DNA from: Dokdonia pacifica
GTDB lineage: Bacteria; Bacteroidota; Bacteroidia; Flavobacteriales; Flavobacteriaceae
DNA length: 64,000 bases
Assembly: GCF_900188275.1 (NCBI RefSeq)
Contig: NZ_FZNY01000002.1
Span: forward strand, 310,001 to 374,000
Reading direction: 5' to 3'
How positions within the stretch are numbered: position 1 is the stretch's first letter; the number at the start of each line of letters is the position of its first letter. Under the pieces are notes generated by a model. It was not told the DNA's origin. It worked only from the letters and a program-made list of their open reading frames with translations, and searched no databases. Shown here one piece after another: positions 1 through 64,000 of the stretch. The position numbers and the translations under genes are program-made.

Positions 1-357
1 ATTCCTAATGATATTACGCTCTGTAGTAAGATTACTTAGATTTTCTCTTTCTATGGGTTTAAACCAACCTGAATCTTCTAACGCTTTAATTAAAATTGTA
101 GTTCCCCCTTGCGTCACAGCTGTACTGAAAGTGCTTCCGTTTTCTACAGGTTTAAATTGCCCTGTTTGATCACTAAAATTATACACAGCCACCTCCAACT
201 TTTGAGCGGCGTCTGGAAGATCTAGTAACTTATCAGTTGACTTAGAGAACTCACCCACCCTAGAAGGTTCTTGATATAAAGGTTGATTAAAATAAGACCC
301 GCAGGAATTAAATATAACTAGTAGTACTACTAGTATAATCTTTTTAAAATAATGCAT
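1..357 (-). CDS. csgG: CsgG curli secretion channel, N-terminal part (runs off window)
   Basis: Read on the minus strand from an ATG at 357, the frame stays open to base 1, giving the first 119 residues. It starts with a lipoprotein signal peptide with the lipobox around IFNSCGSY, followed by a segment with the CsgG hallmarks AVTQGGTTILIKALEDS, GWFKPIERENL and TERNIIRN. CsgG is the outer-membrane lipoprotein that forms the nonameric channel exporting curli subunits. It lies 22 nt after csgF and is the last gene seen of the csg run. The rest of the gene is outside the window, so completeness cannot be judged. Family assignment is strong from these motifs. Confidence 0.93.
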   Translation of the reverse strand, partial: MHYFKKIILVVLLVIFNSCGSYFNQPLYQEPSRVGEFSKSTDKLLDLPDAAQKLEVAVYNFSDQTGQFKPVENGSTFSTAVTQGGTTILIKALEDSGWFKPIERENLSNLTTERNIIRN

Positions 358-379
358 ATTATAATACTAATTGCTCTTA

Positions 380-787
380 CTAATTAGGAACGATGACTTG
401 TGTTTCCTCTCCGTTGGTAGTATCTAAAATATTGATAATAAGTCCTTCCCCGCTTTCAAATACTTCTACTGCTAGTGTACCAAATGTAAATGTTCCTGGT
501 TCAGTTAAATCTCCTATCGAATCTAATTGCTGCTGTGTCAATGTCCGTGAGATTTGACTAAGAATTTGATTATTTAGATTATCGCCAAAGCGCTCTAGGT
601 CTGATTGCTGATCTGCAGCATTTTGAGGGGCTGTAAAGCCATTTTGAGCTTGAGCTGAACCTAATAATTGCTGATAATTAAAAGTATCTCCTCCAAAAAA
701 AGGATTGATAGGTCTATACACAAATTGTTGCGCACTCATAGACGTGACAACAAAAGCGACAAATAAAGTAATGATCGTGGTTTTCAT
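380..787 (-). CDS. csgF: CsgF curli assembly factor
   Basis: 135 residues with a signal peptide ending near SMSAQ. The mature N-terminus QFVYRPINPFFGGDTFNY followed by LLGSAQAQNG matches the conserved CsgF start, the part known in E. coli CsgF to bind inside the CsgG channel and form a second constriction. Residues 70-135 are a helix plus short beta segments, as usual for the family. CsgF acts at the cell surface, coupling subunit export to nucleation. It sits 7 nt downstream of csgE and 22 nt upstream of csgG, so the three are probably cotranscribed. Confidence 0.93.
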   Translation of the reverse strand: MKTTIITLFVAFVVTSMSAQQFVYRPINPFFGGDTFNYQQLLGSAQAQNGFTAPQNAADQQSDLERFGDNLNNQILSQISRTLTQQQLDSIGDLTEPGTFTFGTLAVEVFESGEGLIINILDTTNGEETQVIVPN

Positions 788-794
788 GATAAAA

Positions 795-1589
795 TTAATA
801 TCTTATAAATTGTTCATTCTGCTTTTCTAATCGATTGAGGAAAGATAACACTCTTTGAAGAGAAATTCTAACCATATTGGTAAGAAATTCTTTTCTAGGT
901 TGTGCAAAAAATTGCCAAACCAGTTTTCCATCTACCTCTACAGTGATTAAAGTGTTTCTTCTTCTACCTGGAACTTCTTTAATTAATATATTTTTTGGGG
1001 ATCGTATCTGTCTATTATAGTATTCACTATAAAACATTCTAAAGAAATCACGACCAGATTTTGTTAATGTTTTTTGTATAACCAATCCATCAATTTCATA
1101 ACCATCTTGGGCTACGGCTTCATCTTGTGATGTTGCTTTTGGGGTATTTCTATTTAAATCAATAACCGTTTTACCTCCTTGTTCAAGTACAATTCTATCT
1201 TTACCTATTGGTTTATCATCTTTGTCATAAATTAATAATAACAAAATAATCTTATCATCAACGTTATAATTTACAGTTAAAGTTGATAACACTTTTTTTT
1301 CATCGCCTTTTAAAAAGAATAAATCAGTTTGATTATTTTTTACAACATTACCGTCTTTATCGGTTCTGAAAACTGAATAATCATACTTTAAATTAATGTC
1401 AGTAGAAGTCTTATTTCGTGCGGCTGCATGAAAGGTATAGAACTCGCTGTTGCGTTCTATTAATATTTTAGCTTGAATTTCTTTGTTGAAAAATTGGCCA
1501 TGAGTAATGGCTGTATTAACTATAAGGAAAACAATAAGTAAAAATGTTTTCTTGATTTCATTGGTAGCTATTTTATGAATCAATCTCAT
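795..1589 (-). CDS. csgE: CsgE secretion adaptor with N-terminal CsgH/CsgC-like domain
   Basis: 264 residues. After a signal peptide (about residues 1-31), residues 35-135 look like a beta-sandwich domain resembling CsgH/CsgC curlin chaperones: alternating strands, a central DGNVVKNNQTDLFFLKGDE stretch, then IYDKDDKP. Residues 165-255 are a recognisable CsgE domain (EIDGLVIQKTLTKSGRDFF, ITVEVDGKLVWQFFAQP, NMVRISLQRVLSFL). CsgE is known to cap the periplasmic face of CsgG and bring in subunits; CsgC/CsgH stop early amyloid formation. E. coli CsgE is about 130 residues, so this protein is twice the usual length. The CsgE call is strong; the N-terminal assignment rests on pattern only. Confidence 0.9.
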   Translation of the reverse strand: MRLIHKIATNEIKKTFLLIVFLIVNTAITHGQFFNKEIQAKILIERNSEFYTFHAAARNKTSTDINLKYDYSVFRTDKDGNVVKNNQTDLFFLKGDEKKVLSTLTVNYNVDDKIILLLLIYDKDDKPIGKDRIVLEQGGKTVIDLNRNTPKATSQDEAVAQDGYEIDGLVIQKTLTKSGRDFFRMFYSEYYNRQIRSPKNILIKEVPGRRRNTLITVEVDGKLVWQFFAQPRKEFLTNMVRISLQRVLSFLNRLEKQNEQFIRY

Positions 1590-1622
1590 AGCTTATATAT
1601 TATAAGAGACAGTTAAGTAGTA

Positions 1623-2168
1623 TTACTGAAAACTCCTTATAATTATTGTTGGAGATGCTTCTGTTTGCACAAATCTTAACGATCTTGTTATTGAATTAGT
1701 TCCAAAACGTTCAAAAGTAAGATTATCTCCTTGTTGTAGTAAATCTAATGAAGCATCCTCGGTAGGATTATTAATAAAATCTCGTACTAAATTAAAATTT
1801 CCATCCTGAGTAATTGTAGTTACCACTGTATTTGCGCGATAATCTAATGCCGTAAAATTTGAATTCCCCCTTTGTGTTACTTGTATTTCACTAGAAGTAG
1901 TATTTGCATTAATAGCTGTTAAATTCAAATCTCCGATTTGAGTTAAAAATATGCTATTCCCTGATATTTGTTGATTTCTAACATTAGGAGCTGTATTAAA
2001 GCCTAGATTCAAAAGTACATCAGAACTAACAGACTGACTATCTAGTACGATTTCATTTCCATTAACCTCTTCTTCTTCTGGATCTTCATCAAATGTTTGG
2101 GCAAAGAGCGGGATACTACAAAAAGTAGTGATGCAGAAAACTATAAGTAAACGAACAAAATTTTTCAT
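1623..2168 (-). CDS. CsgB-like minor curlin / nucleator candidate
   Basis: 181 residues with signal peptide (to SIPLFAQ), an acidic stretch FDEDPEEEEVNGNE, then four to five curlin-type repeat units (FLTQIGDLNLTAI, IQVTQRGNSNFTAL, TTITQDGNFNLV, LDLLQQGDNLTF). The C-terminus FVQTEASPTIIIRSFQ is strongly beta-prone and differs from the tails of the five large subunits. Its small size, few repeats and position directly ahead of csgE suggest a CsgB-like nucleator, but that role is inferred. It is 33 nt upstream of csgE and is separated from the upstream fibre gene by a terminator at 2292-2326, so it probably heads the csgB-E-F-G transcript. Confidence 0.75.
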   Translation of the reverse strand: MKNFVRLLIVFCITTFCSIPLFAQTFDEDPEEEEVNGNEIVLDSQSVSSDVLLNLGFNTAPNVRNQQISGNSIFLTQIGDLNLTAINANTTSSEIQVTQRGNSNFTALDYRANTVVTTITQDGNFNLVRDFINNPTEDASLDLLQQGDNLTFERFGTNSITRSLRFVQTEASPTIIIRSFQ

Positions 2169-2291
2169 AACTCTAATTTAGAATAAAAATTGCAACTAGA
2201 CCACTATTTAGACTAGAATTTCAATTATATATAAAATTCAAAAATTAAACTCATTTTATAATTGAAAACGAATTTAAAATATATAATAAAG

Positions 2292-2326
2292 AAAAGTAAC
2301 AGGTGAATAATACACCTGTTACTTTT
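2292..2326 (-). terminator. intrinsic terminator after curlin gene 2339-3793
   Basis: A 14-bp perfect stem (arms 2292-2305 and 2313-2326, sequence AAAAGTAACAGGTG and its complement) with a 7-nt loop, starting 12 nt past the stop codon on the minus strand and followed by a T-rich run. It separates the fibre genes from the csgB-E-F-G part. Confidence 0.85.
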
Positions 2327-2338
2327 ACATACTACTTT

Positions 2339-3793
2339 TTAGTTTATAGGAGCTAAAGAGAACGATGAAACTGAATGTGGTGCAGTTACACTTTGTGGTG
2401 TAACCTGAATAAATCCAGTTTGAGTTCCTGTTCCTAATGGTCCTTCTTGAAGAATATCAGCTTGATTTCCTCCAGCACCAGGTGTAAACACTCCTTCATT
2501 TTGACGAATAGTATAACTCTGTCCATCATGTTGTGTAAGAAGTGCTACGTTATTTTCTCCATGCTGTAATGTTTGACCATAACTTCCTGCTCCAAATTGG
2601 AACATATTAGAGTTATTACCCATACCAGCTTGAGAAGCAACTGCAGTATTATCATCTCCCCATTGAGACTGTAAAGATGAATGATCTGCACCATTTTGAT
2701 TTAATGCGGCATTATTGTTATCTCCTGTTTGTTCTTGTCTACCTACATTTTCAGTACCTCCAACAGCGTAGAAACTTTGAGTAATCCAACCTGAGTTTCC
2801 ATTACCATCTTGTACCTGAGCTGCATTGTTAGAACCAGCTACAGAACTAGCCTGAGCAATAAGACCATCGTTACCGTCTCCAGATTGGTTTTGATAAGCT
2901 ACTGCTTCTGTAGAACTTTCGTTTGGAATACTATTTACTACTTGAGAATCAAAATTTGTTAATTCAAGAAGTCTTCCAAAAGAAGTTCCAGATACAATAT
3001 GACTACCATCCCATCCTTGATCGATTTGTGCTCTGTTTCCTACTGATCCTTCCGCTTCTTGGATTTGCTCAGCTCTGTTATCATCACCAAATTGAGAAGC
3101 TAATGCTACGTTACGTGCATCACTTCCAGCAGCATTATCTTGTGCTACACGTGATTCGTTGTTATTTCCAGTTTGAGTAACAATAGCAAATTGTCCTTGG
3201 CTGTCTTCTGGACCAGCGTTTTGATCTATTTCAGATGTATTTCCAGTACCATTTTGAACAGTAGAAGCATCACTATTATCCCAAGTCTGTAATGTATATG
3301 CAGAGTTGTCCTCTCCATCTTGCTCGATAGTAGCTGCATTCATCTCAGCTTGATTAGCAGTACCTTGCATAATCATAGCTCTGTTTGCTGCTGTATCATT
3401 ATCATTATTCTGATCAATCATTGCATTGTTGTAATCACCTTCTTGGAAGATCGTAGATTGGTTATTGTAACCAGTCTGTTCAACTTCTGCAAAGTTTAAT
3501 TGTCCGCTTAATGCTTGATTTCCATTAACATTTCCAGTTTGCATTACTCTTGCTAAGTTTGCAGTACCATTTTGATTTGTTAATGTAGATTGGGATGTCC
3601 CAGCCTGACGTACTTGCACAGCATTATCAGCTCCATTCTGAATACTCTCACCGGTGTTTGCTCCCATAGCTGAACCTGGAATTTGAGCTACCTGAACAGC
3701 TTCACGAGCACCAGTATCATTTGTTGCTGGAGCTTGTGCCATTGCAACACTAGCAACTGCTAATGCAACAACACTTAAAATTATTTTTTTCAT
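2339..3793 (-). CDS. large curlin-repeat fibre subunit 1 (CsgA-like)
   Basis: 484 residues with a signal peptide (cut near VAMAQ), then almost thirty short degenerate units of the form N-x-A-x-[IV]-x-Q-x-G-x-x-N from about residue 50 to 430, the pattern of curlin repeats that stack into an amyloid beta-solenoid. E. coli CsgA has five such repeats, so this is a much longer subunit. Residues around 265-295 interrupt the repeats with a non-repeat insert (LLELTNFDSQVVNSIPN). After the repeats is a tail shared by all five paralogues, ending SFSLAPIN. The first 228 and last 115 residues are nearly identical to the 3903-5357 protein. It is expected to be exported by CsgG and polymerise at the surface. 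Function is inferred from family. Confidence 0.9.
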   Translation of the reverse strand: MKKIILSVVALAVASVAMAQAPATNDTGAREAVQVAQIPGSAMGANTGESIQNGADNAVQVRQAGTSQSTLTNQNGTANLARVMQTGNVNGNQALSGQLNFAEVEQTGYNNQSTIFQEGDYNNAMIDQNNDNDTAANRAMIMQGTANQAEMNAATIEQDGEDNSAYTLQTWDNSDASTVQNGTGNTSEIDQNAGPEDSQGQFAIVTQTGNNNESRVAQDNAAGSDARNVALASQFGDDNRAEQIQEAEGSVGNRAQIDQGWDGSHIVSGTSFGRLLELTNFDSQVVNSIPNESSTEAVAYQNQSGDGNDGLIAQASSVAGSNNAAQVQDGNGNSGWITQSFYAVGGTENVGRQEQTGDNNNAALNQNGADHSSLQSQWGDDNTAVASQAGMGNNSNMFQFGAGSYGQTLQHGENNVALLTQHDGQSYTIRQNEGVFTPGAGGNQADILQEGPLGTGTQTGFIQVTPQSVTAPHSVSSFSLAPIN

Positions 3794-3853
3794 AATTTGT
3801 TATAATTTGTTAGTTATTAAATATGTAAGCAGGGGATGATTTTTATTATATAA

Positions 3854-3890
3854 AATCTCATCATAAGAATATATATCCTATGATGAGATT
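3854..3890 (-). terminator. intrinsic terminator after curlin gene 3903-5357
   Basis: A 12-bp perfect stem (AATCTCATCATA at 3854-3865, complement at 3879-3890) with a 13-nt AT-rich loop, 12 nt after the stop codon, followed on the minus strand by a TTTTATAT tail. Stem and flanks are nearly the same as at 6894-6928, showing that the spacer was duplicated with the gene. Confidence 0.8.
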
Positions 3891-3902
3891 CTTTGATATT
3901 AA

Positions 3903-5357
3903 TTAGTTAATTGGAGCTAAAGAGAATGATGAAACTGAATGTGGTGCAGTTACTCCTTGAGGAGTTACTTGAATAAATCCAGTTTGAGTTCCTGTTCCCA
4001 TAGGTCCTTCTTGAAGAATATCAGCTTGATTTCCTCCAGCACCAGGAGTAAATACTCCTTCGTTTTGACGAATAGTATAACTCTGTCCATCATGTTGTGT
4101 AAGAAGTGCTACGTTATTCTCTCCATGCTGTAATGTTTGACCATAACTTCCTGCTCCAAATTGGAACATATTAGAGTTATTACCCATCCCAGCTTGAGAA
4201 GCAACCGCAGTGTTATCATCTCCCCACTGATCTTGTAAAGATGCATGATCAGCTCCATCTTGATTTAATGTCGCTGCATTATTGTTTCCAGTTTGCATTT
4301 GTCTTCCAACATTATCAGTTCCTCCAGCTGTAAAGAAACTTTGAGAAATAAATGCTGAGTTTTCATTACCATCTTGGATTTGAGCAGCATTATTTGATCC
4401 CGCTTCAGAACTAGCTTGTGCTATAAAAGCATCATTATCATCACCAGATTGATTTTGAAATGCTACTCCAGATTCAGAGTTTTCTACTACTAAAAAGTTA
4501 TTTACAGCAGAATCAAATCCTGAAACTTCACCAAATCTTAAAAGCGCATCTGAAGAAACAGAAACGGTACCATCTGTACCTTGATTAATCTGAGCTCTAT
4601 TACCAGCAGAACCTTCTGCTTCCTGGATTTGCTCTGCTTTGTTATTATCACCTAACTGTCTTGTTAATGCAACATTACGTGCATCACTACCAGCAGCATT
4701 ATCTTGTGCTACACGAGATTCGTTGTTATTTCCTGTTTGAGATACAATTGCAAATTGTCCTTGACTATCTTCTGGACCAGCATTTTGATCTATTTCAGAT
4801 GTGTTTCCAGTACCGTTTTGAACAGTAGAAGCATCACTATTATCCCAAGTCTGTAATGTATATGCAGAGTTGTCCTCTCCATCTTGTTCGATAGTAGCTG
4901 CATTCATCTCAGCTTGGTTCGCAGTACCTTGCATAATCATAGCTCTGTTTGCTGCTGTATCATTATCATTATTCTGATCAATCATTGCATTGTTGTAATC
5001 ACCTTCTTGGAAGATCGTTGATTGGTTATTAAAACCTGTTTGTTCAACTTCTGCAAAGTTTAATTGCCCACTTAATGCTTGATTTCCATTAACATTTCCA
5101 GTCTGCATTACTCTTGCCAAGTTTGCAGTACCATTTTGATTTGTTAATGTAGATTGAGATGTTCCTGCCTGACGTACTTGCACAGCATTATCAGCTCCAT
5201 TCTGAATACTCTCACCGGTATTTGCTCCCATAGCTGAACCTGGAATTTGAGCTACTTGAACAGCTTCACGAGCACCAGTATCATTTGTTGCTGGACTCTG
5301 TGCCATTGCAACACTAGCAACTGCTAATGCAACAACACTAAATATTACTTTTTTCAT
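3903..5357 (-). CDS. large curlin-repeat fibre subunit 2 (CsgA-like)
   Basis: 484 residues with signal peptide, about 28 curlin-type repeat units and the shared C-terminal tail ending SFSLAPIN. Compared with the 2339-3793 protein, the first 228 residues differ at only about five positions (I/V, L/F, A/S, Y/F, T/S) and the last 115 are almost identical, while residues about 229-370 differ considerably, including the non-repeat insert (LLRFGEVSGFDSAVNNF). This is the pattern left by gene conversion or recent duplication with local replacement. The stop of the 5379-6839 gene is only 21 nt upstream with no hairpin between, so these two are probably one transcript. Confidence 0.9.
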   Translation of the reverse strand: MKKVIFSVVALAVASVAMAQSPATNDTGAREAVQVAQIPGSAMGANTGESIQNGADNAVQVRQAGTSQSTLTNQNGTANLARVMQTGNVNGNQALSGQLNFAEVEQTGFNNQSTIFQEGDYNNAMIDQNNDNDTAANRAMIMQGTANQAEMNAATIEQDGEDNSAYTLQTWDNSDASTVQNGTGNTSEIDQNAGPEDSQGQFAIVSQTGNNNESRVAQDNAAGSDARNVALTRQLGDNNKAEQIQEAEGSAGNRAQINQGTDGTVSVSSDALLRFGEVSGFDSAVNNFLVVENSESGVAFQNQSGDDNDAFIAQASSEAGSNNAAQIQDGNENSAFISQSFFTAGGTDNVGRQMQTGNNNAATLNQDGADHASLQDQWGDDNTAVASQAGMGNNSNMFQFGAGSYGQTLQHGENNVALLTQHDGQSYTIRQNEGVFTPGAGGNQADILQEGPMGTGTQTGFIQVTPQGVTAPHSVSSFSLAPIN

Positions 5358-5378
5358 AATTTAATTTGTTATAATTTG

Positions 5379-6839
5379 TTAGTTAATTGGTGCTAAAGAA
5401 AACGATGAAACTGAATGTGGCGCAGTTACTCCTTGAGGAGTTACTTGAATAAATCCTGTTTGAGTTCCTGTTCCCATAGGTCCTTCTTGAAGAATATCAG
5501 CTTGATTTCCTCCTGCACCTGGAGTAAACACTCCTTCATTTTGACGAATAGTATAGCTTTGTCCATCACGTTGTGTAAGAAGTGCTACGTTAAACTCTCC
5601 ATGTTGTATGGTCTGACCATAACTACCATCACCTTCTTGAAAGATATTGAGATTATTGCTCATTCCTCTTTGAGTAGAAATATTGCTATTATCATTACCT
5701 GTTTGTACTTGAAGAGCTAAATGATCATTCCCGGTTTGTAATACTCCAGTAGCGTTTCCATCTCCCACTTGCTCTTGTCTTCCTACATTACCACTTCCAT
5801 TTGAACTCCCGAAGGCATTTTGACTCAAGTAAGCTGCATTATTATTACCGTCTTGTAATTGCGCACCATTATTAGAGTCAGCTGTTGAAGAATATTGTCC
5901 AATAAACCCTTGATTTCCATCACCGTTTTGTTGTTGAAAAGCAACACCATTATCAGAATCTCCTATGTTATTACCTCCACCTGTTACACTTGGATCAAAA
6001 GCGAGTGTATTAAACCAAACTTGCTCTGATGCTGGAACTTGAAACAATTGACTCCCTGTTCCTTGAGCAACAACAGCTATATTTCCTGTAGATCCATTAG
6101 CACTTTGGATTTGTTCAGCACTGTTATTGTTACCTGTTTGTGCAGTATACGCTACATTACGCGCATCACTTCCATCTGCATTATCTTGATCTACACGAGA
6201 TTCATTATCAACTCCTATTTGAGTTACAACTGCAAATTGACCTTGACTATCTTCTGGACCGGCGTTTTGATCTATTTCAGATGTATTTCCTGATCCACTT
6301 TGAACAGTAGAAGCATCACTATTATCCCAAGTCTGTAATGTATACGCAGAGTTGTCTTCTCCATCTTGATCTATAGTAGCTGCATTCATCTCAGCCTGAT
6401 TAGCAGTGCCTTGCATAATCATAGCTCTGTTTGCCGCTGTATCGTTATCATTATTCTGACTAATCATGGCATTGTTATAATCACCTTCTTGGAAGATCGT
6501 TGATTGGTTATTAAAACCAGTTTGCCCAACTTCTGCAAAGTTTAATTGTCCACTTAATGCTTGATTTCCATTAACATTTCCAGTCTGCATTACTCTTGCT
6601 AAGTTTGCAGTACCATTTTGATTTGTTAATGTAGATTGAGATGTTCCAGCCTGACGTACTTGTACAGCATTATCAGCTCCATTCTGAATACTTTCCCCTG
6701 TATTTGCCCCCATAGCTGAACCAGGAATTTGAGCTACCTGAACAGCTTCACGAGCACCAGTATCATTCGTCGCTGGACTCTGTGCTATTGTAACACTAGC
6801 AAATGCTAATGCAACAACACTGAATATTATTTTTTTCAT
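5379..6839 (-). CDS. large curlin-repeat fibre subunit 3 (CsgA-like, mosaic)
   Basis: 486 residues, same architecture: signal peptide, repeats, insert, tail ending SFSLAPIN. Residues 1 to about 210 and about 425 to 486 match subunits 1 and 2 nearly exactly, but the middle (about 240-420) matches subunit 4: the insert FQVPASEQVWFNTLAFDPS here parallels FQAPASEQAYLNTAALDPS there, followed in both by GVAFQQQNGDGNQGFIGQY. The gene is therefore a mosaic of its neighbours. It is first in a two-gene unit with 3903-5357 and follows a terminator at 6894-6928. Confidence 0.9.
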   Translation of the reverse strand: MKKIIFSVVALAFASVTIAQSPATNDTGAREAVQVAQIPGSAMGANTGESIQNGADNAVQVRQAGTSQSTLTNQNGTANLARVMQTGNVNGNQALSGQLNFAEVGQTGFNNQSTIFQEGDYNNAMISQNNDNDTAANRAMIMQGTANQAEMNAATIDQDGEDNSAYTLQTWDNSDASTVQSGSGNTSEIDQNAGPEDSQGQFAVVTQIGVDNESRVDQDNADGSDARNVAYTAQTGNNNSAEQIQSANGSTGNIAVVAQGTGSQLFQVPASEQVWFNTLAFDPSVTGGGNNIGDSDNGVAFQQQNGDGNQGFIGQYSSTADSNNGAQLQDGNNNAAYLSQNAFGSSNGSGNVGRQEQVGDGNATGVLQTGNDHLALQVQTGNDNSNISTQRGMSNNLNIFQEGDGSYGQTIQHGEFNVALLTQRDGQSYTIRQNEGVFTPGAGGNQADILQEGPMGTGTQTGFIQVTPQGVTAPHSVSSFSLAPIN

Positions 6840-6893
6840 AATTTAATTTGTTATTTATTAAATAATAAGTGGGGGGTGACTTTTATTACATAA

Positions 6894-6928
6894 AATCTCA
6901 TCATAAGAATATATCCTATGATGAGATT
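6894..6928 (-). terminator. intrinsic terminator after curlin gene 6938-8377
   Basis: The same 12-bp stem as at 3854-3890 (arms 6894-6905 and 6917-6928) with an 11-nt loop, 9 nt past the stop codon and followed by TTTTATGT on the minus strand. It lies upstream of the 5379-6839 gene. Confidence 0.8.
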
Positions 6929-6937
6929 TTGATATTA

Positions 6938-8377
6938 TTAGTTAATTGGCGCCAATGTAAATGCACTCACTGCTTGTGGAGCGTTTACTGACTGAGGATT
7001 AACTTGTATAAAAGAGTTTTGAACTCCAGTTCCTAATGGTCCTTCTTGAAGGATGTCTGCTTGGTTTCCTCCAGTTCCAGCACCAAATGCACCTTCATTC
7101 TGACGAACTGTATAACTCTGACCATCACGTTGAGTAATTAATGCCACGTTATTTCTTCCATGTTGGATACTTTGCGCATAACTACCATTTCCTTCTTGGA
7201 ATATATTCAAGTCATTGTTTCTTCCTCTTTGAGTAGAAAGAGCTGAATTCCCATCACCGAATTGTGCTTGAAGAGCACGGTGATTGTTACCATTCTGCAT
7301 TAACCCAACAGAGTTATCTGATCCATATTGTTCTTGTCTTCCTGTATTACCATTCCCATTTGGGCTTCCGAAAGCGTTCTGAAGCAAGGCAGCAGCATTA
7401 TTGTTACCATCTTGTATTTGAGCTCCATTATTAGAGTCATTTGTATCTGCATATTGCCCTATAAATCCTTGGTTTCCATCACCATTCTGCTGTTGGAAAG
7501 CTACACCATTTTCAGAACCTAAAATATTATTAGTACCTCCTAATATTGAAGGATCTAATGCTGCTGTATTTAAGTAAGCTTGTTCTGATGCTGGAGCTTG
7601 AAATATTTGGTTACTTACACCTTGGCTTATAACAGCAATATTTCCTGTAGATCCCTCAGCACTTTGATTTTGCTCTGCACGGTTATTACTACCTGCTTGT
7701 GCAGTGTATGCACTATTACGAGCATCACTTCCTGGTGCATTATTTTGATTTACTAAAGATTCATTATCCTCTCCAGTTTGAGTAACAAGAGCAAATTGAC
7801 CTTGACTTTGATTAGGTCCTGCATTTTGAATAATCTCAGATGTGTTGTTTGTTCCATTCTGAATTGTCCAAGCATCACTATTATCAAAAATTTGCAATGT
7901 AGAAGCAGAGTTTCCTTCTCCATTTTGATCTATCATTGCTTCATTGTTTTCTGCTTGCTGTCCAATACCTTGCATAATCAATGCACGGTTTGCATCTGTA
8001 TCATTATCATTGTTTTGTTCAACCATGGCATTATTACCATCTCCTTGTTGCTCAATAGTAGATTCATTATTAAATCCGTCTTGATCAACTTCTGCAAAAT
8101 TTAATACCCCACTTTGTGCTTGCACTTCTCCTGTTTGAAAAATTCTAGCTAAGTTGGTTGTACCATCTTGATTTGTCAATGCAGACTGTGATGTTCCTGC
8201 TTGACGAACTTGTACAGCATTACTTGTACCATTCTGAATAGATTCCCCTGTGTTTGCTCCCGCAGCTGAACCAGAAATTTGTGGCACTTGAACAGCAGCT
8301 CTAGCTCCTGATTCTTGTTGCCCCATCGCTACAACACTAATACATAATGCTGCAACACCTAAAATTACTTTTTTCAT
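6938..8377 (-). CDS. large curlin-repeat fibre subunit 4 (CsgA-like)
   Basis: 479 residues: signal peptide (VVAMGQ), about 28 curlin-type units, a central non-repeat insert around AALDPSILGG, and a tail in which NQADILQEGPLGTG is conserved and the last residues are FTLAPIN. It is more diverged from subunits 1-3 at its ends than they are from each other, but shares its central third with subunit 3. Nearly 300 nt of AT-rich sequence upstream (8378-8673) probably hold its promoter; the terminator of subunit 5 lies in that spacer. Confidence 0.9.
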   Translation of the reverse strand: MKKVILGVAALCISVVAMGQQESGARAAVQVPQISGSAAGANTGESIQNGTSNAVQVRQAGTSQSALTNQDGTTNLARIFQTGEVQAQSGVLNFAEVDQDGFNNESTIEQQGDGNNAMVEQNNDNDTDANRALIMQGIGQQAENNEAMIDQNGEGNSASTLQIFDNSDAWTIQNGTNNTSEIIQNAGPNQSQGQFALVTQTGEDNESLVNQNNAPGSDARNSAYTAQAGSNNRAEQNQSAEGSTGNIAVISQGVSNQIFQAPASEQAYLNTAALDPSILGGTNNILGSENGVAFQQQNGDGNQGFIGQYADTNDSNNGAQIQDGNNNAAALLQNAFGSPNGNGNTGRQEQYGSDNSVGLMQNGNNHRALQAQFGDGNSALSTQRGRNNDLNIFQEGNGSYAQSIQHGRNNVALITQRDGQSYTVRQNEGAFGAGTGGNQADILQEGPLGTGVQNSFIQVNPQSVNAPQAVSAFTLAPIN

Positions 8378-8625
8378 AATTAAATAAGGTTTAGTTAATT
8401 AAAAATTATTAAACAAATACTATTTACGAACACATACAAAAAACATATTTGTATAAGAATATGATATGCATCAATGTTCGGTTCATTACTTACCTAGTCT
8501 CTCGCTAGATAAAATGTATTTTGGGGGAGATAAAATACATTATTGTTAAAATCATAAAACTTTCAAGCAATCCTTAAGACAGTGTAAAACTATATTAGGG
8601 GTGCATTTTATAATTTAATATTGAA

Positions 8626-8663
8626 AATTATTCAGAAGTACTAACAAGCACTTCTGAATAATT
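8626..8663 (-). terminator. intrinsic terminator after curlin gene 8674-10119
   Basis: A 14-bp perfect stem (AATTATTCAGAAGT at 8626-8639, complement 8650-8663) with a 10-nt loop, 10 nt beyond the stop codon. The stem is unrelated in sequence to the duplicated hairpins at 3854 and 6894, in line with subunit 5 being an older paralogue. Confidence 0.8.
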
Positions 8664-8673
8664 GGTTATTTTA

Positions 8674-10119
8674 TTAATTAATAGGTGCTAAAGAAAAAGT
8701 ACCTACTGAATGTGGAGCTGTTACACCTGAAGCACTAAAAGGAACAAATCCTCTTTGAACTCCTGTTCCAAGTGGTCCTTCTTGAAGGATATCTGCTTGG
8801 TTATTTCCGTTATTTCCGAATTGATTTTCATTTTGACGGATTGTATAACTCTGACCATCTCTTTGTGTAAGGAAAGCCATGTTATCATTACCATGTTGTA
8901 GTGTTCTTCCGTAACTACCGTTTCCTTCTTGAGTTACATCTGAATAGTTTGCTGTTCCTCTTTGAGAAGCTACTATCGTATTTTCATCGCCAGTCTGTGA
9001 CTGTACAGAAGTATGTAATCTATCATTTTGAACGATTGTTGCTGCATTATCATTACCTACTTGTGTTTGAGTAGATACATTACCAAATCCAGCATCTGGT
9101 GTTAAGTTTTGAATCGCTTGTGCTATGTTACCATCTCCATTTTGAGACTGAGCTGAATTATTACCATCTCCAAATTGTACAATTACAGCATCGTTTTCAC
9201 CTCCAGTTTGTGTTTGGAAAGCTACTGCGTTTGTCGCTTCAAGACCAGCTCCGTCATCATCGCCAGCTAAAGTTGGATCAAATAGATTTACTGCATCAAA
9301 GATATCATCTTGTCCAGCTGAATATACTGTAATATCACCTGAAAAACCTTGTAATACATCTGCACTATTTCCTGCTGCACTTCCTGAAGAAACTTGAACT
9401 TGCTCAACTTTGTTACCAACACCAGTTTGACGAGCTATTGCACTGTTACGATCTTGATCTCCATTTGCTCCAGATTGGTTTACACGAGATTCATTATTCA
9501 TTCCTGTCTGATTTACAATAGCAAAATGTCCTGCACTATTTTCAGGACCAGCATTTTGATCGATCTCAGATGTATTCCCTACACCATTTTGAACAGTCCA
9601 AGCATCACTATTATCATACGTTTGTAATGTGTATGCAGAGTTATCTTGACCATCTTGTTCTATAGCAGCATCATTCATTTCAGCTTGCTGACCCGTACCT
9701 TGCATAATTTGCGCACGGTTTCCTAAAGACTGATCGTCTCCATCATTGTTTTGACTTGTAAAAGCATTGTTGAAATCTCCTTCTTGAACAGTAGTAGATT
9801 GGTTATTTGCTCCGTCTTGATCAACTTGAGCCCAGTTACCCTGACCACTTAATGCTTGGTTACCATTTACGTTACCAGTTTGCATCAATCTAGCTAAGTT
9901 GCTAGTTCCATCTTGAGTTGTTAATACAGACTGCTCAGTTCCTGCTTGACGCACTTGAACAGCATTACTTGTTCCATTTTGAATGGATTCCCCTGTGTTT
10001 GCACCCATTGCAGAACCAGGAATTTGTGCTACTTGCACTGCTTTTTGAGCTCCTGTGTCTTGTGCATGAATTGCAACACCAAATGTCAACGCAATTGCGC
10101 TTACCAATAATTTTTTCAT
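8674..10119 (-). CDS. large curlin-repeat fibre subunit 5 (CsgA-like, first in array)
   Basis: 481 residues with signal peptide (VAIHAQ), about 28 curlin-type repeat units, an aspartate-rich central insert (DDIFDAVNLFDPTLAGDDD), and a tail ending TFSLAPIN. It is the most diverged of the five but keeps the N-terminal block VQVAQIPGSAMGANTGES, the repeat phase and the tail. As the first gene of the array it has its own long upstream region (10120-10610), and a strong terminator follows it, so it can be regulated independently. A role as fibre subunit is inferred from family and context. Confidence 0.9.
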   Translation of the reverse strand: MKKLLVSAIALTFGVAIHAQDTGAQKAVQVAQIPGSAMGANTGESIQNGTSNAVQVRQAGTEQSVLTTQDGTSNLARLMQTGNVNGNQALSGQGNWAQVDQDGANNQSTTVQEGDFNNAFTSQNNDGDDQSLGNRAQIMQGTGQQAEMNDAAIEQDGQDNSAYTLQTYDNSDAWTVQNGVGNTSEIDQNAGPENSAGHFAIVNQTGMNNESRVNQSGANGDQDRNSAIARQTGVGNKVEQVQVSSGSAAGNSADVLQGFSGDITVYSAGQDDIFDAVNLFDPTLAGDDDGAGLEATNAVAFQTQTGGENDAVIVQFGDGNNSAQSQNGDGNIAQAIQNLTPDAGFGNVSTQTQVGNDNAATIVQNDRLHTSVQSQTGDENTIVASQRGTANYSDVTQEGNGSYGRTLQHGNDNMAFLTQRDGQSYTIRQNENQFGNNGNNQADILQEGPLGTGVQRGFVPFSASGVTAPHSVGTFSLAPIN

Positions 10120-10610
10120 AATAAAAAGTAGTAGTTAAAATATTTAAAAATTAAAAATTGTTAACAACCGACTTTCAAAAACAAACATTCACAATCTAAC
10201 ATCCACAGATAAAAATCTATGAGTGTTATATTATAAAATTGTTTGGTAACAAATTATAATATGGGGTACTATAAAGTAATAAATGTTATAATGTATTTAT
10301 AGGGGGAGAAATGCTAAATACGGAGACTAAATTATACAAATAAGACAACGAAACAAGTAAGAATTATAACTTTTCGATCAAATGAATATAGCAAATTTGT
10401 CATATTCAAGCTAAACACCAGTAAAAACTATACTTAACACTAGAAAAAAAAATCAAACGAATTATCTACAAAAAAATGTCTGTAAATAAATTCCTACGTG
10501 GTACTACGTATTTCGTGTAATAATTTTACGGTGTAATTAAACAAATAATTTATTTACAAAGAAAAAATCCAATATAAGACAAACAATATCAATTATTTAG
10601 AGAAGTGGCA
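10120..10610. other. AT-rich intergenic region upstream of the curlin array
   Basis: 491 nt without a convincing gene. Transcription of the curlin array leaves leftward from here and glnN ends at its right edge. I see a direct repeat CTACGT-N4-CTACGT at 10494-10509 and an imperfect inverted repeat around 10238-10260 (AATTGTT / AACAAATT), either of which could bind a regulator, but no clean TAnnTTTG box. Confidence 0.4.
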
Positions 10611-12797
10611 CTAATTAACAAATAGCAACTCCCTATATTTAGGTAATGGCCATAATTCATCTTCAACTAATAATTCTAGTTTATCACAATGACGTCTAAT
10701 TTTTTGTAAATAAGGCAATACCATATTGCAGTAGGCCTTAGATTTTTGAACTAATTTCATTTGATTTGCTTTTTTACGAGCCTCAGTCATCTCTGTAATA
10801 CAAGCATTTAATGATGCAATATGCTCAGAAATTTCTTTTATAATATTCACCTGTTCTTTTGCTAAGGATACATAAACATCATCTCCATATATTTCTTTAA
10901 GACCTTTTACATTAGTAATAAGCACATTTTGATACCTCAAGGCTGTTGGAATGATATGATTACGGGCTACATCACCCAGTACCCTACTTTCTATTTGAAC
11001 TCTCTTTATGTATTCTTCAATTTCAATCTCATAACGTGCTTGTATCTCAACAGCATTCATAACCCCCAAAGATTCAAATAACGTAATTGCTCTTTTAGAA
11101 ATCTTTTCTTCTAGTGCATCTGGCGTGTTTCTATGATGGCTAAGCCCTCTTTTTTTAGCTTCCTTCTCCCACACAGCACCATAACCATCACCTTCGAATC
11201 GAATATTTCTACTTTCCTTAATATACTCTCTCAATACATTAAAAATAGCATCGTCTTTTTTCATAGAAGAGTCATTTATAAGAGCATCTACTTCTTTCTT
11301 AAATGCTTTTAATTGACTCGCGACTATTGCATTTAAAACAGTCATGGGGTGTGCACAATTTGCAGTAGCCCCTACAGCTCTAAATTCAAATTTATTTCCT
11401 GTGAATGCAAAAGGAGATGTTCTATTACGATCTGTATTATCTAATAGTATTTCTGGAATTTTCCCTATAACATTAAGCTTTAAATCTGTTTTTTCTTGTG
11501 GTGATAATTTCCCATCCGTTACTTTTTCAAGCTCATCTAAAACTTGCGTTAACTGAGATCCTATAAAAACAGATATTATTCCAGGAGGTGCCTCATTTGC
11601 GCCAAGTCTATGGTCATTTCCTGCGCTAGCAATTGAAGCTCTTAACAACTCTTCATAAGAATGTACTGCTTTAATGGTATTTATAAAAAAGGTGAGGAAT
11701 TGTAAGTTTTTCATTGGGGTTGTTCCAGGGCTCAAAAGATTGATTCCTGTATCTGTTGCTAACGACCAATTATTATGTTTACCGCTTCCATTAACACCTT
11801 CAAATGGTTTTTCATGAAATAACACTTTAAAATAATGACGTTCTGCTACTTTTTGCATTACATCCATCAGTAAAGAATTATGATCTACCGCTAGATTTAC
11901 TTCTTCAAATATGGGAGCTATTTCAAATTGATTAGGAGCTACTTCGTTATGTCTCGTTTTAATAGGAATTCCTAGCAACAAACATTCTTGTTCCAATTGT
12001 TTTAAATACGTCAATACTCTAGATGGAATAGATCCAAAATAATGATCATCGAGCTGTTGCCCTTTCGCGGAAGCGTGCCCTAAAAGCGTTCTACCTGTTA
12101 ATTCAATATCTGGACGTGCAGCTGCTAATGCACTATCAATAAGAAAAAACTCTTGTTCCCAACCTAATGTTGCGTGTACTTTGCCTACATTTTTATCAAA
12201 ATAACGAGCTACGTCTGTTGCTGCTACATCTACCTCTTGTAATGCTTTTAACAAAGGAGTTTTATAATCTAACGCCTCTCCTGTATAAGCAACAAACACT
12301 GTTGGTATACATAAAGTAGTTCCATACACAAATGCCGGAGATGTAGGATCCCAAGCAGTATATCCCCTAGCCTCAAACGTATTGCGTATACCGCCATTAG
12401 GAAAACTAGATGCATCTGGTTCTTGCTGAACTAATTGTGCGCCATCAAATTTCTCTATAATATGTCCATCAGTAGTAATTTCAAAAAAGGCATCATGTTT
12501 TTCGGCAGTTGCGCCTGTAAGGGGCTGAAACCAGTGGGTATAATGTGTTGCACCTTTTTCCAAAGCCCAAGCTTTCATACCAGAAGCAACCGCGTCGGCA
12601 GTAATACGATCTATTTTGCGTCCTTTATGTATGGCTTCTGTAACATTTTCAAAAGCCGATTTAGGTAAATGTTGGCGCATCGACTGTTCCCCAAATACAT
12701 GTTGGTTATAAGACAAAGAGCGAAGTCCTTCTTCTTTTGGTACTTGAATAGAACGATGTTGTACATCTTGAAGTGCTTGAAATCTAAGAATAGGCAT
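10611..12797 (-). CDS. glnN: glutamine synthetase type III
   Basis: 728 residues, the length typical of GSIII. It makes glutamine from glutamate, ammonia and ATP in the cytosol. Seen in the sequence: the N-terminal GSIII-specific region (about 1-170, HYTHWFQPLTGATAEKHD), the catalytic GS core with GWEQEFFLID, the KTRHNEVAPNQFEIAP metal/glutamate segment and the GVNGSGKHNNWSL nucleotide loop (between residues 180 and 430), and a C-terminal extension with long helices. It is divergent from a second glutamine synthetase at 13005, and a -7 box TATATTTG lies about 44 nt upstream. The start MPILRFQALQ fits the family. Confidence 0.95.
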   Translation of the reverse strand: MPILRFQALQDVQHRSIQVPKEEGLRSLSYNQHVFGEQSMRQHLPKSAFENVTEAIHKGRKIDRITADAVASGMKAWALEKGATHYTHWFQPLTGATAEKHDAFFEITTDGHIIEKFDGAQLVQQEPDASSFPNGGIRNTFEARGYTAWDPTSPAFVYGTTLCIPTVFVAYTGEALDYKTPLLKALQEVDVAATDVARYFDKNVGKVHATLGWEQEFFLIDSALAAARPDIELTGRTLLGHASAKGQQLDDHYFGSIPSRVLTYLKQLEQECLLLGIPIKTRHNEVAPNQFEIAPIFEEVNLAVDHNSLLMDVMQKVAERHYFKVLFHEKPFEGVNGSGKHNNWSLATDTGINLLSPGTTPMKNLQFLTFFINTIKAVHSYEELLRASIASAGNDHRLGANEAPPGIISVFIGSQLTQVLDELEKVTDGKLSPQEKTDLKLNVIGKIPEILLDNTDRNRTSPFAFTGNKFEFRAVGATANCAHPMTVLNAIVASQLKAFKKEVDALINDSSMKKDDAIFNVLREYIKESRNIRFEGDGYGAVWEKEAKKRGLSHHRNTPDALEEKISKRAITLFESLGVMNAVEIQARYEIEIEEYIKRVQIESRVLGDVARNHIIPTALRYQNVLITNVKGLKEIYGDDVYVSLAKEQVNIIKEISEHIASLNACITEMTEARKKANQMKLVQKSKAYCNMVLPYLQKIRRHCDKLELLVEDELWPLPKYRELLFVN

Positions 12798-12840
12798 GTG
12801 TATACATTTAAAGATTATAAATCACATATTATAATAAGGA

Positions 12841-12848
12841 CAAATATA
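12841..12848 (-). promoter_or_regulatory. -7 promoter box for glnN
   Basis: On the minus strand this reads TATATTTG, a perfect match to the Bacteroidota -7 consensus TAnnTTTG, placing transcription start near 12835 and a leader of about 38 nt. No good TTG -33 element at ideal spacing. Confidence 0.6.
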
Positions 12849-12882
12849 CGAGTATTTCAAAAACAACACATAATTTTTACAT

Positions 12883-12903
12883 ACCCCCTAATTTTTAGGG
12901 GGT
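12883..12903. promoter_or_regulatory. inverted repeat between the two glutamine synthetase genes (operator candidate)
   Basis: Perfect 9-bp inverted repeat ACCCCCTAA-TTT-TTAGGGGGT between the divergent promoters, upstream of both -7 boxes. A half-site-like CCCCTAAAAA recurs at 12937-12946. G/C runs are rare in this AT-rich spacer, so it stands out. A binding site for a nitrogen-responsive regulator is an inference. Confidence 0.5.
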
Positions 12904-12970
12904 GTTAATAACTAAAATTAAATTTTTAATAAATAGCCCCTAAAAAATTACACACAATACATATTAATTA

Positions 12971-12978
12971 TATATTTG
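12971..12978 (+). promoter_or_regulatory. -7 promoter box for type II glutamine synthetase
   Basis: TATATTTG, identical to the box on the opposite strand for glnN. It predicts a start near 12984 and a leader of about 20 nt before the ATG at 13005. Confidence 0.6.
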
Positions 12979-13004
12979 CATCGTAATTAAAAAAACACGC
13001 CGTA

Positions 13005-14015
13005 ATGAGCAAATCTAAATTAGAGTACATCTGGTTAGATGGATACACACCAACTCAAAACATGAGAAGTAAAACTAAAGTTGTAAATGACTTTAGCGGA
13101 AAACTAGAAGATTGTCCTATATGGTCTTTTGATGGATCATCAACAAAGCAAGCATCTGGTGGAGCATCAGATTGTCTATTAAAACCGGTAGCTATTTACC
13201 CTGACCCACAACGTAACAATGGGTTTCTTGTAATGACTGAGGTTTTAAATGCAGACGGAACTCCACATGAGTCTAATCACAGAGCACAAATTGATGATAA
13301 TGATAATGATTTCTGGTTTGGATTTGAGCAAGAATATTTCATTATGGATTCTGCTACACAGTTACCATTAGGGTTTCCTGTAGGTGGATATCCTGGGCCT
13401 CAAGGAATGTATTACTGTTCTGTAGGTGGTAGAAATACACACGGGCGTGATTTTGTAGAAGAGCATGCTGATTTATGTATTGCTGCTGGACTTAACTTTG
13501 AAGGAATCAACCAAGAGGTTGCTTCTGGACAATGGGAATTCCAATTATTTGCAAAAGGAGCTAAGAAAGCTGGTGATGAAATCTGGGTAGCTCGTTACTT
13601 ACTAGATCGTCTTACTGAACAATATGGTTGGTATATAGAATATCACCCTAAGCCAGTAAAAGGAGATTGGAATGGATCTGGTATGCATGCCAATTTCTCA
13701 AACACAACACTTCGTACATGTGGATCTCAAGAGATTTATGAAAAGATTTGTGAAGCATTCCGCCCTGTAGCTGCAGAGCATATTGCTGTATATGGAGCTT
13801 ATAACGATCAACGTTTAACGGGATTACACGAAACAGCTTCTATTCATGATTTTAGCTATGGAGTATCTGATCGTGGAGCATCTATTCGCATCCCAATCAT
13901 CACAGTAGAACAAGGATGGAAAGGATGGTTAGAAGATCGTCGTCCTGCATCTAACGGTGACCCATACAAAATTGCAGGTCGTATCGTTAAGACTGTAAAA
14001 AGTGCAAAAATTTAA
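13005..14015 (+). CDS. glnII: glutamine synthetase type II (GSII, eukaryote-like)
   Basis: 336 residues, as in GSII from other Bacteroidota. The N-terminal beta-grasp (1-90, LEYIWLDGYTPTQNMRSKTK, WSFDGSSTKQA) is followed by the catalytic domain with FGFEQEYFIMD, EGINQEVASGQWEFQ and the nucleotide loop GDWNGSGMHANFSN, then RLTGLHETASIHDFSYG and the active-site RGASIRIP arginines. It catalyses the same reaction as GSIII, giving the cell two unrelated-length enzymes that are divergently transcribed. A clear terminator follows at 14038. Confidence 0.95.
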   Translation: MSKSKLEYIWLDGYTPTQNMRSKTKVVNDFSGKLEDCPIWSFDGSSTKQASGGASDCLLKPVAIYPDPQRNNGFLVMTEVLNADGTPHESNHRAQIDDNDNDFWFGFEQEYFIMDSATQLPLGFPVGGYPGPQGMYYCSVGGRNTHGRDFVEEHADLCIAAGLNFEGINQEVASGQWEFQLFAKGAKKAGDEIWVARYLLDRLTEQYGWYIEYHPKPVKGDWNGSGMHANFSNTTLRTCGSQEIYEKICEAFRPVAAEHIAVYGAYNDQRLTGLHETASIHDFSYGVSDRGASIRIPIITVEQGWKGWLEDRRPASNGDPYKIAGRIVKTVKSAKI

Positions 14016-14037
14016 TTAGTTATTATATTTAATTCTA

Positions 14038-14070
14038 AAAACCCTGTTAGTAGTTCTGGCAGGGTTTTTT
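14038..14070 (+). terminator. intrinsic terminator after GSII gene
   Basis: Stem AAAACCCTG (14038-14046) with its complement at 14060-14068, 13-nt loop, ending in a run of Ts. It begins 22 nt after the stop codon. Confidence 0.8.
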
Positions 14071-14074
14071 ATTT

Positions 14075-14098
14075 TATACGCTTTCGCGAAAGCGTATA
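14075..14098. repeat. 24-bp perfect palindrome of the TTTCGCGAAA family
   Basis: Perfect palindrome with the core TTTCGCGAAA at 14082-14091, flanked by TATACGC and GCGTATA. It is one of 12 copies of this core in the window and sits just after the GSII terminator. Confidence 0.9.
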
Positions 14099-14216
14099 CA
14101 GAAGACAAAGTGGTTATTAACAAAAGTAATAGGTTAGATACCTACCTTGAAACATATAACCTAGAAACCATTTTCAAATCTAGCAAAGCGTTTATTTCGT
14201 AAAAGTAGTCTAATTG

Positions 14217-14636
14217 CTATTGCTGAGTAGAATATGCTTGCTTACTAGTTGGAATATCCCAATTTGGATATACTCGAAAAGCCCTCTTCCCGTCTTTCGT
14301 TTTTGTTGAGATGATTCCTTTTTTAATAAGTATTGATTTTGGAAAAACAAATTGCCCAAATCCAAGGTCTGAACGTACACTTACAACAAAAAAATCTATT
14401 TGATCGTCATCCATAAAAGGTTCTATTGGACCATCGTTATATCGTTTCCAAAATGTAACAAATTGACCAACCTTTTTAGGAGTAATCTTAGCGCTTCTAG
14501 ATATAACATGCTTCCCATTAAGCATAAAACGACAAGCATCATACTCCCTACTCTCTAATTCAAATGTAAAATCTGAAATATTTAAAGCACATCTATCGTA
14601 GACTTCTGTTTTTATTTGCTTTAAATTATCATCCAT
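14217..14636 (-). CDS. MepB family protein, possibly C-terminally shortened
   Basis: 139 residues. Motifs typical of MepB: GQFVTFWKRYNDGPIEPFM, DFFVVSV, GQFVFPKSILIKKGI and KRAFRVYPNWD. S. aureus mepB lies in the mepRAB multidrug efflux operon, but the biochemical role of the family is unknown, and no efflux genes are adjacent here. Oddity: the frame ends AYSTQQ-stop (TAG), yet the next in-frame codons read QLDYFYEI, which looks like the usual family ending, with the stop where a tryptophan codon (TGG) would be expected. A single G-to-A change would explain it. The protein is otherwise intact. Confidence 0.8.
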   Translation of the reverse strand: MDDNLKQIKTEVYDRCALNISDFTFELESREYDACRFMLNGKHVISRSAKITPKKVGQFVTFWKRYNDGPIEPFMDDDQIDFFVVSVRSDLGFGQFVFPKSILIKKGIISTKTKDGKRAFRVYPNWDIPTSKQAYSTQQ

Positions 14637-14696
14637 TTATTTGAAATTTACCAGATATCTTAAACATCTCAAAAAACAGTTATAAAGGCGTACATT

Positions 14697-15641
14697 TTAC
14701 AAAAATGTAAAGCCTACAAATACAATATATGCTACAAAAAGAATAAGACCTTTATACCTTGATAATTGCATTCTTTTAGGGATAAATGCAAGTGGTAAGA
14801 GAATCACTGCAAATCCTATCATCCAAAAAATATTTGTAGACAAAATAGCATCATCTACCACTGAAATAGGTTTTATAATTGAGGTAATACCTAGCACTGA
14901 TGCAATATTAAAAATGTTAGACCCAATAAGGTTTCCTAACGAGATTGCTTTTTCTTTTTTTAATGCAGCTATCACTGATGCTGCCAATTCAGGAACGCTG
15001 GTGCCTATTGCAATAACCGTTACAGAAATCACATAGTCACTAACGCCTACGGCTTTAGCGAGCTCTGTTGCCCCTTTAACCAGCCATTCTGACCCAAAAT
15101 ATAATGCGGTTCCACCAATAGCCAGCCAGATAAAAATCTTGAAGTAAGAACTTTGTGCCAACCCATCATCTACGCCATCTTCATCTACCTCCTTCTTTTT
15201 ACGAGCTCTACGTATTAAAACAAAAAGGTATATAATGAGACATGATACTAATCCTATTCCTTCTAATTGCGTAAGCTTCTCATCATTTTTTAATAAAAAA
15301 TATAGCACGATAGAAAACAATAGCATTATAGGCCAATTGAATCTATAGAAATCTCGATCGACCGCTAGAGAGGATATAATTGCTGTAATTCCTAATACCA
15401 ACCCAATATTTGCAATATTGGATCCTATTACATTACCTAATGCAATATCAGAAAGTCCATCATATGCTGCCTGTATACTCACTAAAAGTTCTGGAGCAGA
15501 TGTTGCAAAAGAAACTACAGTAAGCCCAATCACCATCTTAGAAAGGTTCAGTTTAAAAGATAACCCTACAGAAGAACGTACTAAAAACTCACCCCCTACT
15601 ACCAATAACAACAATCCAATTAGGACATAAAATATACTCAT
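14697..15641 (-). CDS. calcium/sodium antiporter (CaCA family, YrbG-like)
   Basis: 314 residues, about ten membrane helices. Two inverted-topology alpha repeats are visible: residues 38-80 (GLTVVSFATSAPELLVSI, ALGNVIGSNIANIG) and about 205-250 (VIAIGTSVPELAASV, SLGNLIGSNIFNIASVLG). The acidic glutamates in SAPE and SVPE and the NxxGSN motifs are the ion-binding residues known from Na+/Ca2+ exchangers. A cytosolic loop between the halves (RRARKKKEVDEDGVDD) is short, as in the bacterial branch. It exchanges Ca2+ for Na+ across the inner membrane. Close to the MepB gene on the same strand but with a 60-nt gap. Confidence 0.92.
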   Translation of the reverse strand: MSIFYVLIGLLLLVVGGEFLVRSSVGLSFKLNLSKMVIGLTVVSFATSAPELLVSIQAAYDGLSDIALGNVIGSNIANIGLVLGITAIISSLAVDRDFYRFNWPIMLLFSIVLYFLLKNDEKLTQLEGIGLVSCLIIYLFVLIRRARKKKEVDEDGVDDGLAQSSYFKIFIWLAIGGTALYFGSEWLVKGATELAKAVGVSDYVISVTVIAIGTSVPELAASVIAALKKEKAISLGNLIGSNIFNIASVLGITSIIKPISVVDDAILSTNIFWMIGFAVILLPLAFIPKRMQLSRYKGLILFVAYIVFVGFTFL

Positions 15642-15791
15642 ATATATGAACTTTGCGACGAAGATAATAAATAGTAATCGTCACACACATATCAAAAATT
15701 AATGTTTTCATCAGTTTGTGTATGACATTGTTAATAAGGGAATACTTTTTGCTTTGTCTATTACATATAAAGCAGTACATTAGTTATTGAT

Positions 15792-18002
15792 ATGGAACTG
15801 ACCCAAGAGTACATAGAAGCAGAAAACAAAGAGCTAACACGCCAGTATAAAAAACTACTGCGCATCAGTTATCAAACGCTTACTGCCGAAGATAAAAAAA
15901 TGATCCGGAAGGCTTTTAACATCGCTGTAGATGCGCATAAAGATCAACGTCGTAAATCTGGAGAGGCTTATATTTTTCATCCACTTGCTGTAGCACAAAT
16001 TGTAGCCAGTGAGATAGGGTTAGACGCTACTTCTATAGCATCTGCATTACTACACGATGTTGTAGAAGATACAGAATATACACTTGTAGATATTGAACAG
16101 CTTTTTGGAGAGACCGTTGCTCGTATTGTAGATGGACTTACCAAAATTTCTAATTTGAAAAAGGATAGAGATGTTTCTCTACAAGCTGAGAATTTTAGAA
16201 AAATGCTATTGACTATTAATGACGACCCACGTGTTATTATTATTAAAATAGCAGATCGTTTACATAATATGCAAACGATGGATGCCATGCGACCTGACAA
16301 ACAGGCAAAAATTTCCAGTGAGACGTTATACATATACGCACCTCTTGCTCATAGAATGGGACTTTATAATATCAAAACAGAGCTTGAAGATTTAAGTCTT
16401 AAATATACAGAACCAGAGGTCTATAAGGATATTAAAGACAAAATCAAAGAGAGTAAAGAAGAGCAAGATAAATACATCCGAGACTTTAAAAAGGTTATTG
16501 AAGACTCTCTTAATTTAGAAGGATTAAACTACGAGATCAAAGGTCGTCCCAAATCTATTTATAGTATACGACGTAAAATACTCAATCAAGGTATTAATTT
16601 TGATGAAATTTATGACAAGTTTGCGATTCGTATTATTTACAAAAGCGATGTTGCAAATGAGAAATTTTTGGCATGGAAAATATACTCTATTGTTACAGAT
16701 CATTTTAGACCCAACCCTACTCGCTTAAGAGATTGGATATCTTCTCCAAAATCTACAGGATATGAAGCACTTCATATTACGGTTATGGGACTTAAAGGAA
16801 GATGGGTAGAGGTTCAGATTCGTTCTGAACGTATGAATGAAATTGCAGAAAAAGGATATGCTGCTCATTTTAAGTACAAGCAAGGTGACGATGGAGATAA
16901 AGGTCTTGATGAATGGATTAATAGACTTCAAGAAGCATTAGAAAATCCAGATACTAATGCAGTAGATTTTGTAGAAAACTTTAAACTCAACTTATACAAT
17001 AAAGAAATCTTTGTATTTACACCGCAAGGGGATCTTAAATCATTGCCTAAAGGAGCTACTCCACTAGACTTTGCATTTAGTGTACATACAGAAGTAGGAT
17101 TACATACCAGAGGAGCGCGAGTAAATGGAAAGTTAGTTCCATTAAGTCAAGAACTTAAAAGTGGGGATCAAGTAGAGATTATTACATCAGAACAAGCAAA
17201 ACCAACAAATAACTGGCTGGATTATGCTACCACAGCTAGAGCAAGAGCTAAAATTAAATCATCTTTAAAAGACGAGAAAAAAGAAACCGCAGAAGATGGC
17301 AAAGTAATTCTTTCGCGAAAGCTAAAATCTCAAAAAATTCAGCTTAACGAAAAAACAATCAATGAACTCGTATCATATTTTAAATTAAACACAAGTTTAG
17401 ATCTTTTTTATAGGGTAGGCATAGGTACCATTGATAATAAAATGATCAAAGAATTTGCTACGCAACGTAGTAATGCTTTTGTAAGTTTCTTTAAAAATAA
17501 AATACGGAAACCTAATACCGTTGAAAATGTAGATCGTGATGAAATTACAAACAAATATGACGATCTTGTATTTGGTCCGGATGAACAAAAATTAGATTAT
17601 AAGTTTTCAAATTGTTGTAGCCCTATACCTGGAGATCCTGTATTTGGTTTTACAACGATCAATGAAGGCATTAAAGTGCATAAAAATAATTGTCCAAATG
17701 CTATTTCTTTACGAAGCAAATATGCCTACAGGGTAATTCCCGCAAAATGGATAGATTCTAGTGCACAAGGACATAAAGTTGATATTAAGCTTACTGGAAT
17801 TGATAATTTAGGACTCGTAAACGAAGTCACAAAAGAAATTTCAGATCATATGCACGTAAATATTAAGAGTATCAGTTTTACAACAAATGGAGGTATTTTT
17901 AATGGAAATATTACTGTAATTGTTCAAAACAAAGAGCATCTTAAAAAGTTAATGGATAATCTTAAAAAAATCAATGGAATTGACAAAGTCACTCGATTAT
18001 AA
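15792..18002 (+). CDS. rel: bifunctional (p)ppGpp synthetase/hydrolase (RelA/SpoT family)
   Basis: 736 residues in the standard order: HD hydrolase domain (about 30-180, with HPLAVAQIV and ALLHDVVEDTEYT), synthetase domain (about 230-350, GRPKSIYSIRRKI, YDKFAIRIIYKS, STGYEALHITVMG, EVQIRSERMNEIAEKGYAAH), TGS domain (about 395-455, IFVFTPQGDLKSLPKGATPLDFAFS), a zinc-finger-like/helical part with CCSPIPGDPVFGF, and a C-terminal ACT domain (about 660-736). HD and synthetase motifs both look intact, so it should make and degrade the alarmone. It begins a plus-strand run rel-fur-purA, with fur 29 nt downstream. An in-frame TTTCGCGAAA palindrome lies inside the gene at 17311-17320. Confidence 0.96.
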   Translation: MELTQEYIEAENKELTRQYKKLLRISYQTLTAEDKKMIRKAFNIAVDAHKDQRRKSGEAYIFHPLAVAQIVASEIGLDATSIASALLHDVVEDTEYTLVDIEQLFGETVARIVDGLTKISNLKKDRDVSLQAENFRKMLLTINDDPRVIIIKIADRLHNMQTMDAMRPDKQAKISSETLYIYAPLAHRMGLYNIKTELEDLSLKYTEPEVYKDIKDKIKESKEEQDKYIRDFKKVIEDSLNLEGLNYEIKGRPKSIYSIRRKILNQGINFDEIYDKFAIRIIYKSDVANEKFLAWKIYSIVTDHFRPNPTRLRDWISSPKSTGYEALHITVMGLKGRWVEVQIRSERMNEIAEKGYAAHFKYKQGDDGDKGLDEWINRLQEALENPDTNAVDFVENFKLNLYNKEIFVFTPQGDLKSLPKGATPLDFAFSVHTEVGLHTRGARVNGKLVPLSQELKSGDQVEIITSEQAKPTNNWLDYATTARARAKIKSSLKDEKKETAEDGKVILSRKLKSQKIQLNEKTINELVSYFKLNTSLDLFYRVGIGTIDNKMIKEFATQRSNAFVSFFKNKIRKPNTVENVDRDEITNKYDDLVFGPDEQKLDYKFSNCCSPIPGDPVFGFTTINEGIKVHKNNCPNAISLRSKYAYRVIPAKWIDSSAQGHKVDIKLTGIDNLGLVNEVTKEISDHMHVNIKSISFTTNGGIFNGNITVIVQNKEHLKKLMDNLKKINGIDKVTRL

Positions 18003-18031
18003 TTCCGTAACTTTACATCTTTAATAGCACT

Positions 18032-18484
18032 ATGAGTGTAAATTCTACCATAAATAAAGATCAAGAGGTTGTAAAGAATGTTTTTACAACATACTTAGAA
18101 GAAAAAGGACATCGTAAAACACCTGAGCGTTATGCTATCTTACAGGAAATATACAACAACGATGAGCACTTCGATATAGAGTCCCTTTATATCAACATGA
18201 AAAATAAAAATTATCGTGTAAGCCGTGCTACTCTTTATAATACTATAGAACTTTTATTAGAATGTGGATTGGTTCGTAAGCATCAATTTGGAAACACTCA
18301 AGCACAATATGAGAAATCATATTTTGACAAACAACATGATCATGTGATTTTATCTAATGGGGAAGTGATAGAATTTTGCGATCCGCGTATTCAAGCTATT
18401 AAGAAGACTATAGAAGAAGTTTTTGACATTACAATTGACAAACACTCCCTTTATTTTTACGGAAAAAAAAACACCTCTAATTAA
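18032..18484 (+). CDS. Fur-family transcriptional regulator lacking the first structural CxxC
   Basis: 150 residues with the winged-helix Fur fold: [17 protein letters not shown], then the recognition-helix region [27 protein letters not shown], then the dimerisation domain starting [17 protein letters not shown]. Canonical Fur proteins read HDH-[LI]-x-C-x-x-C-G at that place; here it is [14 protein letters not shown], so the structural zinc cysteine pair is missing. The regulatory-metal histidines (HDH, and a later H in [10 protein letters not shown]) remain. Metal preference cannot be decided from sequence. Cotranscription with rel (29 nt upstream) and purA (9 nt downstream) is likely. Confidence 0.9.
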
Positions 18485-18493
18485 TATATACGA

Positions 18494-19768
18494 ATGGCAG
18501 TAGACTTACTACTAGGGCTCCAATGGGGCGACGAAGGAAAAGGAAAAATTGTAGACGTACTTACCAAAGATTATGATATCATCGCTAGATTTCAAGGAGG
18601 TCCAAATGCAGGGCACACCTTAGAATTTGATGGTATAAAACACGTATTACATACGATTCCATCTGGGATTTTTCATGACAATGCAATGAACATTATTGGG
18701 AATGGCGTTGTTATTGATCCAGTGATTTTTAAAAGAGAATTACAAAACCTAGATAAGTTTGAAGGATTAGATTACACTTCAAAAATATTGATTTCGCGTA
18801 AAGCACACTTAATCCTACCTACACATCGTCTTCTAGATGCTGCTTCTGAAGCTTCTAAAGGAAAAGCAAAAATAGGATCTACTCTTAAAGGGATTGGTCC
18901 TACATATATGGATAAAACGGGGCGTAATGGAATACGTGTAGGAGATTTAGAACTGGCTGATTGGAAAGATAGATACACTGCATTACGTACAAAGCATATC
19001 TCTATGATTGATTTCTATGATGCAAAAATAGAATACGATTTAGAAGAATTAGAGACCGAATTTTTTGACGCTATTAAAGTTTTAAAGAAACTTACATTCA
19101 TAGATTCTGAAGAATATTTACATCAGGCACAAAAATCAGGAAAAACAATTCTTGCCGAAGGTGCTCAAGGATCGTTATTAGATATTGATTTTGGAACGTA
19201 TCCATATGTTACATCATCTAACACTACTGCTGCGGGTGCATGTACAGGTTTAGGAATTGCGCCTAATAAAATAGGTGATGTTTTTGGAATATTTAAAGCA
19301 TACACCACACGTGTGGGCTCTGGCCCCTTCCCTACCGAGTTATTTGATAACGATGGAGAAACTATGGGACGTGTAGGCAATGAGTTTGGCGCAACTACGG
19401 GTCGTCCTCGTCGTTGTGGATGGTTAGATCTTGTTGCTCTTAAATATGCAGTACAGGTAAATGGTGTCACCCAATTAATGATGATGAAAGGTGATGTATT
19501 ATCAGGTTTTGAAACCCTTAAAGTATGCACAGCCTATACCTATAAAGGAGAAACTATAGAGCATTTACCATATAATATTGAGCCAGAAAATGTAGACGTA
19601 GTTTATAAGGAAATGAAAGGTTGGAAAGAAGATTTAACAGGCATGACAGAAGCTTCTCAACTACCACAGGCCCTTAATGAATACATAGATTTTCTAGAAA
19701 AAGAATTAGAAACCCCTATCAAAATTGTTTCTGTAGGACCAGATCGTACGCAAACAATTATGAGATAA
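18494..19768 (+). CDS. purA: adenylosuccinate synthetase
   Basis: 424 residues, normal length. It joins IMP and aspartate using GTP, the first committed step to AMP. The GTP loop GDEGKGK is at residues 12-18 with catalytic Asp13, and NAGHT carries the catalytic His41, the same numbering as in E. coli PurA. Further conserved segments are STLKGIGPTYMDKTGRNGIR, GAQGSLLDIDFGTYPYVTSS and FGATTGRPRRCGWLDL. It is 9 nt after the fur-like gene and followed by a strong terminator, so it ends the rel-fur-purA operon. ppGpp is known to inhibit PurA in other bacteria, which makes the linkage to rel functionally suggestive. Confidence 0.97.
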   Translation: MAVDLLLGLQWGDEGKGKIVDVLTKDYDIIARFQGGPNAGHTLEFDGIKHVLHTIPSGIFHDNAMNIIGNGVVIDPVIFKRELQNLDKFEGLDYTSKILISRKAHLILPTHRLLDAASEASKGKAKIGSTLKGIGPTYMDKTGRNGIRVGDLELADWKDRYTALRTKHISMIDFYDAKIEYDLEELETEFFDAIKVLKKLTFIDSEEYLHQAQKSGKTILAEGAQGSLLDIDFGTYPYVTSSNTTAAGACTGLGIAPNKIGDVFGIFKAYTTRVGSGPFPTELFDNDGETMGRVGNEFGATTGRPRRCGWLDLVALKYAVQVNGVTQLMMMKGDVLSGFETLKVCTAYTYKGETIEHLPYNIEPENVDVVYKEMKGWKEDLTGMTEASQLPQALNEYIDFLEKELETPIKIVSVGPDRTQTIMR

Positions 19769-19788
19769 GGTATTATTCAATATCATAT

Positions 19789-19822
19789 AAAACCCGCAAG
19801 TATCGTACATTGCGGGTTTTTT
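19789..19822 (+). terminator. intrinsic terminator after purA
   Basis: 11-bp stem AAAACCCGCAA (19789-19799) with complement 19810-19820, 10-nt loop and a T tail, 20 nt after the purA stop. Confidence 0.88.
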
Positions 19823-19901
19823 AATAAATATATAACTCGCTTTTGAGACTTTGTTAACTACCTTTTGAGATCACATTAACGCTTTCAGAAGTCAATTTGT
19901 T

Positions 19902-19909
19902 TATTTTTG
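19902..19909 (+). promoter_or_regulatory. -7 promoter box just before the LptA-like gene
   Basis: TATTTTTG, a match to TAnnTTTG, only 5 nt before the ATG at 19915. The expected transcription start would fall at or next to the ATG, giving an mRNA with almost no leader. It also argues against the in-frame TTG at 19897 as start. Confidence 0.5.
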
Positions 19910-19914
19910 CTACA

Positions 19915-21744
19915 ATGCATATCAAAAAATACATACTTATACTGATTTTTGCTGTTTTTGCTTTCGCGAAAGCGCATACTCAAGAAGAACGTAAAGAAAT
20001 ACACATCAAATCTGATGTGACAGAAAAGAATGAAATAGAATATCCTGGTGCTGTAATTTTATATAAGAGAAAAAAACAAGTATATATATCACATGAAGGT
20101 ATTGAAATGTGGTGTGATATTGCTTTTCATTACAAAGAAGAAAACTTTGTAAAAGCTTTAGGAAATGTAAAAATGAAACAGGGAGATTCTGTTTCTATGC
20201 GCAGTAAATATGCAGAATACAGTGGAGATACAAAATTTGCATTTGCAGCTGGAAAAGTATGGTTAAAAAAAGATACAACAGTCGTTACTACAGATACCAT
20301 GTACTTTGATCGTAATAAACAGCAATCTTATTATCGTACAGGAGGTGTAGTTACCTCGCCTAATAGTAAAATCACAAGTCGTATAGGACGTTATTATCTT
20401 GAAGAAGACAAAATATCATTTATCAGTAATGTTGAAGTAACCAATCCTGAATATGTGATCAATAGTGAGCAATTAGATTTTTATAGCGAAACAGAACACG
20501 CCTATCTATATGGTCCTACCACAATCACAAGTGAAACTTCAAAAGTATATTGTGAACGAGGATTTTATGATACTAAAAACGATTATGGATATTTTGTGAA
20601 AAAATCACGAATAGACTATGATAATCGGCAAGTTTATGGAGATAGTCTTTATTTTGATAGAACTCGAAATTACGCTAGTGCTACTAATAATATAAGAGTA
20701 AAAGACACCCTAAACAAAAGTCTCATTAAAGGTCATTATGCTGAAGTTTACAGAGATAAAGACTCTGTATTTATTACACAAAGAGCTGTTGCCATTACAG
20801 AGCAAGAAGGCGACTCTATCTATGTACATGGGGATAAACTTATTGTGACAGGAAAACCTGAAAACAGAATTGTGAGAGGGTATTATAATGTACGTATGTT
20901 TAAAAGTGATATGAGTGGTAAATGCGACTCTATTCATATTAATCAAAAAACAGGGCTTACACAAATGATACGCAGGCCCATCTTATGGAATGAAGCCAAT
21001 CAAATAACAGGAGACAGTATTCACCTTATTAATGATGTGGTGACTGAGAAACTAGATTCTCTAAAAGTGTTTGACAATGCTTTTATTATTCAAAAAGACT
21101 CTATAGACGGATATAATCAGGTAAAAGGACAAAAACTCTACGGTTTCTTTAATAAAGAAAATCAATTAGATTCTGTAAACATTATTAATAATGCAGAGAG
21201 TATTGTCTATATGCGTGAAGAAAATGGAGAACTACAAGGTATTGACAAAAGCAAATCTGCCTCTATTACGATCTTATTTGTAGATAAAGCAATAGACGAA
21301 GTTATAAAATACAAAAACCCAGGTGGTAACATATGGCCAGAATCACAGTTTTTAAAGCAACAGCAAACCTTTGAAAATTTTGAATGGCGTGGTGATGAAC
21401 GTCTTTTAAGTAAAGAAGATATTTTTAAAGGTGAACCGCCATTTACGTTAACAAAAATACAAGGAATCCCATTACCTATCATAGATAGCGACTTCTTTGA
21501 AGAGTCTGAAGATGGAGAACTTGAAACACCAAGCGCTTCCAATTTATCGGAAAAGGAATTGTCTAACAGAGCCGAAGACAAACCCAAAATAGGAACCGAG
21601 GAGGAAGACGAAATAACAAAGCGACAACGGGAGTATTTGATTAATCGAAACAAAGCAACTTCTTCTGAAGGAGATAGTACTCCTAAAGTTTTAGATCCTA
21701 AAAAGAAAAAGAAAAAAGGAGATGGATCACCAAATCGTTTATGA
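19915..21744 (+). CDS. OstA/LptA-like lipopolysaccharide transport protein
   Basis: 609 residues from the ATG at 19915, beginning with a signal peptide (MHIKKYILILIFAVFAFAKA, cut near AHTQ). Residues about 30-420 are rich in the OstA/LptA beta-jellyroll pattern (DSVSMRSKYAEYSGDTKFAFAAGKVWL, YYRTGGVVTSPNSKI and repeats), the fold that carries LPS across the periplasm. The C-terminus is charged and low complexity, ending in lysines (DPKKKKKKGDG). It is much longer than E. coli LptA, as usual in Bacteroidota. The palindrome TTTCGCGAAA at 19962-19971 encodes AFAKA in the signal peptide. Its stop overlaps the ATG of the next gene (ATGA), implying coupled translation. Confidence 0.85.
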   Translation: MHIKKYILILIFAVFAFAKAHTQEERKEIHIKSDVTEKNEIEYPGAVILYKRKKQVYISHEGIEMWCDIAFHYKEENFVKALGNVKMKQGDSVSMRSKYAEYSGDTKFAFAAGKVWLKKDTTVVTTDTMYFDRNKQQSYYRTGGVVTSPNSKITSRIGRYYLEEDKISFISNVEVTNPEYVINSEQLDFYSETEHAYLYGPTTITSETSKVYCERGFYDTKNDYGYFVKKSRIDYDNRQVYGDSLYFDRTRNYASATNNIRVKDTLNKSLIKGHYAEVYRDKDSVFITQRAVAITEQEGDSIYVHGDKLIVTGKPENRIVRGYYNVRMFKSDMSGKCDSIHINQKTGLTQMIRRPILWNEANQITGDSIHLINDVVTEKLDSLKVFDNAFIIQKDSIDGYNQVKGQKLYGFFNKENQLDSVNIINNAESIVYMREENGELQGIDKSKSASITILFVDKAIDEVIKYKNPGGNIWPESQFLKQQQTFENFEWRGDERLLSKEDIFKGEPPFTLTKIQGIPLPIIDSDFFEESEDGELETPSASNLSEKELSNRAEDKPKIGTEEEDEITKRQREYLINRNKATSSEGDSTPKVLDPKKKKKKGDGSPNRL

Positions 21745-22928
21745 AATCTGATTTTCTAAAATATCAAGCACAAACCACACCTCACCCTTTAAACTTTGAG
21801 GTAGATTATGCTAAGGGAAGTTATATTTATCATAAAAACGGAAAGAAACACTTAGATTTTGTAGCAGGTGTTTCTGCTTGTAGTTTAGGACACCAACATC
21901 CAAGAGTTAAAGAGGCTATTCGAAAGCAATTAGATTCCTATCTTCATGTCATGGTATATGGAGAATATGCACAAGAAGCACCTATAGCATTATCAAAACT
22001 ATTAGCTTCATTATTACCAGAATCATTAAATAGCACTTATTTAGTAAATAGCGGAACAGAAGCTATAGATGGCGCTATTAAGTTAGCTCGAAGAGTCACT
22101 GGACGTAGTGAGATTATTGCAGCCCTAGACGCCTATCACGGTAATTCCTATGGCGCCTTAAGTTTAATGAGTAAAGAAGAACGTATAGCGCCCTTTAGGC
22201 CTGTTATAGGTGGTGTATCTTTTATTAAGTTTAATTGTCAAAAATACTTGGAGCGAATCACTACCAGTACAGCAGCTGTTATATTAGAAACTATACAAGG
22301 TGGTGCTGGTTTTATAGAACCTCAACACAATTTTTTGAAAAAAGTGAAAGAACGTTGCCAAGCTGTTGGTGCTTTACTCATCCTTGATGAGATTCAACCT
22401 GGTTTTGGACGTACTGGAAAACTCTTTGGTTTTGAGCATTATCAAGTAGTTCCTGATATTCTAGTAATGGGAAAAGGTATGGGTGGTGGTATGCCTATTG
22501 GTGCTTTTACAGCTTCCAATGAGCATATGCACTTGCTATCAGACAATCCAAAACTAGGACACATAACTACTTTTGGTGGGCACCCTGTAATTGCCGCAGC
22601 TGCATTGGCAACTTTGCGAGAAATTACAGAAACTTCATTAATAAAAGACACCCTTAAAAAAGAGCAACTTTTTAGAAAATTACTCATACACCCATTACTT
22701 ATAGAGATAAGAGGAAAAGGTCTTATGCTTGCTGCACTTACCCCTAGCGCAGCAATTACTACACAAGTAATTTTAAGATGTCAAGAAGAAGGTCTTATTT
22801 TATTTTGGTTACTCTTTGAAGAAAGAGCTATCCGGATTACACCCCCATTAACAATCTCTGAAGATGAGATTCGAGAAGGATGTAGTATCTTACTGAAGAT
22901 ACTCAATGAAATTCATGAATCATTATAG
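21741..22928 (+). CDS. class III PLP-dependent aminotransferase
   Basis: 395 residues with the fold-type I layout of acetylornithine/4-aminobutyrate transaminases: NSGTEAIDGAIKLAR (about 103-117), DAYHGNSYGALS, the cofactor-contacting LILDEIQPGFGRTG with Asp216, and the PLP lysine Lys245 in VMGKGMGGGMPIGAF. Substrate specificity cannot be told from sequence; the surrounding genes do not form a known amino-acid pathway. The start codon overlaps the stop of the LptA-like gene. The run of palindromes and a composite repeat begins 10 nt after its stop. Confidence 0.92.
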   Translation: MKSDFLKYQAQTTPHPLNFEVDYAKGSYIYHKNGKKHLDFVAGVSACSLGHQHPRVKEAIRKQLDSYLHVMVYGEYAQEAPIALSKLLASLLPESLNSTYLVNSGTEAIDGAIKLARRVTGRSEIIAALDAYHGNSYGALSLMSKEERIAPFRPVIGGVSFIKFNCQKYLERITTSTAAVILETIQGGAGFIEPQHNFLKKVKERCQAVGALLILDEIQPGFGRTGKLFGFEHYQVVPDILVMGKGMGGGMPIGAFTASNEHMHLLSDNPKLGHITTFGGHPVIAAAALATLREITETSLIKDTLKKEQLFRKLLIHPLLIEIRGKGLMLAALTPSAAITTQVILRCQEEGLILFWLLFEERAIRITPPLTISEDEIREGCSILLKILNEIHESL

Positions 22929-22938
22929 TAATTTTATT

Positions 22939-23018
22939 CGCTTTCGCGAAAGCGAACTTACTAGACCTACCTGCCGGCAGGCAGGTTCACTACCATAGGG
23001 AGAGCGAAGCGATAAAGT
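22939..23018. repeat. composite dispersed repeat, copy A
   Basis: Starts with the palindrome CGCTTTCGCGAAAGCG (22939-22954), continues CGAACTTACTAGA, then carries a second palindrome CCTGCCGGCAGG (22970-22981) with a CAGG repeat, then TTCACTACCATAGGGAGAGC and AAGCGATAAAG. Copy B at 30382-30441 has the same order without the CCTGCCGGCAGG insert. The two copies show a defined repeat family with an inserted smaller palindromic unit. Confidence 0.75.
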
Positions 23019-23052
23019 ATATACTAAAAACCCCATTCATATATAAAATAAA

Positions 23053-23082
23053 AAAAGGTGTTTCAATGAAGAAACACCTTTT
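23053..23082 (-). terminator. terminator between aminotransferase and OmpA genes (probably bidirectional)
   Basis: 12-bp stem AAAAGGTGTTTC (23053-23064) with complement at 23071-23082 and a 6-nt loop. On the minus strand a run of seven Ts follows, making it the terminator of the OmpA-family gene; the plus-strand side also has a T-rich tail. Confidence 0.85.
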
Positions 23083-23110
23083 CTTTTGGCTGATTATATA
23101 GAATATAATC

Positions 23111-24217
23111 TTAGTTATTTATTAAACGGAATTCAGTTCTTCTGTTTGCAGCATGCTCACGCTCTGTACAAGAAACTCCATCAGAACATCTGTTTTTAAG
23201 TCTACGCTCACCAAATCCATTAGCAACTAATAAACTATTGTTAATTCCTTTAGAAATTAAATAGTTAGCTACTGACTGTGCACGACGCTCAGAAAGATCT
23301 TGGTTAGAAGTTGCATTACCTCTTGAATCTGTATGAGAAGCAATCTCTAATTTTACTCCTGGGTTTTGAGCTAATAATGGTAATAAACGAGTATCGATTA
23401 TATTTTTAGCAGCAGAAGTTAATGTAGCACTATTAGTATTCCAGTTGATAGGAAGTGCTTGGTACTCTACAAGAGCACACTCTACTTCTCTCCAAGTAGT
23501 TAATCCTCCTTTTTGCTTAAGAACCTCTTTAGAAACTGTAGTATACGTTGCTGGAACTACTTCTTCTGTAGTAGTAGCATCTTTAGTAAGTATCGTTTTT
23601 GTAATGTTTGCGTACTCAGCTGGAATTTCTTCTTCTACTACACGTGCTGGTTGATCAACCACTCTTTTAGTATATGTAGCATCTTTAGATCTACCAGGAG
23701 TAGATTGTACAGATGCATCAGCAGCTAGTGTACGAATAGAAACTGTTTGATATTCTGCTGGGTATCCTTTGTAACACCAGTAACGACAATCATCTGGATT
23801 ACTAGACTCACAATCAGGAGCTGGAGCACCTAATTCCCATTGAGCATAAGCAGACTTTGTTTCAATTGTTTCAGATCCATTAGCAAAAGAAGCTGGGATA
23901 ATTCTTAAAGAAGATCCTGAAGTGCTTTTTACGTAAGATACTGTTTCTGTTTTATACGTAGCTGGTATTACTTTAAGACGCTTAGAAGCTTCTTTAACTA
24001 ATACTCTCTCAGTTTGAGTTTCGTATTGAGCAGGAACCGTCTTTAATACTTTATAAGCTGGAGTCTTTTGAATTTGTACTGTTTGTGTTTCATAAATATC
24101 AGGCGTCGTACAACGAACATAACATTTTCCTGGTTCTGGATTTGCTGGTAAATCTTGTGCATTCGCAGATGCGAAAACAAGACCAAAAACAGAACATAAT
24201 AATAAAATTTTCTTCAT
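23111..24217 (-). CDS. OmpA-family outer-membrane protein with PA-x-Y repeat region
   Basis: 368 residues with signal peptide (FASANAQ). Residues about 30-245 contain six repeats built round a [VIY]PA-x-[YF] motif (VPAQY, IPATY, IPASF, YPAEY, IPAEY, VPATY), each followed by a T/E-rich strand and a KxA segment, interrupted by a cysteine-containing part (CESSNPDDCRYWCYKG). Residues about 250-368 are the peptidoglycan-binding OmpA domain (LEIASHTDSRGNATSNQDLS, RRAQSVANYLISKGI, NGFGERR, ANRRTEFRL). The protein probably anchors the outer membrane to peptidoglycan; the N-terminal repeats are of unknown function. A TATTTTTG promoter box lies upstream at 24266. Confidence 0.9.
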   Translation of the reverse strand: MKKILLLCSVFGLVFASANAQDLPANPEPGKCYVRCTTPDIYETQTVQIQKTPAYKVLKTVPAQYETQTERVLVKEASKRLKVIPATYKTETVSYVKSTSGSSLRIIPASFANGSETIETKSAYAQWELGAPAPDCESSNPDDCRYWCYKGYPAEYQTVSIRTLAADASVQSTPGRSKDATYTKRVVDQPARVVEEEIPAEYANITKTILTKDATTTEEVVPATYTTVSKEVLKQKGGLTTWREVECALVEYQALPINWNTNSATLTSAAKNIIDTRLLPLLAQNPGVKLEIASHTDSRGNATSNQDLSERRAQSVANYLISKGINNSLLVANGFGERRLKNRCSDGVSCTEREHAANRRTEFRLINN

Positions 24218-24265
24218 AATAATTGATAGTTTAAAGTTAATGTGTTGGAAATCATATTAAAAGTA

Positions 24266-24273
24266 CAAAAATA
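24266..24273 (-). promoter_or_regulatory. -7 promoter box for OmpA-family gene
   Basis: On the minus strand TATTTTTG, matching TAnnTTTG, about 49 nt upstream of the ATG. No clear TTG at the -33 position. Confidence 0.45.
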
Positions 24274-24418
24274 TATGATTCATTTTAACATATGCTTTAA
24301 CATAAATTAAGAAAGCTTTAACATGGGTGAAATACACTAAAACATCGACAAAAAACACAATCCATACTGTTTTTCACTAGTACAATTACATTAATGGTTA
24401 AAACTGAAAGAAAATCGT

Positions 24419-25441
24419 CTATCTAAAACCTTGTAAAAACATCAAGAAGTGTTCGTGATGAGACTCAGAATAGTCTAAATGTGTAACTATACGGAGTTTT
24501 CCTTGTCCCATGTCACTTATAGTTATTTGTTTTTCAGATAATTGGTCAATAAATCTTTGTTTAGAAGGGCTATCAGAAAGATTAAAAATCACAATATTGG
24601 TATCAATAGGTTCTACAGAAGCAACCACATCCATTCTTTCTAATACATTTCCTAATGCTTTAGCTCTTTGATGGTCAATACGCATTCTATCCAAATGATG
24701 ATCTAATGCATAAATCCCAGCGGCTGCCATATAGCCTACTTGACGCATGCCTCCTCCTAATATTTTACGCACCCGAATTGCTTTGTCCATAAATTGTTGT
24801 TTCCCCACTAAAACAGACCCCATTGGCGCTCCTAATCCTTTAGACAAACACACAGAAATTGTATCAAAGACCTGCCCATAATCTTTAGGGTTTTCATTTT
24901 TAGCGATCATTGCATTCCATAGGCGTGCACCATCTAAATGAAATCCTAAGCCGTGATGATCACATACGTTTTTTATGCGCTTTATCTCTTCAAAATTATA
25001 ACAAGCTCCTCCCCCTTTATTTGTGGTGTTTTCTAAGCAAACCAATGTTGTAAGCGGGCTATGATAAAAATCTGGTGGATTAATAGCTTCCTCTACTTGA
25101 GATGCAGTAATCATCCCTCTATTCCCTGATAATAACTTACAGGATACCCCACTATTAAACGAAACACCACCTCCTTCATAATTATATACATGAGCATATG
25201 CATCTGCTATTAACTGCTCACCAGGTTGTGTATGAATTTTTATCGCTGCTTGATTGGTCATACTCCCCGTTGGGAAATACAAAGCACTATCCATTCCAAA
25301 CATATCTGCAATACGTCGTTCTAATTCATTTACAGATGGGTCTTCTTTATATACATCATCACCTACTTCTGCTTTCATCATAAACTCCAGCATAGCTGGA
25401 GTAGGTTTTGTAAGTGTATCTGATCGTAAATCTATTTTCAT
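24419..25441 (-). CDS. ltaE: low-specificity L-threonine aldolase
   Basis: 340 residues, normal length. A PLP enzyme that splits L-threonine to glycine and acetaldehyde. Seen: the N-terminal DLRSDTLTKPTPAM, EVGDDVYKEDPSVNELE, His84 in AYAHVYNYE (stacks on PLP in the family), LENTTNKGGG, FHLDGARLWNA and the PLP lysine Lys201 in VCLSKGLGAPMGS. It lies 47 nt after the metalloprotease gene and might share a transcript with it, though functionally they look unrelated. Confidence 0.94.
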   Translation of the reverse strand: MKIDLRSDTLTKPTPAMLEFMMKAEVGDDVYKEDPSVNELERRIADMFGMDSALYFPTGSMTNQAAIKIHTQPGEQLIADAYAHVYNYEGGGVSFNSGVSCKLLSGNRGMITASQVEEAINPPDFYHSPLTTLVCLENTTNKGGGACYNFEEIKRIKNVCDHHGLGFHLDGARLWNAMIAKNENPKDYGQVFDTISVCLSKGLGAPMGSVLVGKQQFMDKAIRVRKILGGGMRQVGYMAAAGIYALDHHLDRMRIDHQRAKALGNVLERMDVVASVEPIDTNIVIFNLSDSPSKQRFIDQLSEKQITISDMGQGKLRIVTHLDYSESHHEHFLMFLQGFR

Positions 25442-25488
25442 AAAAATTATAGCAAATTAATTATATCCTTCTAATAAACGTGTGCGTA

Positions 25489-27888
25489 CTATTCTTGAAA
25501 ACATCCTATCGGAGAACCATCTGGGATTTTTGGAGATGGTATCACCTTAAAGGTTTCTGGTTTATCTAATGTTTTCTTGATTTGATCTATCATATTCATA
25601 TCATTAGCATTACTCATACTTAAAGATGAAAGAATTTTAGATCGTAATACGAATTTCACAGTAGCTTTTGTTTGTGGTATCGCATTAGGGTGTACATATA
25701 GATTTAATAGATGTTTCACCACATTATAATTAACTGTAGTTTGCACTTCATTTTTGTATGCATCCTTTTCATTGCTATTTAATGTCTCTTTAACTAGCAG
25801 TTCTAACATATCTTGCAATCCTAATTGTTTTGCATCTAGTGCTTTTTGTTGTACTAAACGATTAGCACGTTCTGGATGTAATAATAATCCTAAAGTCATA
25901 TCACTAGCAGTTGCTGGAGCGCCTAGTGCATCAAAAGCAACACCCGTTTTACTTTGAAAACTTTCTCTAGTACGATAATACCCATGCGCTCTAGGCGGAA
26001 ATAACGAAAGCTGGTCTTTAGGTATCATTAGTGCATCAGCTTTTAGTGTTTTAAGTACGCTTGCAAGAGCTTGCTTTTGACTTTTAGCATCTAATACTTC
26101 TGTCACCTTCAAATTAGCATCTCCTTTAACTGCATAATTATAATCTAATCCTCCTATCATTTTAACAGCTGCTTCCGTTTGATACCGATGATAAAAATAT
26201 AAGGGAACAAAAACATCTTCCAAAACTGAATACGGTTCATCTGTACGGATATTATCTACAGAAAAATTTGAAATTGCATGTGCACGCAATTTCAACACAT
26301 TTTCTAATTCTTTATCTGCTTGTACCCCATTATCCCAAAGGTGTGCTTTATAGTGAGCCCCACCTTGCGGTCTTGCATCACTATCTGTGATATAACGCAG
26401 TCCATTCTTTTCGGCAGTTTCAAGTACCGAGTTTAAATACTCACGCTCTGCCATTCCATTAGGAACAATTCCATAACTATAGGCCACAGTTACTTTATCC
26501 CACGCACCTATTCCTGTTGCGTATGCATCAGAAAAGTCAACAGCACCATTTTTTAATTGTAATGTTGGATGAGGATAATCCATAACACTAGCTCTACCAT
26601 TAGGACTAGCAGCAAAATTATGTGCAAATCCAATAGTATGCCCTACTTCATGCGCACTTAACTGTCGTATACGCGCTAATGCCATTTCCAACATAGGTTG
26701 ATAATTTGCATCACTTTGAGCAAAAGGTTTATTCATAAGTGCTTGAGCTATTAAAAAGTCTTGTCGTATACGTAAACTCCCTAAGCTTACATGTCCTTTG
26801 ATAATTTCTCCAGTACGAGGATCTGTAACACTAGCTCCATAACTCCATCCACGCGTACTACGATGCACCCATTGAATCACATTATAACGTAAATCCATAG
26901 GATCTGCATTATCTGGTAACATCTTAACTTGAAAAGCATCTTTAAAACCAATTGCTTCATAAGCTTGATTCCACCATTGCGCTCCTTCTAATAAAGCAGA
27001 TCGCACGGGCTCTGGAGTTCCTGGGTCCAAATAATAGATAATAGGCTCTACAGCTTCACTTACAGTAGCATTTGGGTTTTTCTTAATTAATCGGTGTCTA
27101 TTAGCATATCGTTTACGGATAGATTCTTGAACTGGGGTTGCATAATCCAAAAAGCTAGTTGATATATTTCCAGCTCTTGGGTCAAAAACTCTAGGCGTAT
27201 ATCCATCATCCGGTAATTCTACAAAAGAGTAATGTTGTACTAGAGATACCGAAGAGGCATCTGGTGCAACTGTTCTTAAATTTCTACCTGTAGGCTGTCC
27301 CTTAAATGTTAATAATGCTTCAAACTCTGTATTTTTCGGAAAGCTCTTAGTACGCTCCATAGCAAGAGCACTTCGGTTTTTATCTATTTTATACCCTCCT
27401 TCTTTCTGAAACTTTAAACGAGTAGCAACACCGTGTGTATCTTCCATTAGAAATGGAGTTACGTCAATTACAAACGTATTCCCTTTTGTTTCCTTTATAG
27501 GAAAGCCATATAATACAGATGTAGCAAACGCTTCTTCTATAGATCTACGTTCTAGTTCATTAGATGTATTAGCTCTATAATTTTGATTAGGCTGTACTAA
27601 TAGTAATTTGTTACCAGCTTTCTTAAAATATACGATAGCAGAGCCTCCTAATTGTCCTCTATCAAGTCCTATATCATTAGATCCAAGACCAGTACGTAAG
27701 GAATGTACATATAAAAACTCTTGATCAATTTTATCTACTTCAAGATATAGTTTATCTGCACTTTCATCATAATGAATCTTAAAATACCCGTCTTGTGTTT
27801 GAAGGTCTTTTTTTCCTTCCAAGAATTGTGCATTCCCTATAATAGTGTAAAAAACAACCATCATAGATACTAGTAAAGTCTTTCTCAT
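25489..27888 (-). CDS. secreted zinc-dependent metalloprotease (DUF5117/DUF4953 type)
   Basis: 799 residues with signal peptide (IIGNAQ). The N-terminal region (about 25-230, QEFLYVHSLRTGLGSNDIGLDRGQLG) fits the DUF5117/DUF5118 domain and the remainder the DUF4953 catalytic part. The zinc motif is HEVGHTIGFAHN, with His413, Glu414, His417 and His423, the extended HExxHxxGxxH pattern of metzincin-like proteases. RSTRGWSYGASVTDPRTGEI upstream of it is also family-typical. Substrate unknown; the signal peptide implies periplasmic or surface location. A palindrome of the TTTCGCGAAA family lies 38 nt upstream of the start. Confidence 0.92.
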   Translation of the reverse strand: MRKTLLVSMMVVFYTIIGNAQFLEGKKDLQTQDGYFKIHYDESADKLYLEVDKIDQEFLYVHSLRTGLGSNDIGLDRGQLGGSAIVYFKKAGNKLLLVQPNQNYRANTSNELERRSIEEAFATSVLYGFPIKETKGNTFVIDVTPFLMEDTHGVATRLKFQKEGGYKIDKNRSALAMERTKSFPKNTEFEALLTFKGQPTGRNLRTVAPDASSVSLVQHYSFVELPDDGYTPRVFDPRAGNISTSFLDYATPVQESIRKRYANRHRLIKKNPNATVSEAVEPIIYYLDPGTPEPVRSALLEGAQWWNQAYEAIGFKDAFQVKMLPDNADPMDLRYNVIQWVHRSTRGWSYGASVTDPRTGEIIKGHVSLGSLRIRQDFLIAQALMNKPFAQSDANYQPMLEMALARIRQLSAHEVGHTIGFAHNFAASPNGRASVMDYPHPTLQLKNGAVDFSDAYATGIGAWDKVTVAYSYGIVPNGMAEREYLNSVLETAEKNGLRYITDSDARPQGGAHYKAHLWDNGVQADKELENVLKLRAHAISNFSVDNIRTDEPYSVLEDVFVPLYFYHRYQTEAAVKMIGGLDYNYAVKGDANLKVTEVLDAKSQKQALASVLKTLKADALMIPKDQLSLFPPRAHGYYRTRESFQSKTGVAFDALGAPATASDMTLGLLLHPERANRLVQQKALDAKQLGLQDMLELLVKETLNSNEKDAYKNEVQTTVNYNVVKHLLNLYVHPNAIPQTKATVKFVLRSKILSSLSMSNANDMNMIDQIKKTLDKPETFKVIPSPKIPDGSPIGCFQE

Positions 27889-27925
27889 TTTTCTAATGTT
27901 TGAAGAGACCTAAGATAATGGTTTG

Positions 27926-27945
27926 TACGCTTTCGCGAAAGCGTA
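27926..27945. repeat. 20-bp perfect palindrome of the TTTCGCGAAA family
   Basis: TACGCTTTCGCGAAAGCGTA, perfect palindrome in the spacer between the metalloprotease start and the propeller lipoprotein stop, i.e. within a probable minus-strand leader. Confidence 0.9.
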
Positions 27946-27987
27946 ATTACAAATCCTCCACTATAAAATATACACAGTTATAAACAA

Positions 27988-29079
27988 CTATGATCTTGGA
28001 ATAACTACGAGCCCTAATGATTGATCGGCAACAGCTACATGTGTCTCATTTGCAGCCACACCAGTTGGCTCGGTTAAAGTGCCTAAAGTAGTAATAACTG
28101 TAGCAGACGAAGGGTCGATTACGGTTACTTCATCATTGGTCACGCCTACAACAAAAAGGAATTCTCCATCTGTACCTATATTGGTAGGCTCATACCCAAG
28201 AGGTATTTGAGACAGTGCATTATTATTTTCTAAATCAATGACCTCTATTCCTTCTGCTGCAAAATTTGCGACATACAAGCTTCCATCAAGGTATTCACTC
28301 TCTACTGGGAAATTAGCAGGTCCAAAGGGTGCTCCAAAAGGTCCTTGAAATTGTCCTGAAGTTAACACCACTACATCTGGTGTTGATAACACCGCTCCTG
28401 CTCCATTAAAGTTTACTATTTGTATTCCCCAATTTGCAACATTTCCTAGGTCTTGAGAATAAAATCCTTGTGCACCTCCAGATACAGGCCTTACAAAAAC
28501 ATCTGGAGCTCCTGTACGGTTATCTACAATAGGAATCCCATTAGTAGCTAACTCTAACGTTCCTTGCGATGCTGAGTAATTAAAAATTTGAGTGTTCGAT
28601 CCACCAGCACCTCCAGAAACAGCAAGCACACAATTGGCAGCAGATAATCCTGAAAAAATAGCAAAGTTTGCAGAAACTGTTGCTACAACTTCTGGCACAA
28701 AAGGATTTTCATAGGTTAGCATTTGAATCGTAGTACCTCGTTGAATAAATAATAATTCATTTACAGGGTCTACCGTAATATCATCGGCAGCAATAGCAAC
28801 AGAGCTACGTTGATCTGTAGCAACTTCTGCTATTTGGATAGAAGCGCCGCAAGTGGCATAAGCGTATCCATTTACAACGACTACATTGGTACAACCATCT
28901 GCGCCACGTATGCCATCAAACTCTCCTAATTCCTGAAAACCTTCTTGATCTTGAATCTCATCTGTTGTTTGAGAAAGTGTTGTCGTATTGGATACTAGCA
29001 ACTCCTCTTCTACAGTGTCTGAAGTGCAAGAAAAAATAAATAAAGAAATAAATAATAAGAGATAAGATGTACGTAACAT
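27988..29079 (-). CDS. beta-propeller lipoprotein
   Basis: 363 residues from the ATG at 29079; this start directly precedes a lipoprotein signal (MLRTSYLLLFISLFIFSC), so an upstream in-frame start at 29127 is unlikely. After an acidic linker, residues about 65-360 show repeats of 40-45 residues with patterns such as VVVVNGYAYATCG, VEGIEVIDLENNNALSQIPLG-like strands and VTVIDPSSATVITTLGTLTEP, typical of YncE/surface-layer seven-bladed propellers. Likely anchored in the outer membrane; no ligand can be assigned. It is divergent from prfB. Confidence 0.75.
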   Translation of the reverse strand: MLRTSYLLLFISLFIFSCTSDTVEEELLVSNTTTLSQTTDEIQDQEGFQELGEFDGIRGADGCTNVVVVNGYAYATCGASIQIAEVATDQRSSVAIAADDITVDPVNELLFIQRGTTIQMLTYENPFVPEVVATVSANFAIFSGLSAANCVLAVSGGAGGSNTQIFNYSASQGTLELATNGIPIVDNRTGAPDVFVRPVSGGAQGFYSQDLGNVANWGIQIVNFNGAGAVLSTPDVVVLTSGQFQGPFGAPFGPANFPVESEYLDGSLYVANFAAEGIEVIDLENNNALSQIPLGYEPTNIGTDGEFLFVVGVTNDEVTVIDPSSATVITTLGTLTEPTGVAANETHVAVADQSLGLVVIPRS

Positions 29080-29215
29080 AGCAGTAGTTTTTTTAATAGT
29101 ATACTTTGCTATGTCGATGAAATTCAAGAAAATTACAAAATCACAAGAGAATTCTACAACTTGAAATTTGAATGGGTTCTAAAATTAAAACTTGATAAGT
29201 ATCTTCATTTAATCA

Positions 29216-29245
29216 TTGAAATTCTATTGTAATCTTTTATTTTTG
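29216..29245 (+). promoter_or_regulatory. promoter of prfB
   Basis: TTG at 29216-29218, 19 nt spacer, then TATTTTTG at 29238-29245. Both elements and the spacing fit the flavobacterial sigma-A consensus. Transcription is expected to start near 29251, about 14 nt before the ATG. Confidence 0.65.
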
Positions 29246-29264
29246 ATATCTACTTTAAACCATT

Positions 29265-30369
29265 ATGATTACAATAGAACAATTAAAATCACTCCAAGAG
29301 CGTATAACAAGCTTAAGGAGATATCTTTGACATAGATCGTAAACTTATAGAAATAGCAAACGAAGAAGAAAAAACATTTGATCCAAATTTCTGGAACAAC
29401 GCAAAAGAAGCCGAGGCTTTTATGAAAACACTTCGTTCTAAGAAAAAATGGGTAAAAGACTATGAGACTGCAAAATCTCAAACGGAAGATTTAGAAGTAT
29501 TGTATGAATTTGCAAAAGAAGGAGATGCTACTGAAGAAGAAGTTCAAAAACAATATGATAGTACATTAGATGTATTAGAGAATATTGAGTTTAGAAACAT
29601 GCTTTCTGAAGAAGGAGATGAGATGAGTGCTGTCTTACAAATTACAGCGGGTGCTGGAGGCACAGAGGCATGTGATTGGGCCAGTATGCTTATGCGCATG
29701 TACTTAATGTGGTCAGAAAAGAAAGGGTACAAAGTGAAAGAGCTTAACTTTCAAGAAGGTGATGTAGCTGGTATTAATACGGTTACTTTAGAAATAAATG
29801 GAGAATTTGCTTTTGGCTGGCTCAAAAGTGAAAATGGGGTACACAGACTGGTACGTATTTCTCCTTTTGATAGTAATGCAAAGCGTCATACATCTTTTGC
29901 ATCTGTTTATGTGTATCCGCTAGTAGATGATACGATAGAGATTGATATAAACCCTGCAGATTATGAAATTGTAACCGCTAGATCTTCTGGTGCTGGTGGC
30001 CAAAATGTAAATAAAGTAGAAACCAAAGTACAATTAACCCACTTCCCTAGCGGCATCAAAATCTCCTGTTCGGATAGTAGATCTCAACATGATAATAGAG
30101 CTACTGCCCTACAAATGCTTCGATCGCAATTATATGAAATTGAATTACGTAAACGAATGGAAGCACGTCAAGATATTGAAGCGAGTAAAATGAAAATAGA
30201 ATGGGGATCACAAATACGTTCCTATGTACTAGACGATAGACGGGTTAAAGATCATCGTACAAATTATGAATACAGACAACCAGAAAAAGTATTGGATGGA
30301 GAAATTGATGCTTTTCTGAAGAGTTACCTCATGGCAATGGGGCAAGAAGAAGCTAGTGACCAATTATAA
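29265..30369 (+). CDS. prfB: peptide chain release factor 2, programmed +1 frameshift
   Basis: The start ATG is at 29265. Codon 22 is an in-frame TGA (29328-29330); continuing after a +1 slip at CTT gives [19 protein letters not shown] and the rest of RF2, 367 residues in total (joined 29265-29327 and 29329-30369). The TGA-recognition tripeptide SPF is present in [14 protein letters not shown], and the peptidyl-transferase motif GGQ in [16 protein letters not shown]2 ends translation at UGA and UAA. The frameshift site is annotated separately. Without the frameshift the gene would look 5'-truncated, starting near 29422. Confidence 0.96.
29314..29331 (+). promoter_or_regulatory. RF2 autoregulatory frameshift site
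   Basis: AAGGAGATATCTTTGAC: a Shine-Dalgarno-like AAGGAG, then slippery CTT before TGA and C, the same arrangement as the E. coli prfB site (SD-like, CUU UGA C). RF2 shortage favours the +1 shift. The SD-like element stands out because ordinary gene starts in this window lack one. Confidence 0.92.
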
Positions 30370-30381
30370 ATATAATGTATA

Positions 30382-30441
30382 CGCTTTCGCGAAATCGAAC
30401 TTGTGAGATTCACGACCATAGGGAGAGCAAAGCGATAAAGC
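30382..30441. repeat. composite dispersed repeat, copy B
   Basis: Begins ACGCTTTCGCGAAATCG (one change from the perfect palindrome), continues CGAACTTGTGAGATTCAC and GACCATAGGGAGAGC, and ends AAAGCGATAAAGCGTA. Its ends TACGCTTT and AAAGCGTA are inverted repeats of each other. Copy A (22939-23018) matches over the whole length apart from one 20-nt insert. It lies between prfB and the HAD gene. Confidence 0.75.
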
Positions 30442-30453
30442 GTAATAAGAATT

Positions 30454-31071
30454 ATGAAAGAGATTAAAACAATTATATTTGATTTGGGCGGTGTTTTGAT
30501 AGACTGGAGTCCTGAATATGTATATCTAAAAGAATTTAGAGGAGACCGAGTAAAAATGGATTGGTTTTTACAACATATTTGCGCATGGGATTGGAATGTA
30601 AATCAAGATGCTGGATACCCTATAACCAAAGCAACAGAAGAGCGCATAGCTTTGTTTCCTGAATATGAAGCACTCATAAAAATGTATTATGGGCGTTGGG
30701 AAGAAATGCTAGGATATGCACATGAAGATACCCTTGTAATTTTAAAGAAGCTAGTAGACAATCCAAATTATAGAGTCTTAGCATTAACCAATTGGAGTGG
30801 AGAAACTTGGCCTAAAGCCATTGCAAAATTCCCATGGTTACAATGGTTTGAAGGAATTTTAGTGTCGGGAGACGAAAATATGCGTAAACCATTTGCTTCT
30901 ATTTATAATCTTATGCTAGACCGTTATCAAATTAATGCAGAAGAAGCAGTATTTATAGATGATAGCTATGCAAATGTACAAGGCTGTGAAGCCGTAGGAA
31001 TCACCGGAGTTCATTTTAAAAATGCTCCGACATTAGAAATACAATTAAGAACCTTAGGAATTACCATATAA
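30454..31071 (+). CDS. HAD-superfamily hydrolase
   Basis: 205 residues. HAD motif I is IIFDLGGVLIDW (nucleophile Asp near residue 10), motif II ALTNWS, motif III with Lys in DENMRKPFASIY, and motif IV VFIDDSYANVQGCEAVG. The inserted cap (about 20-90, YLKEFRGDRVKMDWF) is helical, placing it in the class I group near YihX-like and haloacid dehalogenase-like enzymes. Substrate unknown; probably a small phosphatase in the cytosol. Downstream of a composite repeat, and 69 nt before the ArsC-like gene. Confidence 0.88.
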   Translation: MKEIKTIIFDLGGVLIDWSPEYVYLKEFRGDRVKMDWFLQHICAWDWNVNQDAGYPITKATEERIALFPEYEALIKMYYGRWEEMLGYAHEDTLVILKKLVDNPNYRVLALTNWSGETWPKAIAKFPWLQWFEGILVSGDENMRKPFASIYNLMLDRYQINAEEAVFIDDSYANVQGCEAVGITGVHFKNAPTLEIQLRTLGITI

Positions 31072-31095
31072 ATAATAACCAATTAATTTTTAGCA

Positions 31096-31133
31096 CGCTT
31101 TTCCTGTCTATTGACAGGCAGGCACGAAAGCAA
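31096..31133. repeat. palindrome with a nested CCTGTC/GACAGG insert
   Basis: CGCTTT is separated from CGAAAGC by TCCTGTCTATTGACAGGCA and further CAGG-like bases. The arms match the TTTCGCGAAA palindrome and the insert is itself an inverted repeat related to the CCTGCCGGCAGG unit of copy A at 22970. It ends 7 nt before the ATG of the ArsC-like gene. Confidence 0.65.
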
Positions 31134-31140
31134 ACTCATT

Positions 31141-31482
31141 ATGATTAAAATCTATCACCACCCAAAATGTTCAAAGAGTCGAGAAGGATTAGCTATTGTT
31201 GAAGCTTCAGGCAAACCTTTTCAAATTATCAAATACATGGATGAGCAATTACCAGTTCCTACATTAGAGCGACTTATTGACACCTTGGGAATCAAACCTA
31301 TAGAACTTGTACGCACTAATGAAACAATATGGAAAGAAAGCTATAAAGGAAAAGAACTGTCTGATACTGAGATCATAAAAGCTCTTGCTACACATCCTAA
31401 ATTAATAGAAAGACCTATTGTTGTTAATGGAAAAAAAGCAATTATAGGACGTCCACCTTTGAATATTAAATCTATTTTGTAA
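31141..31482 (+). CDS. ArsC/Spx-family protein (arsenate reductase-like)
   Basis: 113 residues from the ATG at 31141; an upstream in-frame TTG at 31111 lies inside a repeat and is unlikely to be used. IYHHPKCSKSREGL has the ArsC nucleophile cysteine (Cys9) in the H-x-x-x-C-S-x-S-R context, and the later LIERPIVVNGKKAIIGRPP carries the conserved arginine of glutaredoxin-dependent arsenate reductases. The family also includes YfgD-like proteins of uncertain function. No arsenic resistance genes lie nearby. Confidence 0.88.
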   Translation: MIKIYHHPKCSKSREGLAIVEASGKPFQIIKYMDEQLPVPTLERLIDTLGIKPIELVRTNETIWKESYKGKELSDTEIIKALATHPKLIERPIVVNGKKAIIGRPPLNIKSIL

Positions 31483-31532
31483 ATTCACACCATAAAATTA
31501 AATTCTATCTAAATAATATTACTGAATTCATT

Positions 31533-31886
31533 ATGAAAAAAATAATCGCAATAGTAGCACTTTGTTTCCTAGGATTAGGAGTTGCTCAGGCTCAGGTATC
31601 TTCTCAAAAAGCACCTGTAAAAAGCGCATTACAGACAGGAGTTGTTGAGATGCTTACTCAAAAATTAAACTTAACTCCTCAACAAGTTGCTTCTGTAACT
31701 AAAATTATGGGCGTATTTGCTCAGTCTAGAAAAACAGTTTCTCAATCTTCTGGAATGCCATCAGAGACAAAGGCTGAGAAGCTAAAGAAAATAAACGACA
31801 GAGAAGATTTAAATATGAAAAACATACTTGATGAAGCTCAATATGCAAAGTTCCAAGAACTAGCAAAAGACATTAGAAAAGGATAA
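31533..31886 (+). CDS. small periplasmic protein with LTPQQ motif (Spy/CpxP-like)
   Basis: 117 residues with a clean signal peptide (LGVAQAQ). The mature protein is all helical with NLTPQQVASVTKIM and a lysine-rich end KLKKINDREDLNMKNILDEAQYAKFQEL. The LTPQQ motif and size fit small extracytoplasmic helical proteins similar to Spy/CpxP, which are periplasmic chaperones elsewhere. I place it by fold pattern only. It has its own terminator at 31917 and precedes a TonB-type receptor. Confidence 0.6.
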   Translation: MKKIIAIVALCFLGLGVAQAQVSSQKAPVKSALQTGVVEMLTQKLNLTPQQVASVTKIMGVFAQSRKTVSQSSGMPSETKAEKLKKINDREDLNMKNILDEAQYAKFQELAKDIRKG

Positions 31887-31916
31887 CTCTTTTAACTACT
31901 GTTTAACACTCGGATT

Positions 31917-31945
31917 AACGCCAGTTTAACAACTGGCGTTTTTTT
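31917..31945 (+). terminator. intrinsic terminator
   Basis: AACGCCAGTT (31917-31926), TAAC loop, AACTGGCGTT (31931-31940), then a T tract. A textbook terminator 31 nt after the small periplasmic gene. Confidence 0.9.
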
Positions 31946-31980
31946 ATGCAGTAATTTCGATTCAAATTTTAGAAGAAAGA

Positions 31981-34416
31981 ATGAAACCAACCATTATAAG
32001 CATTTTAGTGATGCTTTTTACCATTTCGCTTCAAGCGCAATCACCACAAGGAAAAGAGATTACACTATCAGGAACCGTACAAGACAAAGAAGGTGCTATT
32101 CCATTAGAATACGCTACCATTACTCTTATCAATAAAAGCAACCCGGAAGCCGTTAATGGGGGAATTACAACAATAGATGGTTCGTTCTCTATTAAAACAC
32201 CCGCTGGTGTTTACGACATAAAAATTGAATATATCTCTTTTCAACCTGTCATATTAAAAGAACAAAAACTGTTTAAGGATACCTCTTTAGGTACTATTAA
32301 TTTAGAGATAGACGCTGCAACATTAGAAGAGGTTACTGTTATTGCAGAAAAAACTACTGTAGAATATAAATTAGATAAACAAATTTATAATATAGGAAAA
32401 GATCTTACCGTAAGGGGTGCATCTGTTTCTGATGTATTAGATAATGTTCCATCGGTAACTGTAGATGTAGAAGGTAATGTAGCTTTAAGAGGTAATAGTG
32501 ATGTACGTATTCTCATTAATGGGAAACCTTCAGGCCTTATAGGTCTAAGTGGTACAGATGCATTAAGGCAGCTTCCAGCAGAATCTATAGAGCGTGTAGA
32601 AGTGATCACCTCTCCCTCTGCGAGATATGATGCCGAAGGAAGTGCCGGAATCCTTAATATTATCCTTAGACGCAGTAAACTACAGGGATTAAATGGAGCT
32701 ATTACAGCAAACATAGGTAACTTTGATACTAGAGGTATTTCTGGAAACGTCAATTATAGAACAGGAGACTTCAATATTTTTGCTACAGGAGGATATAATA
32801 TCAGAGGATCTGAAGGAAATACGTTTACTAGCCGTATTGAAACCGATGGTTCTTTAATTGAAGATAGAGAATTTACTAGAGAGCGTGGAGGTCTTACTGC
32901 AAATTTTGGTGTTGAGTATTATATAGATGATAATACAAGTATTACTGCTTCTGCAGTGGTTAGGGATAGTGATAATGAAAATGAATCTCTAAATATCATT
33001 ACACAAACTTCTGGAAATGATGTCTTTTTATCACAGCGATTTGCACCAGAAACAGAACAGGACCTTACGTCACAGTTTAGTTTAAATTTTGATAAGAAAT
33101 GGGAAAATGATGGTAATCTTTCTATAGAATTTCAATACGAAAATTCAGAAGAAACAGAATTTGTAGATATTAGAAATAGTTCGCTAAATACTGGAACCCC
33201 TACTGAATTAGAAACCAACGAAACCATAGAAGATCAAAAACGCTTTTTTGCGCAAGTAGATTTTGTACAACCCCTAGGAGACAATGCTCGATTTGAAGCT
33301 GGATATCGAGGAAACATAAGAGATTTAGATACTGATTTTATTGTATTTGATAATACTGTAGATGAAGATAATATAAATGGTGAGTTGTTATTAAATACAG
33401 ATCTTACCAATAGTTTAATATTTAAAGAAAATATTCATGCGCTATACACACAATACGGAAGTAAAATAAATAAATTCAATTTCTTATTGGGTTTACGTAT
33501 GGAGTATACCGATATTGAAATTGATCAACAGACCGTTAGTGATTTTAATAGTAGAGATTTTACTAACTTTTTCCCTACAGTAAATTTAAATTACGAACTA
33601 AACGAAAAGGAGACGGTAAGTTTTGGTTATAACAGACGTATTAGAAGACCTCGTGGTTTCTTTTTAAATCCGTTTCCATCTAGAACAAGTGCTACTACGT
33701 TCTTTCAAGGAAACCCTAACCTGAACCCAAGTTTATCTAATGGTGTTGATCTAGGATACCTTAATAAAATAAGCAAATCATTAACTCTTAATGGTTCTAT
33801 ATTCTTTAGACGTACTGAAGATACCTTTCAATTTGTTTTCTTAGAGACAGGAGATACGACGATTGTAAATGGAGAAGAAGAAGCTGTTTTAACAAGAACC
33901 CCTGTAAATCTCTCAAGAAATGATAGAATTGGAGCAGAAGCTACACTTACCTACTCACCCACAAAAAAGTGGCGTATAAATGCGAATGTAAATGTGTTTA
34001 ACTCGGAAACTTCTGGTGAATTTGAAAGTATTGATTTTGGAGCTAGTAACTTTACTTGGACTGCTAGACTTAATAATAAGTATACACTTCCGTGGCGTAT
34101 TGATTGGCAAACACGTGTCAATTATAGAGGTCCATCCGTAAATGCACAAAGTGAAAATGAAGGAATCTTTTCTGCAGACTTTGCTTTTAGTAAAGATTTA
34201 TTCAATGATAGAGCATCTTTAGCGCTCAACATCAGAGATATTTTTAATTCAAGAGTACGAAGATCTACCGTAAACTTTCCTTTCCCAGGAGAGAGTGAGT
34301 TTCAGTTTAGAGAACGTTCTATTAATTTATCATTTACGTATCGTTTTAATCAACAAAAGAAACGTGAACGCTCTAATAGAGACTTTGGTGGTGGAGAAGA
34401 AGATTTTGAAGGATAA
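31981..34416 (+). CDS. outer-membrane TonB-type receptor, beta-barrel family 3
   Basis: 811 residues. Signal peptide (SLQAQ), then a carboxypeptidase regulatory-like beta-sandwich (about 27-110, LSGTVQDKEGAIPLEYATITL), a plug domain (about 115-225, LEEVTVIAEKTTVEYKLDK, VSDVLDNVPSVTVDVEGNV, RGNSDVRILINGKPSGL, ERVEVITSPSARYDAEGSAG) and a C-terminal barrel of about 570 residues ending LSFTYRFNQQ with a charged tail. This matches the family of outer membrane beta-barrel proteins common in Bacteroidota. No SusD partner follows, so it is not part of a polysaccharide utilisation locus. Substrate unknown. Confidence 0.92.
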   Translation: MKPTIISILVMLFTISLQAQSPQGKEITLSGTVQDKEGAIPLEYATITLINKSNPEAVNGGITTIDGSFSIKTPAGVYDIKIEYISFQPVILKEQKLFKDTSLGTINLEIDAATLEEVTVIAEKTTVEYKLDKQIYNIGKDLTVRGASVSDVLDNVPSVTVDVEGNVALRGNSDVRILINGKPSGLIGLSGTDALRQLPAESIERVEVITSPSARYDAEGSAGILNIILRRSKLQGLNGAITANIGNFDTRGISGNVNYRTGDFNIFATGGYNIRGSEGNTFTSRIETDGSLIEDREFTRERGGLTANFGVEYYIDDNTSITASAVVRDSDNENESLNIITQTSGNDVFLSQRFAPETEQDLTSQFSLNFDKKWENDGNLSIEFQYENSEETEFVDIRNSSLNTGTPTELETNETIEDQKRFFAQVDFVQPLGDNARFEAGYRGNIRDLDTDFIVFDNTVDEDNINGELLLNTDLTNSLIFKENIHALYTQYGSKINKFNFLLGLRMEYTDIEIDQQTVSDFNSRDFTNFFPTVNLNYELNEKETVSFGYNRRIRRPRGFFLNPFPSRTSATTFFQGNPNLNPSLSNGVDLGYLNKISKSLTLNGSIFFRRTEDTFQFVFLETGDTTIVNGEEEAVLTRTPVNLSRNDRIGAEATLTYSPTKKWRINANVNVFNSETSGEFESIDFGASNFTWTARLNNKYTLPWRIDWQTRVNYRGPSVNAQSENEGIFSADFAFSKDLFNDRASLALNIRDIFNSRVRRSTVNFPFPGESEFQFRERSINLSFTYRFNQQKKRERSNRDFGGGEEDFEG

Positions 34417-34601
34417 TTCTTTTAAAAAAGTATAAAAAGCTTAGTTTCAAATTATAGTATTTTACAATTTTTCAATATCTATGATAAGCTTTCATGAATT
34501 TCGATTTCTTTATTCATGAATCTTGGAATAGAGCAGTTGTAGCAAAGACTTACGCAATATAGTTTTGGGGTATCAAATAATAATTCTAAAACTATTTAAT
34601 T

Positions 34602-35036
34602 ATGAAATTAAGAATCGTAAGTCTTTTATGCCTTTTTTTAGCAATTGCATGCTCAACAGACGAAGTTAACAACACAGAAACAGCTACGGCAGACAACTCC
34701 ATTACCTTAAATCAAAAGATCGTTGATCAACTTCTTGAGGATGGATATAAAGCTGCTATCACTGACGATAATAAAATCGTTTCAACTGGATATAAAGATC
34801 CAGAAAGTTTTGTAAAAGAAATGAATGCTGTTTTCGAAAAAATTGGAGAGTCAAATCGTAAAATTGATTTTAATGCACTAAGCACTCAAGCAGATACCAC
34901 GAGAGATGTACAATGCGAAATGGGGGATATCGATGAAGACAACTGTGTAACTTTTGTATGCTGGGGTCCTGAGTTAGAACCGCTTTCTATGGGATTTGCT
35001 GGAGAAAATCACTATGTATATTGGACTAGCTGCTAA
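34602..35036 (+). CDS. small lipoprotein of unknown function, cysteine-rich C-terminus
   Basis: 144 residues starting with a lipoprotein signal (MKLRIVSLLCLFLAIACST). The mature part is acidic; a helical region (about 40-90) is followed by a C-terminal part with four cysteines (VQCEMGD, DNCVTF, VCWGPE, WTSC) that could form two disulfides. I recognise no family. It has its own terminator and 185 nt of AT-rich sequence upstream, so it is probably monocistronic. Confidence 0.75.
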   Translation: MKLRIVSLLCLFLAIACSTDEVNNTETATADNSITLNQKIVDQLLEDGYKAAITDDNKIVSTGYKDPESFVKEMNAVFEKIGESNRKIDFNALSTQADTTRDVQCEMGDIDEDNCVTFVCWGPELEPLSMGFAGENHYVYWTSC

Positions 35037-35127
35037 TTGTATAAAGCATCTATAACCAATAGAAAAAATGCTACGCATCACTTAATAGTTTAGAGCTAAA
35101 AATCAATGCGGGTTAAAATCAAGTACT

Positions 35128-35165
35128 CCTTAATCTCATCATTACGTATGAGATTAAGGTTTTTG
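35128..35165 (+). terminator. intrinsic terminator after small lipoprotein gene
   Basis: 12-bp stem CCTTAATCTCAT (35128-35139) with complement 35148-35159, 8-nt loop, then TTTTT. Confidence 0.85.
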
Positions 35166-35305
35166 CATTCTTTTTAAATAGATCATAAAATATTTACAAC
35201 ACATATAAGTTATACCATTATCACTATTTATAAATAAAACTTTCATAGTTTAAAAAAACTACATTAGATTTACAATCTAAACAACCCCTATTAAAAACAG
35301 AGTCT

Positions 35306-36031
35306 TTGCTAGCGATACTAAAAAAAGAAATTAATTCATTTTTTGCCTCTCCAATAGGGTATTTGGTGATTAGTTTGTTCCTAGTCGTGACTGGATTGTT
35401 TCTTTGGGTGTTTGAGGGTGAGTTTAATATTCCCAATTCTGGTTTTGCAGATTTAGCTCCTTTTTTCCAACTAGCTCCTTGGATTTTTATTTTTCTTATT
35501 CCAGCAATTACGATGCGTAGCTTTAGTGATGAGCAAAAAACGGGTACATTAGAATTACTATTAACGCAACCTATATCAACACTACAACTTGTTTTAGGAA
35601 AGTATTTTGGCGCACTATTTTTATTAATCATCACATTACTTCCTACACTTATTTATGTAGTTGCTATCTATCAATTAGGAAATCCAGTAGGTAATCTAGA
35701 CATAGGAGTGACCATAGGATCCTATCTTGGCCTCGTCCTTCTTGCCGCTAGTTTTAGTGCTATGGGTATATATGCCTCTACCCTATCAGATAATCAAATT
35801 GTTGCTTTTATACTTGCTGTACTCTTTTGTTTTATATTCTATTTTGGAATTGAAGGTATTGCTAGTTACTTGCCTGGAAATTTGAGAACATGGATTACTA
35901 ATTTTGGCATGCAAACACATTATGATAGTATAAGCAGAGGTGTTATAGATACTAGAGATCTCATTTATTTTATAAGCATTATTGCCTTTTTCATATATCT
36001 AACTAAAAGTAAATTACAAAAGACTCGATAG
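35306..36031 (+). CDS. gldF: gliding motility ABC transporter permease GldF
   Basis: 241 residues with six predicted membrane helices. MLAILKKEINSFFASPIGYLVISLFL and PWIFIFLIPAITMRSFSDEQKTGTLELLLTQPIS match GldF, the permease of the GldA-GldF-GldG transporter required for gliding in Flavobacterium johnsoniae. The start codon is TTG (35306), supported by alignment of the N-terminus to the family; there is no nearby ATG. A 7-bp inverted repeat TTAGATT/AATCTAA (35264-35280) lies upstream. GldG begins 9 nt after its stop. No gldA is present in the window, as in many flavobacteria where gldA is elsewhere. Confidence 0.93.
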   Translation: MLAILKKEINSFFASPIGYLVISLFLVVTGLFLWVFEGEFNIPNSGFADLAPFFQLAPWIFIFLIPAITMRSFSDEQKTGTLELLLTQPISTLQLVLGKYFGALFLLIITLLPTLIYVVAIYQLGNPVGNLDIGVTIGSYLGLVLLAASFSAMGIYASTLSDNQIVAFILAVLFCFIFYFGIEGIASYLPGNLRTWITNFGMQTHYDSISRGVIDTRDLIYFISIIAFFIYLTKSKLQKTR

Positions 36032-36040
36032 TCCACTTTC

Positions 36041-37735
36041 GTGAAAACGTTTAAAAAAATACCTGCAATTATCCCCGCTCTCATCGTATTGATAGCGATT
36101 AACTTTGTGGCGACGCAATTCCATAAACGTTATGATCTTACACAAGACAAAAGATACACGCTTAGTGACCCTGCAAAAGCTATTATAGCCCAAGTGAAGA
36201 GTCCGCTTATTATAGATGTATTTTTAGAAGGAGAACTTCAACCTGAATTTAGAAAACTTCAAAATGAAACGCGTTATTTATTAGAGGAAATTTCAAATTA
36301 TAATCCAAACGTATCTTTTGCCATTTCGAATCCTGTAGAAGATAATACAGATGCAAATGTCGTTGCACAGCAGTTTGCGAGTTTTGGGATGACTCCGCTC
36401 CCACTTACTGTAAAACGTAATGGAGAAGAAACTACACAAACGCTTTTCCCATGGGCGACGGCAAATCATAATGGAAAAGCAATCCCCATCTCTCTTATTA
36501 AAAATATTGCTGGAGCTTCTCGAGAACAATTTGTATATGCATCTATTCAAAATCTAGAGTATGCCTTTATAGATGGTTTTAATAGGTTACTAAATGCTAA
36601 ATCGAAGCGTATTGCAGTATTAAAAGATAACGGAGAGCTTCCTGATGCTAAGATTGCAGATATGTTTCGTAAACTAGGAGAAACCTATAGTATCGCTCCG
36701 TTTCCTATGAGTACGGTATCTAAAAATCCTGAAAGAGCTTTACGCGCATTACAAAATACTTTTGATCTTGTCGTAGTAGCAAAACCCACCAAAGCATTTA
36801 CAGACGAGCAAAAGTTTGTATTAGATCAATACATTCTTAATGGAGGGAATTCGTTATGGCTTATTGATGCTGTAGCAATGGAAAATGACAGCTTACGAAA
36901 TCCAGATGGAAAAGCATTGGCCTTTCCTAGAAACTTGAATTTAAATGATCAGTTTTTCAAATACGGCATCCGAATTAACCCCGTGTTAGTTAAAGACTTA
37001 TACTCCGCACCTTTAAGTCTTGCTTCAGGTGATGGTAGCCAATCAAAGTACCAACAACTTCCTTGGTTTTACCAACCGGTTACCCCTTCTTTTAACACAC
37101 ACCCTATCAATACCAATATAGAACGTCCAGTACGATTTAATTATGCAAATCAGATAGAATTACTTAACAATACTGCTGCCATAGAAAAGACCGTTTTATT
37201 AACCTCTAGTATTCTTACTAAGATTGAAGGAACTCCTAAAGAGATTTCTTTAGATGAAATTTCTATTGAGCCAAATGAACAGGATTATCAATCAGGCACA
37301 CAACCACTAGCTGTACTATTGGAAGGTAAATTTGAGTCTGCTTTCAAAAACCGTATTCAACCTGTTACCTTAGACAGTATACGCTTTCGCGAAAGCGCAA
37401 CAAAAGCTTCCAAAATGGTTGTGATTGCAGATGGAGATCTTATTGCAAACGAAGTAGACAGCAAAGGAAATCCATTAGAATTAGGATTTGATTATTTTAC
37501 ACGAAAACAATATGGAAATAAAGAGTTTTTGCTAAATACAGTCAATTATCTTCTTGATGATAATGGTCTTATTAACATACGTAGCAAAGAGATTGCCCTT
37601 CCATTTCTAGACACTCCAAAAGTTGTGAACAGCATTAACAAGTGGCAAGCCTTAACTATAGGGCTTCCGTTGGCGTTACTTTTAATTTTTGGTGCTTTAT
37701 TTTTTACACTTCGCAAACGCAAATACGCAAGGTAG
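36041..37735 (+). CDS. gldG: gliding motility protein GldG
   Basis: 564 residues: N-terminal helix (IPAIIPALIVLIAINFVATQF), a large periplasmic domain with YDLTQDKRYTLSDPAKAIIAQVK and the ABC-type transport-associated fold (up to about 530), and a C-terminal membrane helix (LTIGLPLALLLIFGALFF). It partners GldF in the gliding ABC transporter. The start is GTG at 36041, inside a degenerate copy of the CACTTTCGTGAAAACG palindrome. A perfect palindrome copy also lies in frame at 37382-37397 (encoding IRFRESA). Spacing of 9 nt to gldF indicates an operon. Confidence 0.93.
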   Translation: MKTFKKIPAIIPALIVLIAINFVATQFHKRYDLTQDKRYTLSDPAKAIIAQVKSPLIIDVFLEGELQPEFRKLQNETRYLLEEISNYNPNVSFAISNPVEDNTDANVVAQQFASFGMTPLPLTVKRNGEETTQTLFPWATANHNGKAIPISLIKNIAGASREQFVYASIQNLEYAFIDGFNRLLNAKSKRIAVLKDNGELPDAKIADMFRKLGETYSIAPFPMSTVSKNPERALRALQNTFDLVVVAKPTKAFTDEQKFVLDQYILNGGNSLWLIDAVAMENDSLRNPDGKALAFPRNLNLNDQFFKYGIRINPVLVKDLYSAPLSLASGDGSQSKYQQLPWFYQPVTPSFNTHPINTNIERPVRFNYANQIELLNNTAAIEKTVLLTSSILTKIEGTPKEISLDEISIEPNEQDYQSGTQPLAVLLEGKFESAFKNRIQPVTLDSIRFRESATKASKMVVIADGDLIANEVDSKGNPLELGFDYFTRKQYGNKEFLLNTVNYLLDDNGLINIRSKEIALPFLDTPKVVNSINKWQALTIGLPLALLLIFGALFFTLRKRKYAR

Positions 37736-37774
37736 CTGTTAATAAGTTTCTTTCTTAGACCGTCGCATTTAAAA

Positions 37775-37782
37775 TATATTTG
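37775..37782 (+). promoter_or_regulatory. -7 promoter box upstream of dnaN
   Basis: TATATTTG matching TAnnTTTG, giving a leader of about 70 nt before the dnaN ATG. No good TTG at -33. Confidence 0.45.
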
Positions 37783-37857
37783 TAGGTAGGTATTTCTATA
37801 TCAGAAATTCCAATTTCAAATAATTCAAATTTTGCATTTGCAAACCCAACATTTACT

Positions 37858-38976
37858 ATGAAATTTATAGTCTCTAGTTCATACTTACTTAAACAATTAC
37901 AAGTTTTAGGTGGTGTTATCAATAATAGCAACACACTTCCCATATTAGATAATTTCTTATTTGAATTAGATGGTAATTCGCTTACGGTTTCTGCGTCAGA
38001 CCTAGAAACGACCATGATGTCAAAACTAGAAGTTGAGTCTGAAGATCAAGGAACTATTGCATTGCCAGCAAGGTTACTTTTAGATACATTAAAAACATTT
38101 CCTGAGCAACCACTTACCTTTACTCAAGAAGAAAACAATACTGTAGAGATAAGTTCTAATCACGGTAAGTATGCACTTGCTTATGCAGATGGTGCTGAAT
38201 TTCCAAATGCAGTATCCCTTGAGGATCCAAGTGTTGTAAAGATTCCTGGTGGTGTTCTTGCCACTGCTATTAGCAATACCATTTTTGCTAGTGGAAATGA
38301 CGATTTACGCCCAGTGATGAGTGGTGTGTTTTTTCAATTTGCGACAGACGGACTTACTTTTGTCGCTACAGATGCTCACAAACTCGTAAAATATAACCGT
38401 ACAGATGTAACGGCTTCTCAAACAGCTGAGTTTATCATGCCTAAAAAACCGCTTAATTTGCTAAAAAGCATTTTAGGGGCTACAGATGATGAAGTAACGG
38501 TAGCTTATAATGATTCTAATGCAAGGTATACTTTTGACAATGTAGAGCTTATTTGTCGTCTTATTGATGGGAAATATCCTAACTATGAAGCGGTAATACC
38601 TAAAGAAAACCCAAATAGACTTACCATAGATCGTAATCAATTTTTAAATTCTGTGCGTCGTGTTTCTATTTTCTCAAATAAAACAACACACCAAATACGT
38701 TTAAAAATTGCTGGAGCAGAACTAAATATCTCTGCAGAAGATATTGATTACAGTAACAAGGCAGAAGAGCGCCTTACTTGTGATTACCAAGGGGATGATA
38801 TGCAAATCGGATTTAACTCGCGTTTCTTAACAGAAATGCTTAATAATATGAATGCCAATGATGTTTCTTTAGAAATGTCATTACCCAACAGAGCTGGTAT
38901 TTTAACTCCTATAGACGGATTAGACGAAGGAGAAAGCGTGACAATGCTTGTAATGCCTGTAATGCTCAATAACTAG
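37858..38976 (+). CDS. dnaN: DNA polymerase III sliding clamp (beta subunit)
   Basis: 372 residues, close to the usual 366. Three DnaN domains are visible, starting MKFIVSSSYLLKQLQVLGGVI, with NTLPILDNFLFEL, VEISSNHGKYALAYADGAEFP, RPVMSGVFFQF and DAHKLVKYNR in domain 2, and FNSRFLTEMLNNM with the C-terminal VTMLVMPVMLNN. It forms the ring clamp on DNA. It follows gldG in the same direction but has its own promoter box and a strong terminator. Confidence 0.97.
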   Translation: MKFIVSSSYLLKQLQVLGGVINNSNTLPILDNFLFELDGNSLTVSASDLETTMMSKLEVESEDQGTIALPARLLLDTLKTFPEQPLTFTQEENNTVEISSNHGKYALAYADGAEFPNAVSLEDPSVVKIPGGVLATAISNTIFASGNDDLRPVMSGVFFQFATDGLTFVATDAHKLVKYNRTDVTASQTAEFIMPKKPLNLLKSILGATDDEVTVAYNDSNARYTFDNVELICRLIDGKYPNYEAVIPKENPNRLTIDRNQFLNSVRRVSIFSNKTTHQIRLKIAGAELNISAEDIDYSNKAEERLTCDYQGDDMQIGFNSRFLTEMLNNMNANDVSLEMSLPNRAGILTPIDGLDEGESVTMLVMPVMLNN

Positions 38977-38993
38977 ATTAAGTGTTAATTACT

Positions 38994-39028
38994 AAAGAGC
39001 GACTTCATCATAGGAAGTCGCTCTTTTT
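38994..39028 (+). terminator. intrinsic terminator after dnaN
   Basis: 13-bp stem AAAGAGCGACTTC (38994-39006) with complement 39014-39026, 7-nt loop, long T run. Confidence 0.92.
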
Positions 39029-39100
39029 TTTGTACGTTGTTTTTCATCGTATTTTCCCATTAATTTTAAGTACTTTAGCTACTTTAATAATTTGATTTTA

Positions 39101-40174
39101 ATGAAAAAAATATTTCTTGCCCTTGCCTGTGGTGCTATTCTAATGTCTTGCAAAGAATCAAAAAAGACAGTCACTACTCCTGAAAAACCTATTTATATTG
39201 ATGTAACTTCACTAGAAGGTGATGGTGATAAAGTACTTCCTAAGTACATGGCTACTATTACAGAAGAAGAACTTAAGGAAATGCTCTATGTGTATGCTGG
39301 TGATGAAATGGAAGGAAGAAATACAGGAGAGCCTGGTCAGAAAAAAGCCGTTAAATACTTAACCGATTATTACAAAGAAATTGGCGTTCCTTCTGGAACA
39401 CCAGATGGAAATTACCTCCAGAAAGTACCGAAAGAGTTTTTTAGAAGAAACAGTGGCTTAAATGATTCTGAAAATGTATTAGCTTTTATCAAAGGATCAG
39501 AAAAACCAGAAGAAGTTCTTGTGATTTCTGCACATTTAGACCACATTGGTGTAGACTCTAAAGGAAACGTATATAATGGAGCTGATGATGATGGATCAGG
39601 AACAATTGCATTATTAGAAATAGCAGAAGCTTTCAAACAAGCTATCAAAGATGGGTATCCACCTAAGCGTTCTATTCTGTTTTTACACGTAACCGGAGAA
39701 GAAAAAGGACTTTACGGTTCAAAATATTATGCTGAAAACCCAGTATACCCACTAGCAAATACGATCGCAAATTTAAATATTGACATGATAGGTCGTAATG
39801 ATTTTGAGCATCCTAATGATAATGATTATGTATATCTTATAGGATCTGATAAATTAAGTACAGATCTTCACAACATCTCTGCAGCGGTGAATATGAAATA
39901 TTTCAATATGAACCTGGATTACCGATATAATGCAGAAAACGAACCAAATCGTTTTTATTACCGTTCTGATCATTATAATTTTGCAAAACACAACGTACCT
40001 ATCATCTTTTATTTTAATGGAGTGCATGAAGATTACCATAAGATAACAGATACACCAGATAAGATCAATTACCCGCTCTATCACAGACGCGTAAACCTTA
40101 TTTTTGCTACTGCTTGGGAGCTTGCAAATCGCAAAGAACGCCCTGTAGTAGATAAGGCAGTGCCAAGACCATAA
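39101..40174 (+). CDS. M28-family zinc aminopeptidase lipoprotein
   Basis: 357 residues from the ATG at 39101; an in-frame TTG at 39092 is less likely, because the lipoprotein signal MKKIFLALACGAILMSC starts at the ATG. The M28 metal-binding set is present: VISAHLDHIG (His and Asp ligands), NGADDDGSGTIALLE (Asp), LHVTGEEKGLYGSKYY (Glu pair) and NLNIDMIGRND, with a late His in NGVHEDYHKITDTPDKI. It probably trims peptides in the periplasm or at the surface. Terminator at 40195. Confidence 0.93.
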   Translation: MKKIFLALACGAILMSCKESKKTVTTPEKPIYIDVTSLEGDGDKVLPKYMATITEEELKEMLYVYAGDEMEGRNTGEPGQKKAVKYLTDYYKEIGVPSGTPDGNYLQKVPKEFFRRNSGLNDSENVLAFIKGSEKPEEVLVISAHLDHIGVDSKGNVYNGADDDGSGTIALLEIAEAFKQAIKDGYPPKRSILFLHVTGEEKGLYGSKYYAENPVYPLANTIANLNIDMIGRNDFEHPNDNDYVYLIGSDKLSTDLHNISAAVNMKYFNMNLDYRYNAENEPNRFYYRSDHYNFAKHNVPIIFYFNGVHEDYHKITDTPDKINYPLYHRRVNLIFATAWELANRKERPVVDKAVPRP

Positions 40175-40194
40175 TAACGCACTAACAATACACT

Positions 40195-40226
40195 AAAAGC
40201 TTCGTAAAATTTACGAAGCTTTTTTT
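40195..40226 (+). terminator. intrinsic terminator after M28 peptidase gene
   Basis: Inverted repeat AAAAGCTTCGTA (40195-40206) and complement ending 40223, followed by a T tract. Confidence 0.85.
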
Positions 40227-40236
40227 TATAATAGTA

Positions 40237-40266
40237 TTGCGATTGTAATGATATTGTTTATCTTTG
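40237..40266 (+). promoter_or_regulatory. promoter of tRNA-His
   Basis: TTG at 40237-40239, 19-nt spacer, TATCTTTG at 40259-40266 (TAnnTTTG). Good spacing and a clear match. Confidence 0.65.
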
Positions 40267-40284
40267 CAGTCGCTAATTAAAATG

Positions 40285-40358
40285 GTGATTGTAGCTCAGT
40301 TGGTTAGAGCGCCTGATTGTGGTTCAGGAGGTCGCCGGTTCGAGACCGGTCTTTCACC
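40285..40358 (+). tRNA. tRNA-His (GTG)
   Basis: Cloverleaf with D-arm GCTCAGTTGGTTAGAGC, anticodon stem CCTGA/TCAGG with loop TTGTGGT (anticodon GTG) and T-arm GCCGG-TTCGAGA-CCGGT. A G at 40284 faces discriminator C73, the G-1:C73 identity of tRNA-His. Oddity: in the acceptor stem GTGATTG / CTTTCAC, positions 5:68 and 6:67 are U-U mismatches; the other five pairs are Watson-Crick. CCA is not fully encoded. Confidence 0.9.
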
Positions 40359-40367
40359 CAAAACAGC

Positions 40368-40397
40368 AAAGCCTTTCAGAAATGAAAGGCTTTTTTT
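40368..40397 (+). terminator. terminator after tRNA-His
   Basis: AAAGCCTTTCA (40368-40378), GAAA tetraloop, TGAAAGGCTTT (40383-40393), then Ts. Confidence 0.9.
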
Positions 40398-40493
40398 GTG
40401 AGTATACTTTCCTGAGTGCTTGACTACGCTTGAAATAGCGTTAGTATCACCGATGTACTTTCCTCCTACTTGAATCTTGACTTTTCTTTTTTC

Positions 40494-40506
40494 CGCTTTC
40501 GCGAAA
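40494..40506. repeat. partial copy of the TTTCGCGAAA palindrome
   Basis: CGCTTTCGCGAAA with the right arm lost after AAA (ATAA follows in place of GCG). Core TTTCGCGAAA at 40497-40506. Confidence 0.75.
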
Positions 40507-40711
40507 ATAACCACAACATGTTTTCTTGGTATTATAAGAAATTGTAAGGATGTAAATAGAAGTTACATTCAACCTAGTCTTTTATAACAAGTATATGACT
40601 ATCAATTACATCCCTATATTTGGTAATAGACGCACAATAATGATTAATTCTATGTATGTGTGTTAGGCACAATGTAACCATCCAATAAATAAACAAAATA
40701 TAATAACAATA

Positions 40712-41326
40712 ATGATTCTATCTTCTATAGTAAGTTTTTTTGGCTTTAAAAAAGAAAAAGAGAAATCTGAAGTAGATCTTGAAATAGAAAAAGTATTGAA
40801 CTCTGTAGATGATTGGAAAAACAGAAAAATCTATAAAGTTCTAACTAAAGAACTATTGGATTCTATTCCTGATGATGACCTTGAACAATCTATTTTCGAT
40901 AATATTTACGAAATAATTGGGGGAGATTATAAAAATGAACTTGCGAATATTCAGAAACTGACTAGTGGACAACAAAGTTTTTGGTCAACGTGGATAATTG
41001 AAGGAGAAGTAAATAATGGAGGGTTTAATCAGTTCTATTTCAATTCGAGCGGACAGTATGCAAAAATGGCTGAAATTGGGTTTAAAACAATTGGAGCAGA
41101 GATGTATGCAGAATTAACTTCTCGTGCAAATAAAATTTATACAGAAAATAAAGAACAACTGGCTGAATTTGATGACGGAACAATGGAAAGCTTTAGTGAA
41201 TCCTATAAAGATAATCCTTTGAATAAACTTGATGATGAGTTTTACGAATTAGAAAATACAGAAAGCATTAGCAATTTGCGAATTAAATATATTCGTAAAC
41301 ACTCAAAAGAATTTACAACTGAATAA
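40712..41326 (+). CDS. DMP19 (DUF4375) family protein
   Basis: 204 residues, no signal peptide, mixed helical. The segment IIEGEVNNGGFNQFYFNSSG is the hallmark of the DMP19/DUF4375 family, which includes a protein related to DNA-mimic DMP19 of Neisseria and several immunity-type proteins. It is acidic overall, as expected for a DNA mimic, but function is not established for the family in Bacteroidota. The following small gene at 41481 is also an uncharacterised cytosolic protein; no toxin gene is seen nearby. Confidence 0.75.
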   Translation: MILSSIVSFFGFKKEKEKSEVDLEIEKVLNSVDDWKNRKIYKVLTKELLDSIPDDDLEQSIFDNIYEIIGGDYKNELANIQKLTSGQQSFWSTWIIEGEVNNGGFNQFYFNSSGQYAKMAEIGFKTIGAEMYAELTSRANKIYTENKEQLAEFDDGTMESFSESYKDNPLNKLDDEFYELENTESISNLRIKYIRKHSKEFTTE

Positions 41327-41480
41327 AAACACAATAGATAATAATGACTATAATTCATCACTAGCACTCACTTACTCCTAAAAACCTACGTAAATTTTCT
41401 ATTCGGTTTGTATTTACTAATTTAGAGCTAAAGCATCCTAACAAACCATACACAAACACGTCGTACACAATTAATAAAGA

Positions 41481-41930
41481 ATGCACAAAGAAGACAATCC
41501 AAAAGAGGCAGCGATAATTGTAAGTAAAAAGTATATTAAGAAAGGTTATGCACTGGATTTTAGCATAGAGAGTTTAGAAAACGAGATAGATAAAATCTTA
41601 GAAAAAGAAAACCCGAAAGATTGGATTGAATCTGCAAAACTAGAATCTGAATTGACCGCATACATTGGAGAGACGATATGTCAAATTTTTGACGCAAAAT
41701 GGAAAGGAGAATATTATTCAGAGAATAGTGGAATGAATTTCTATACTTGTAAAATTGAGAAAAACGGATTCGAATTCGGACCTAGTCATTTTGTTGGTTA
41801 TTATTTGAGTAACGGAAAAGAAAGTGAAGGTAGTTTTGAAGAATATTTACATTCAAGAGATTATTCAAAAGGAATTTTTTACGATTTTTTAGGAGGCGGC
41901 CTGATAAATAAAATAAGTGGAAAGAAATGA
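41481..41930 (+). CDS. conserved-looking cytosolic protein of unknown function
   Basis: 149 residues, no signal peptide or membrane helix. Helical N-terminus (KEAAIIVSKKYIKKGYALDFS) and a C-terminal alpha-beta part with GEYYSENSGMNFYTCKIEKNG and GPSHFVGYYLSNGKESEGSF. It is acidic and resembles small immunity or DUF-type proteins in composition, but I recognise no family. Position 155 nt after the DMP19 gene on the same strand suggests a loose association. Confidence 0.6.
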   Translation: MHKEDNPKEAAIIVSKKYIKKGYALDFSIESLENEIDKILEKENPKDWIESAKLESELTAYIGETICQIFDAKWKGEYYSENSGMNFYTCKIEKNGFEFGPSHFVGYYLSNGKESEGSFEEYLHSRDYSKGIFYDFLGGGLINKISGKK

Positions 41931-42012
41931 CTGCGTTTATAGTGAATGAAGTCTGGACTTCAATTGACATGCCTTCTGTTCACAAGAATAAATAGTCTTA
42001 AACTAAATATTT

Positions 42013-42438
42013 ATGATAACAATAAATCCATACATCTACTTTGACGGAAATTGTGAAGAAGCATTTACTTTTTATGCATCCGTTTTTCGCAAAGAGATCA
42101 GCCATATTAGCAAATACAAAGACGTGCCAAAACCAAAAAGAACTATTTTTCAAGAGTCTGATGAAAAAATCATGCATGTTACCTTACCTCTAAGCAAAGA
42201 AACAATGCTAAATGGTTCAGATAACTCATTAGCTTATAAAGAAACTGTGCAGTACAAAACCTTTACACTTATCATTCATACCGATAGCAAAGAAGAAGTT
42301 GACCGACTATTCGGTGAGCTTTCTCAAAACGGACAAATAATAGTACCCGTAGGTTTGACATTCTGGGGTGCGTACTATGGTCAGTGTATCGATGCATTTG
42401 GCATCAACTGGAAAATAACATTAGCATCAGAAAATTAG
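42013..42438 (+). CDS. PhnB-like VOC family protein
   Basis: 141 residues with the VOC/glyoxalase-like fold of PhnB proteins: INPYIYFDGNCEEAFTFYASVF at the N-terminus, MLNGSDN in the middle, and VGLTFWGAYYGQCIDAFGINWKI at the end, where W-G-x-x-Y-G-x-x-x-D-x-F-G-I-x-W is diagnostic. The family is often annotated as 3-demethylubiquinone methyltransferase-like or glyoxalase-like, with no proven reaction. Cytosolic. Nothing in the context adds to function. Confidence 0.88.
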   Translation: MITINPYIYFDGNCEEAFTFYASVFRKEISHISKYKDVPKPKRTIFQESDEKIMHVTLPLSKETMLNGSDNSLAYKETVQYKTFTLIIHTDSKEEVDRLFGELSQNGQIIVPVGLTFWGAYYGQCIDAFGINWKITLASEN

Positions 42439-42517
42439 CGTACATCACTCATACATAAAGAGAAAATCAGTCGTTAACATTGCAACAAGTCGTACATAAT
42501 ACATTACTTACCACTCT

Positions 42518-43978
42518 CTACTCCCCCATTTTCTTAATAAATCCATCCAGAAACAACAAGCGTTTTTCTGTCCAAGTTTGCATATATTCCAATCCTTCTT
42601 GATCATAGGCAAATGTGGACCATCGTTGCTCTTCGCGCTCATAGAGTAAATTATCTTTAAGCGATGCATAGATTTCTGATTGCCTTTGTTGTAATGCCTT
42701 GGTTTCAAAAATGCCTTTTCTAAGTTCGATCCAGCGATTTTGGAAACGCTGTATAAAGTTATCTGGATTTACAGCAATCAAACGCCTTAGAAGTCCATTA
42801 GTTAAGAAATCATCTGTAGTAGCTATTCGTTTTCCACTATAGATGGTACCGAAAGTTCCATCAAGATCCCAAGGAACATAGAAATACGGTTCATCTTCTT
42901 TATAACGTGCTACATAAATATTCTTTCCCATATTATCAGGTGCACGTAAGGCATTGATGAATAAAAAATAGTCAATCACATTCTCCATTTGGAATCGTGA
43001 GGAGATTTCTTTCGCGAAAGCGGTATCATCACTATGCAATACAAAATCGGTAAATGCATAGAGGTTATCCCATGGTGTATTAGTTGGAACGGGGTATTTA
43101 ATGTCATAACCTCCCCAAGACAGCAGATAATTCTTTTTTTGAGGTATGGAGTCAAAAGACGAGGCGCCTAAATAACGAGCCCCTTGAAAAAGCTCTCCGC
43201 GTGTGGTATCTCCTTTTTGTTTTTTAAGCTTCAATAGTTTGCGGTCTACCTGTTCGCTTACTAGATACACCCCTTTATACCGATCATTGATAAATACCTC
43301 ACAATAACGGGTGGTAACTCCTGCTTTGGCTTTAGGTTCTTCTTGAAGATAATAAGGCCTGTATATCTCTGTCCATAACTGATAAGACAGATGTGATCGC
43401 ATTCTAAGCGGTTCGTTATGAATCGCATCTAGAATCCAATCATCATCACTACGCATCCTATCTATTTTGAGATCTTGATTAGACACCCCATCTGCCGAAG
43501 GATGTAAATTAATATCATACGTTTTTTTAGGAAATATCAACGAACTACTACCGCGTAACTCAATACCTGCATAGGTTTGTAGGATAGTATCTTTATCAGT
43601 ATATGTAAGTGTTGCCATGCGTTTTGGCTCATTGATAATAGGTTTGTCAATGTAAAACTGAAACAACGGATGCTTTGCCACATATACGGCATACGCTTTT
43701 CCTCCTGCATCCGTAAGTCGGTATACATCTGATGTCGTTGCTTCCCCTTTGAACAACTCAAGTGTGTAGGGCTTATTTTTATAGGCAATCGTCACAGTAC
43801 CACGCATATCTTTGAGTAGACTAGCATGTATCACCGCTATTGATAACGAATCATCAATAGCCATGGTTGGCATCTCAGATTGTGCATAGCTTGTTCTTAC
43901 CGAAAACATACAACAAAGCAGCACAAAGCAACACAGCTTACAACTATTTGATATAATACGCTTTACACTATAGAGCAT
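42518..43978 (-). CDS. CotH-like kinase family protein, secreted
   Basis: 486 residues from an ATG at 43978, chosen because a signal-like hydrophobic stretch (LCCFVLLCCMFSVRTSYAQ) follows; a longer start at 44062 would put it too far inside. CotH motifs: GIELRGSSSLIFPKKTYDINL, LDAIHNEPLRMRSHLSY, GVYLVSEQVDRKLLKL and the metal-binding YVPWDLDGTFG. Homologues include spore-coat protein kinases and secreted proteins of many bacteria, so kinase activity is possible but unproven. The TTTCGCGAAA palindrome lies in frame at 43010-43019, encoding AFAKE. Downstream gene overlaps are absent. Confidence 0.88.
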   Translation of the reverse strand: MLYSVKRIISNSCKLCCFVLLCCMFSVRTSYAQSEMPTMAIDDSLSIAVIHASLLKDMRGTVTIAYKNKPYTLELFKGEATTSDVYRLTDAGGKAYAVYVAKHPLFQFYIDKPIINEPKRMATLTYTDKDTILQTYAGIELRGSSSLIFPKKTYDINLHPSADGVSNQDLKIDRMRSDDDWILDAIHNEPLRMRSHLSYQLWTEIYRPYYLQEEPKAKAGVTTRYCEVFINDRYKGVYLVSEQVDRKLLKLKKQKGDTTRGELFQGARYLGASSFDSIPQKKNYLLSWGGYDIKYPVPTNTPWDNLYAFTDFVLHSDDTAFAKEISSRFQMENVIDYFLFINALRAPDNMGKNIYVARYKEDEPYFYVPWDLDGTFGTIYSGKRIATTDDFLTNGLLRRLIAVNPDNFIQRFQNRWIELRKGIFETKALQQRQSEIYASLKDNLLYEREEQRWSTFAYDQEGLEYMQTWTEKRLLFLDGFIKKMGE

Positions 43979-44127
43979 GCAGAAAATAAGATTGGTTAGG
44001 TGCGCAAGATATAGTATTGTTTTTTTAGCAACAAACAATGACATATATGAGATAGCTATCATAATTTAAACACAATCCTTAAAAAACCTTTCTATTTTTA
44101 TATTTTCGCTTTTTATAAACACGTTTT

Positions 44128-45225
44128 ATGCTCAAAAGAGTACTTCCCCTGTTGTTGATCATAGGCAGCAGTATTTGTATACAAGCTCAAGAATCTACCA
44201 ACAAACCATTTGATGTAGATGTACAGTACTTTTATGGCAATCTCATTGAGCATAGTAAAGACATAGCACATCTTATTACTGAGCATCCTAAAGGGCTTCT
44301 TCTAAGCTATAATCGCAAAACCTATGGCTTGAACGAATGGGAACGTAGATATAACTATCCAGATTGGGGGTTTTCATTTATGTATCAGGATTTTGGAAAT
44401 GAATTTGTCGGAAAGAACTATAGTCTTTTTGGTCATTATTCCTTTTATTTTTTAAACAGAAAGCTCCAATTCAGAATAGGACAAGGAATTGCTTATAATA
44501 CCAATCCGTTTGATATTGATACGAATAAAAAGAACAATGCTTTTGGCACACATCTTTTAAGCGCCACCTACCTCCTACTCAATTACAAGCAACAACTCAC
44601 CAACCAGATTCATGTACAGGGTGGTCTTACACTCACCCATTATTCAAATGGAAATGCACGAGCCCCAAATACTAGCCTTAATACTATTGCTGCAAATATA
44701 GGATTGACATACGTACCAAAAGATCAAGGAATACCGCCATACATCGCTTTAGAGAATAAGAAATATACTGAGCCTATTCGATATAATTTTGTATTACGAG
44801 GTGGTGCCAATGAGAGTGATAGATTGGGGCTTGGACAACATCCGTTCTTTATTGCCTCTGCTTTTGTGGATAAACGTATTTCCTACAAAAGCACGCTACA
44901 AGCTGGTATAGATGTATTTTTTGCGCGTTTTTTAAAAGAACAAATCGAATTTGAGGCCGTTGCTTTTCCGCAATTTGGCACACAAGGAGATGAAGATTGG
45001 CGACGTGTTGGGCTTTTTATAGGACACGAACTCCGTTTTGGTCGTGTTGCATTTGTGAGTCAATTAGGATACTATGTATACTATCCATATGATTTTGAAG
45101 GGCGTATTTATGAACGCATAGGATTGAAACGTTATTTTGGGGATCACTTCTTTGGAGCAGTTACCGTAAAAGCACACGGCTCTAAAGCAGAAGCTGTAGA
45201 ATTTGGAATAGGATATCGATTATGA
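44128..45225 (+). CDS. PagL-like lipid A deacylase / acyloxyacyl hydrolase, outer membrane
   Basis: 365 residues with signal peptide (CIQAQ) and a beta-barrel composition. LTLTHYSNGNARAPNTSLNTIAANIGLTY matches the PagL catalytic region, with His171 and Ser173 corresponding to the catalytic pair of PagL. This family removes an acyl chain from lipid A or acts on related acyl esters. The protein is longer than PagL (about 170 residues), with an extended N-terminal half. Its stop overlaps the start of a DUF2807 lipoprotein (ATGA), so the two are translated together. Confidence 0.82.
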   Translation: MLKRVLPLLLIIGSSICIQAQESTNKPFDVDVQYFYGNLIEHSKDIAHLITEHPKGLLLSYNRKTYGLNEWERRYNYPDWGFSFMYQDFGNEFVGKNYSLFGHYSFYFLNRKLQFRIGQGIAYNTNPFDIDTNKKNNAFGTHLLSATYLLLNYKQQLTNQIHVQGGLTLTHYSNGNARAPNTSLNTIAANIGLTYVPKDQGIPPYIALENKKYTEPIRYNFVLRGGANESDRLGLGQHPFFIASAFVDKRISYKSTLQAGIDVFFARFLKEQIEFEAVAFPQFGTQGDEDWRRVGLFIGHELRFGRVAFVSQLGYYVYYPYDFEGRIYERIGLKRYFGDHFFGAVTVKAHGSKAEAVEFGIGYRL

Positions 45226-46028
45226 ACTATATTATAAACTTACATAGATGGATGTTGGGTACGCTTTCGCGAAAGCGTATAACCCTATTTTCACTACTTA
45301 TAGCAACACTTTTCTATAGTTGTGACTCTGAAGATGCTACCGATTGCTTACAAACAGATGGTGACGCTATAACGCGCACCTTAGAATTACCATTTTTTGA
45401 TAAAGTGCGTACAGAAAATGATATGCGTCTTGAGATTACGCAAGGAGATACGCAAAGCATCACGGTAGAAACCAGAGAAAACCTATTTAATGATCTTGTT
45501 TTTAAAGTAGAAGATGACACCTTTATTATGCAAAATAAGAATGGATGTCCCATATTTAGAAACTTTGGACGGACACTTGTACGTATTACAGTGCCCAACC
45601 TGACCTTTATAAAAAACAGCGCCACCTATGAGATCACAAGTAATGGAACACTCTCTTTTCCTAGAGTACTTCTAGAAAGTGTGACCACACCAGGGATAGA
45701 TAGTCCAAATAAAACAGGGGATTTCTTTTTAGATTTTGAATCAGAAAGAATCACAGTTGTTGCCAATGGAATGAGCGATTTTCACCTCTCAGGAACTACT
45801 GATATTTTAAATGTTAACTTCTCTGACGAATTCCCAAAATTATATGGAGAAGATCTTATAGCGCAAGATGTAATAGTGAGACACGTGGGAGCTGCCCCTA
45901 TGATTGTAAATCCTCAAGCAAGTATCACTGGAGAAATCAGAGCTACTGGAGATGTTATTTCAAGAAATGAACCTCCTATCGTTGATGTACTAGAGCTATT
46001 TACTGGAAGATTATTATTTGAAGAGTGA
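45222..46028 (+). CDS. DUF2807 (head GIN domain) lipoprotein
   Basis: 268 residues. Residues 1-35 carry a lipoprotein signal with the lipobox around LFYSCDS. The mature part is a right-handed beta-helix-like repeat: FDKVRTENDMRLEITQGD, VRITVPNLTFIKNSATYEIT, FHLSGTTDILNV, typical of DUF2807 putative adhesins. The N-terminus contains the palindrome TACGCTTTCGCGAAAGCGTA (45260-45279) in frame, encoding TLSRKRI just before the membrane segment, so the palindrome may have extended the signal region. It overlaps the PagL-like gene by 4 nt. Confidence 0.85.
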   Translation: MNYIINLHRWMLGTLSRKRITLFSLLIATLFYSCDSEDATDCLQTDGDAITRTLELPFFDKVRTENDMRLEITQGDTQSITVETRENLFNDLVFKVEDDTFIMQNKNGCPIFRNFGRTLVRITVPNLTFIKNSATYEITSNGTLSFPRVLLESVTTPGIDSPNKTGDFFLDFESERITVVANGMSDFHLSGTTDILNVNFSDEFPKLYGEDLIAQDVIVRHVGAAPMIVNPQASITGEIRATGDVISRNEPPIVDVLELFTGRLLFEE

Positions 46029-46204
46029 TCTAATCTATTAGATAAATAGTGTCATTTGCCTATCATCTTCTAAGAAAAGATTGCTATATGGCGTGATAAA
46101 ATTACTTTTTACCGATAAAACCTGTTATTCCCTCCCCATAATACTGTTAATTTATAGCACGTATTTGTATATTTACGTGATTAACATTTAAAATTCAAAC
46201 AATC

Positions 46205-46582
46205 ATGGTAAAAGCAAAATATCAAGGAGTTCTTGATTTAGGAGAAAAGTTAGGCGTAAAGGATGGTGATGTAAAAGAAGAGAATGGAGTTTTACACGTA
46301 AATGGTACTGCAGTAAATCAATATCATAAAAACCAATTATGGGATGCTATAAAAGAAGCAGGTGGAGAAAATCCAACTGATATTGTAGCAGATATTAAAG
46401 TAGAAGACACATCTGTTTATGCACGTCATACAGTAGCAAGTGGAGATACATTAGGAAAGATCGCAAAACACTATTATGGTGATGCAATGAAGTATACAAA
46501 AATCTTTGAAGCAAATACTGATATTCTTAAAAATCCAGATGTGATTCATCCAGATCAAGAATTAATTATTCCAAATTTATAA
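46205..46582 (+). CDS. LysM domain protein (Kbp-like)
   Basis: 125 residues without a signal peptide. The N-terminal half (MVKAKYQGVLDLGEKLGVKD) resembles the BON-like part of Kbp/YgaU; the C-terminal half is a LysM domain (YARHTVASGDTLGKIAKHYYGDAMKYTKIFEANTD with NPDVIHPDQELIIP). E. coli Kbp is a potassium-binding cytoplasmic/periplasmic protein of about 149 residues. Homologues are common and well conserved in flavobacteria. Terminator at 46611. Confidence 0.85.
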   Translation: MVKAKYQGVLDLGEKLGVKDGDVKEENGVLHVNGTAVNQYHKNQLWDAIKEAGGENPTDIVADIKVEDTSVYARHTVASGDTLGKIAKHYYGDAMKYTKIFEANTDILKNPDVIHPDQELIIPNL

Positions 46583-46610
46583 TCTAAAAAATTCAAACTT
46601 TTTAGAAATA

Positions 46611-46638
46611 AAAAAACCTCCTAATTGGAGGTTTTTTT
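46611..46638 (+). terminator. intrinsic terminator after LysM gene
   Basis: AAAAAACCTCC (46611-46621), TAATT loop, GGAGGTTTTTT (46627-46637). Confidence 0.88.
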
Positions 46639-46715
46639 ATTTTTAGTCTTATCTAAAATAAATATCTAAATAATTATTTTCCAGATACTTAAATACATTT
46701 TTATAAACTATAAGT

Positions 46716-48758
46716 TTAATTTGAAGCGTCCGTAATCATTTGCCTTACTTTCTTAAGTTTTGCCACCCAGACAGCTAATGATTCTTTATGTTTATTAATG
46801 TTTTTATGCACTTCTTTTACTAGTGGATTATCATCTGCAACATGCTGAAAAAATCCTAAGTTATTTTCTAATTGATTAATTTCTGCTTTAATCTCTTGCA
46901 CTTTTTTGGAGATGAAAAATTGTTCTTTTTCTAACGCTCTTGTATCATTCTCCCCTACCATAGATTGCATGCGATTTTCATATCGAATCATTTCAGACTC
47001 TTTTTTATCAATATCCAATTGACCAAAAAGATTGTCTAATTCTTTATTAAAAAGCTCATCTATTTTTCGTTTTCCATACGGCACTCTTCCTATAGCTTTC
47101 CAACTTGAAATATGTTCTTTTATCAATGTCAAATTCTCTTGATGGGATCCTTCAAGCTTAAGTCCTTTAACCGTTTCTAACAAAGCTTCTTTTTTAACAT
47201 AGGCTTCTTCTTCTCCTGCATTTGCTTTCTTCTTTGAATCATGCAAACGATCAAAGAAGTGATTACAGGCGTTTTTAAACTGCTTCCAGATCTTATCGCT
47301 ATCTTTTCTTGGTACATGTCCAATCTTCTTCCAATCGGCCTGTACCTTCTTCATAACTTCAATAGTTGCAGAGAAATCTTCATTATCCTTATTATCTTCT
47401 GCAATTTTGATCAGTTCTAATTTCTTATGTAAGTTTTCAAACTGTTGTTTCTTTTGGGATTTATAGAATAAGTTCTTTTTATGATTAAACTCTCTAACCA
47501 CTCCTTTAAAACTAGACCAAACCTCTTCATTTACATCATTAGGTACGCGCCCTGATTTAAAGAATGCTTCTCTTAAGGCTTCTACTTCTTTTACTTTTGA
47601 CTGTACATCTTGATGAGAAACCACATCTTGAGATTTGATAGCATCTAATTTTTCTATAATCTCACGCTTAACCTCTAGGTTTTTACCCCAAGAAGCCTCT
47701 ACTTCCTTTTGTTGAGCATCTCTAGCATCGTGTATTTTCTTTGTAGCTGCACTAAACTTATCCCAAATTTCATCACTATACTCTTTAGCAACTGGTCCTA
47801 TCTCTTCTTTCCACATACGGTGTAAAAGCTGGAGTTCTTTGAAGGCTTTACTTATTTTTGGTTCAGAAGCTAGTTCCTCTGCACGTTCTATAAGTTGTAG
47901 TTTTTTTGCTAAGTTATCTTGAAAGTGTTTATCTCTAAACTCCCTATTTAAATGTAATAACTCATAAAAATTATCAATATGATGATAGTAGTTATTCCAA
48001 ACTAGGTTATAGCGATCTCTAGGAATATTACCTGCATTGTGCCAACGTTCCTGGATGTCTTTAAATTTATTAAATGTAGATTGTATACTTTCCGTACCGC
48101 CTAGTTCTTCTCTAAGCTGTTTTACCTCTTCTATAAGCTGTTGTCTATACTCTAGGTTTGCTTTTTGATCTTTTTGTTTATTCTGGTAATGATTAGCACG
48201 CTTATGACGATACGTATAATACGTCTCATTAAAGTCCTTTTTAAGTGGAGAGAAATATCTGAAGTCAATTACATTACCTCCTTCTTCTATAAATGCTGCT
48301 TTCGCCGTTTCTTGCTCTTCATTAAATTTTGCATCTATAGCACTTTTAATACCATCTACATGATCTTTTATAAGATGTACTTTTTCATTATCGAGTAATG
48401 TCTTAAATTCCTCTAGTAATTCTTCTTTAGATAAAGAAGGATAGTCTTTCTTAGGAATTTCTTTAGGCTCAACTGCAATCTCTTTACTAGAAACTTCTTC
48501 TACAACGGCTTCTTCTTTCACAACTTCTTTTGCCTCTTCAGTGACTTCAGCTTCAACATCCGCTTCAACTTCTGCTTCAGTTTCATCAATTTCTGATTCA
48601 ACAGTTTCTTCTGTTGGTAGCTCTGTGGCTTCTGCTTCGGCAGCTAGTGCTTCAATTTCTTCTTCTAGACCTCTTTCAGGCTGAGGGGTTGTTTCCTCTA
48701 CTGATTCAGCATCATTAATTTTTCCTTCGGTTTCTTGAGATTGTTTTTCTTCTGACAT
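46716..48758 (-). CDS. DUF349 domain protein, coiled coil
   Basis: 680 residues from the ATG at 48758 (an upstream TTG at 48767 is less likely). Residues 1-115 are a very acidic, low-complexity tail (runs of E, V, A, T). After that come about five DUF349 units of 70-75 residues with the pattern D-x-[IL]-W-x-x-F and W-K-x-[IL]-G-x-[VI]-P (e.g. WKKIGHVPRKDSDKIWKQFKNACN). DUF349 proteins are cytosolic coiled-coil proteins of unknown exact function, long and conserved in Bacteroidota. No signal peptide. It follows aroE at 117 nt. Confidence 0.88.
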   Translation of the reverse strand: MSEEKQSQETEGKINDAESVEETTPQPERGLEEEIEALAAEAEATELPTEETVESEIDETEAEVEADVEAEVTEEAKEVVKEEAVVEEVSSKEIAVEPKEIPKKDYPSLSKEELLEEFKTLLDNEKVHLIKDHVDGIKSAIDAKFNEEQETAKAAFIEEGGNVIDFRYFSPLKKDFNETYYTYRHKRANHYQNKQKDQKANLEYRQQLIEEVKQLREELGGTESIQSTFNKFKDIQERWHNAGNIPRDRYNLVWNNYYHHIDNFYELLHLNREFRDKHFQDNLAKKLQLIERAEELASEPKISKAFKELQLLHRMWKEEIGPVAKEYSDEIWDKFSAATKKIHDARDAQQKEVEASWGKNLEVKREIIEKLDAIKSQDVVSHQDVQSKVKEVEALREAFFKSGRVPNDVNEEVWSSFKGVVREFNHKKNLFYKSQKKQQFENLHKKLELIKIAEDNKDNEDFSATIEVMKKVQADWKKIGHVPRKDSDKIWKQFKNACNHFFDRLHDSKKKANAGEEEAYVKKEALLETVKGLKLEGSHQENLTLIKEHISSWKAIGRVPYGKRKIDELFNKELDNLFGQLDIDKKESEMIRYENRMQSMVGENDTRALEKEQFFISKKVQEIKAEINQLENNLGFFQHVADDNPLVKEVHKNINKHKESLAVWVAKLKKVRQMITDASN

Positions 48759-48875
48759 TTGTTTCAATGTTAAGGTTCATCTTTAAAGAGCTAAAGATAC
48801 TAATCCCGCTCTTATAATTATAATATCCCATAAGGATTATAGGATTATCTGTTAAAAAACAAGAAAATCGTATTA

Positions 48876-49622
48876 TTATTGCCAAATTTCCCAAGCAGCT
48901 TCTGCTTGCAATTCCAACATACGTAGTCCTGAAATGATTGTCGCTCCTTGCTGTTCTCCTTTTTCCAAAAAACGTGTTTTTTCTGGATTGTAAATCAAAT
49001 CAAAAAGAACATGAGATCCATCCAAGTGATGATAAGGAATATCAGGAAAAGCTTCTATATTTGGGGAAGTACCCAATGGGGTGCAATTTACAATAAGCGT
49101 ATTTTCTTGCATAACTGATGCTGATAACTCATTATAAGATAGCGTATTCTCTGATGGCCTTCTAGAGACGTACGTACAATGTACCCCTAATTGATCTAAA
49201 GCATACATCACTCCCTTCGAAGCTCCTCCAGTACCGAGGATTAATGCTTTTATAGTAACAGAAGTATTTAAGAATAGGTGATTACAATGTTCAAGGAGTG
49301 ATTGTTTAAATCCAATATGATCCGTATTATACCCGATTAATTCTCCGGAGTCATTACGTTTTATTGTGTTTACAGCGCCTATGTTTTGAGCATCTGTATC
49401 TAAATGATCTAAATAGGGTATGACAGCTTCTTTATAAGGGATTGTTACATTAAAACCACTAATAGTCTCATTAGAAAGATATTCTTTAACCTCTTCTAAT
49501 GTTTGACAATCAAAATTAGCATAACTCGTATTCCTTATGTGTTCTCTCTCAAATTTAGAAGCAAAGTAATGTCTAGAGAAAGAATAAGAAATATCTTTAC
49601 CTATAAGCCCATAATTAACCAT
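48876..49622 (-). CDS. aroE: shikimate dehydrogenase
   Basis: 248 residues. GLIGKDISYSFSRHYFASKF at the N-terminus is the shikimate-binding SxS region, GFNVTIPYKEAVIPYL contains the catalytic Lys-Asp dyad, GAVNTIKR and GYNTDHIGF are conserved, and ALILGTGGASKGVMYAL is the NADP-binding glycine-rich loop. It reduces 3-dehydroshikimate to shikimate in aromatic amino acid synthesis. Its start overlaps the stop of the upstream DUF368 gene by 8 nt, so it is the third gene of a TPR-DUF368-DUF368-aroE run. Confidence 0.95.
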   Translation of the reverse strand: MVNYGLIGKDISYSFSRHYFASKFEREHIRNTSYANFDCQTLEEVKEYLSNETISGFNVTIPYKEAVIPYLDHLDTDAQNIGAVNTIKRNDSGELIGYNTDHIGFKQSLLEHCNHLFLNTSVTIKALILGTGGASKGVMYALDQLGVHCTYVSRRPSENTLSYNELSASVMQENTLIVNCTPLGTSPNIEAFPDIPYHHLDGSHVLFDLIYNPEKTRFLEKGEQQGATIISGLRMLELQAEAAWEIWQ

Positions 49623-50634
49623 GTACTCTCGTTTTATCTCCGTATTTACCTAATGCTACAACAAGTAATATTCCTATCCCGATAAAGAAAATTGCTAAGG
49701 TATTTTCTAAAGTAATTTCTGATGGAAGAAAACGATTATAATTATCCAAAATAGGATTTCCATTGATATCTAACAGTATCTCTCCATCTACAATTTTATA
49801 TATTTCCTTCTTCCATGGCCAAACAACTCCCAAGGAACCAGCAATAAACCCTAAAATAACAGCATTTGTATTATTCTTAAATTTCTTAAGTAAATATCCT
49901 AAAAAGTGAGATAATGTTACTAACCCTGTAAGTGAGCCTGCGGCAAATACGAGTAGTACTTTTAATAATCGCATCTGGTCAGGGTCATCTGTAAAACTAA
50001 AATCAAGAGTAATAATATCTAATAATGTTGTGTATAATGCATTAACAGAATCGACTAGTAGTAATACGTAGTTCCCAAACAAAATCAATATAAAAGATCC
50101 AGACAAACCTGGCAGTGTCATCCCTGAAACACCAATAATGCCACAAAAGAAAACGAATAATAAGTGATCATTCTCTTGTGCTGGTTCTAGAAGGCTAATA
50201 CTTACACCTCCAATAACTCCAAGAATTGTAAACAAAACCATTTGTCTGCTCCAATTTTCAAAATCCTTTCCGATATAATAAATAGAGCCTATAATCATTC
50301 CAAAAAAGGCACTCCAAACAAGTAAGGGATAGTGTTGCAACGCTATATCCAAAAGCAACGAAACGCTAAAGTAGCTGATAAGCATCCCAAGAATAAGTAA
50401 TCCTAAAAATTTACCATTAATGTATGCCCAGAAACTTTTAAAGCGTCCATTAAGAAGAAGACGTAACGCTTTCCCGTTAAATTTCTGAAGAGAGGTAATA
50501 AACTCCTCATAAAAACCTGCTACAAATGCCACAACTCCACCAGAAACTCCAGGAACTTTATTGGCTGCTCCCATCGCTAATCCTTTTAGGACAAGCCAGA
50601 TTTTATCAGTAAGAGTTCTTGTTTTAGTTTGCAT
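49615..50634 (-). CDS. DUF368 membrane protein (PopT-like), copy 1
   Basis: 339 residues with eight or nine membrane helices. KGLAMGAANKVPGVSGGVVAFVAGFYEE at the N-terminus and GIIGVSGMTLPGLSGSFILILFGNYVLLL in the middle are the two conserved repeat signatures of DUF368. Members such as PopT of Vibrio cholerae and Staphylococcus transport undecaprenyl phosphate across the inner membrane. Overlaps aroE by 8 nt and copy 2 by 11 nt, so the pair is cotranscribed. Which lipid each copy moves cannot be told. Confidence 0.88.
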   Translation of the reverse strand: MQTKTRTLTDKIWLVLKGLAMGAANKVPGVSGGVVAFVAGFYEEFITSLQKFNGKALRLLLNGRFKSFWAYINGKFLGLLILGMLISYFSVSLLLDIALQHYPLLVWSAFFGMIIGSIYYIGKDFENWSRQMVLFTILGVIGGVSISLLEPAQENDHLLFVFFCGIIGVSGMTLPGLSGSFILILFGNYVLLLVDSVNALYTTLLDIITLDFSFTDDPDQMRLLKVLLVFAAGSLTGLVTLSHFLGYLLKKFKNNTNAVILGFIAGSLGVVWPWKKEIYKIVDGEILLDINGNPILDNYNRFLPSEITLENTLAIFFIGIGILLVVALGKYGDKTRVHG

Positions 50635-51604
50635 TTATTTTTTTTCGTACTGCTAATCGTTCAAGTAAGAATATCGCTAAAAAACCTATTATCGCAAAAA
50701 TAATTGCATAAAGAACAAATGGTTCTCCTTCAAAAGAAGAAGGTAAAACGCTTTCTTCTAATAAAGGCACTTCCTCTCCATGTCTATCCGTTCTTGTAGA
50801 AAGCACATTTTTCCATGGCCATATTTTATTGAGTGAGCCTATCATAAAGCCTGTTAATATCGCTAAGGTGATCTCTTGCTTATTAGCAAACATCCATTTC
50901 AGAGCTTTTGAAAAAAGTTTTAATCCTAAAATACACCCAATAATAAAAAGGAATACTTTCAAAAAACTGGTTTTAACCAGCTCCCAATTGCCAGAGGTAA
51001 CTCCATCAATAAAATCTGTTAGTGACGCTAATACAATACCATAAGATCCTAGTAACACAAGAATAAACGATCCAGAAACTCCCGGTAAGATCATTGCTAT
51101 AATAGCGATACATCCTGATAAAAAGAAAAAGTACAATGCATCTGGAGCTTGAGCAGGAGTTGCTATTGTGATATAATAGGCAACAGCTACACCTATGATT
51201 GCTGTAATAATAATCATAGGACTCCATTTTTCAATTTGTTTTCCTATGTAAATAATACTAGCAACAACAAGACCAAAGAAAAACGACCAAACAAGTACGG
51301 GGTGATTTTCTAGTAAATAAGATATTAAGTTGGCTAGTGATAAAATACTTATAAAAACACCTAAGAATAATGAGATAAGAAAACCTAGGTTATAATGAAC
51401 AAACATCTTCATAAACCCTTCTTTCTTCCACATTTTAATGACACCAAAATCTAATGTATCTATTGTTTCTATAAGTTCTTGATAAATACCAGAAATAAAA
51501 GCTATCGTCCCTCCTGAAACACCTGGGACTACATCGGCAGCTCCCATTGCCATTCCTTTAAGAAGAATTATAACGTACGAAAAAACAGATTTTGACATAG
51601 GCAT
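50624..51604 (-). CDS. DUF368 membrane protein (PopT-like), copy 2
   Basis: 326 residues, same topology as copy 1. Signatures KGMAMGAADVVPGVSGGTIAFISGIYQE and AIIAMILPGVSGSFILVLLGSYGIVL. It carries the canonical acidic GAAD-VPGVSGGT form, whereas copy 1 has GAANKVPGVSGGV, so the pair has diverged at a conserved position (Asp to Asn). It is first of the overlapping pair and 71 nt after the TPR gene. Confidence 0.88.
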   Translation of the reverse strand: MPMSKSVFSYVIILLKGMAMGAADVVPGVSGGTIAFISGIYQELIETIDTLDFGVIKMWKKEGFMKMFVHYNLGFLISLFLGVFISILSLANLISYLLENHPVLVWSFFFGLVVASIIYIGKQIEKWSPMIIITAIIGVAVAYYITIATPAQAPDALYFFFLSGCIAIIAMILPGVSGSFILVLLGSYGIVLASLTDFIDGVTSGNWELVKTSFLKVFLFIIGCILGLKLFSKALKWMFANKQEITLAILTGFMIGSLNKIWPWKNVLSTRTDRHGEEVPLLEESVLPSSFEGEPFVLYAIIFAIIGFLAIFLLERLAVRKKINAN

Positions 51605-51675
51605 ATACTAAGTATATGCTAAAATAGTAGGTTTGATTTAGAAGACCTACAGAAACCGAAAAAATAACAGGATAT

Positions 51676-53067
51676 CTAGACGTTATATTTGGCTAAAAGT
51701 TGTTTTACTTCTTTTTTAGCATATGCATACGGGAATAACTCTTCTAGAATAATTGAAAAATCAGGATCGATCATAAGAGCTGTCTTTAAGAAAAAACGCC
51801 CTTGAATATCATCACATTTTGTGTAATTCAACCCTGATAAACGAAACATAATTTCTACATTTTCAGGATAAAACTCCAATGCCTGCGAAAGAATAGTAAT
51901 AGCAGCGTCCGTTTCCTCTAGATACAACAGTATATCTGCATGTGTTAACCACGTCTCTAATTCATAATTCCCTAGTTCTAATGTGCGTCTATACCCATGC
52001 TCTGCCTCTTCATAGAACTTTAGACGGTGGTTAATCTTTGCATAACGCTTCCAGTACAACACATTTTCAGAATCAATATGTATCGCTTTATTTATATAAT
52101 AAAGTGCTTTTTGAAAATCTAATCTTTTAGTATAGTAATCGGTAATAGCAATCCATCCATTATCTAATAATGGATCTTCATGCACACATCTTTTGTAATG
52201 TTTTAATGCCAACTCGTCATTACCCAGTTGGTCATAACATTTCCCCATGCGTAATAATGCAAAAGAAGTAGGATCATCAAGTTCTAAGGTGATTTGATAG
52301 TTCTCTAAAGCTTCATTATATCTACCTAATTTTTCAAGAACTTTCCCTTTTTCTAGATAGGCACCTATAAAATGATCATCACTTATCACTGCAAAATCAA
52401 ATGCAGAAAGTGCTTTTTCATACTGTTTTAAATCAAAATATTGTTTTCCTACTTGATGCCATGCGACTTCACAATATGGATTTTTATTCAAAAACATATT
52501 CAGATAGTCAATAGCCTCTTCTCTTTGCTCTAAAAAATCAAAACAGTATATAATATTGTAAAGCGCACTATAATCCGTATCATCTATTTCCAAACACTTC
52601 ATAAAGTTATACTTCGCATTTTGAAAATCATCTATAAAGAGATACTCCATTCCTATTAAGGAATATACATCAGAAGGGTCCTGTGTAAGATCTATAGCCA
52701 TCTCCAGTAAGTCAATAGCTTTTTGATGCTTATCTTGTTTACTATATATATTGGCCTTTTGAATATAAATTTCTTCGTTTCGAGGCTCTAATTCATACAG
52801 TTCATTTAAAATGACATTTGCCTCTTCAAATTTATTTTCAAAAATAAAAATCTCTGCCTTGTACAATCTAAGGTTTATAGACGTTGGGTGTTGTTCTAGC
52901 CCAAGCTTTACGGCCTTTCTAGCCAAAGCTATTTTGCCCTCTTCTATATAATAATTTGTGATACGTTCAAACTCTTCAGAGTCAAAAAACGATACGTTAT
53001 TGGTCTTTAACATAGACTCAAAACGCGTCAAGGAAAAATTTTCTTCTTCTTCAGGATTATAGTTCAT
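51676..53067 (-). CDS. TPR-repeat protein
   Basis: 463 residues from the ATG at 53067 (an in-frame ATG at 53073 is also possible). About a dozen tetratricopeptide repeats of 34 residues run through the protein with patterns such as A-x-x-x-Y-x-x-A-L-x-x-x-P (for example YEKALSAFDFAVISDDHFIGAYLEKGKVLEKLGRYNEALENYQ split over two repeats). No signal peptide, so it is probably a cytosolic scaffold. It heads the run TPR-DUF368-DUF368-aroE, an arrangement I associate with flavobacteria. Function unknown. Confidence 0.9.
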   Translation of the reverse strand: MNYNPEEEENFSLTRFESMLKTNNVSFFDSEEFERITNYYIEEGKIALARKAVKLGLEQHPTSINLRLYKAEIFIFENKFEEANVILNELYELEPRNEEIYIQKANIYSKQDKHQKAIDLLEMAIDLTQDPSDVYSLIGMEYLFIDDFQNAKYNFMKCLEIDDTDYSALYNIIYCFDFLEQREEAIDYLNMFLNKNPYCEVAWHQVGKQYFDLKQYEKALSAFDFAVISDDHFIGAYLEKGKVLEKLGRYNEALENYQITLELDDPTSFALLRMGKCYDQLGNDELALKHYKRCVHEDPLLDNGWIAITDYYTKRLDFQKALYYINKAIHIDSENVLYWKRYAKINHRLKFYEEAEHGYRRTLELGNYELETWLTHADILLYLEETDAAITILSQALEFYPENVEIMFRLSGLNYTKCDDIQGRFFLKTALMIDPDFSIILEELFPYAYAKKEVKQLLAKYNV

Positions 53068-53278
53068 ACACATTCGTTTATGTATTAGTATAAATTTAAC
53101 AATGTTTTAGTGCAATGCCATTCTTCATACTAAGAGTTGTCAACATAATAATGAACATTCAACAATCACGCCGAAAAGAAAAATAGCGAAGTGACCGCAA
53201 TAGATTTACATTTTTTGTCAGAGATATCCCTTCTTTAACAGTTCAATCTCAGTTTTTGACAGTTCAGAAGGTTTTGTT

Positions 53279-53294
53279 CGCTTTCGCGAAAGCG
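53279..53294. repeat. 16-bp palindrome CGCTTTCGCGAAAGCG
   Basis: Perfect palindrome 53 nt upstream of the DUF2141 gene, with core TTTCGCGAAA at 53282-53291. Confidence 0.9.
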
Positions 53295-53347
53295 TATACA
53301 TACTTTTACCCTGTCAATCAACATTAACACTATAAAAACAACACATT

Positions 53348-53764
53348 ATGAGAACTTTTATCTATTTAATCGCACTTTTATGCACTTCCTTAACATTTGC
53401 TCAAGAAAATAAAGGAGTAACGGTAACTATAGAGATTCCTAACCTTTTAAATAATGACGGAAAAGTATCTGCTGCTTTGTATGATGAGGCAACATTTATG
53501 AAAGCTGCACCCCTTGATGCTTCTGAAACGACTCCAGAAAACAAATCGGTAACATTAACTTTTGAAAATGTACAGCCAGGAACGTATGGGATTATCACTT
53601 TACACGATCTTAACGCTAATGGACGTATGGATTTTGAACCAAGCGGTATGCCAAAAGAACCTTACGGAATCTCTGGAGCAGGAGCTGGTTTTGGACCTCC
53701 AACATGGGCAGATGCTAAATTTACAGTAGAAGGAGAAGATATTACCATTAAAATAAGCATGTAA
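53348..53764 (+). CDS. DUF2141 family secreted protein
   Basis: 138 residues with signal peptide (SLTFAQ). The mature domain VTIEIPNLLNNDGKVSAALYDEATFMK, VTLTFENVQPGTYGIITLHDLNANGRMDFEP and MPKEPYGISGAGAGFGPPTWADAKF matches DUF2141, a small immunoglobulin-like family with a calcium-site-like DLNANGRMD loop. Periplasmic or surface; function unknown. Palindrome upstream, terminator downstream. Confidence 0.88.
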   Translation: MRTFIYLIALLCTSLTFAQENKGVTVTIEIPNLLNNDGKVSAALYDEATFMKAAPLDASETTPENKSVTLTFENVQPGTYGIITLHDLNANGRMDFEPSGMPKEPYGISGAGAGFGPPTWADAKFTVEGEDITIKISM

Positions 53765-53785
53765 ATCATATCTCACAATTATATA

Positions 53786-53818
53786 AAAAAGGCTTCATAT
53801 ACACATGAGGCTTTTTTT
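53786..53818 (+). terminator. terminator after DUF2141 gene
   Basis: AAAAAGGCTTCAT / ATGAGGCTTTTT with one bulge and one G-U pair, then Ts, 22 nt beyond the stop. Confidence 0.65.
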
Positions 53819-53887
53819 ATTTCATAACATTATGTATAAGAAAAACTAATTGTTTTCTAATATATATAGTTTTTGCCAATAGCTTCG

Positions 53888-53895
53888 TATTTTTG
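53888..53895 (+). promoter_or_regulatory. -7 promoter box for oxyR
   Basis: TATTTTTG (TAnnTTTG) 21 nt before the ATG at 53917. It covers the alternative TTG at 53893, which is therefore not a start. Confidence 0.55.
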
Positions 53896-53916
53896 CATAT
53901 ACCAAGATACCATCTT

Positions 53917-54858
53917 ATGACTATTACGCAACTAAAATATGTACTAGCTGTTGCAGAGCATAAAAACTTTACAAAAGCAGCTGAAAAAACGTTTGTGACA
54001 CAACCTACCTTAAGTATGCAAATACAAAAGATAGAAGACGAGCTTGATATTTTAATATTTGATCGTACAAAAAAACCTATTGAACTCACTGAAATAGGAA
54101 ACAAAATAGTAATTCAAGCAAAAAATATTGTAAATGAAGCAAATCGAATTTCTGACATTGTAGATCAAGAAAAAGGATTTATAGGAGGCGAATTCAAGTT
54201 AGGAATCATCCCTACTATTATGCCTACACTATTACCAATGTTCTTGCGTAACTTTATCAATAAATATCCTAAAGTAAAACTTAAGATAGAAGAGTTAAAT
54301 ACAGAAACAATCATAGAAAAGTTAGAAGAAGGGCATCTAGATGCGGCTATTGCTGCTACACCTTTGGAAAGTGAGAATATAAAAGAACGTCCATTATACT
54401 ATGAACCTTTTATTGCTTATGTGACGGAAAATCACCGCCTATTTAAAAAGAAAAGCTTAGAAGTTTCTGATTTAGACTTAACAGACATGTTACTCCTAGA
54501 AGATGGTCATTGTTTTAGAGATGGTGTTATTAATCTATGTAAAGCTGTAGGCAACCAAGAAGAGGATCACTTTTCTTTAGAAAGTGGAAGTTTTGAAACG
54601 CTTGTAAAACTAGCCAATGAAGATTTAGGAATGACCTTATTACCATATCTACATACTATAGATTATAAAGGGAAAGATATGGAGTTCCTAAAAAACTTTA
54701 AAGAACCTTCTCCTGCTAGAGAAGTAAGTCTTATTTATCATAAAAGTGAATTAAAAATGCAAATTATAGAAGCTCTCCGCTCTACCATAGCGAGTGTTAT
54801 AAAAGGAGCTATTGCATTTCAAAATGTCCAAATTATTAGTCCTATTAATCATAAGTAG
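53917..54858 (+). CDS. oxyR: LysR-type peroxide sensor OxyR
   Basis: 313 residues. N-terminal helix-turn-helix TITQLKYVLAVAEHKNFTKAAEKTFVTQPTLSMQIQKIE (split at about residue 40), then a periplasmic-binding-like effector domain with EGGHCFRD-type segment: EDGHCFRDGVINLCKA. Cys199 and Cys208 fall at exactly the E. coli OxyR positions, so disulfide sensing of hydrogen peroxide is expected. Family motif GSFETLVKLANEDLGMTLLP is also present. Start chosen because MTITQLKYV aligns with the family and a promoter box overlaps the longer start. Terminator at 54884. Confidence 0.94.
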   Translation: MTITQLKYVLAVAEHKNFTKAAEKTFVTQPTLSMQIQKIEDELDILIFDRTKKPIELTEIGNKIVIQAKNIVNEANRISDIVDQEKGFIGGEFKLGIIPTIMPTLLPMFLRNFINKYPKVKLKIEELNTETIIEKLEEGHLDAAIAATPLESENIKERPLYYEPFIAYVTENHRLFKKKSLEVSDLDLTDMLLLEDGHCFRDGVINLCKAVGNQEEDHFSLESGSFETLVKLANEDLGMTLLPYLHTIDYKGKDMEFLKNFKEPSPAREVSLIYHKSELKMQIIEALRSTIASVIKGAIAFQNVQIISPINHK

Positions 54859-54883
54859 ATAGAACTACGTATATATAACAACT

Positions 54884-54914
54884 AAAAAGAGCCTTGTTTC
54901 CAAGGCTCTTTTTT
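54884..54914. terminator. bidirectional terminator between oxyR and small gene
   Basis: 13-bp stem AAAAAGAGCCTTG (54884-54896) with complement 54901-54913 and TTTC loop; T/A runs on both strands. It ends at the stop codon region of the 54913 gene. Confidence 0.85.
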
Positions 54915-55110
54915 ATGGGTTTAAATAAATTAGACATTGATTAAGATTTGGTTTCTCCTTAATAAGGTTGTCAATCCAAATACGAAGCTCCTCAATTTCA
55001 TAAGGAAGTAGTCGTTTAACTGCTTTTTGTAGCTCTTTACAAAATAATACACTGTCAAAACTCACCTTATTAAGGATTGTTTTTGTGTATTCAAACATTG
55101 CTCTCGCCAT
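54913..55110 (-). CDS. small conserved-looking protein
   Basis: 65 residues from the ATG at 55110; the start may be the ATG at 55098 (MFEYTKTILNKVSF). Charged and helical: KAVKRLLPYEIEELRIWIDNLIKEK. No signal peptide. I recall similar small proteins in other flavobacteria but cannot name a family. It overlaps the tail of the oxyR terminator by two nt, which fits a real gene end. Confidence 0.55.
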   Translation of the reverse strand: MARAMFEYTKTILNKVSFDSVLFCKELQKAVKRLLPYEIEELRIWIDNLIKEKPNLNQCLIYLNP

Positions 55111-55283
55111 ATTCGAAATTAGGTTTAGGTTAGATCTAAATAAAAAGTAGTTTTCTGTATAGGCAGGTGTTTTTAATATATCTTAAATATACACCTTTTG
55201 TTCTACTTTTTAAATGAAAACTTACACTTTAACAACAATTTTTGATCGTGTTAAATTTCAGTTTCCTGATTTTAAAGGAATTA

Positions 55284-56084
55284 CTAAAAACGATTATCAC
55301 CATCTAATAAATCTCCTAATCCTCCTAATATAGAACCTTCACCTCTAGACTTGCCTCCTCCTGAAGGAGCCAATGCAAGTACTCTATTTGCTAATCTACT
55401 AAACGGTAATGATTGAATATATACAGTTCCTGGACCTGATAAGGTTGCAAAAAACAGCCCTTCTCCTCCAAAAATGGTGTTTTTTATCCCACCAACAAAT
55501 TCAATATCATAGGTTACGGAGTGATCAAAACCTATAATACATCCTGTATCAACTTTTAGTTTTTCTCCTGGAGCAAGTTCTTTCTTTAATGTCGTACCTC
55601 CTGCATGTACGAATGCTACACCGTCTCCTTCTAATTTTTGCATAATAAATCCTTCTCCGCCAAAAAGCCCTCTTCCTAGTTTTCTTGAAAATTCAATTCC
55701 GACAGAAACTCCTTTGGCAGCACATAAGAAAGCATCTTTTTGACATACAAACTTTCCTCCTATAGCTGCTAGATCTATAGGGATTATTTTACCTGGATAT
55801 GGAGATGCAAAGCTTACTTTTTTCTTTCCTACTACATCATTATAGAATGCCGTCATAAAAAGACTTTCTCCTGTAAGTAATCGTTTACCTGCTCCAAATA
55901 TTCTTCCCATTACGGAGTTATCTTTTTGTGAGCCATCTCCAAAAATTGTATCCATCCGAATACCATCTTCCATCATCATAAAACTTCCTGCTTCTGCAAT
56001 AACGCCTTCCTGAGGATCTAATTCTATCTCTACATATTGCATTTCTTCTCCTATAATCTCGTAATCTATTTCGTGTGCTTTCAT
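55284..56084 (-). CDS. AIM24 / TIGR00266 family protein
   Basis: 266 residues with the beta-helix-like TIGR00266/AIM24 fold: [73 protein letters not shown] and [22 protein letters not shown]. Glycine-rich C-terminus ([22 protein letters not shown]). Cytosolic; homologue of yeast Aim24 and bacterial proteins of unknown role. Long AT-rich spacer upstream. Confidence 0.92.
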
Positions 56085-56409
56085 TGTATTTGTATAAATA
56101 ATAAATAGTATATCAATAAGTAAATAATCCAGCTGTTTTGTTACATCATTATTCTAAATAAATAAAAAATTGTTTCCAATCCTTAAATCACATCTAAAAA
56201 CTTGTTTAACAATTGTTTAAAATCAAAAAATAACTTTTTTCTCCAAAAACAAATACCAAAAAACAAAAAACACAACACATAAATAGCTATAAAACATACA
56301 CTTACTTGAAAAATTTATCTATAAATTTAAACTTATCTATAACGATCTATTCTTTTAAACGTCTGAAATAAAAAAAGATACCCTTAAACATAGGACGCTT
56401 TATTTTGAT
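56085..56409. other. AT-rich spacer between divergent genes
   Basis: 325 nt between AIM24-like (minus) and YqgE (plus). Mostly A/T runs with CAATTGTTTAA / TTGTTTAACAATTG-like imperfect repeats near 56205-56225. Promoters for both genes are expected here, but no clear TAnnTTTG with TTG was found. Confidence 0.4.
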
Positions 56410-57015
56410 ATGGAGAAAAAAATGACTAGGTTTATTTATCTAATTAAAAGTGCCATGAAACTACCTCCAAATAAAGGGTATTTATTAATCGCCGAACCAT
56501 CTATCATAGGTGATGTGTCTTTTAATAGATCTGTTGTTTTACTTGCCGATCATAATGATCAAGGTACCGTAGGATTTATAATGAATAAACCACTCGAACA
56601 AAAGCTTAAAGATTTTATTCCTTTTCTTACACGCAGTGACTTACCCATTTTTAATGGAGGCCCTGTAGAACAAGACAACATTTATTTTATACATACCATT
56701 CCTAATCTTATTAAAGGAAGTACAGAGATTGCATCTGGAATTTTTTGGGGTGGCGATTTTGACGCGGTCATCCAACTCATAGAAGAAGATAAAATTAAAA
56801 CTGATGAAATTCAGTTTTTCCTAGGGTATTCTGGATGGGATGCACAACAACTCAACAAAGAGTTACAAGAAAAGTCTTGGGTCGTAGTTGAAAATAATTA
56901 CAAGGAAGACATATTGACTAAATGTGGTCAAAAACTTTGGAGAGAAAAGATTATTGAATTGGGTGGAGATTACCTTATTTGGTCTAATGCTCCTGAACAT
57001 CCTCATTACAACTAA
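56410..57015 (+). CDS. yqgE: YqgE/AlgH family protein (UPF0301)
   Basis: 201 residues as drawn. LPPNKGYLLIAEPSIIGDVSFNRSVVLLADHNDQGTVGFIMNKPL is the family signature, followed by FNGGPVEQDNIYFIH and SGWDAQQLNKELQEKSW. Most homologues begin close to LxPxKGxLLIAEPSI, so the true start could be the ATG at 56455 (MKLPPNKGYLL), leaving 186 residues. Cytosolic. Its stop overlaps the stop of the convergent aminotransferase gene by a few bases. Confidence 0.92.
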   Translation: MEKKMTRFIYLIKSAMKLPPNKGYLLIAEPSIIGDVSFNRSVVLLADHNDQGTVGFIMNKPLEQKLKDFIPFLTRSDLPIFNGGPVEQDNIYFIHTIPNLIKGSTEIASGIFWGGDFDAVIQLIEEDKIKTDEIQFFLGYSGWDAQQLNKELQEKSWVVVENNYKEDILTKCGQKLWREKIIELGGDYLIWSNAPEHPHYN

Positions 57016-57857
57016 CCTAATCTCGCTTTTACATTCAATTTTTGCAACAAAGCACTTGCTACAGTAGTAGTATAGGTTTTCTTTCTATACTTTGTGATAG
57101 GACGAATTCCCTTAATCACATTTGTAATAAATAACTCATCTGCCTTCTGTAATTCAAAAGGTGAAATAGAGGCTTCTTCAAATGTATACTCGTTCATTAA
57201 AGGGAGTATTGCAAGTAATTGTTTTCGAATAATTCCTCGTAAACAACCATCATCCAATGGAGGTGTTTTAATATGCGTTCCTTTTACTAAGAATATGTTA
57301 CCTTGTAGCGCTTCTACTACGTTCTTCTTATTGTTAATTAACAAGCAATTATCATATCCATTATCTTCTGCAAAAATACTGCCTGTCACATGAAGTACCT
57401 TATTGGTTGTTTTTAACGTCGATAAAATATCTGCGTTTACATAATGGTCTTTATATAACTCTACTTCATATGGAGTGTCTGATAACACATAAAAAGGGTT
57501 AGAAATCTCTTTTGCTTGTATAAAATACCCCACTCCTCTATCTTCAGGTAAATAAGCACCACCTTCATTACGATAGACTGTAATACGTATACGAGCTGGC
57601 TTATCAGACAAATCACTTGCTTTTAACGTATCAATTAACTGCTCTTCTAAAAGTTCTGGAGTAAATTCCATTGGTATTTCCATACGTAAAATACGCATAG
57701 AAGCCATTAATCTAAAGTAGTGATCTTCCCAAAATAGTAATTTAGAATTTACTGCTTTTATGGTTTCAAAAACACCATCCCCATACAATAGTCCTCTATT
57801 CATAGGACTAAGGGTTGCTTCGTTGCTTTGCACTAAGGTACCGTTATCATTAATCAT
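57012..57857 (-). CDS. class IV PLP aminotransferase (aminodeoxychorismate lyase / branched-chain type)
   Basis: 281 residues, fold type IV. RGLLYGDGVFETIKAVNSKLLFWEDHYFRL is the N-terminal motif, LKTTNKVLHV carries the PLP-binding lysine, and LQGNIFLVKGTHIKTPPLDDGCLRGIIR the conserved phosphate-contact loop. Which of pabC, D-amino acid or branched-chain specificity applies cannot be decided; no pab genes are adjacent. The ATG is immediately preceded by the T tract of a terminator hairpin (57864-57887). Convergent with yqgE, with overlapping stop codons. Confidence 0.88.
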   Translation of the reverse strand: MINDNGTLVQSNEATLSPMNRGLLYGDGVFETIKAVNSKLLFWEDHYFRLMASMRILRMEIPMEFTPELLEEQLIDTLKASDLSDKPARIRITVYRNEGGAYLPEDRGVGYFIQAKEISNPFYVLSDTPYEVELYKDHYVNADILSTLKTTNKVLHVTGSIFAEDNGYDNCLLINNKKNVVEALQGNIFLVKGTHIKTPPLDDGCLRGIIRKQLLAILPLMNEYTFEEASISPFELQKADELFITNVIKGIRPITKYRKKTYTTTVASALLQKLNVKARLG

Positions 57858-57863
57858 AAAAAA

Positions 57864-57887
57864 TCCCGCCCTCTTTTAAGAGCGGGA
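57864..57887 (-). terminator. terminator hairpin directly before the class IV aminotransferase start
   Basis: On the minus strand TCCCGCTCTT-loop-AAGAGGGCGGGA then a T run ending at the ATG of 57857. It ends transcription of the START-like gene upstream; the aminotransferase must have its own start or be read through. Confidence 0.75.
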
Positions 57888-57911
57888 CAAATATACTATT
57901 TAGCATAGGAT

Positions 57912-58304
57912 TTAAACAGATCCTATAACGTGTTTTAATTCTGAAATTTGATTATCCCAAAACATTTTTCCTTCATCTACTTCATCCTCTTCAGCATAAT
58001 CAGTAATAATTAGGGATACATCTTTTGTAATCTCATCTACTTGAATACGAAGTTCAAAATAGTAATCTTCCCCATCTTCCTCATCTTCTAACCATCTAAA
58101 TCGGATACGCTCATTACTTTTCTTAGTAATTAACTTTGCCTGTTCTTCAGATCCATCCCATATGAAAGTATATAATTCACCTCGGGAATTTACATTGTCG
58201 GCAAACCACTCACTCATTCCAGAAGGTGTTGCCATATATTGGTATAATAGATTAGGTGACGCTCGAATCACAAACTCCATTTCATATTTTATTTTATCGC
58301 TCAT
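57912..58304 (-). CDS. START-like / AHSA1-type domain protein
   Basis: 130 residues from the ATG at 58304 (an upstream in-frame TTG at 58328 is unlikely). MSDKIKYEMEFVIRASPNLLYQYMATPSGMSEWFADNVNSRG and FIWDGSEEQAKLITKKSNERIRFRW fit the START-like domain family PF19569 found throughout Bacteroidota. The fold makes a ligand-binding cup; ligand unknown. Cytosolic. Followed by the terminator at 57864. Confidence 0.9.
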   Translation of the reverse strand: MSDKIKYEMEFVIRASPNLLYQYMATPSGMSEWFADNVNSRGELYTFIWDGSEEQAKLITKKSNERIRFRWLEDEEDGEDYYFELRIQVDEITKDVSLIITDYAEEDEVDEGKMFWDNQISELKHVIGSV

Positions 58305-58388
58305 AGGTCTGTTGTTAGTATAGCCCAATATATTGAAAGAAATCGCGAGAACAAAAAAATAGTTTTGATTTTATTTTAAAATATGTGT

Positions 58389-58418
58389 TTGTAGTAAGAT
58401 GAATTGTTTTTATATTTG
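58389..58418 (+). promoter_or_regulatory. promoter of tRNA-Met
   Basis: TTG at 58389-58391, 19-nt spacer, TATATTTG at 58411-58418. Good match; start expected near 58424. Confidence 0.7.
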
Positions 58419-58467
58419 CACCCGCTTACGGGATAGTATCTATTACGTATCTAGAAAAGCAAATAAT

Positions 58468-58541
58468 GGCGAGGTAGCTCAGTTGGTTAGAGCGTCGGAT
58501 TCATAACCCGGAGGTCACGAGTTCAATTCTCGTTCTCGCTA
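58468..58541 (+). tRNA. tRNA-Met (CAT, elongator type)
   Basis: Acceptor GGCGAGG pairs with TCTCGCT (two G-U), D-arm GCTCAGTTGGTTAGAGC, anticodon loop TTCATAA, T-arm ACGAG-TTCAATT-CTCGT. Anticodon CAT with a G-starting acceptor pair fits elongator methionine; a lysidine-modified Ile tRNA is not excluded. One A-C mismatch closes the anticodon stem. Confidence 0.9.
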
Positions 58542-58551
58542 CTTAAAAATG

Positions 58552-58584
58552 AAGAGGTTACGTTTTTAGCGTAACCTCTTTTTT
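58552..58584 (+). terminator. terminator after tRNA-Met
   Basis: AAGAGGTTACG (58552-58562), 7-nt loop, CGTAACCTCTT (58570-58580), then T tract. Confidence 0.9.
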
Positions 58585-59213
58585 ATTTTAGGTACATATG
58601 TACAACACTTTCATTATACTTTTAAGTTTACTAAATAAATAGATTCATTTATGAATCGTATTGAAATAATAAACCATTATGTAAAAAATATCCATTTCTT
58701 TCACTTACTTACTATTATGATCTAGTGTATTTCAGTAGAAAAGCTTTTCATAAAGTTTTTTTACATTTCGAATATTAACTAACCATCGGTTACTCCTAAC
58801 ATTAATCTGTATACTATTCTCAATAGCATTAACTTATGAACAATTCTTAATTAGATGTATTTATATACGCTTTCGCGAAAGCGTATATATTAATTTTTGC
58901 TTTTTTAATTTATATATTTTCCAATAACGATTGCTAATTCAACTTTATAAAATTTCAGTAAATCAGTATTATGAATAAATTTATTTACTGAAATTTTAAG
59001 ATGATTTAACTTCTTTTACTATTTTTTGAAGGTTAAGTTCATAAATCAAAATAGATAGAGCTTATATAAAACCTCACTCTTATATTGAAATCTGCTAGAA
59101 TAAACTCAAGGCACAACTTCTTATTATCAAATAATTAAATTAATTTTAACAGATAAATAATTACACGACAAATAAGATAAAATGAAGACTTCTTGTATAT
59201 ATCAAAATAGTCA
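58585..59213. other. AT-rich intergenic region
   Basis: 629 nt with no convincing gene. It contains the long palindrome at 58862-58889 and an inverted repeat AAATTTCAGTAAAT...ATTTACTGAAATTTT (about 58949-58997) that could end transcription of the cassette from the right. The region marks the boundary between core genes and the accessory cassette. Confidence 0.45.
58862..58889. repeat. 28-bp perfect palindrome of the TTTCGCGAAA family
   Basis: The longest copy: core TTTCGCGAAA at 58871-58880 with arms TATATACGC on either side, all 14 pairs perfect. It lies in the spacer before the accessory cassette. Confidence 0.92.
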
Positions 59214-61067
59214 TTATCTAGTAACTGATTTCAAATACTTATATCTTTGCTTATTAATACGCTTGAAAAGATTAAAACCTAAACCAAATTGAACTGATTT
59301 GAAATAATGATTATAAGTTGTTTCAATATTAATACCATTAGCAATAAAAGATATACCAGTTACATAGTTTGAGGTAAAATCATTAATCATGAGGGGTTTA
59401 TTATTTTTTATACAATACCCAACTTTTCCATATAGATTTCCAAGGAATCTAAAATATAAACCAGCGTCATAACTTTCTATATTTGTAAAGGTGTTAAAAT
59501 TACCAGCAAACACTCCAAACCTGTTGTAAATAATAAAAGTAGATATACTTGAAGTATCAAAATTATTATAAACATCTTCTAGGTCATTTAAAATGTTGGA
59601 TGAATCATCAAAGTATGTATTTAATCCATCTATAGGTTCATTAACAAAATTATATGTTACCCCTAGTTTTAACACTCGGTGCTTTAGTTTTTTCTTTTCA
59701 TAATTGTTTTTTATTCTAGCTAATTCGGCACTTGAATTGTTATTAACTATCTTGCTAATTTTAGTCTGTTTATAAATTAGTTCTGATTTTATTTTTTTTA
59801 GTTCAGTATTATTAAGGCTATAGGGCTTAGAAGTATAATCGTTAATTTTGTCTATTGCATTATTTAAGTTGATCAACCCGTTCTCATAATCTCTGTTCTT
59901 GCATTCTTTTTTCCCTTTTTTTACATTCATTTTAATACTTTTCAACCACGCTTCCTCTAACTTTTTAACAGACGCTTTTGTATTAAAATAATCATGCTTT
60001 TCTTCAAAATAATATAAGTTTTCAAGACTAGAGATTGATTTGTTGAGCTTAACTTCGTTTTTTAATTGTGCATGTAATTTTAATAGCTTAGGCAGCTCCA
60101 TTTTTTTAAGTTCTCTATCACACTTCTGAATTTCTGTTAAGAGTTTTTTATCTCCTGTTAGTTTATAGAGTTCATTAAAAACTTTTTTAGCGTATTCAAA
60201 ATCTTTACTAATAAAGCTATTGTTTACTGCTAATTTGGCTTTTATAATTAATGTGCTTTCAGTGTTTTGAGAAAGATAAACGTTAATATTTGCGTTGTAA
60301 ACAATTAGAGCTTCAAGAATATTATTTTGACTAATTAATACATCTAATTTGTTTTTTATTTCAATCCTTTTTTGCTCCTGTATAATTAACGCTATTTCCC
60401 TTTTTTTAGAAGCTAATTCTGCAGGCAAACTTGGAAAAAGCCTTTCTGCTTCATTAATAAGTTTAGATGCTTGTTGTATATCCAATGAAGACTTTAAAGA
60501 ATTTAAATAGAAATCTAATGCTTTATTGTGAATGTTAGAGCGCATTTTAGTTATTAAAGTAGAATCTTTAATAATTGATGAATTATCTTCTAGTGTAGTC
60601 TTAGCTTCTAAAAATTTATTGTTTTTAACTAAATCTTCAATTTTTAAAATATAGAAATCTTTAGAGTGAGATTCTAGAAAACCAGCAAATCGTTGATCTA
60701 AATTTTCATTTCTTCCTAAACTCGCATTTTTACCTCCTATAAAAATATTTTTATTTTCAATTTGTTTGTTTCCATTACAGTCAATATACTCTAGTGGCCA
60801 ATTTATAGATTTATTATAATTGTATAATTGTCCAGATATGATATAAGTATATTTATTAGATTTTATAGGATCAGTGCAAATAGTGTAATATAATTTAAAT
60901 TCTACTTCCACCTTTACCTGATGGTCTGAATATATTTCTGTTTTGAATAATTCATAGTTCTTGGAAACCGAATGCCCAGTATGACTTATTAGACAAAGAC
61001 AAATAAATAGAAGTTTATATTTATTCTTTCTTGAGTTTGTTAATTGTTGTAGGTAATGTATCGACAT
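59214..61067 (-). CDS. large exported protein with helical repeats and C-terminal beta-barrel
   Basis: 617 residues, low G+C codon use. After a signal-like segment (KLLFICLCLISHTGHS), residues about 40-120 are beta-rich (KVEVEFKLYYTICTDP, YTYIISGQLYNYN). Residues about 150-470 are a long charged helical region with TPR-like periodicity and coiled-coil potential (LLKLHAQLKNEVKLNKSISSLENLYYFEE). The last 150 residues have outer-membrane barrel patterns (YDAGLYFRFLGNLYGKVGYCI, YVTGISFIANGINIETTYNHYF). I recognise no family. It overlaps the upstream glycosidase-like gene by 28 nt, so they are one operon. Confidence 0.72.
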   Translation of the reverse strand: MSIHYLQQLTNSRKNKYKLLFICLCLISHTGHSVSKNYELFKTEIYSDHQVKVEVEFKLYYTICTDPIKSNKYTYIISGQLYNYNKSINWPLEYIDCNGNKQIENKNIFIGGKNASLGRNENLDQRFAGFLESHSKDFYILKIEDLVKNNKFLEAKTTLEDNSSIIKDSTLITKMRSNIHNKALDFYLNSLKSSLDIQQASKLINEAERLFPSLPAELASKKREIALIIQEQKRIEIKNKLDVLISQNNILEALIVYNANINVYLSQNTESTLIIKAKLAVNNSFISKDFEYAKKVFNELYKLTGDKKLLTEIQKCDRELKKMELPKLLKLHAQLKNEVKLNKSISSLENLYYFEEKHDYFNTKASVKKLEEAWLKSIKMNVKKGKKECKNRDYENGLINLNNAIDKINDYTSKPYSLNNTELKKIKSELIYKQTKISKIVNNNSSAELARIKNNYEKKKLKHRVLKLGVTYNFVNEPIDGLNTYFDDSSNILNDLEDVYNNFDTSSISTFIIYNRFGVFAGNFNTFTNIESYDAGLYFRFLGNLYGKVGYCIKNNKPLMINDFTSNYVTGISFIANGINIETTYNHYFKSVQFGLGFNLFKRINKQRYKYLKSVTR

Positions 61068-61786
61068 ACTATGTTTGTTGATTGATTAGAAGGATTTTGA
61101 ATATATGGAATTGACATAACAGATCTTACACTTTCAATAGACAGGGCATTAAAACAATCATACTGTTTGTTGAAAAATTGAGCTATTTCATAGAAAGTAA
61201 CTTCTTCATGAGAAATGGCAAATACAATAAAAGCGTCTCCATTACTGTTTTTGTATTTACCCACAGCACTTCTAATATGTCTGTTTTGAGAATTAGGGTT
61301 AAACGCAGGATGAATTTTACCATTAGTAATTAAAGCAGGGCCAGATTGAATGCCAAATATGATATTTTGATGGTTTTGGATTTCTGATGTTTGACATATT
61401 ATTACATCTTTATCTGTTACTAAAAATGCACCATTAGGTTTTAAAAAAAAATTGCCAGTGCCATCAGCTATTTCTACATTTTTAATAAGCGTATTATTAT
61501 TTATAAATAAGCCTATTGGCTCACAATTAGAGTCTACAATGCTGGCTGTAGATAAAAAGATGTCATCTGTATTCAATAACTTTATAAAGTCATTATGTGG
61601 AACGCTATTATTGTTTTCAAGGATTGAAAAATTTTTAACCGAATTTGTGTCGAGTTTAATTTTAAAAATATCAAATTTCTTCCCGTTAAAAATTGGTGTA
61701 TCAGACTCTATTTGAGATTTTAGTATATATGTGTTTGTTAGCATTATTACAAAAAGAAAAAAGTATTTCTTAAGGATCATATTCAT
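61040..61786 (-). CDS. phosphodiester glycosidase-like (DUF2233/NAGPA) protein, degenerate
   Basis: 248 residues with signal peptide (YILKSQ). FFLKPNGAFLVTDKDVIICQ, GIQSGPALITNGKIHPAF, SAVGKYKNSNGDAFIVFAIS and VTFYEIAQFFNKQYDCFNAL follow the DUF2233/NAGPA pattern. Compared with its neighbour (CNDALYLDGAISQMY) the usual LDGxxSxM motif has become LSIESVRSVMS, so the catalytic Asp-Gly is missing and activity is doubtful. Probably exported. Part of an operon with the genes on both sides; the next gene starts inside its 3' end. Confidence 0.82.
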   Translation of the reverse strand: MNMILKKYFFLFVIMLTNTYILKSQIESDTPIFNGKKFDIFKIKLDTNSVKNFSILENNNSVPHNDFIKLLNTDDIFLSTASIVDSNCEPIGLFINNNTLIKNVEIADGTGNFFLKPNGAFLVTDKDVIICQTSEIQNHQNIIFGIQSGPALITNGKIHPAFNPNSQNRHIRSAVGKYKNSNGDAFIVFAISHEEVTFYEIAQFFNKQYDCFNALSIESVRSVMSIPYIQNPSNQSTNIVCRYITYNN

Positions 61787-61798
61787 TTGGTTTTAATC

Positions 61799-63001
61799 TT
61801 AGTCATTTTTAGCTTTTACATATATTAATGATCCAAAATTCCTGCCTCTAGTTTTAAGACTTTTCTTGTTTTTAAGATACATTTGAGAAATTGCCCCGTC
61901 TAGATATAAAGCATCATTACATGAAAAGACATCTTTGAATATGGATGAAAAATCGAAAAAGTTAGTATTTTGATTTTTAGATATTATAAATACAGCTCTA
62001 TTATTAGGCATGATACCAACGCCAGATCTATTGTAAACGTTAGGAGAACCATAATTGAACTTATCATGCCTTTTGCCATTATTTAATAATAAAGGACCAG
62101 ATTGAGTAGCAAAATTGGGTTTGATTTTTTTATTGATAAAAGTGTTGGTTTCTGAAACAAATACACTGTCATTTTTAGTAAAAAAAATGCCATTTGGTAG
62201 CATAAAAAAATTATTATTCGCACTTTTTCCTTTGTTTACATCTTTAATGATACTATCATTTGTAACTAGTAATCCCACTGGAGCTAGATTTCTATCAAAC
62301 ATACCTCCATTTGTAATCATTAAAATGTCATTATTACTATTGTTTTGACTTTGTATAAACTTATCAATTGAAACACCTCTCGCTTTGTTTTGTATAGGAT
62401 TATCATTGCCATTTGTAATTTTTATTTCCTGTTTAGCAGGATTAGTAATAAAGGCATAATACGTTTCCTTTTTAAAAATAAAAGAGTACTCTCCTTCAGG
62501 AAGGCTCTTAACAATTGTTGTCATGTTTTTTCTTGAGGTATTCGCCTTTTCCTTTAGTTTATCAAGCTTAATAAAATCTTTAATTGTTTGTTCTTTTCTA
62601 TTTATTAGTAAAATGGTGCTTACCCATTCGTTATAGCAACTATCAAACTCTTTTTTTTGTTTTTTTAAACCCGCTATTACATCTATACTTTTAGAAGAAT
62701 CACTAAGTGATTCTGAATTTGATAACACGGTAATGATCTTTTTGCTTAATTCTTTAAGCTTAGTAGTTTTTTCAGTTTTCTTTTTTGTTAGAGATAACAG
62801 TTCATTTTCTAAACTTTGTTTGTTATTAAGTTTAAGTTTGCTGCTTAAGATATAATATTGCTCAATCTCAGAGTAAAACTGATCTATTGAAGCTTGTAGT
62901 GTTTTACTGTGAGAAGAAGGGCTTGCTGTTAAATCCTTGTTTTGTGCATTTAGTTTTAAAACAAAAAAGAAGCTTATTAAAAGTGTTAATATAGGTTTCA
63001 T
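61799..63001 (-). CDS. phosphodiester glycosidase (DUF2233/NAGPA) with N-terminal coiled coil
   Basis: 400 residues with signal peptide (VLKLNAQ). Residues about 30-170 are a lysine-rich coiled coil. The C-terminal 240 residues are the NAGPA-like domain: LMITNGGMFDRNLAPVGL, NFFMLPNGIFFTKND, ATQSGPLLLNNGKRHDKFN, SGVGIMPNNRAVFIIS and CNDALYLDGAISQMY with all key residues intact. The family includes the human uncovering enzyme and bacterial YigE-like proteins that cut sugar phosphodiesters; the natural bacterial substrate is unknown. Only one nt separates it from the upstream LamG/HYR gene. Confidence 0.85.
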   Translation of the reverse strand: MKPILTLLISFFFVLKLNAQNKDLTASPSSHSKTLQASIDQFYSEIEQYYILSSKLKLNNKQSLENELLSLTKKKTEKTTKLKELSKKIITVLSNSESLSDSSKSIDVIAGLKKQKKEFDSCYNEWVSTILLINRKEQTIKDFIKLDKLKEKANTSRKNMTTIVKSLPEGEYSFIFKKETYYAFITNPAKQEIKITNGNDNPIQNKARGVSIDKFIQSQNNSNNDILMITNGGMFDRNLAPVGLLVTNDSIIKDVNKGKSANNNFFMLPNGIFFTKNDSVFVSETNTFINKKIKPNFATQSGPLLLNNGKRHDKFNYGSPNVYNRSGVGIMPNNRAVFIISKNQNTNFFDFSSIFKDVFSCNDALYLDGAISQMYLKNKKSLKTRGRNFGSLIYVKAKND

Positions 63002-63002
63002 G

Positions 63003-64000
63003 TTATTTTAGTATTAGATTAATTGCAGAAGCTATACCTATTTCTGAATCAATGGTATTATTATATACGGGGCTTTTTCGTTTGGATAAGAAATCTTTTC
63101 TGGTAGCCTCTCCTTCATATATTTCTATACTTACAGTATTAAGGCCTTTGGTTCCAGTATTCCACGCTTTTATTGTTAAAAAATTGCTTCCTGTTTTTAA
63201 TTCTATTTTTGCTGTTATTACGTCTTTTTTCTTGTTGTCTTTGTTATATATTTTCTTTTTATGAATAATCTCTTCTGAATTAAAAAATAGAGAAATGATG
63301 TCTCCATCTTCGTATTTATGATCATATAAGAATACAGTGTGAATTTTTTTTGTTAATTCAAAAGAATCTTTTGTAATAATTGAATCTTTAATTATAGGTT
63401 TTGTTGGTTTAGGTTTAGATATGGGAGGTAGTTCTGCAGTTTCTTTTTTAATTTCAATTATTTGTTCACACATTGAGGTATTTCCAGAATCATCGGTAGC
63501 ATAGTAGAATTTATGGTGTTTTCCATAATCTGTAAATAAAGTATCTAATTTTTTTAAGTTGATAGCACTGCAATTATCATAGACTAAAGGCTGTTTTGTA
63601 AATACTTTAACAGGAAGGCTTTTAGCAATAATAACTGTATCTTTTGGGCAATTAATTATAGGAGAAATAGTATCAATAACTTCAATGGTGAATTGACAAA
63701 ATTTGGTTCTATTATTATTGGTTTTTTTTAATACAACTTTGTTTATGCCTACAGGAAATAAAGAACCACTAGGAAGCCCTTTTACTACTGAACTTTTAGA
63801 GTTTACACAGGGACTATTTGATGTAGTTAAATAATCAACCTCTGCGTCACAACTATTTTTTGAGCAATAAACTTTGATATTGTTGGAGCAGGTTATTTCA
63901 TTTGAGAAATCTACATCATTTATTGTATACATCTCATTAATAATTTCTGTTTCAGAAAGCGATCTATTAAATAGTTTTAAATCATCAATAGCACCAACAA
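63003..64000 (-). CDS. large secreted LamG/HYR-domain protein (incomplete, open at window edge)
   Basis: The frame has no stop up to base 64000, so the gene continues to the right; the visible 332 codons are its C-terminal part. Upstream of the ATG at 63932 the frame reads VGAIDDLKLFNRSLSETEI, the usual end of a LamG-like jellyroll domain, so that ATG is internal. Then follows a cysteine-paired region, one HYR-like domain (VIDTISPIINCPKDTVI, VYDNCSAINLKKLDTLF, YYATDDSGNTSMCEQIIEI), a proline linker and a beta-rich domain (FLYDHKYEDGDIISLFFN, SNFLTIKAWNTGTKGLNTVSIEIYEG). Surface adhesion or carbohydrate binding is likely. First gene seen of the cassette. Confidence 0.82.
   Translation of the reverse strand, partial: VGAIDDLKLFNRSLSETEIINEMYTINDVDFSNEITCSNNIKVYCSKNSCDAEVDYLTTSNSPCVNSKSSVVKGLPSGSLFPVGINKVVLKKTNNNRTKFCQFTIEVIDTISPIINCPKDTVIIAKSLPVKVFTKQPLVYDNCSAINLKKLDTLFTDYGKHHKFYYATDDSGNTSMCEQIIEIKKETAELPPISKPKPTKPIIKDSIITKDSFELTKKIHTVFLYDHKYEDGDIISLFFNSEEIIHKKKIYNKDNKKKDVITAKIELKTGSNFLTIKAWNTGTKGLNTVSIEIYEGEATRKDFLSKRKSPVYNNTIDSEIGIASAINLILK

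Follow-up and report, generated by a model that had tools for sequence, protein, structure and literature searches.

The DNA uptake sequences of the Pasteurellaceae (USS) and Neisseriaceae (DUS) are, in the sections of the literature drawn on here, non-palindromic (PMC1939737), evenly spaced and in excess outside genes (PMC1939737; PMC7811141). Table 1 of PMC1939737 gives mismatch profiles (zero, one and two mismatches) of +183, +2.0 and +0.22 for Haemophilus influenzae and of +392, +4.8 and +0.65 for Neisseria gonorrhoeae. A flavobacterium, Riemerella columbina, is naturally competent with a preference for its own DNA according to the section consulted of PMC7965970. No description of a DUS in Bacteroidota was met in the literature consulted, and none of the literature matches listed reported competence for Dokdonia or Nonlabens. 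Other recurrent sites include the cyanobacterial palindrome HIP1 (GCGATCGC), proposed to be generated and kept up as a side effect of DNA methylation and mismatch repair, and Chi, whose density in Escherichia coli is one per 5 kb in the part used of PMC8022716.

A 64-kb stretch of the Dokdonia pacifica genome (hereafter, the window) contained 12 copies of the 10-mer TTTCGCGAAA, whereas 100 dinucleotide shuffles averaged 0.08 copies and never held more than one. All 12 cores listed in an earlier note on this DNA were recovered (Table 1), but the perfect palindromes around them span 10–28 bp and not 16–28 bp as given there. The whole 5.52-Mb genome contained 1195 copies, compared with 15 of the reversed control and 5.8 expected from base composition. 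Therefore, the window is typical of the genome, and the chance cluster that the note had allowed for was not borne out. Across 464 kb sampled from the genome, window included, the 99 copies yielded the flank consensus TATACGCTTTCGCGAAAGCGTATA, with GC beside the core on either side in 88–94% of copies and graded letters further out. The centre was invariant, with GC in 99 of 128 TTTCNNGAAA sites and in 72/72 of those with GC flanks. Near-misses were few (26 one-off forms vs. 99 intact copies), and the representation of the motif relative to base composition was +201, +0.66 and −0.24 at zero, one and two mismatches, respectively, with no enrichment of two-mismatch forms. This strong over-representation with a steep fall at one mismatch is as expected of an uptake sequence. 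The density of the motif was approximately one copy per 3–6.5 kb. A literature search with motif strings of 10–12 bases, judged on the titles listed, found no description of the motif; the sole match to five motif 12-mers was, judged by its title, a study of Salmonella fimbriae.

Placement relative to genes was determined from a crude ORF call. The motif was located both between and inside genes, as the earlier note had described (7/12 and 5/12 copies in the window, respectively), and 43 of the 99 copies in the 464-kb sample were in genes, a share that falls between the 35% and 65% cited for uptake sequences in the sections used of PMC1939737 and PMC7811141. Intergenic density was approximately tenfold higher (56 copies in 52 kb vs. 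43 in the coding rest of the sample), peaking between convergent genes (13 copies in 7.2 kb), and 11 copies lay in 12.0 kb between divergent genes. The in-gene copies were distributed over all three frames (10, 15 and 18). With gene pairs of every orientation and every frame occupied, the note's view that the copies are not one regulon's operator was upheld.

The motif was more evenly spaced than expected by chance, with a coefficient of variation (CV) of 0.59 in the host compared with 1.02 (0/5000) and 0.93 (0/3000) under two nulls. Sampling of 25 20-kb stretches of a closed chromosome revealed 1–10 copies in each and no empty stretch. A motif-poor stretch of the genome G016 was accounted for by an ORF of 4951 aa. 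Chi sites are commoner in core than in accessory DNA; as for the motif, stretches that aligned to fetched pieces of relatives carried 26 copies in 129.8 kb and unaligned stretches five in 34.2 kb (Fisher p 0.66). The latter are about as motif-dense as the former, whereas a USS-poor island is described for H. influenzae in the part used of PMC7811141, although an unaligned stretch may be one whose counterpart was not fetched and is not proven accessory. Closely paired motifs were considered as a sign of autoregulation and were judged to be a coincidence because the two pairs in this genome (201 and 180 bp apart) precede unlike genes, one each, and the 201-bp pair in G016 sits within a 525-codon open frame. 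The gene downstream of one of the former pairs presumably encodes a product resembling a BlaI-type repressor.

The motif was present at 481–1195 copies in all 18 Dokdonia genomes examined, and among the 397 genomes of the family counted, only Dokdonia and two further genera exceeded 34 copies. No comparable palindrome was identified in motif-poor genera (40 kb from each of nine genera and 20 kb from each of two more genomes). Some of the commonest odd words in these samples resembled ordinary repeats, and others were without explanation. Between species approximately 85% identical, 23 of 24 aligned sites were intact. In genes, third codon positions were unchanged in 46/46 cases within the core compared with 65% outside it, and the differences from orthologs were point changes (e.g., 17311 in G015). 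The motif sites are under selection, site by site.

Table 1. Copies of the motif and associated repeats in the window, with their state in the relatives G013, G014 and G015
Feature	Position	Strand	Perfect palindrome (bp)	Context	State in relatives
Motif core	14082..14091	.	24	Between convergent genes	Intact in G014, G015, G013 despite differing flanks
Motif core	17311..17320	.	12	In RelA/SpoT gene (15792-18002 +), read LSRK	G014 intact; G015 one mismatch; G013 several
Motif core	19962..19971	.	14	Near start of OstA/LptD-like gene (19897-21744 +), N-terminal AFAKA	Intact in G014, G015, G013
Motif core	22942..22951	.	20	Between convergent genes; nested insert	G014 motif without insert; G015, G013 without motif here
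Nested repeat adjoining core	22952..23016	+		Contains CCTGCC/GGCAGG palindrome	
Motif core	27931..27940	.	20	Between co-directional genes	Intact in G014, G015; one mismatch in G013
Motif core	30385..30394	.	10	Between co-directional genes; right flank shifted by nested repeat	G014 ortholog has central palindromic insert
45-bp nested repeat	30395..30439	+		Separates core from GCGTA flank	
Broken motif copy (13th place)	31093..31131	.		CCTG...CAGG palindrome (31103-31122) at centre	G014, G015 orthologs intact without insert
Motif core	37385..37394	.	16	In ABC_transp_aux gene (36041-37735 +), read RFRES	Intact in G014, G015, G013
Motif core	40497..40506	.	10	Between co-directional genes	No convincing ortholog
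Motif core	43010..43019	.	12	In CotH-family gene (42518-44062 -), read AFAK	G014 intact; no ortholog in G015, G013 stretches
Motif core	45265..45274	.	20	Near start of DUF2807 gene (45222-46028 +), read LSRK	Intact in G014, G013
Motif core	53282..53291	.	16	Between divergent genes	Intact in G014, G013
Motif core	58871..58880	.	28 (longest)	Between co-directional genes	No convincing ortholog among fetched stretches

The motif was also found in 28 phage records, each selected because it held one or more copies. Together they span 753 kb and carry 83 copies, compared with two of the reversed control. The hosts of these phages seem to be Dokdonia/Nonlabens-like bacteria. Among phages of 64–70% identity, the motif often occupied conserved places, and its spacing CV in seven phages was 0.50. 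Of these seven fetched phages, five were examined; they look temperate, since integrases were identified in two (G773 and G759) and Mu-like transposases in three. No copy occurred in two Nonlabens phages that have recombination genes (Erf and YqaJ) of their own. For comparison, the H. influenzae uptake 9-mer occurred 17 times in each of the Haemophilus phages HP1 and HP2, with a spacing CV of 0.51 in HP1. This comparison is partly weak: between HP1 and HP2, 14 of 16 aligned uptake words were kept, modestly above the approximately 10 expected from identity alone, and a third Haemophilus phage, SuMu, contained none of one uptake 9-mer and six of the other. The phage conservation of the motif exceeds anything found here for an uptake sequence.

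For gene content, 16 of the motif-rich genomes (22 were known at that stage) were set against 16 motif-poor ones. Three methyltransferase Pfam families were searched, and none tracked the motif: PF00145 was absent in 9/16 motif-rich genomes, PF02086 was absent in 6/16, and PF01555 was over the cut-off only in 2/16. G006, G009 and G273 had none of the three over the cut-off, yet contained 1012, 1074 and 700 copies, respectively. RecC was found in 0/32 genomes. A ParB of approximately 300 aa was present once in 32/32, and three genomes of the motif-poor set and two of the motif-rich set also had a second, longer ParB; parS was present in 31/32. ParB was rejected as the reader, as judged by gene content and parS only, because canonical parS was retained in all 16 motif-rich genomes searched and no paralog tracked the motif.

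Several explanations of the motif were weighed. That it is itself a mobile palindromic element, REP or MITE-like, as one candidate in the earlier note had it, is contradicted and highly improbable. A nested repeat does occur in 14/99 copies, and CCTGCC-type palindromes lie at the centre of some; the separate 45-bp repeat inserts into the palindrome, with an exact empty site in a relative for one copy (C19:441000 vs. G014). These inserts, however, sit within the motif and are not the motif itself, so empty sites mark only the nested repeat as REP/MITE-like. The motif has over-regular spacing, no excess of two-mismatch copies, orthologous copies at conserved places across species and phages, and point-change decay in genes. 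A terminator, processing hairpin, operator or other transcriptional or RNA element would agree with the tenfold intergenic density and its peak between convergent genes, but is very unlikely given the copies between divergent genes and in all three coding frames, and the frozen synonymous positions at in-gene copies; even spacing and sharing with phages would not be expected of it either. Intrinsic terminators were rejected because copies are not confined to the downstream side of genes. A HIP1-like by-product of methylation and mismatch repair is improbable, although the motif is likewise highly iterated, palindromic, GC-centred and present within and between genes, and the model of Elhai, in the part used of PMC4390886, predicts a distance-limited density. 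One-off forms are common in many cyanobacteria, in contrast to the motif, and no methyltransferase common to the 16 motif-rich genomes emerged from the three families searched, which also leaves the suggested methylase target without support.

The evidence points to the class that the earlier note had called an uptake or nucleoid-organising site. The evenly spread, conserved and phage-shared motif suggests a mark of DNA as "self", and we tentatively favour, by analogy, a palindromic, genome-wide self-recognition signal akin to the uptake sequences of Haemophilus and Neisseria, because HP1 and HP2 carry the Haemophilus sequence in a similar way. A putative receptor of the Dokdonia/Nonlabens group would bind GCTTTCGCGAAAGC in either orientation, and kin DNA carrying GCTTTCGCGAAAGC would be preferentially taken up by presumably competent cells and recombined. 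Such uptake could raise the motif and hold it at approximately one copy per uptake-sized stretch, prophages included. A close rival, which we regard as possible but somewhat doubtful, is intracellular: a homodimeric protein binding double-stranded DNA, either a nucleoid organiser or a marker that a processive repair or translocation enzyme reads in a Chi-like yet bidirectional manner, would need a site every few kilobases on resident DNA. This rival agrees with the exact two-fold symmetry of the motif and its invariant centre, with a specificity that is almost all-or-none, with spacing that is limited in distance and with the lack of motif-free stretches among the 25 sampled. It also agrees with the temperate appearance of the five motif phages examined and the lack of the motif in the two Nonlabens phages that have recombination genes of their own. 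On the other side, no reader protein was found, and uptake sequences show a similar pattern in Haemophilus phages. In its specific form, a bidirectional mark of persisting DNA (chromosome or prophage) whose dimeric reader organises that DNA or protects it against processive nucleases or translocases, and thus a Chi-like or nucleoid-marking kind not yet described, we consider it rather unlikely.

If the self-recognition signal applies, it would be a palindromic uptake signal in Bacteroidota, a dialect far from those of two proteobacterial families, and its receptor and competence could then be tested in marine bacteria that grow in culture. If an intracellular mark applies, it would point to a new chromosome-maintenance protein. 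Under either reading, phage genomes that carry the motif could be assigned to hosts resembling Dokdonia or Nonlabens, and experiments in an amenable clade can address a motif that is evenly spaced over the whole genome and selected at each site.

Compared with known systems, the motif resembles HIP1 as a palindrome with hundreds of copies or more, inside and between genes, but differs in its few near-misses, its strong intergenic preference and the lack of a shared methyltransferase in three families. Its density is similar to that of E. coli Chi, but RecC is absent from the 32 genomes searched, and the motif is not strand-polarised as Chi is, because it is an exact palindrome. The consensus of Noc sites has TTTC...GAAA arms. 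The motif shares such arms, flanking a GC-rich centre, with the parS sites of ParB and with Noc sites, but it has a two-base spacer and is spread over the whole chromosome, with parS kept separately. It lacks the asymmetry of USS and DUS, being palindromic, and has a lower density (one per 3–6.5 kb) and no two-mismatch excess. It is like them in its approximately one thousand copies, sharp one-mismatch drop, graded flanks, even spacing, excess outside genes, clade specificity and occurrence in phages that look temperate.

The 10-bp palindrome TTTCGCGAAA occurred 12 times in the window, against 0.08 copies expected from dinucleotide shuffles, and every core lay exactly where the earlier note had placed it. 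That note allowed for a chance cluster. The 5.52-Mb source genome contained 1195 copies, compared with 15 of the reversed control (the palindrome read backwards). A 464-kb sample of this genome, window included, had one copy per 4.7 kb. The window is thus typical, because its 12 copies in 64 kb accord with the genome-wide abundance. No published description of the motif was found in literature searches.

The motif was abundant in all 18 genomes examined from the window's genus (481–1195 copies each). Among 397 Flavobacteriaceae genomes, the motif-rich ones were a Dokdonia-genus pair (1195 and 1107), a trio from a second genus, g26 (595, 700, and 648), and a single genome from a third, g206 (559); the remaining 391 had at most 34 copies each. 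In a phylum-wide set of 345 genomes, counts did not exceed 29 except in the source genome. Named genomes were scanned with the 20-mer TACGCTTTCGCGAAAGCGTA, which matched at least 98 stretches, and the 80 matches listed came from Dokdonia, Nonlabens, Flavobacteria bacterium BBFL7, one Muricauda, and one Flavobacteriaceae MAG. The window is from a Dokdonia (Flavobacteriaceae); two loci on one contig of its genus-mate G015 aligned to it at 80–85% identity. It is likely that g26 or g206 is Nonlabens, the one link observed being a match of G222, a member of g206, to a Nonlabens locus at 71% identity over 1.06 kb. No comparable palindrome was detected in motif-poor genomes sampled at 40 kb from each of nine genera and 20 kb from each of two more genomes. 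In two of the motif-poor genera, CTTCGGAAG and GCTTCGGAA were 38–43 times more frequent over 40 kb than base composition would predict (stretches L226 and L227 of genome G272; L228 and L229 of G133).

Alignment of the 99 copies in the 464-kb sample gave the extended consensus TATACGCTTTCGCGAAAGCGTATA. Outward from the core, on both sides, the flanks read G (0.88), C (0.94), G (0.78), T (0.58), and A (0.83) before becoming A/T-rich. Flanks in two relatives (G013 and G014) and in G016, a genome with a closed chromosome, resembled these, as did those of Nonlabens, a likeness partly built in by retrieving the loci with a flank-bearing pattern. Core specificity is nearly all-or-none: under an order-3 Markov model, intact cores numbered 99 versus 0.7 expected, one-mismatch cores 26 versus 12, and two-mismatch cores 168 versus 211, fewer than expected. 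The mismatch profile was also computed against base composition. The middle of GC-flanked TTTCNNGAAA was GC in 72 of 72 cases, and 99 of 113 occurrences of TCGCGA belonged to the motif.

Based on crude ORF calls (ATG starts only, longest ORFs taken), 56 of the 99 copies were intergenic and 43 were inside genes, which occupy approximately 88.5% of the sequence. Intergenic copies fell in spacers of every orientation: 13 in 7.2 kb of convergent, 11 in 12.0 kb of divergent, and 32 in 32.8 kb of co-directional sequence. Genic copies used all three reading frames (10, 15, and 18) and were translated as FRE(S), LSR(K), or FAK; six of the 43 lay in the first 20 codons. This placement speaks against a terminator or operator. 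Spacing was even, with a gap CV of 0.59 (97 gaps). A null that kept the gene/intergene split gave 1.02 and one with a single copy per intergenic region gave 0.93; none of 5000 and 3000 placements, respectively, was as low. Only seven gaps were shorter than 1.5 kb, compared with 28.8 or 23.8 expected under the two nulls. Spacing was less regular in G014 (CV 0.85, 73 gaps) and in G016, where the initial third of a megabase gave 0.83 (99 gaps; p 0.03 versus exponential). On the closed chromosome of G016, each of 25 sampled 20-kb stretches held 1–10 copies, and the one-copy stretch was mostly occupied by a single 4951-aa ORF. The stretch around this ORF (G016:C1:305125-319980; L175 5125-19980) had a strongly negative GC skew.

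Orthologs of individual sites were sought within fetched stretches of the relatives. Alignments to G014 spanned 140 kb at 84.8% identity and included 24 of the 99 sites, with the core intact at 23 of them (13/13 genic and 10/11 intergenic). Two further sites fell in gaps with aligned flanks but no copy, and the remaining 73 found no aligned partner among the stretches compared. At this identity an intact 10-mer has a chance of approximately 0.19, which gives p ~7e-16 if sites are independent. The core was intact at 7/12 aligned and 2/4 flanked sites in G013 (75% identity), and at 4/6 and 0/1 in G015 (81%). In the reverse direction, 23/26 (G014), 7/12 (G013), and 4/5 (G015) aligned sites were intact. 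To see whether newly acquired DNA might lack the motif, stretches aligned to relatives were compared with unaligned ones: they held 26 copies in 129.8 kb versus five in 34.2 kb of unaligned sequence, which may simply fall outside the stretches compared. Third codon positions within the core were identical at 46/46 (G014), 26/31 (G013), and 10/10 (G015), compared with 65.5, 53, and 57.5% outside it. The DNA word itself is conserved, more than protein coding requires.

In 14 of the 99 copies, a repeat of at least 45 bp sat exactly between the core and the right flank; it was lengthened when its loop carried a CCTGCC/GGCAGG palindrome and was sometimes tandem. At C19:441000 of the source genome the repeat was present, and G014 had an exact empty site with a complete motif. 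The repeat looks like a mobile element targeting the motif. The motif copy of G014 that is orthologous to the one at window position 30385 also had a CCTG...CAGG palindrome at its exact center. The earlier note had offered a mobile palindromic element as a candidate for the motif itself, which is not supported: sites are orthologous across relatives, genic copies absent in a relative differ by point changes, and both inserts use the motif as a target and are not its source.

Inserts and interrupted motif copies in the window
Feature	Window position	Relation to the motif
Nested repeat	22952-23016	Right edge of core 22942
Nested repeat	30395-30439	Right edge of core 30385
Broken motif copy	31093-31131	CCTG...CAGG palindrome at center; G014 and G015 orthologs intact

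A motif 16-mer was found in 41 viral-contig stretches, of which 29 loci, representing 28 records, were examined. Together they carried 83 copies across 753 kb, compared with 2 of the reversed control. This is an upper view of phage density because every record was chosen for having the motif at least once and near-identical records are among them; 21 records had 2–8 copies (76 in 478 kb) and the other seven had one each. We infer that the hosts are Dokdonia/Nonlabens-like. Two prominent groups encoded head, portal, terminase, and tail proteins. The first resembled Winogradskyella phage Peternella_1, with 55–58% identity in the terminase and 47–57% in the transposases; the second was a tailed phage whose tape-measure protein was 54% identical to that of Flavobacterium phage FPSV-S1 over about one-fourth of its length. 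The Peternella_1 and FPSV-S1 genomes had no motif copy. Integrases were present in phage records G773 and G759, and Mu-like transposases in G757, G768, and G775. No nucleotide match longer than 150 bp between the viral stretches and the host DNA compared was among the matches listed. Sites were intact in 32/46 comparisons between phages less than 85% identical, many at 64–70%, and in 28/32 at 85–97%; these comparisons are not independent because both directions and overlapping records were counted. The gap CV in seven phages was 0.50 (31 gaps). Nonlabens phages P12024L (whole) and P12024S (35.0 of 35.7 kb) had no copy; both encode their own Erf and YqaJ, and their recorded host is Persicivirga sp. 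IMCC12024. P12024L has consecutive genes for a 2OG oxygenase-domain protein, a beta-glucosyl-HMC glucosyltransferase, and a methyltransferase (L240 16409-18674), which suggests hypermodified DNA; the corresponding stretch of P12024S has other genes.

We tentatively favor the reading that the motif works like an uptake sequence. It is not claimed to be one, because the motif is palindromic and a limited literature search found no report of competence in Dokdonia or Nonlabens. A close rival, only slightly less probable, is an intracellular site bound by a dimeric protein, which is favored by the symmetry of the motif, its nearly all-or-none core, and its deep conservation among phages. The methylase target raised in the earlier note fared poorly, since none of three methyltransferase families was common to 16 motif-rich genomes: PF00145 was absent in nine and PF02086 in six, PF01555 was above the cut-off in just two, and all three were below it in three genomes with 700–1074 copies. 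ParB as the reader is opposed by parS, which is kept in 16/16 motif-rich genomes searched, and RecBCD by the absence of RecC in all 32 genomes searched. The ParB_N score of the main ParB was 108.9–113.6 bits in 15 genomes of genera g1 and g26, versus 113.7–120.5 in 16/16 motif-poor genomes and 115.4 in G222.

The uptake-like reading was compared with Haemophilus influenzae, whose genome size of 1.83 Mb was used to obtain a density of one uptake sequence per 1.25 kb. The genome count is 1471 copies, according to PMC1939737. The uptake word AAGTGCGGT occurred 17 times in each of the H. influenzae phages HP1 and HP2 (31–32 kb; reversed control, 3), two-thirds of that density, with a gap CV of 0.51 in HP1. 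Of 16 aligned HP1 words, 14 were kept in HP2, which is modest support because identity alone would keep about 10. The H. parasuis phage SuMu had no AAGTGCGGT and six copies of the other Pasteurellaceae uptake word. Therefore, hosts with uptake sequences can have motif-rich, evenly spaced temperate phages. PMC7965970 describes the flavobacterium Riemerella columbina as competent and preferring its own DNA, and the common words it gives are A/T-rich, unlike the motif. Known uptake sequences are asymmetric according to PMC1939737, whereas the motif is an exact palindrome. The traits described in PMC1939737 and PMC7811141, namely even spacing, an excess outside genes, 35–65% of copies in ORFs, and a steep drop with mismatches, match those of the motif in kind.
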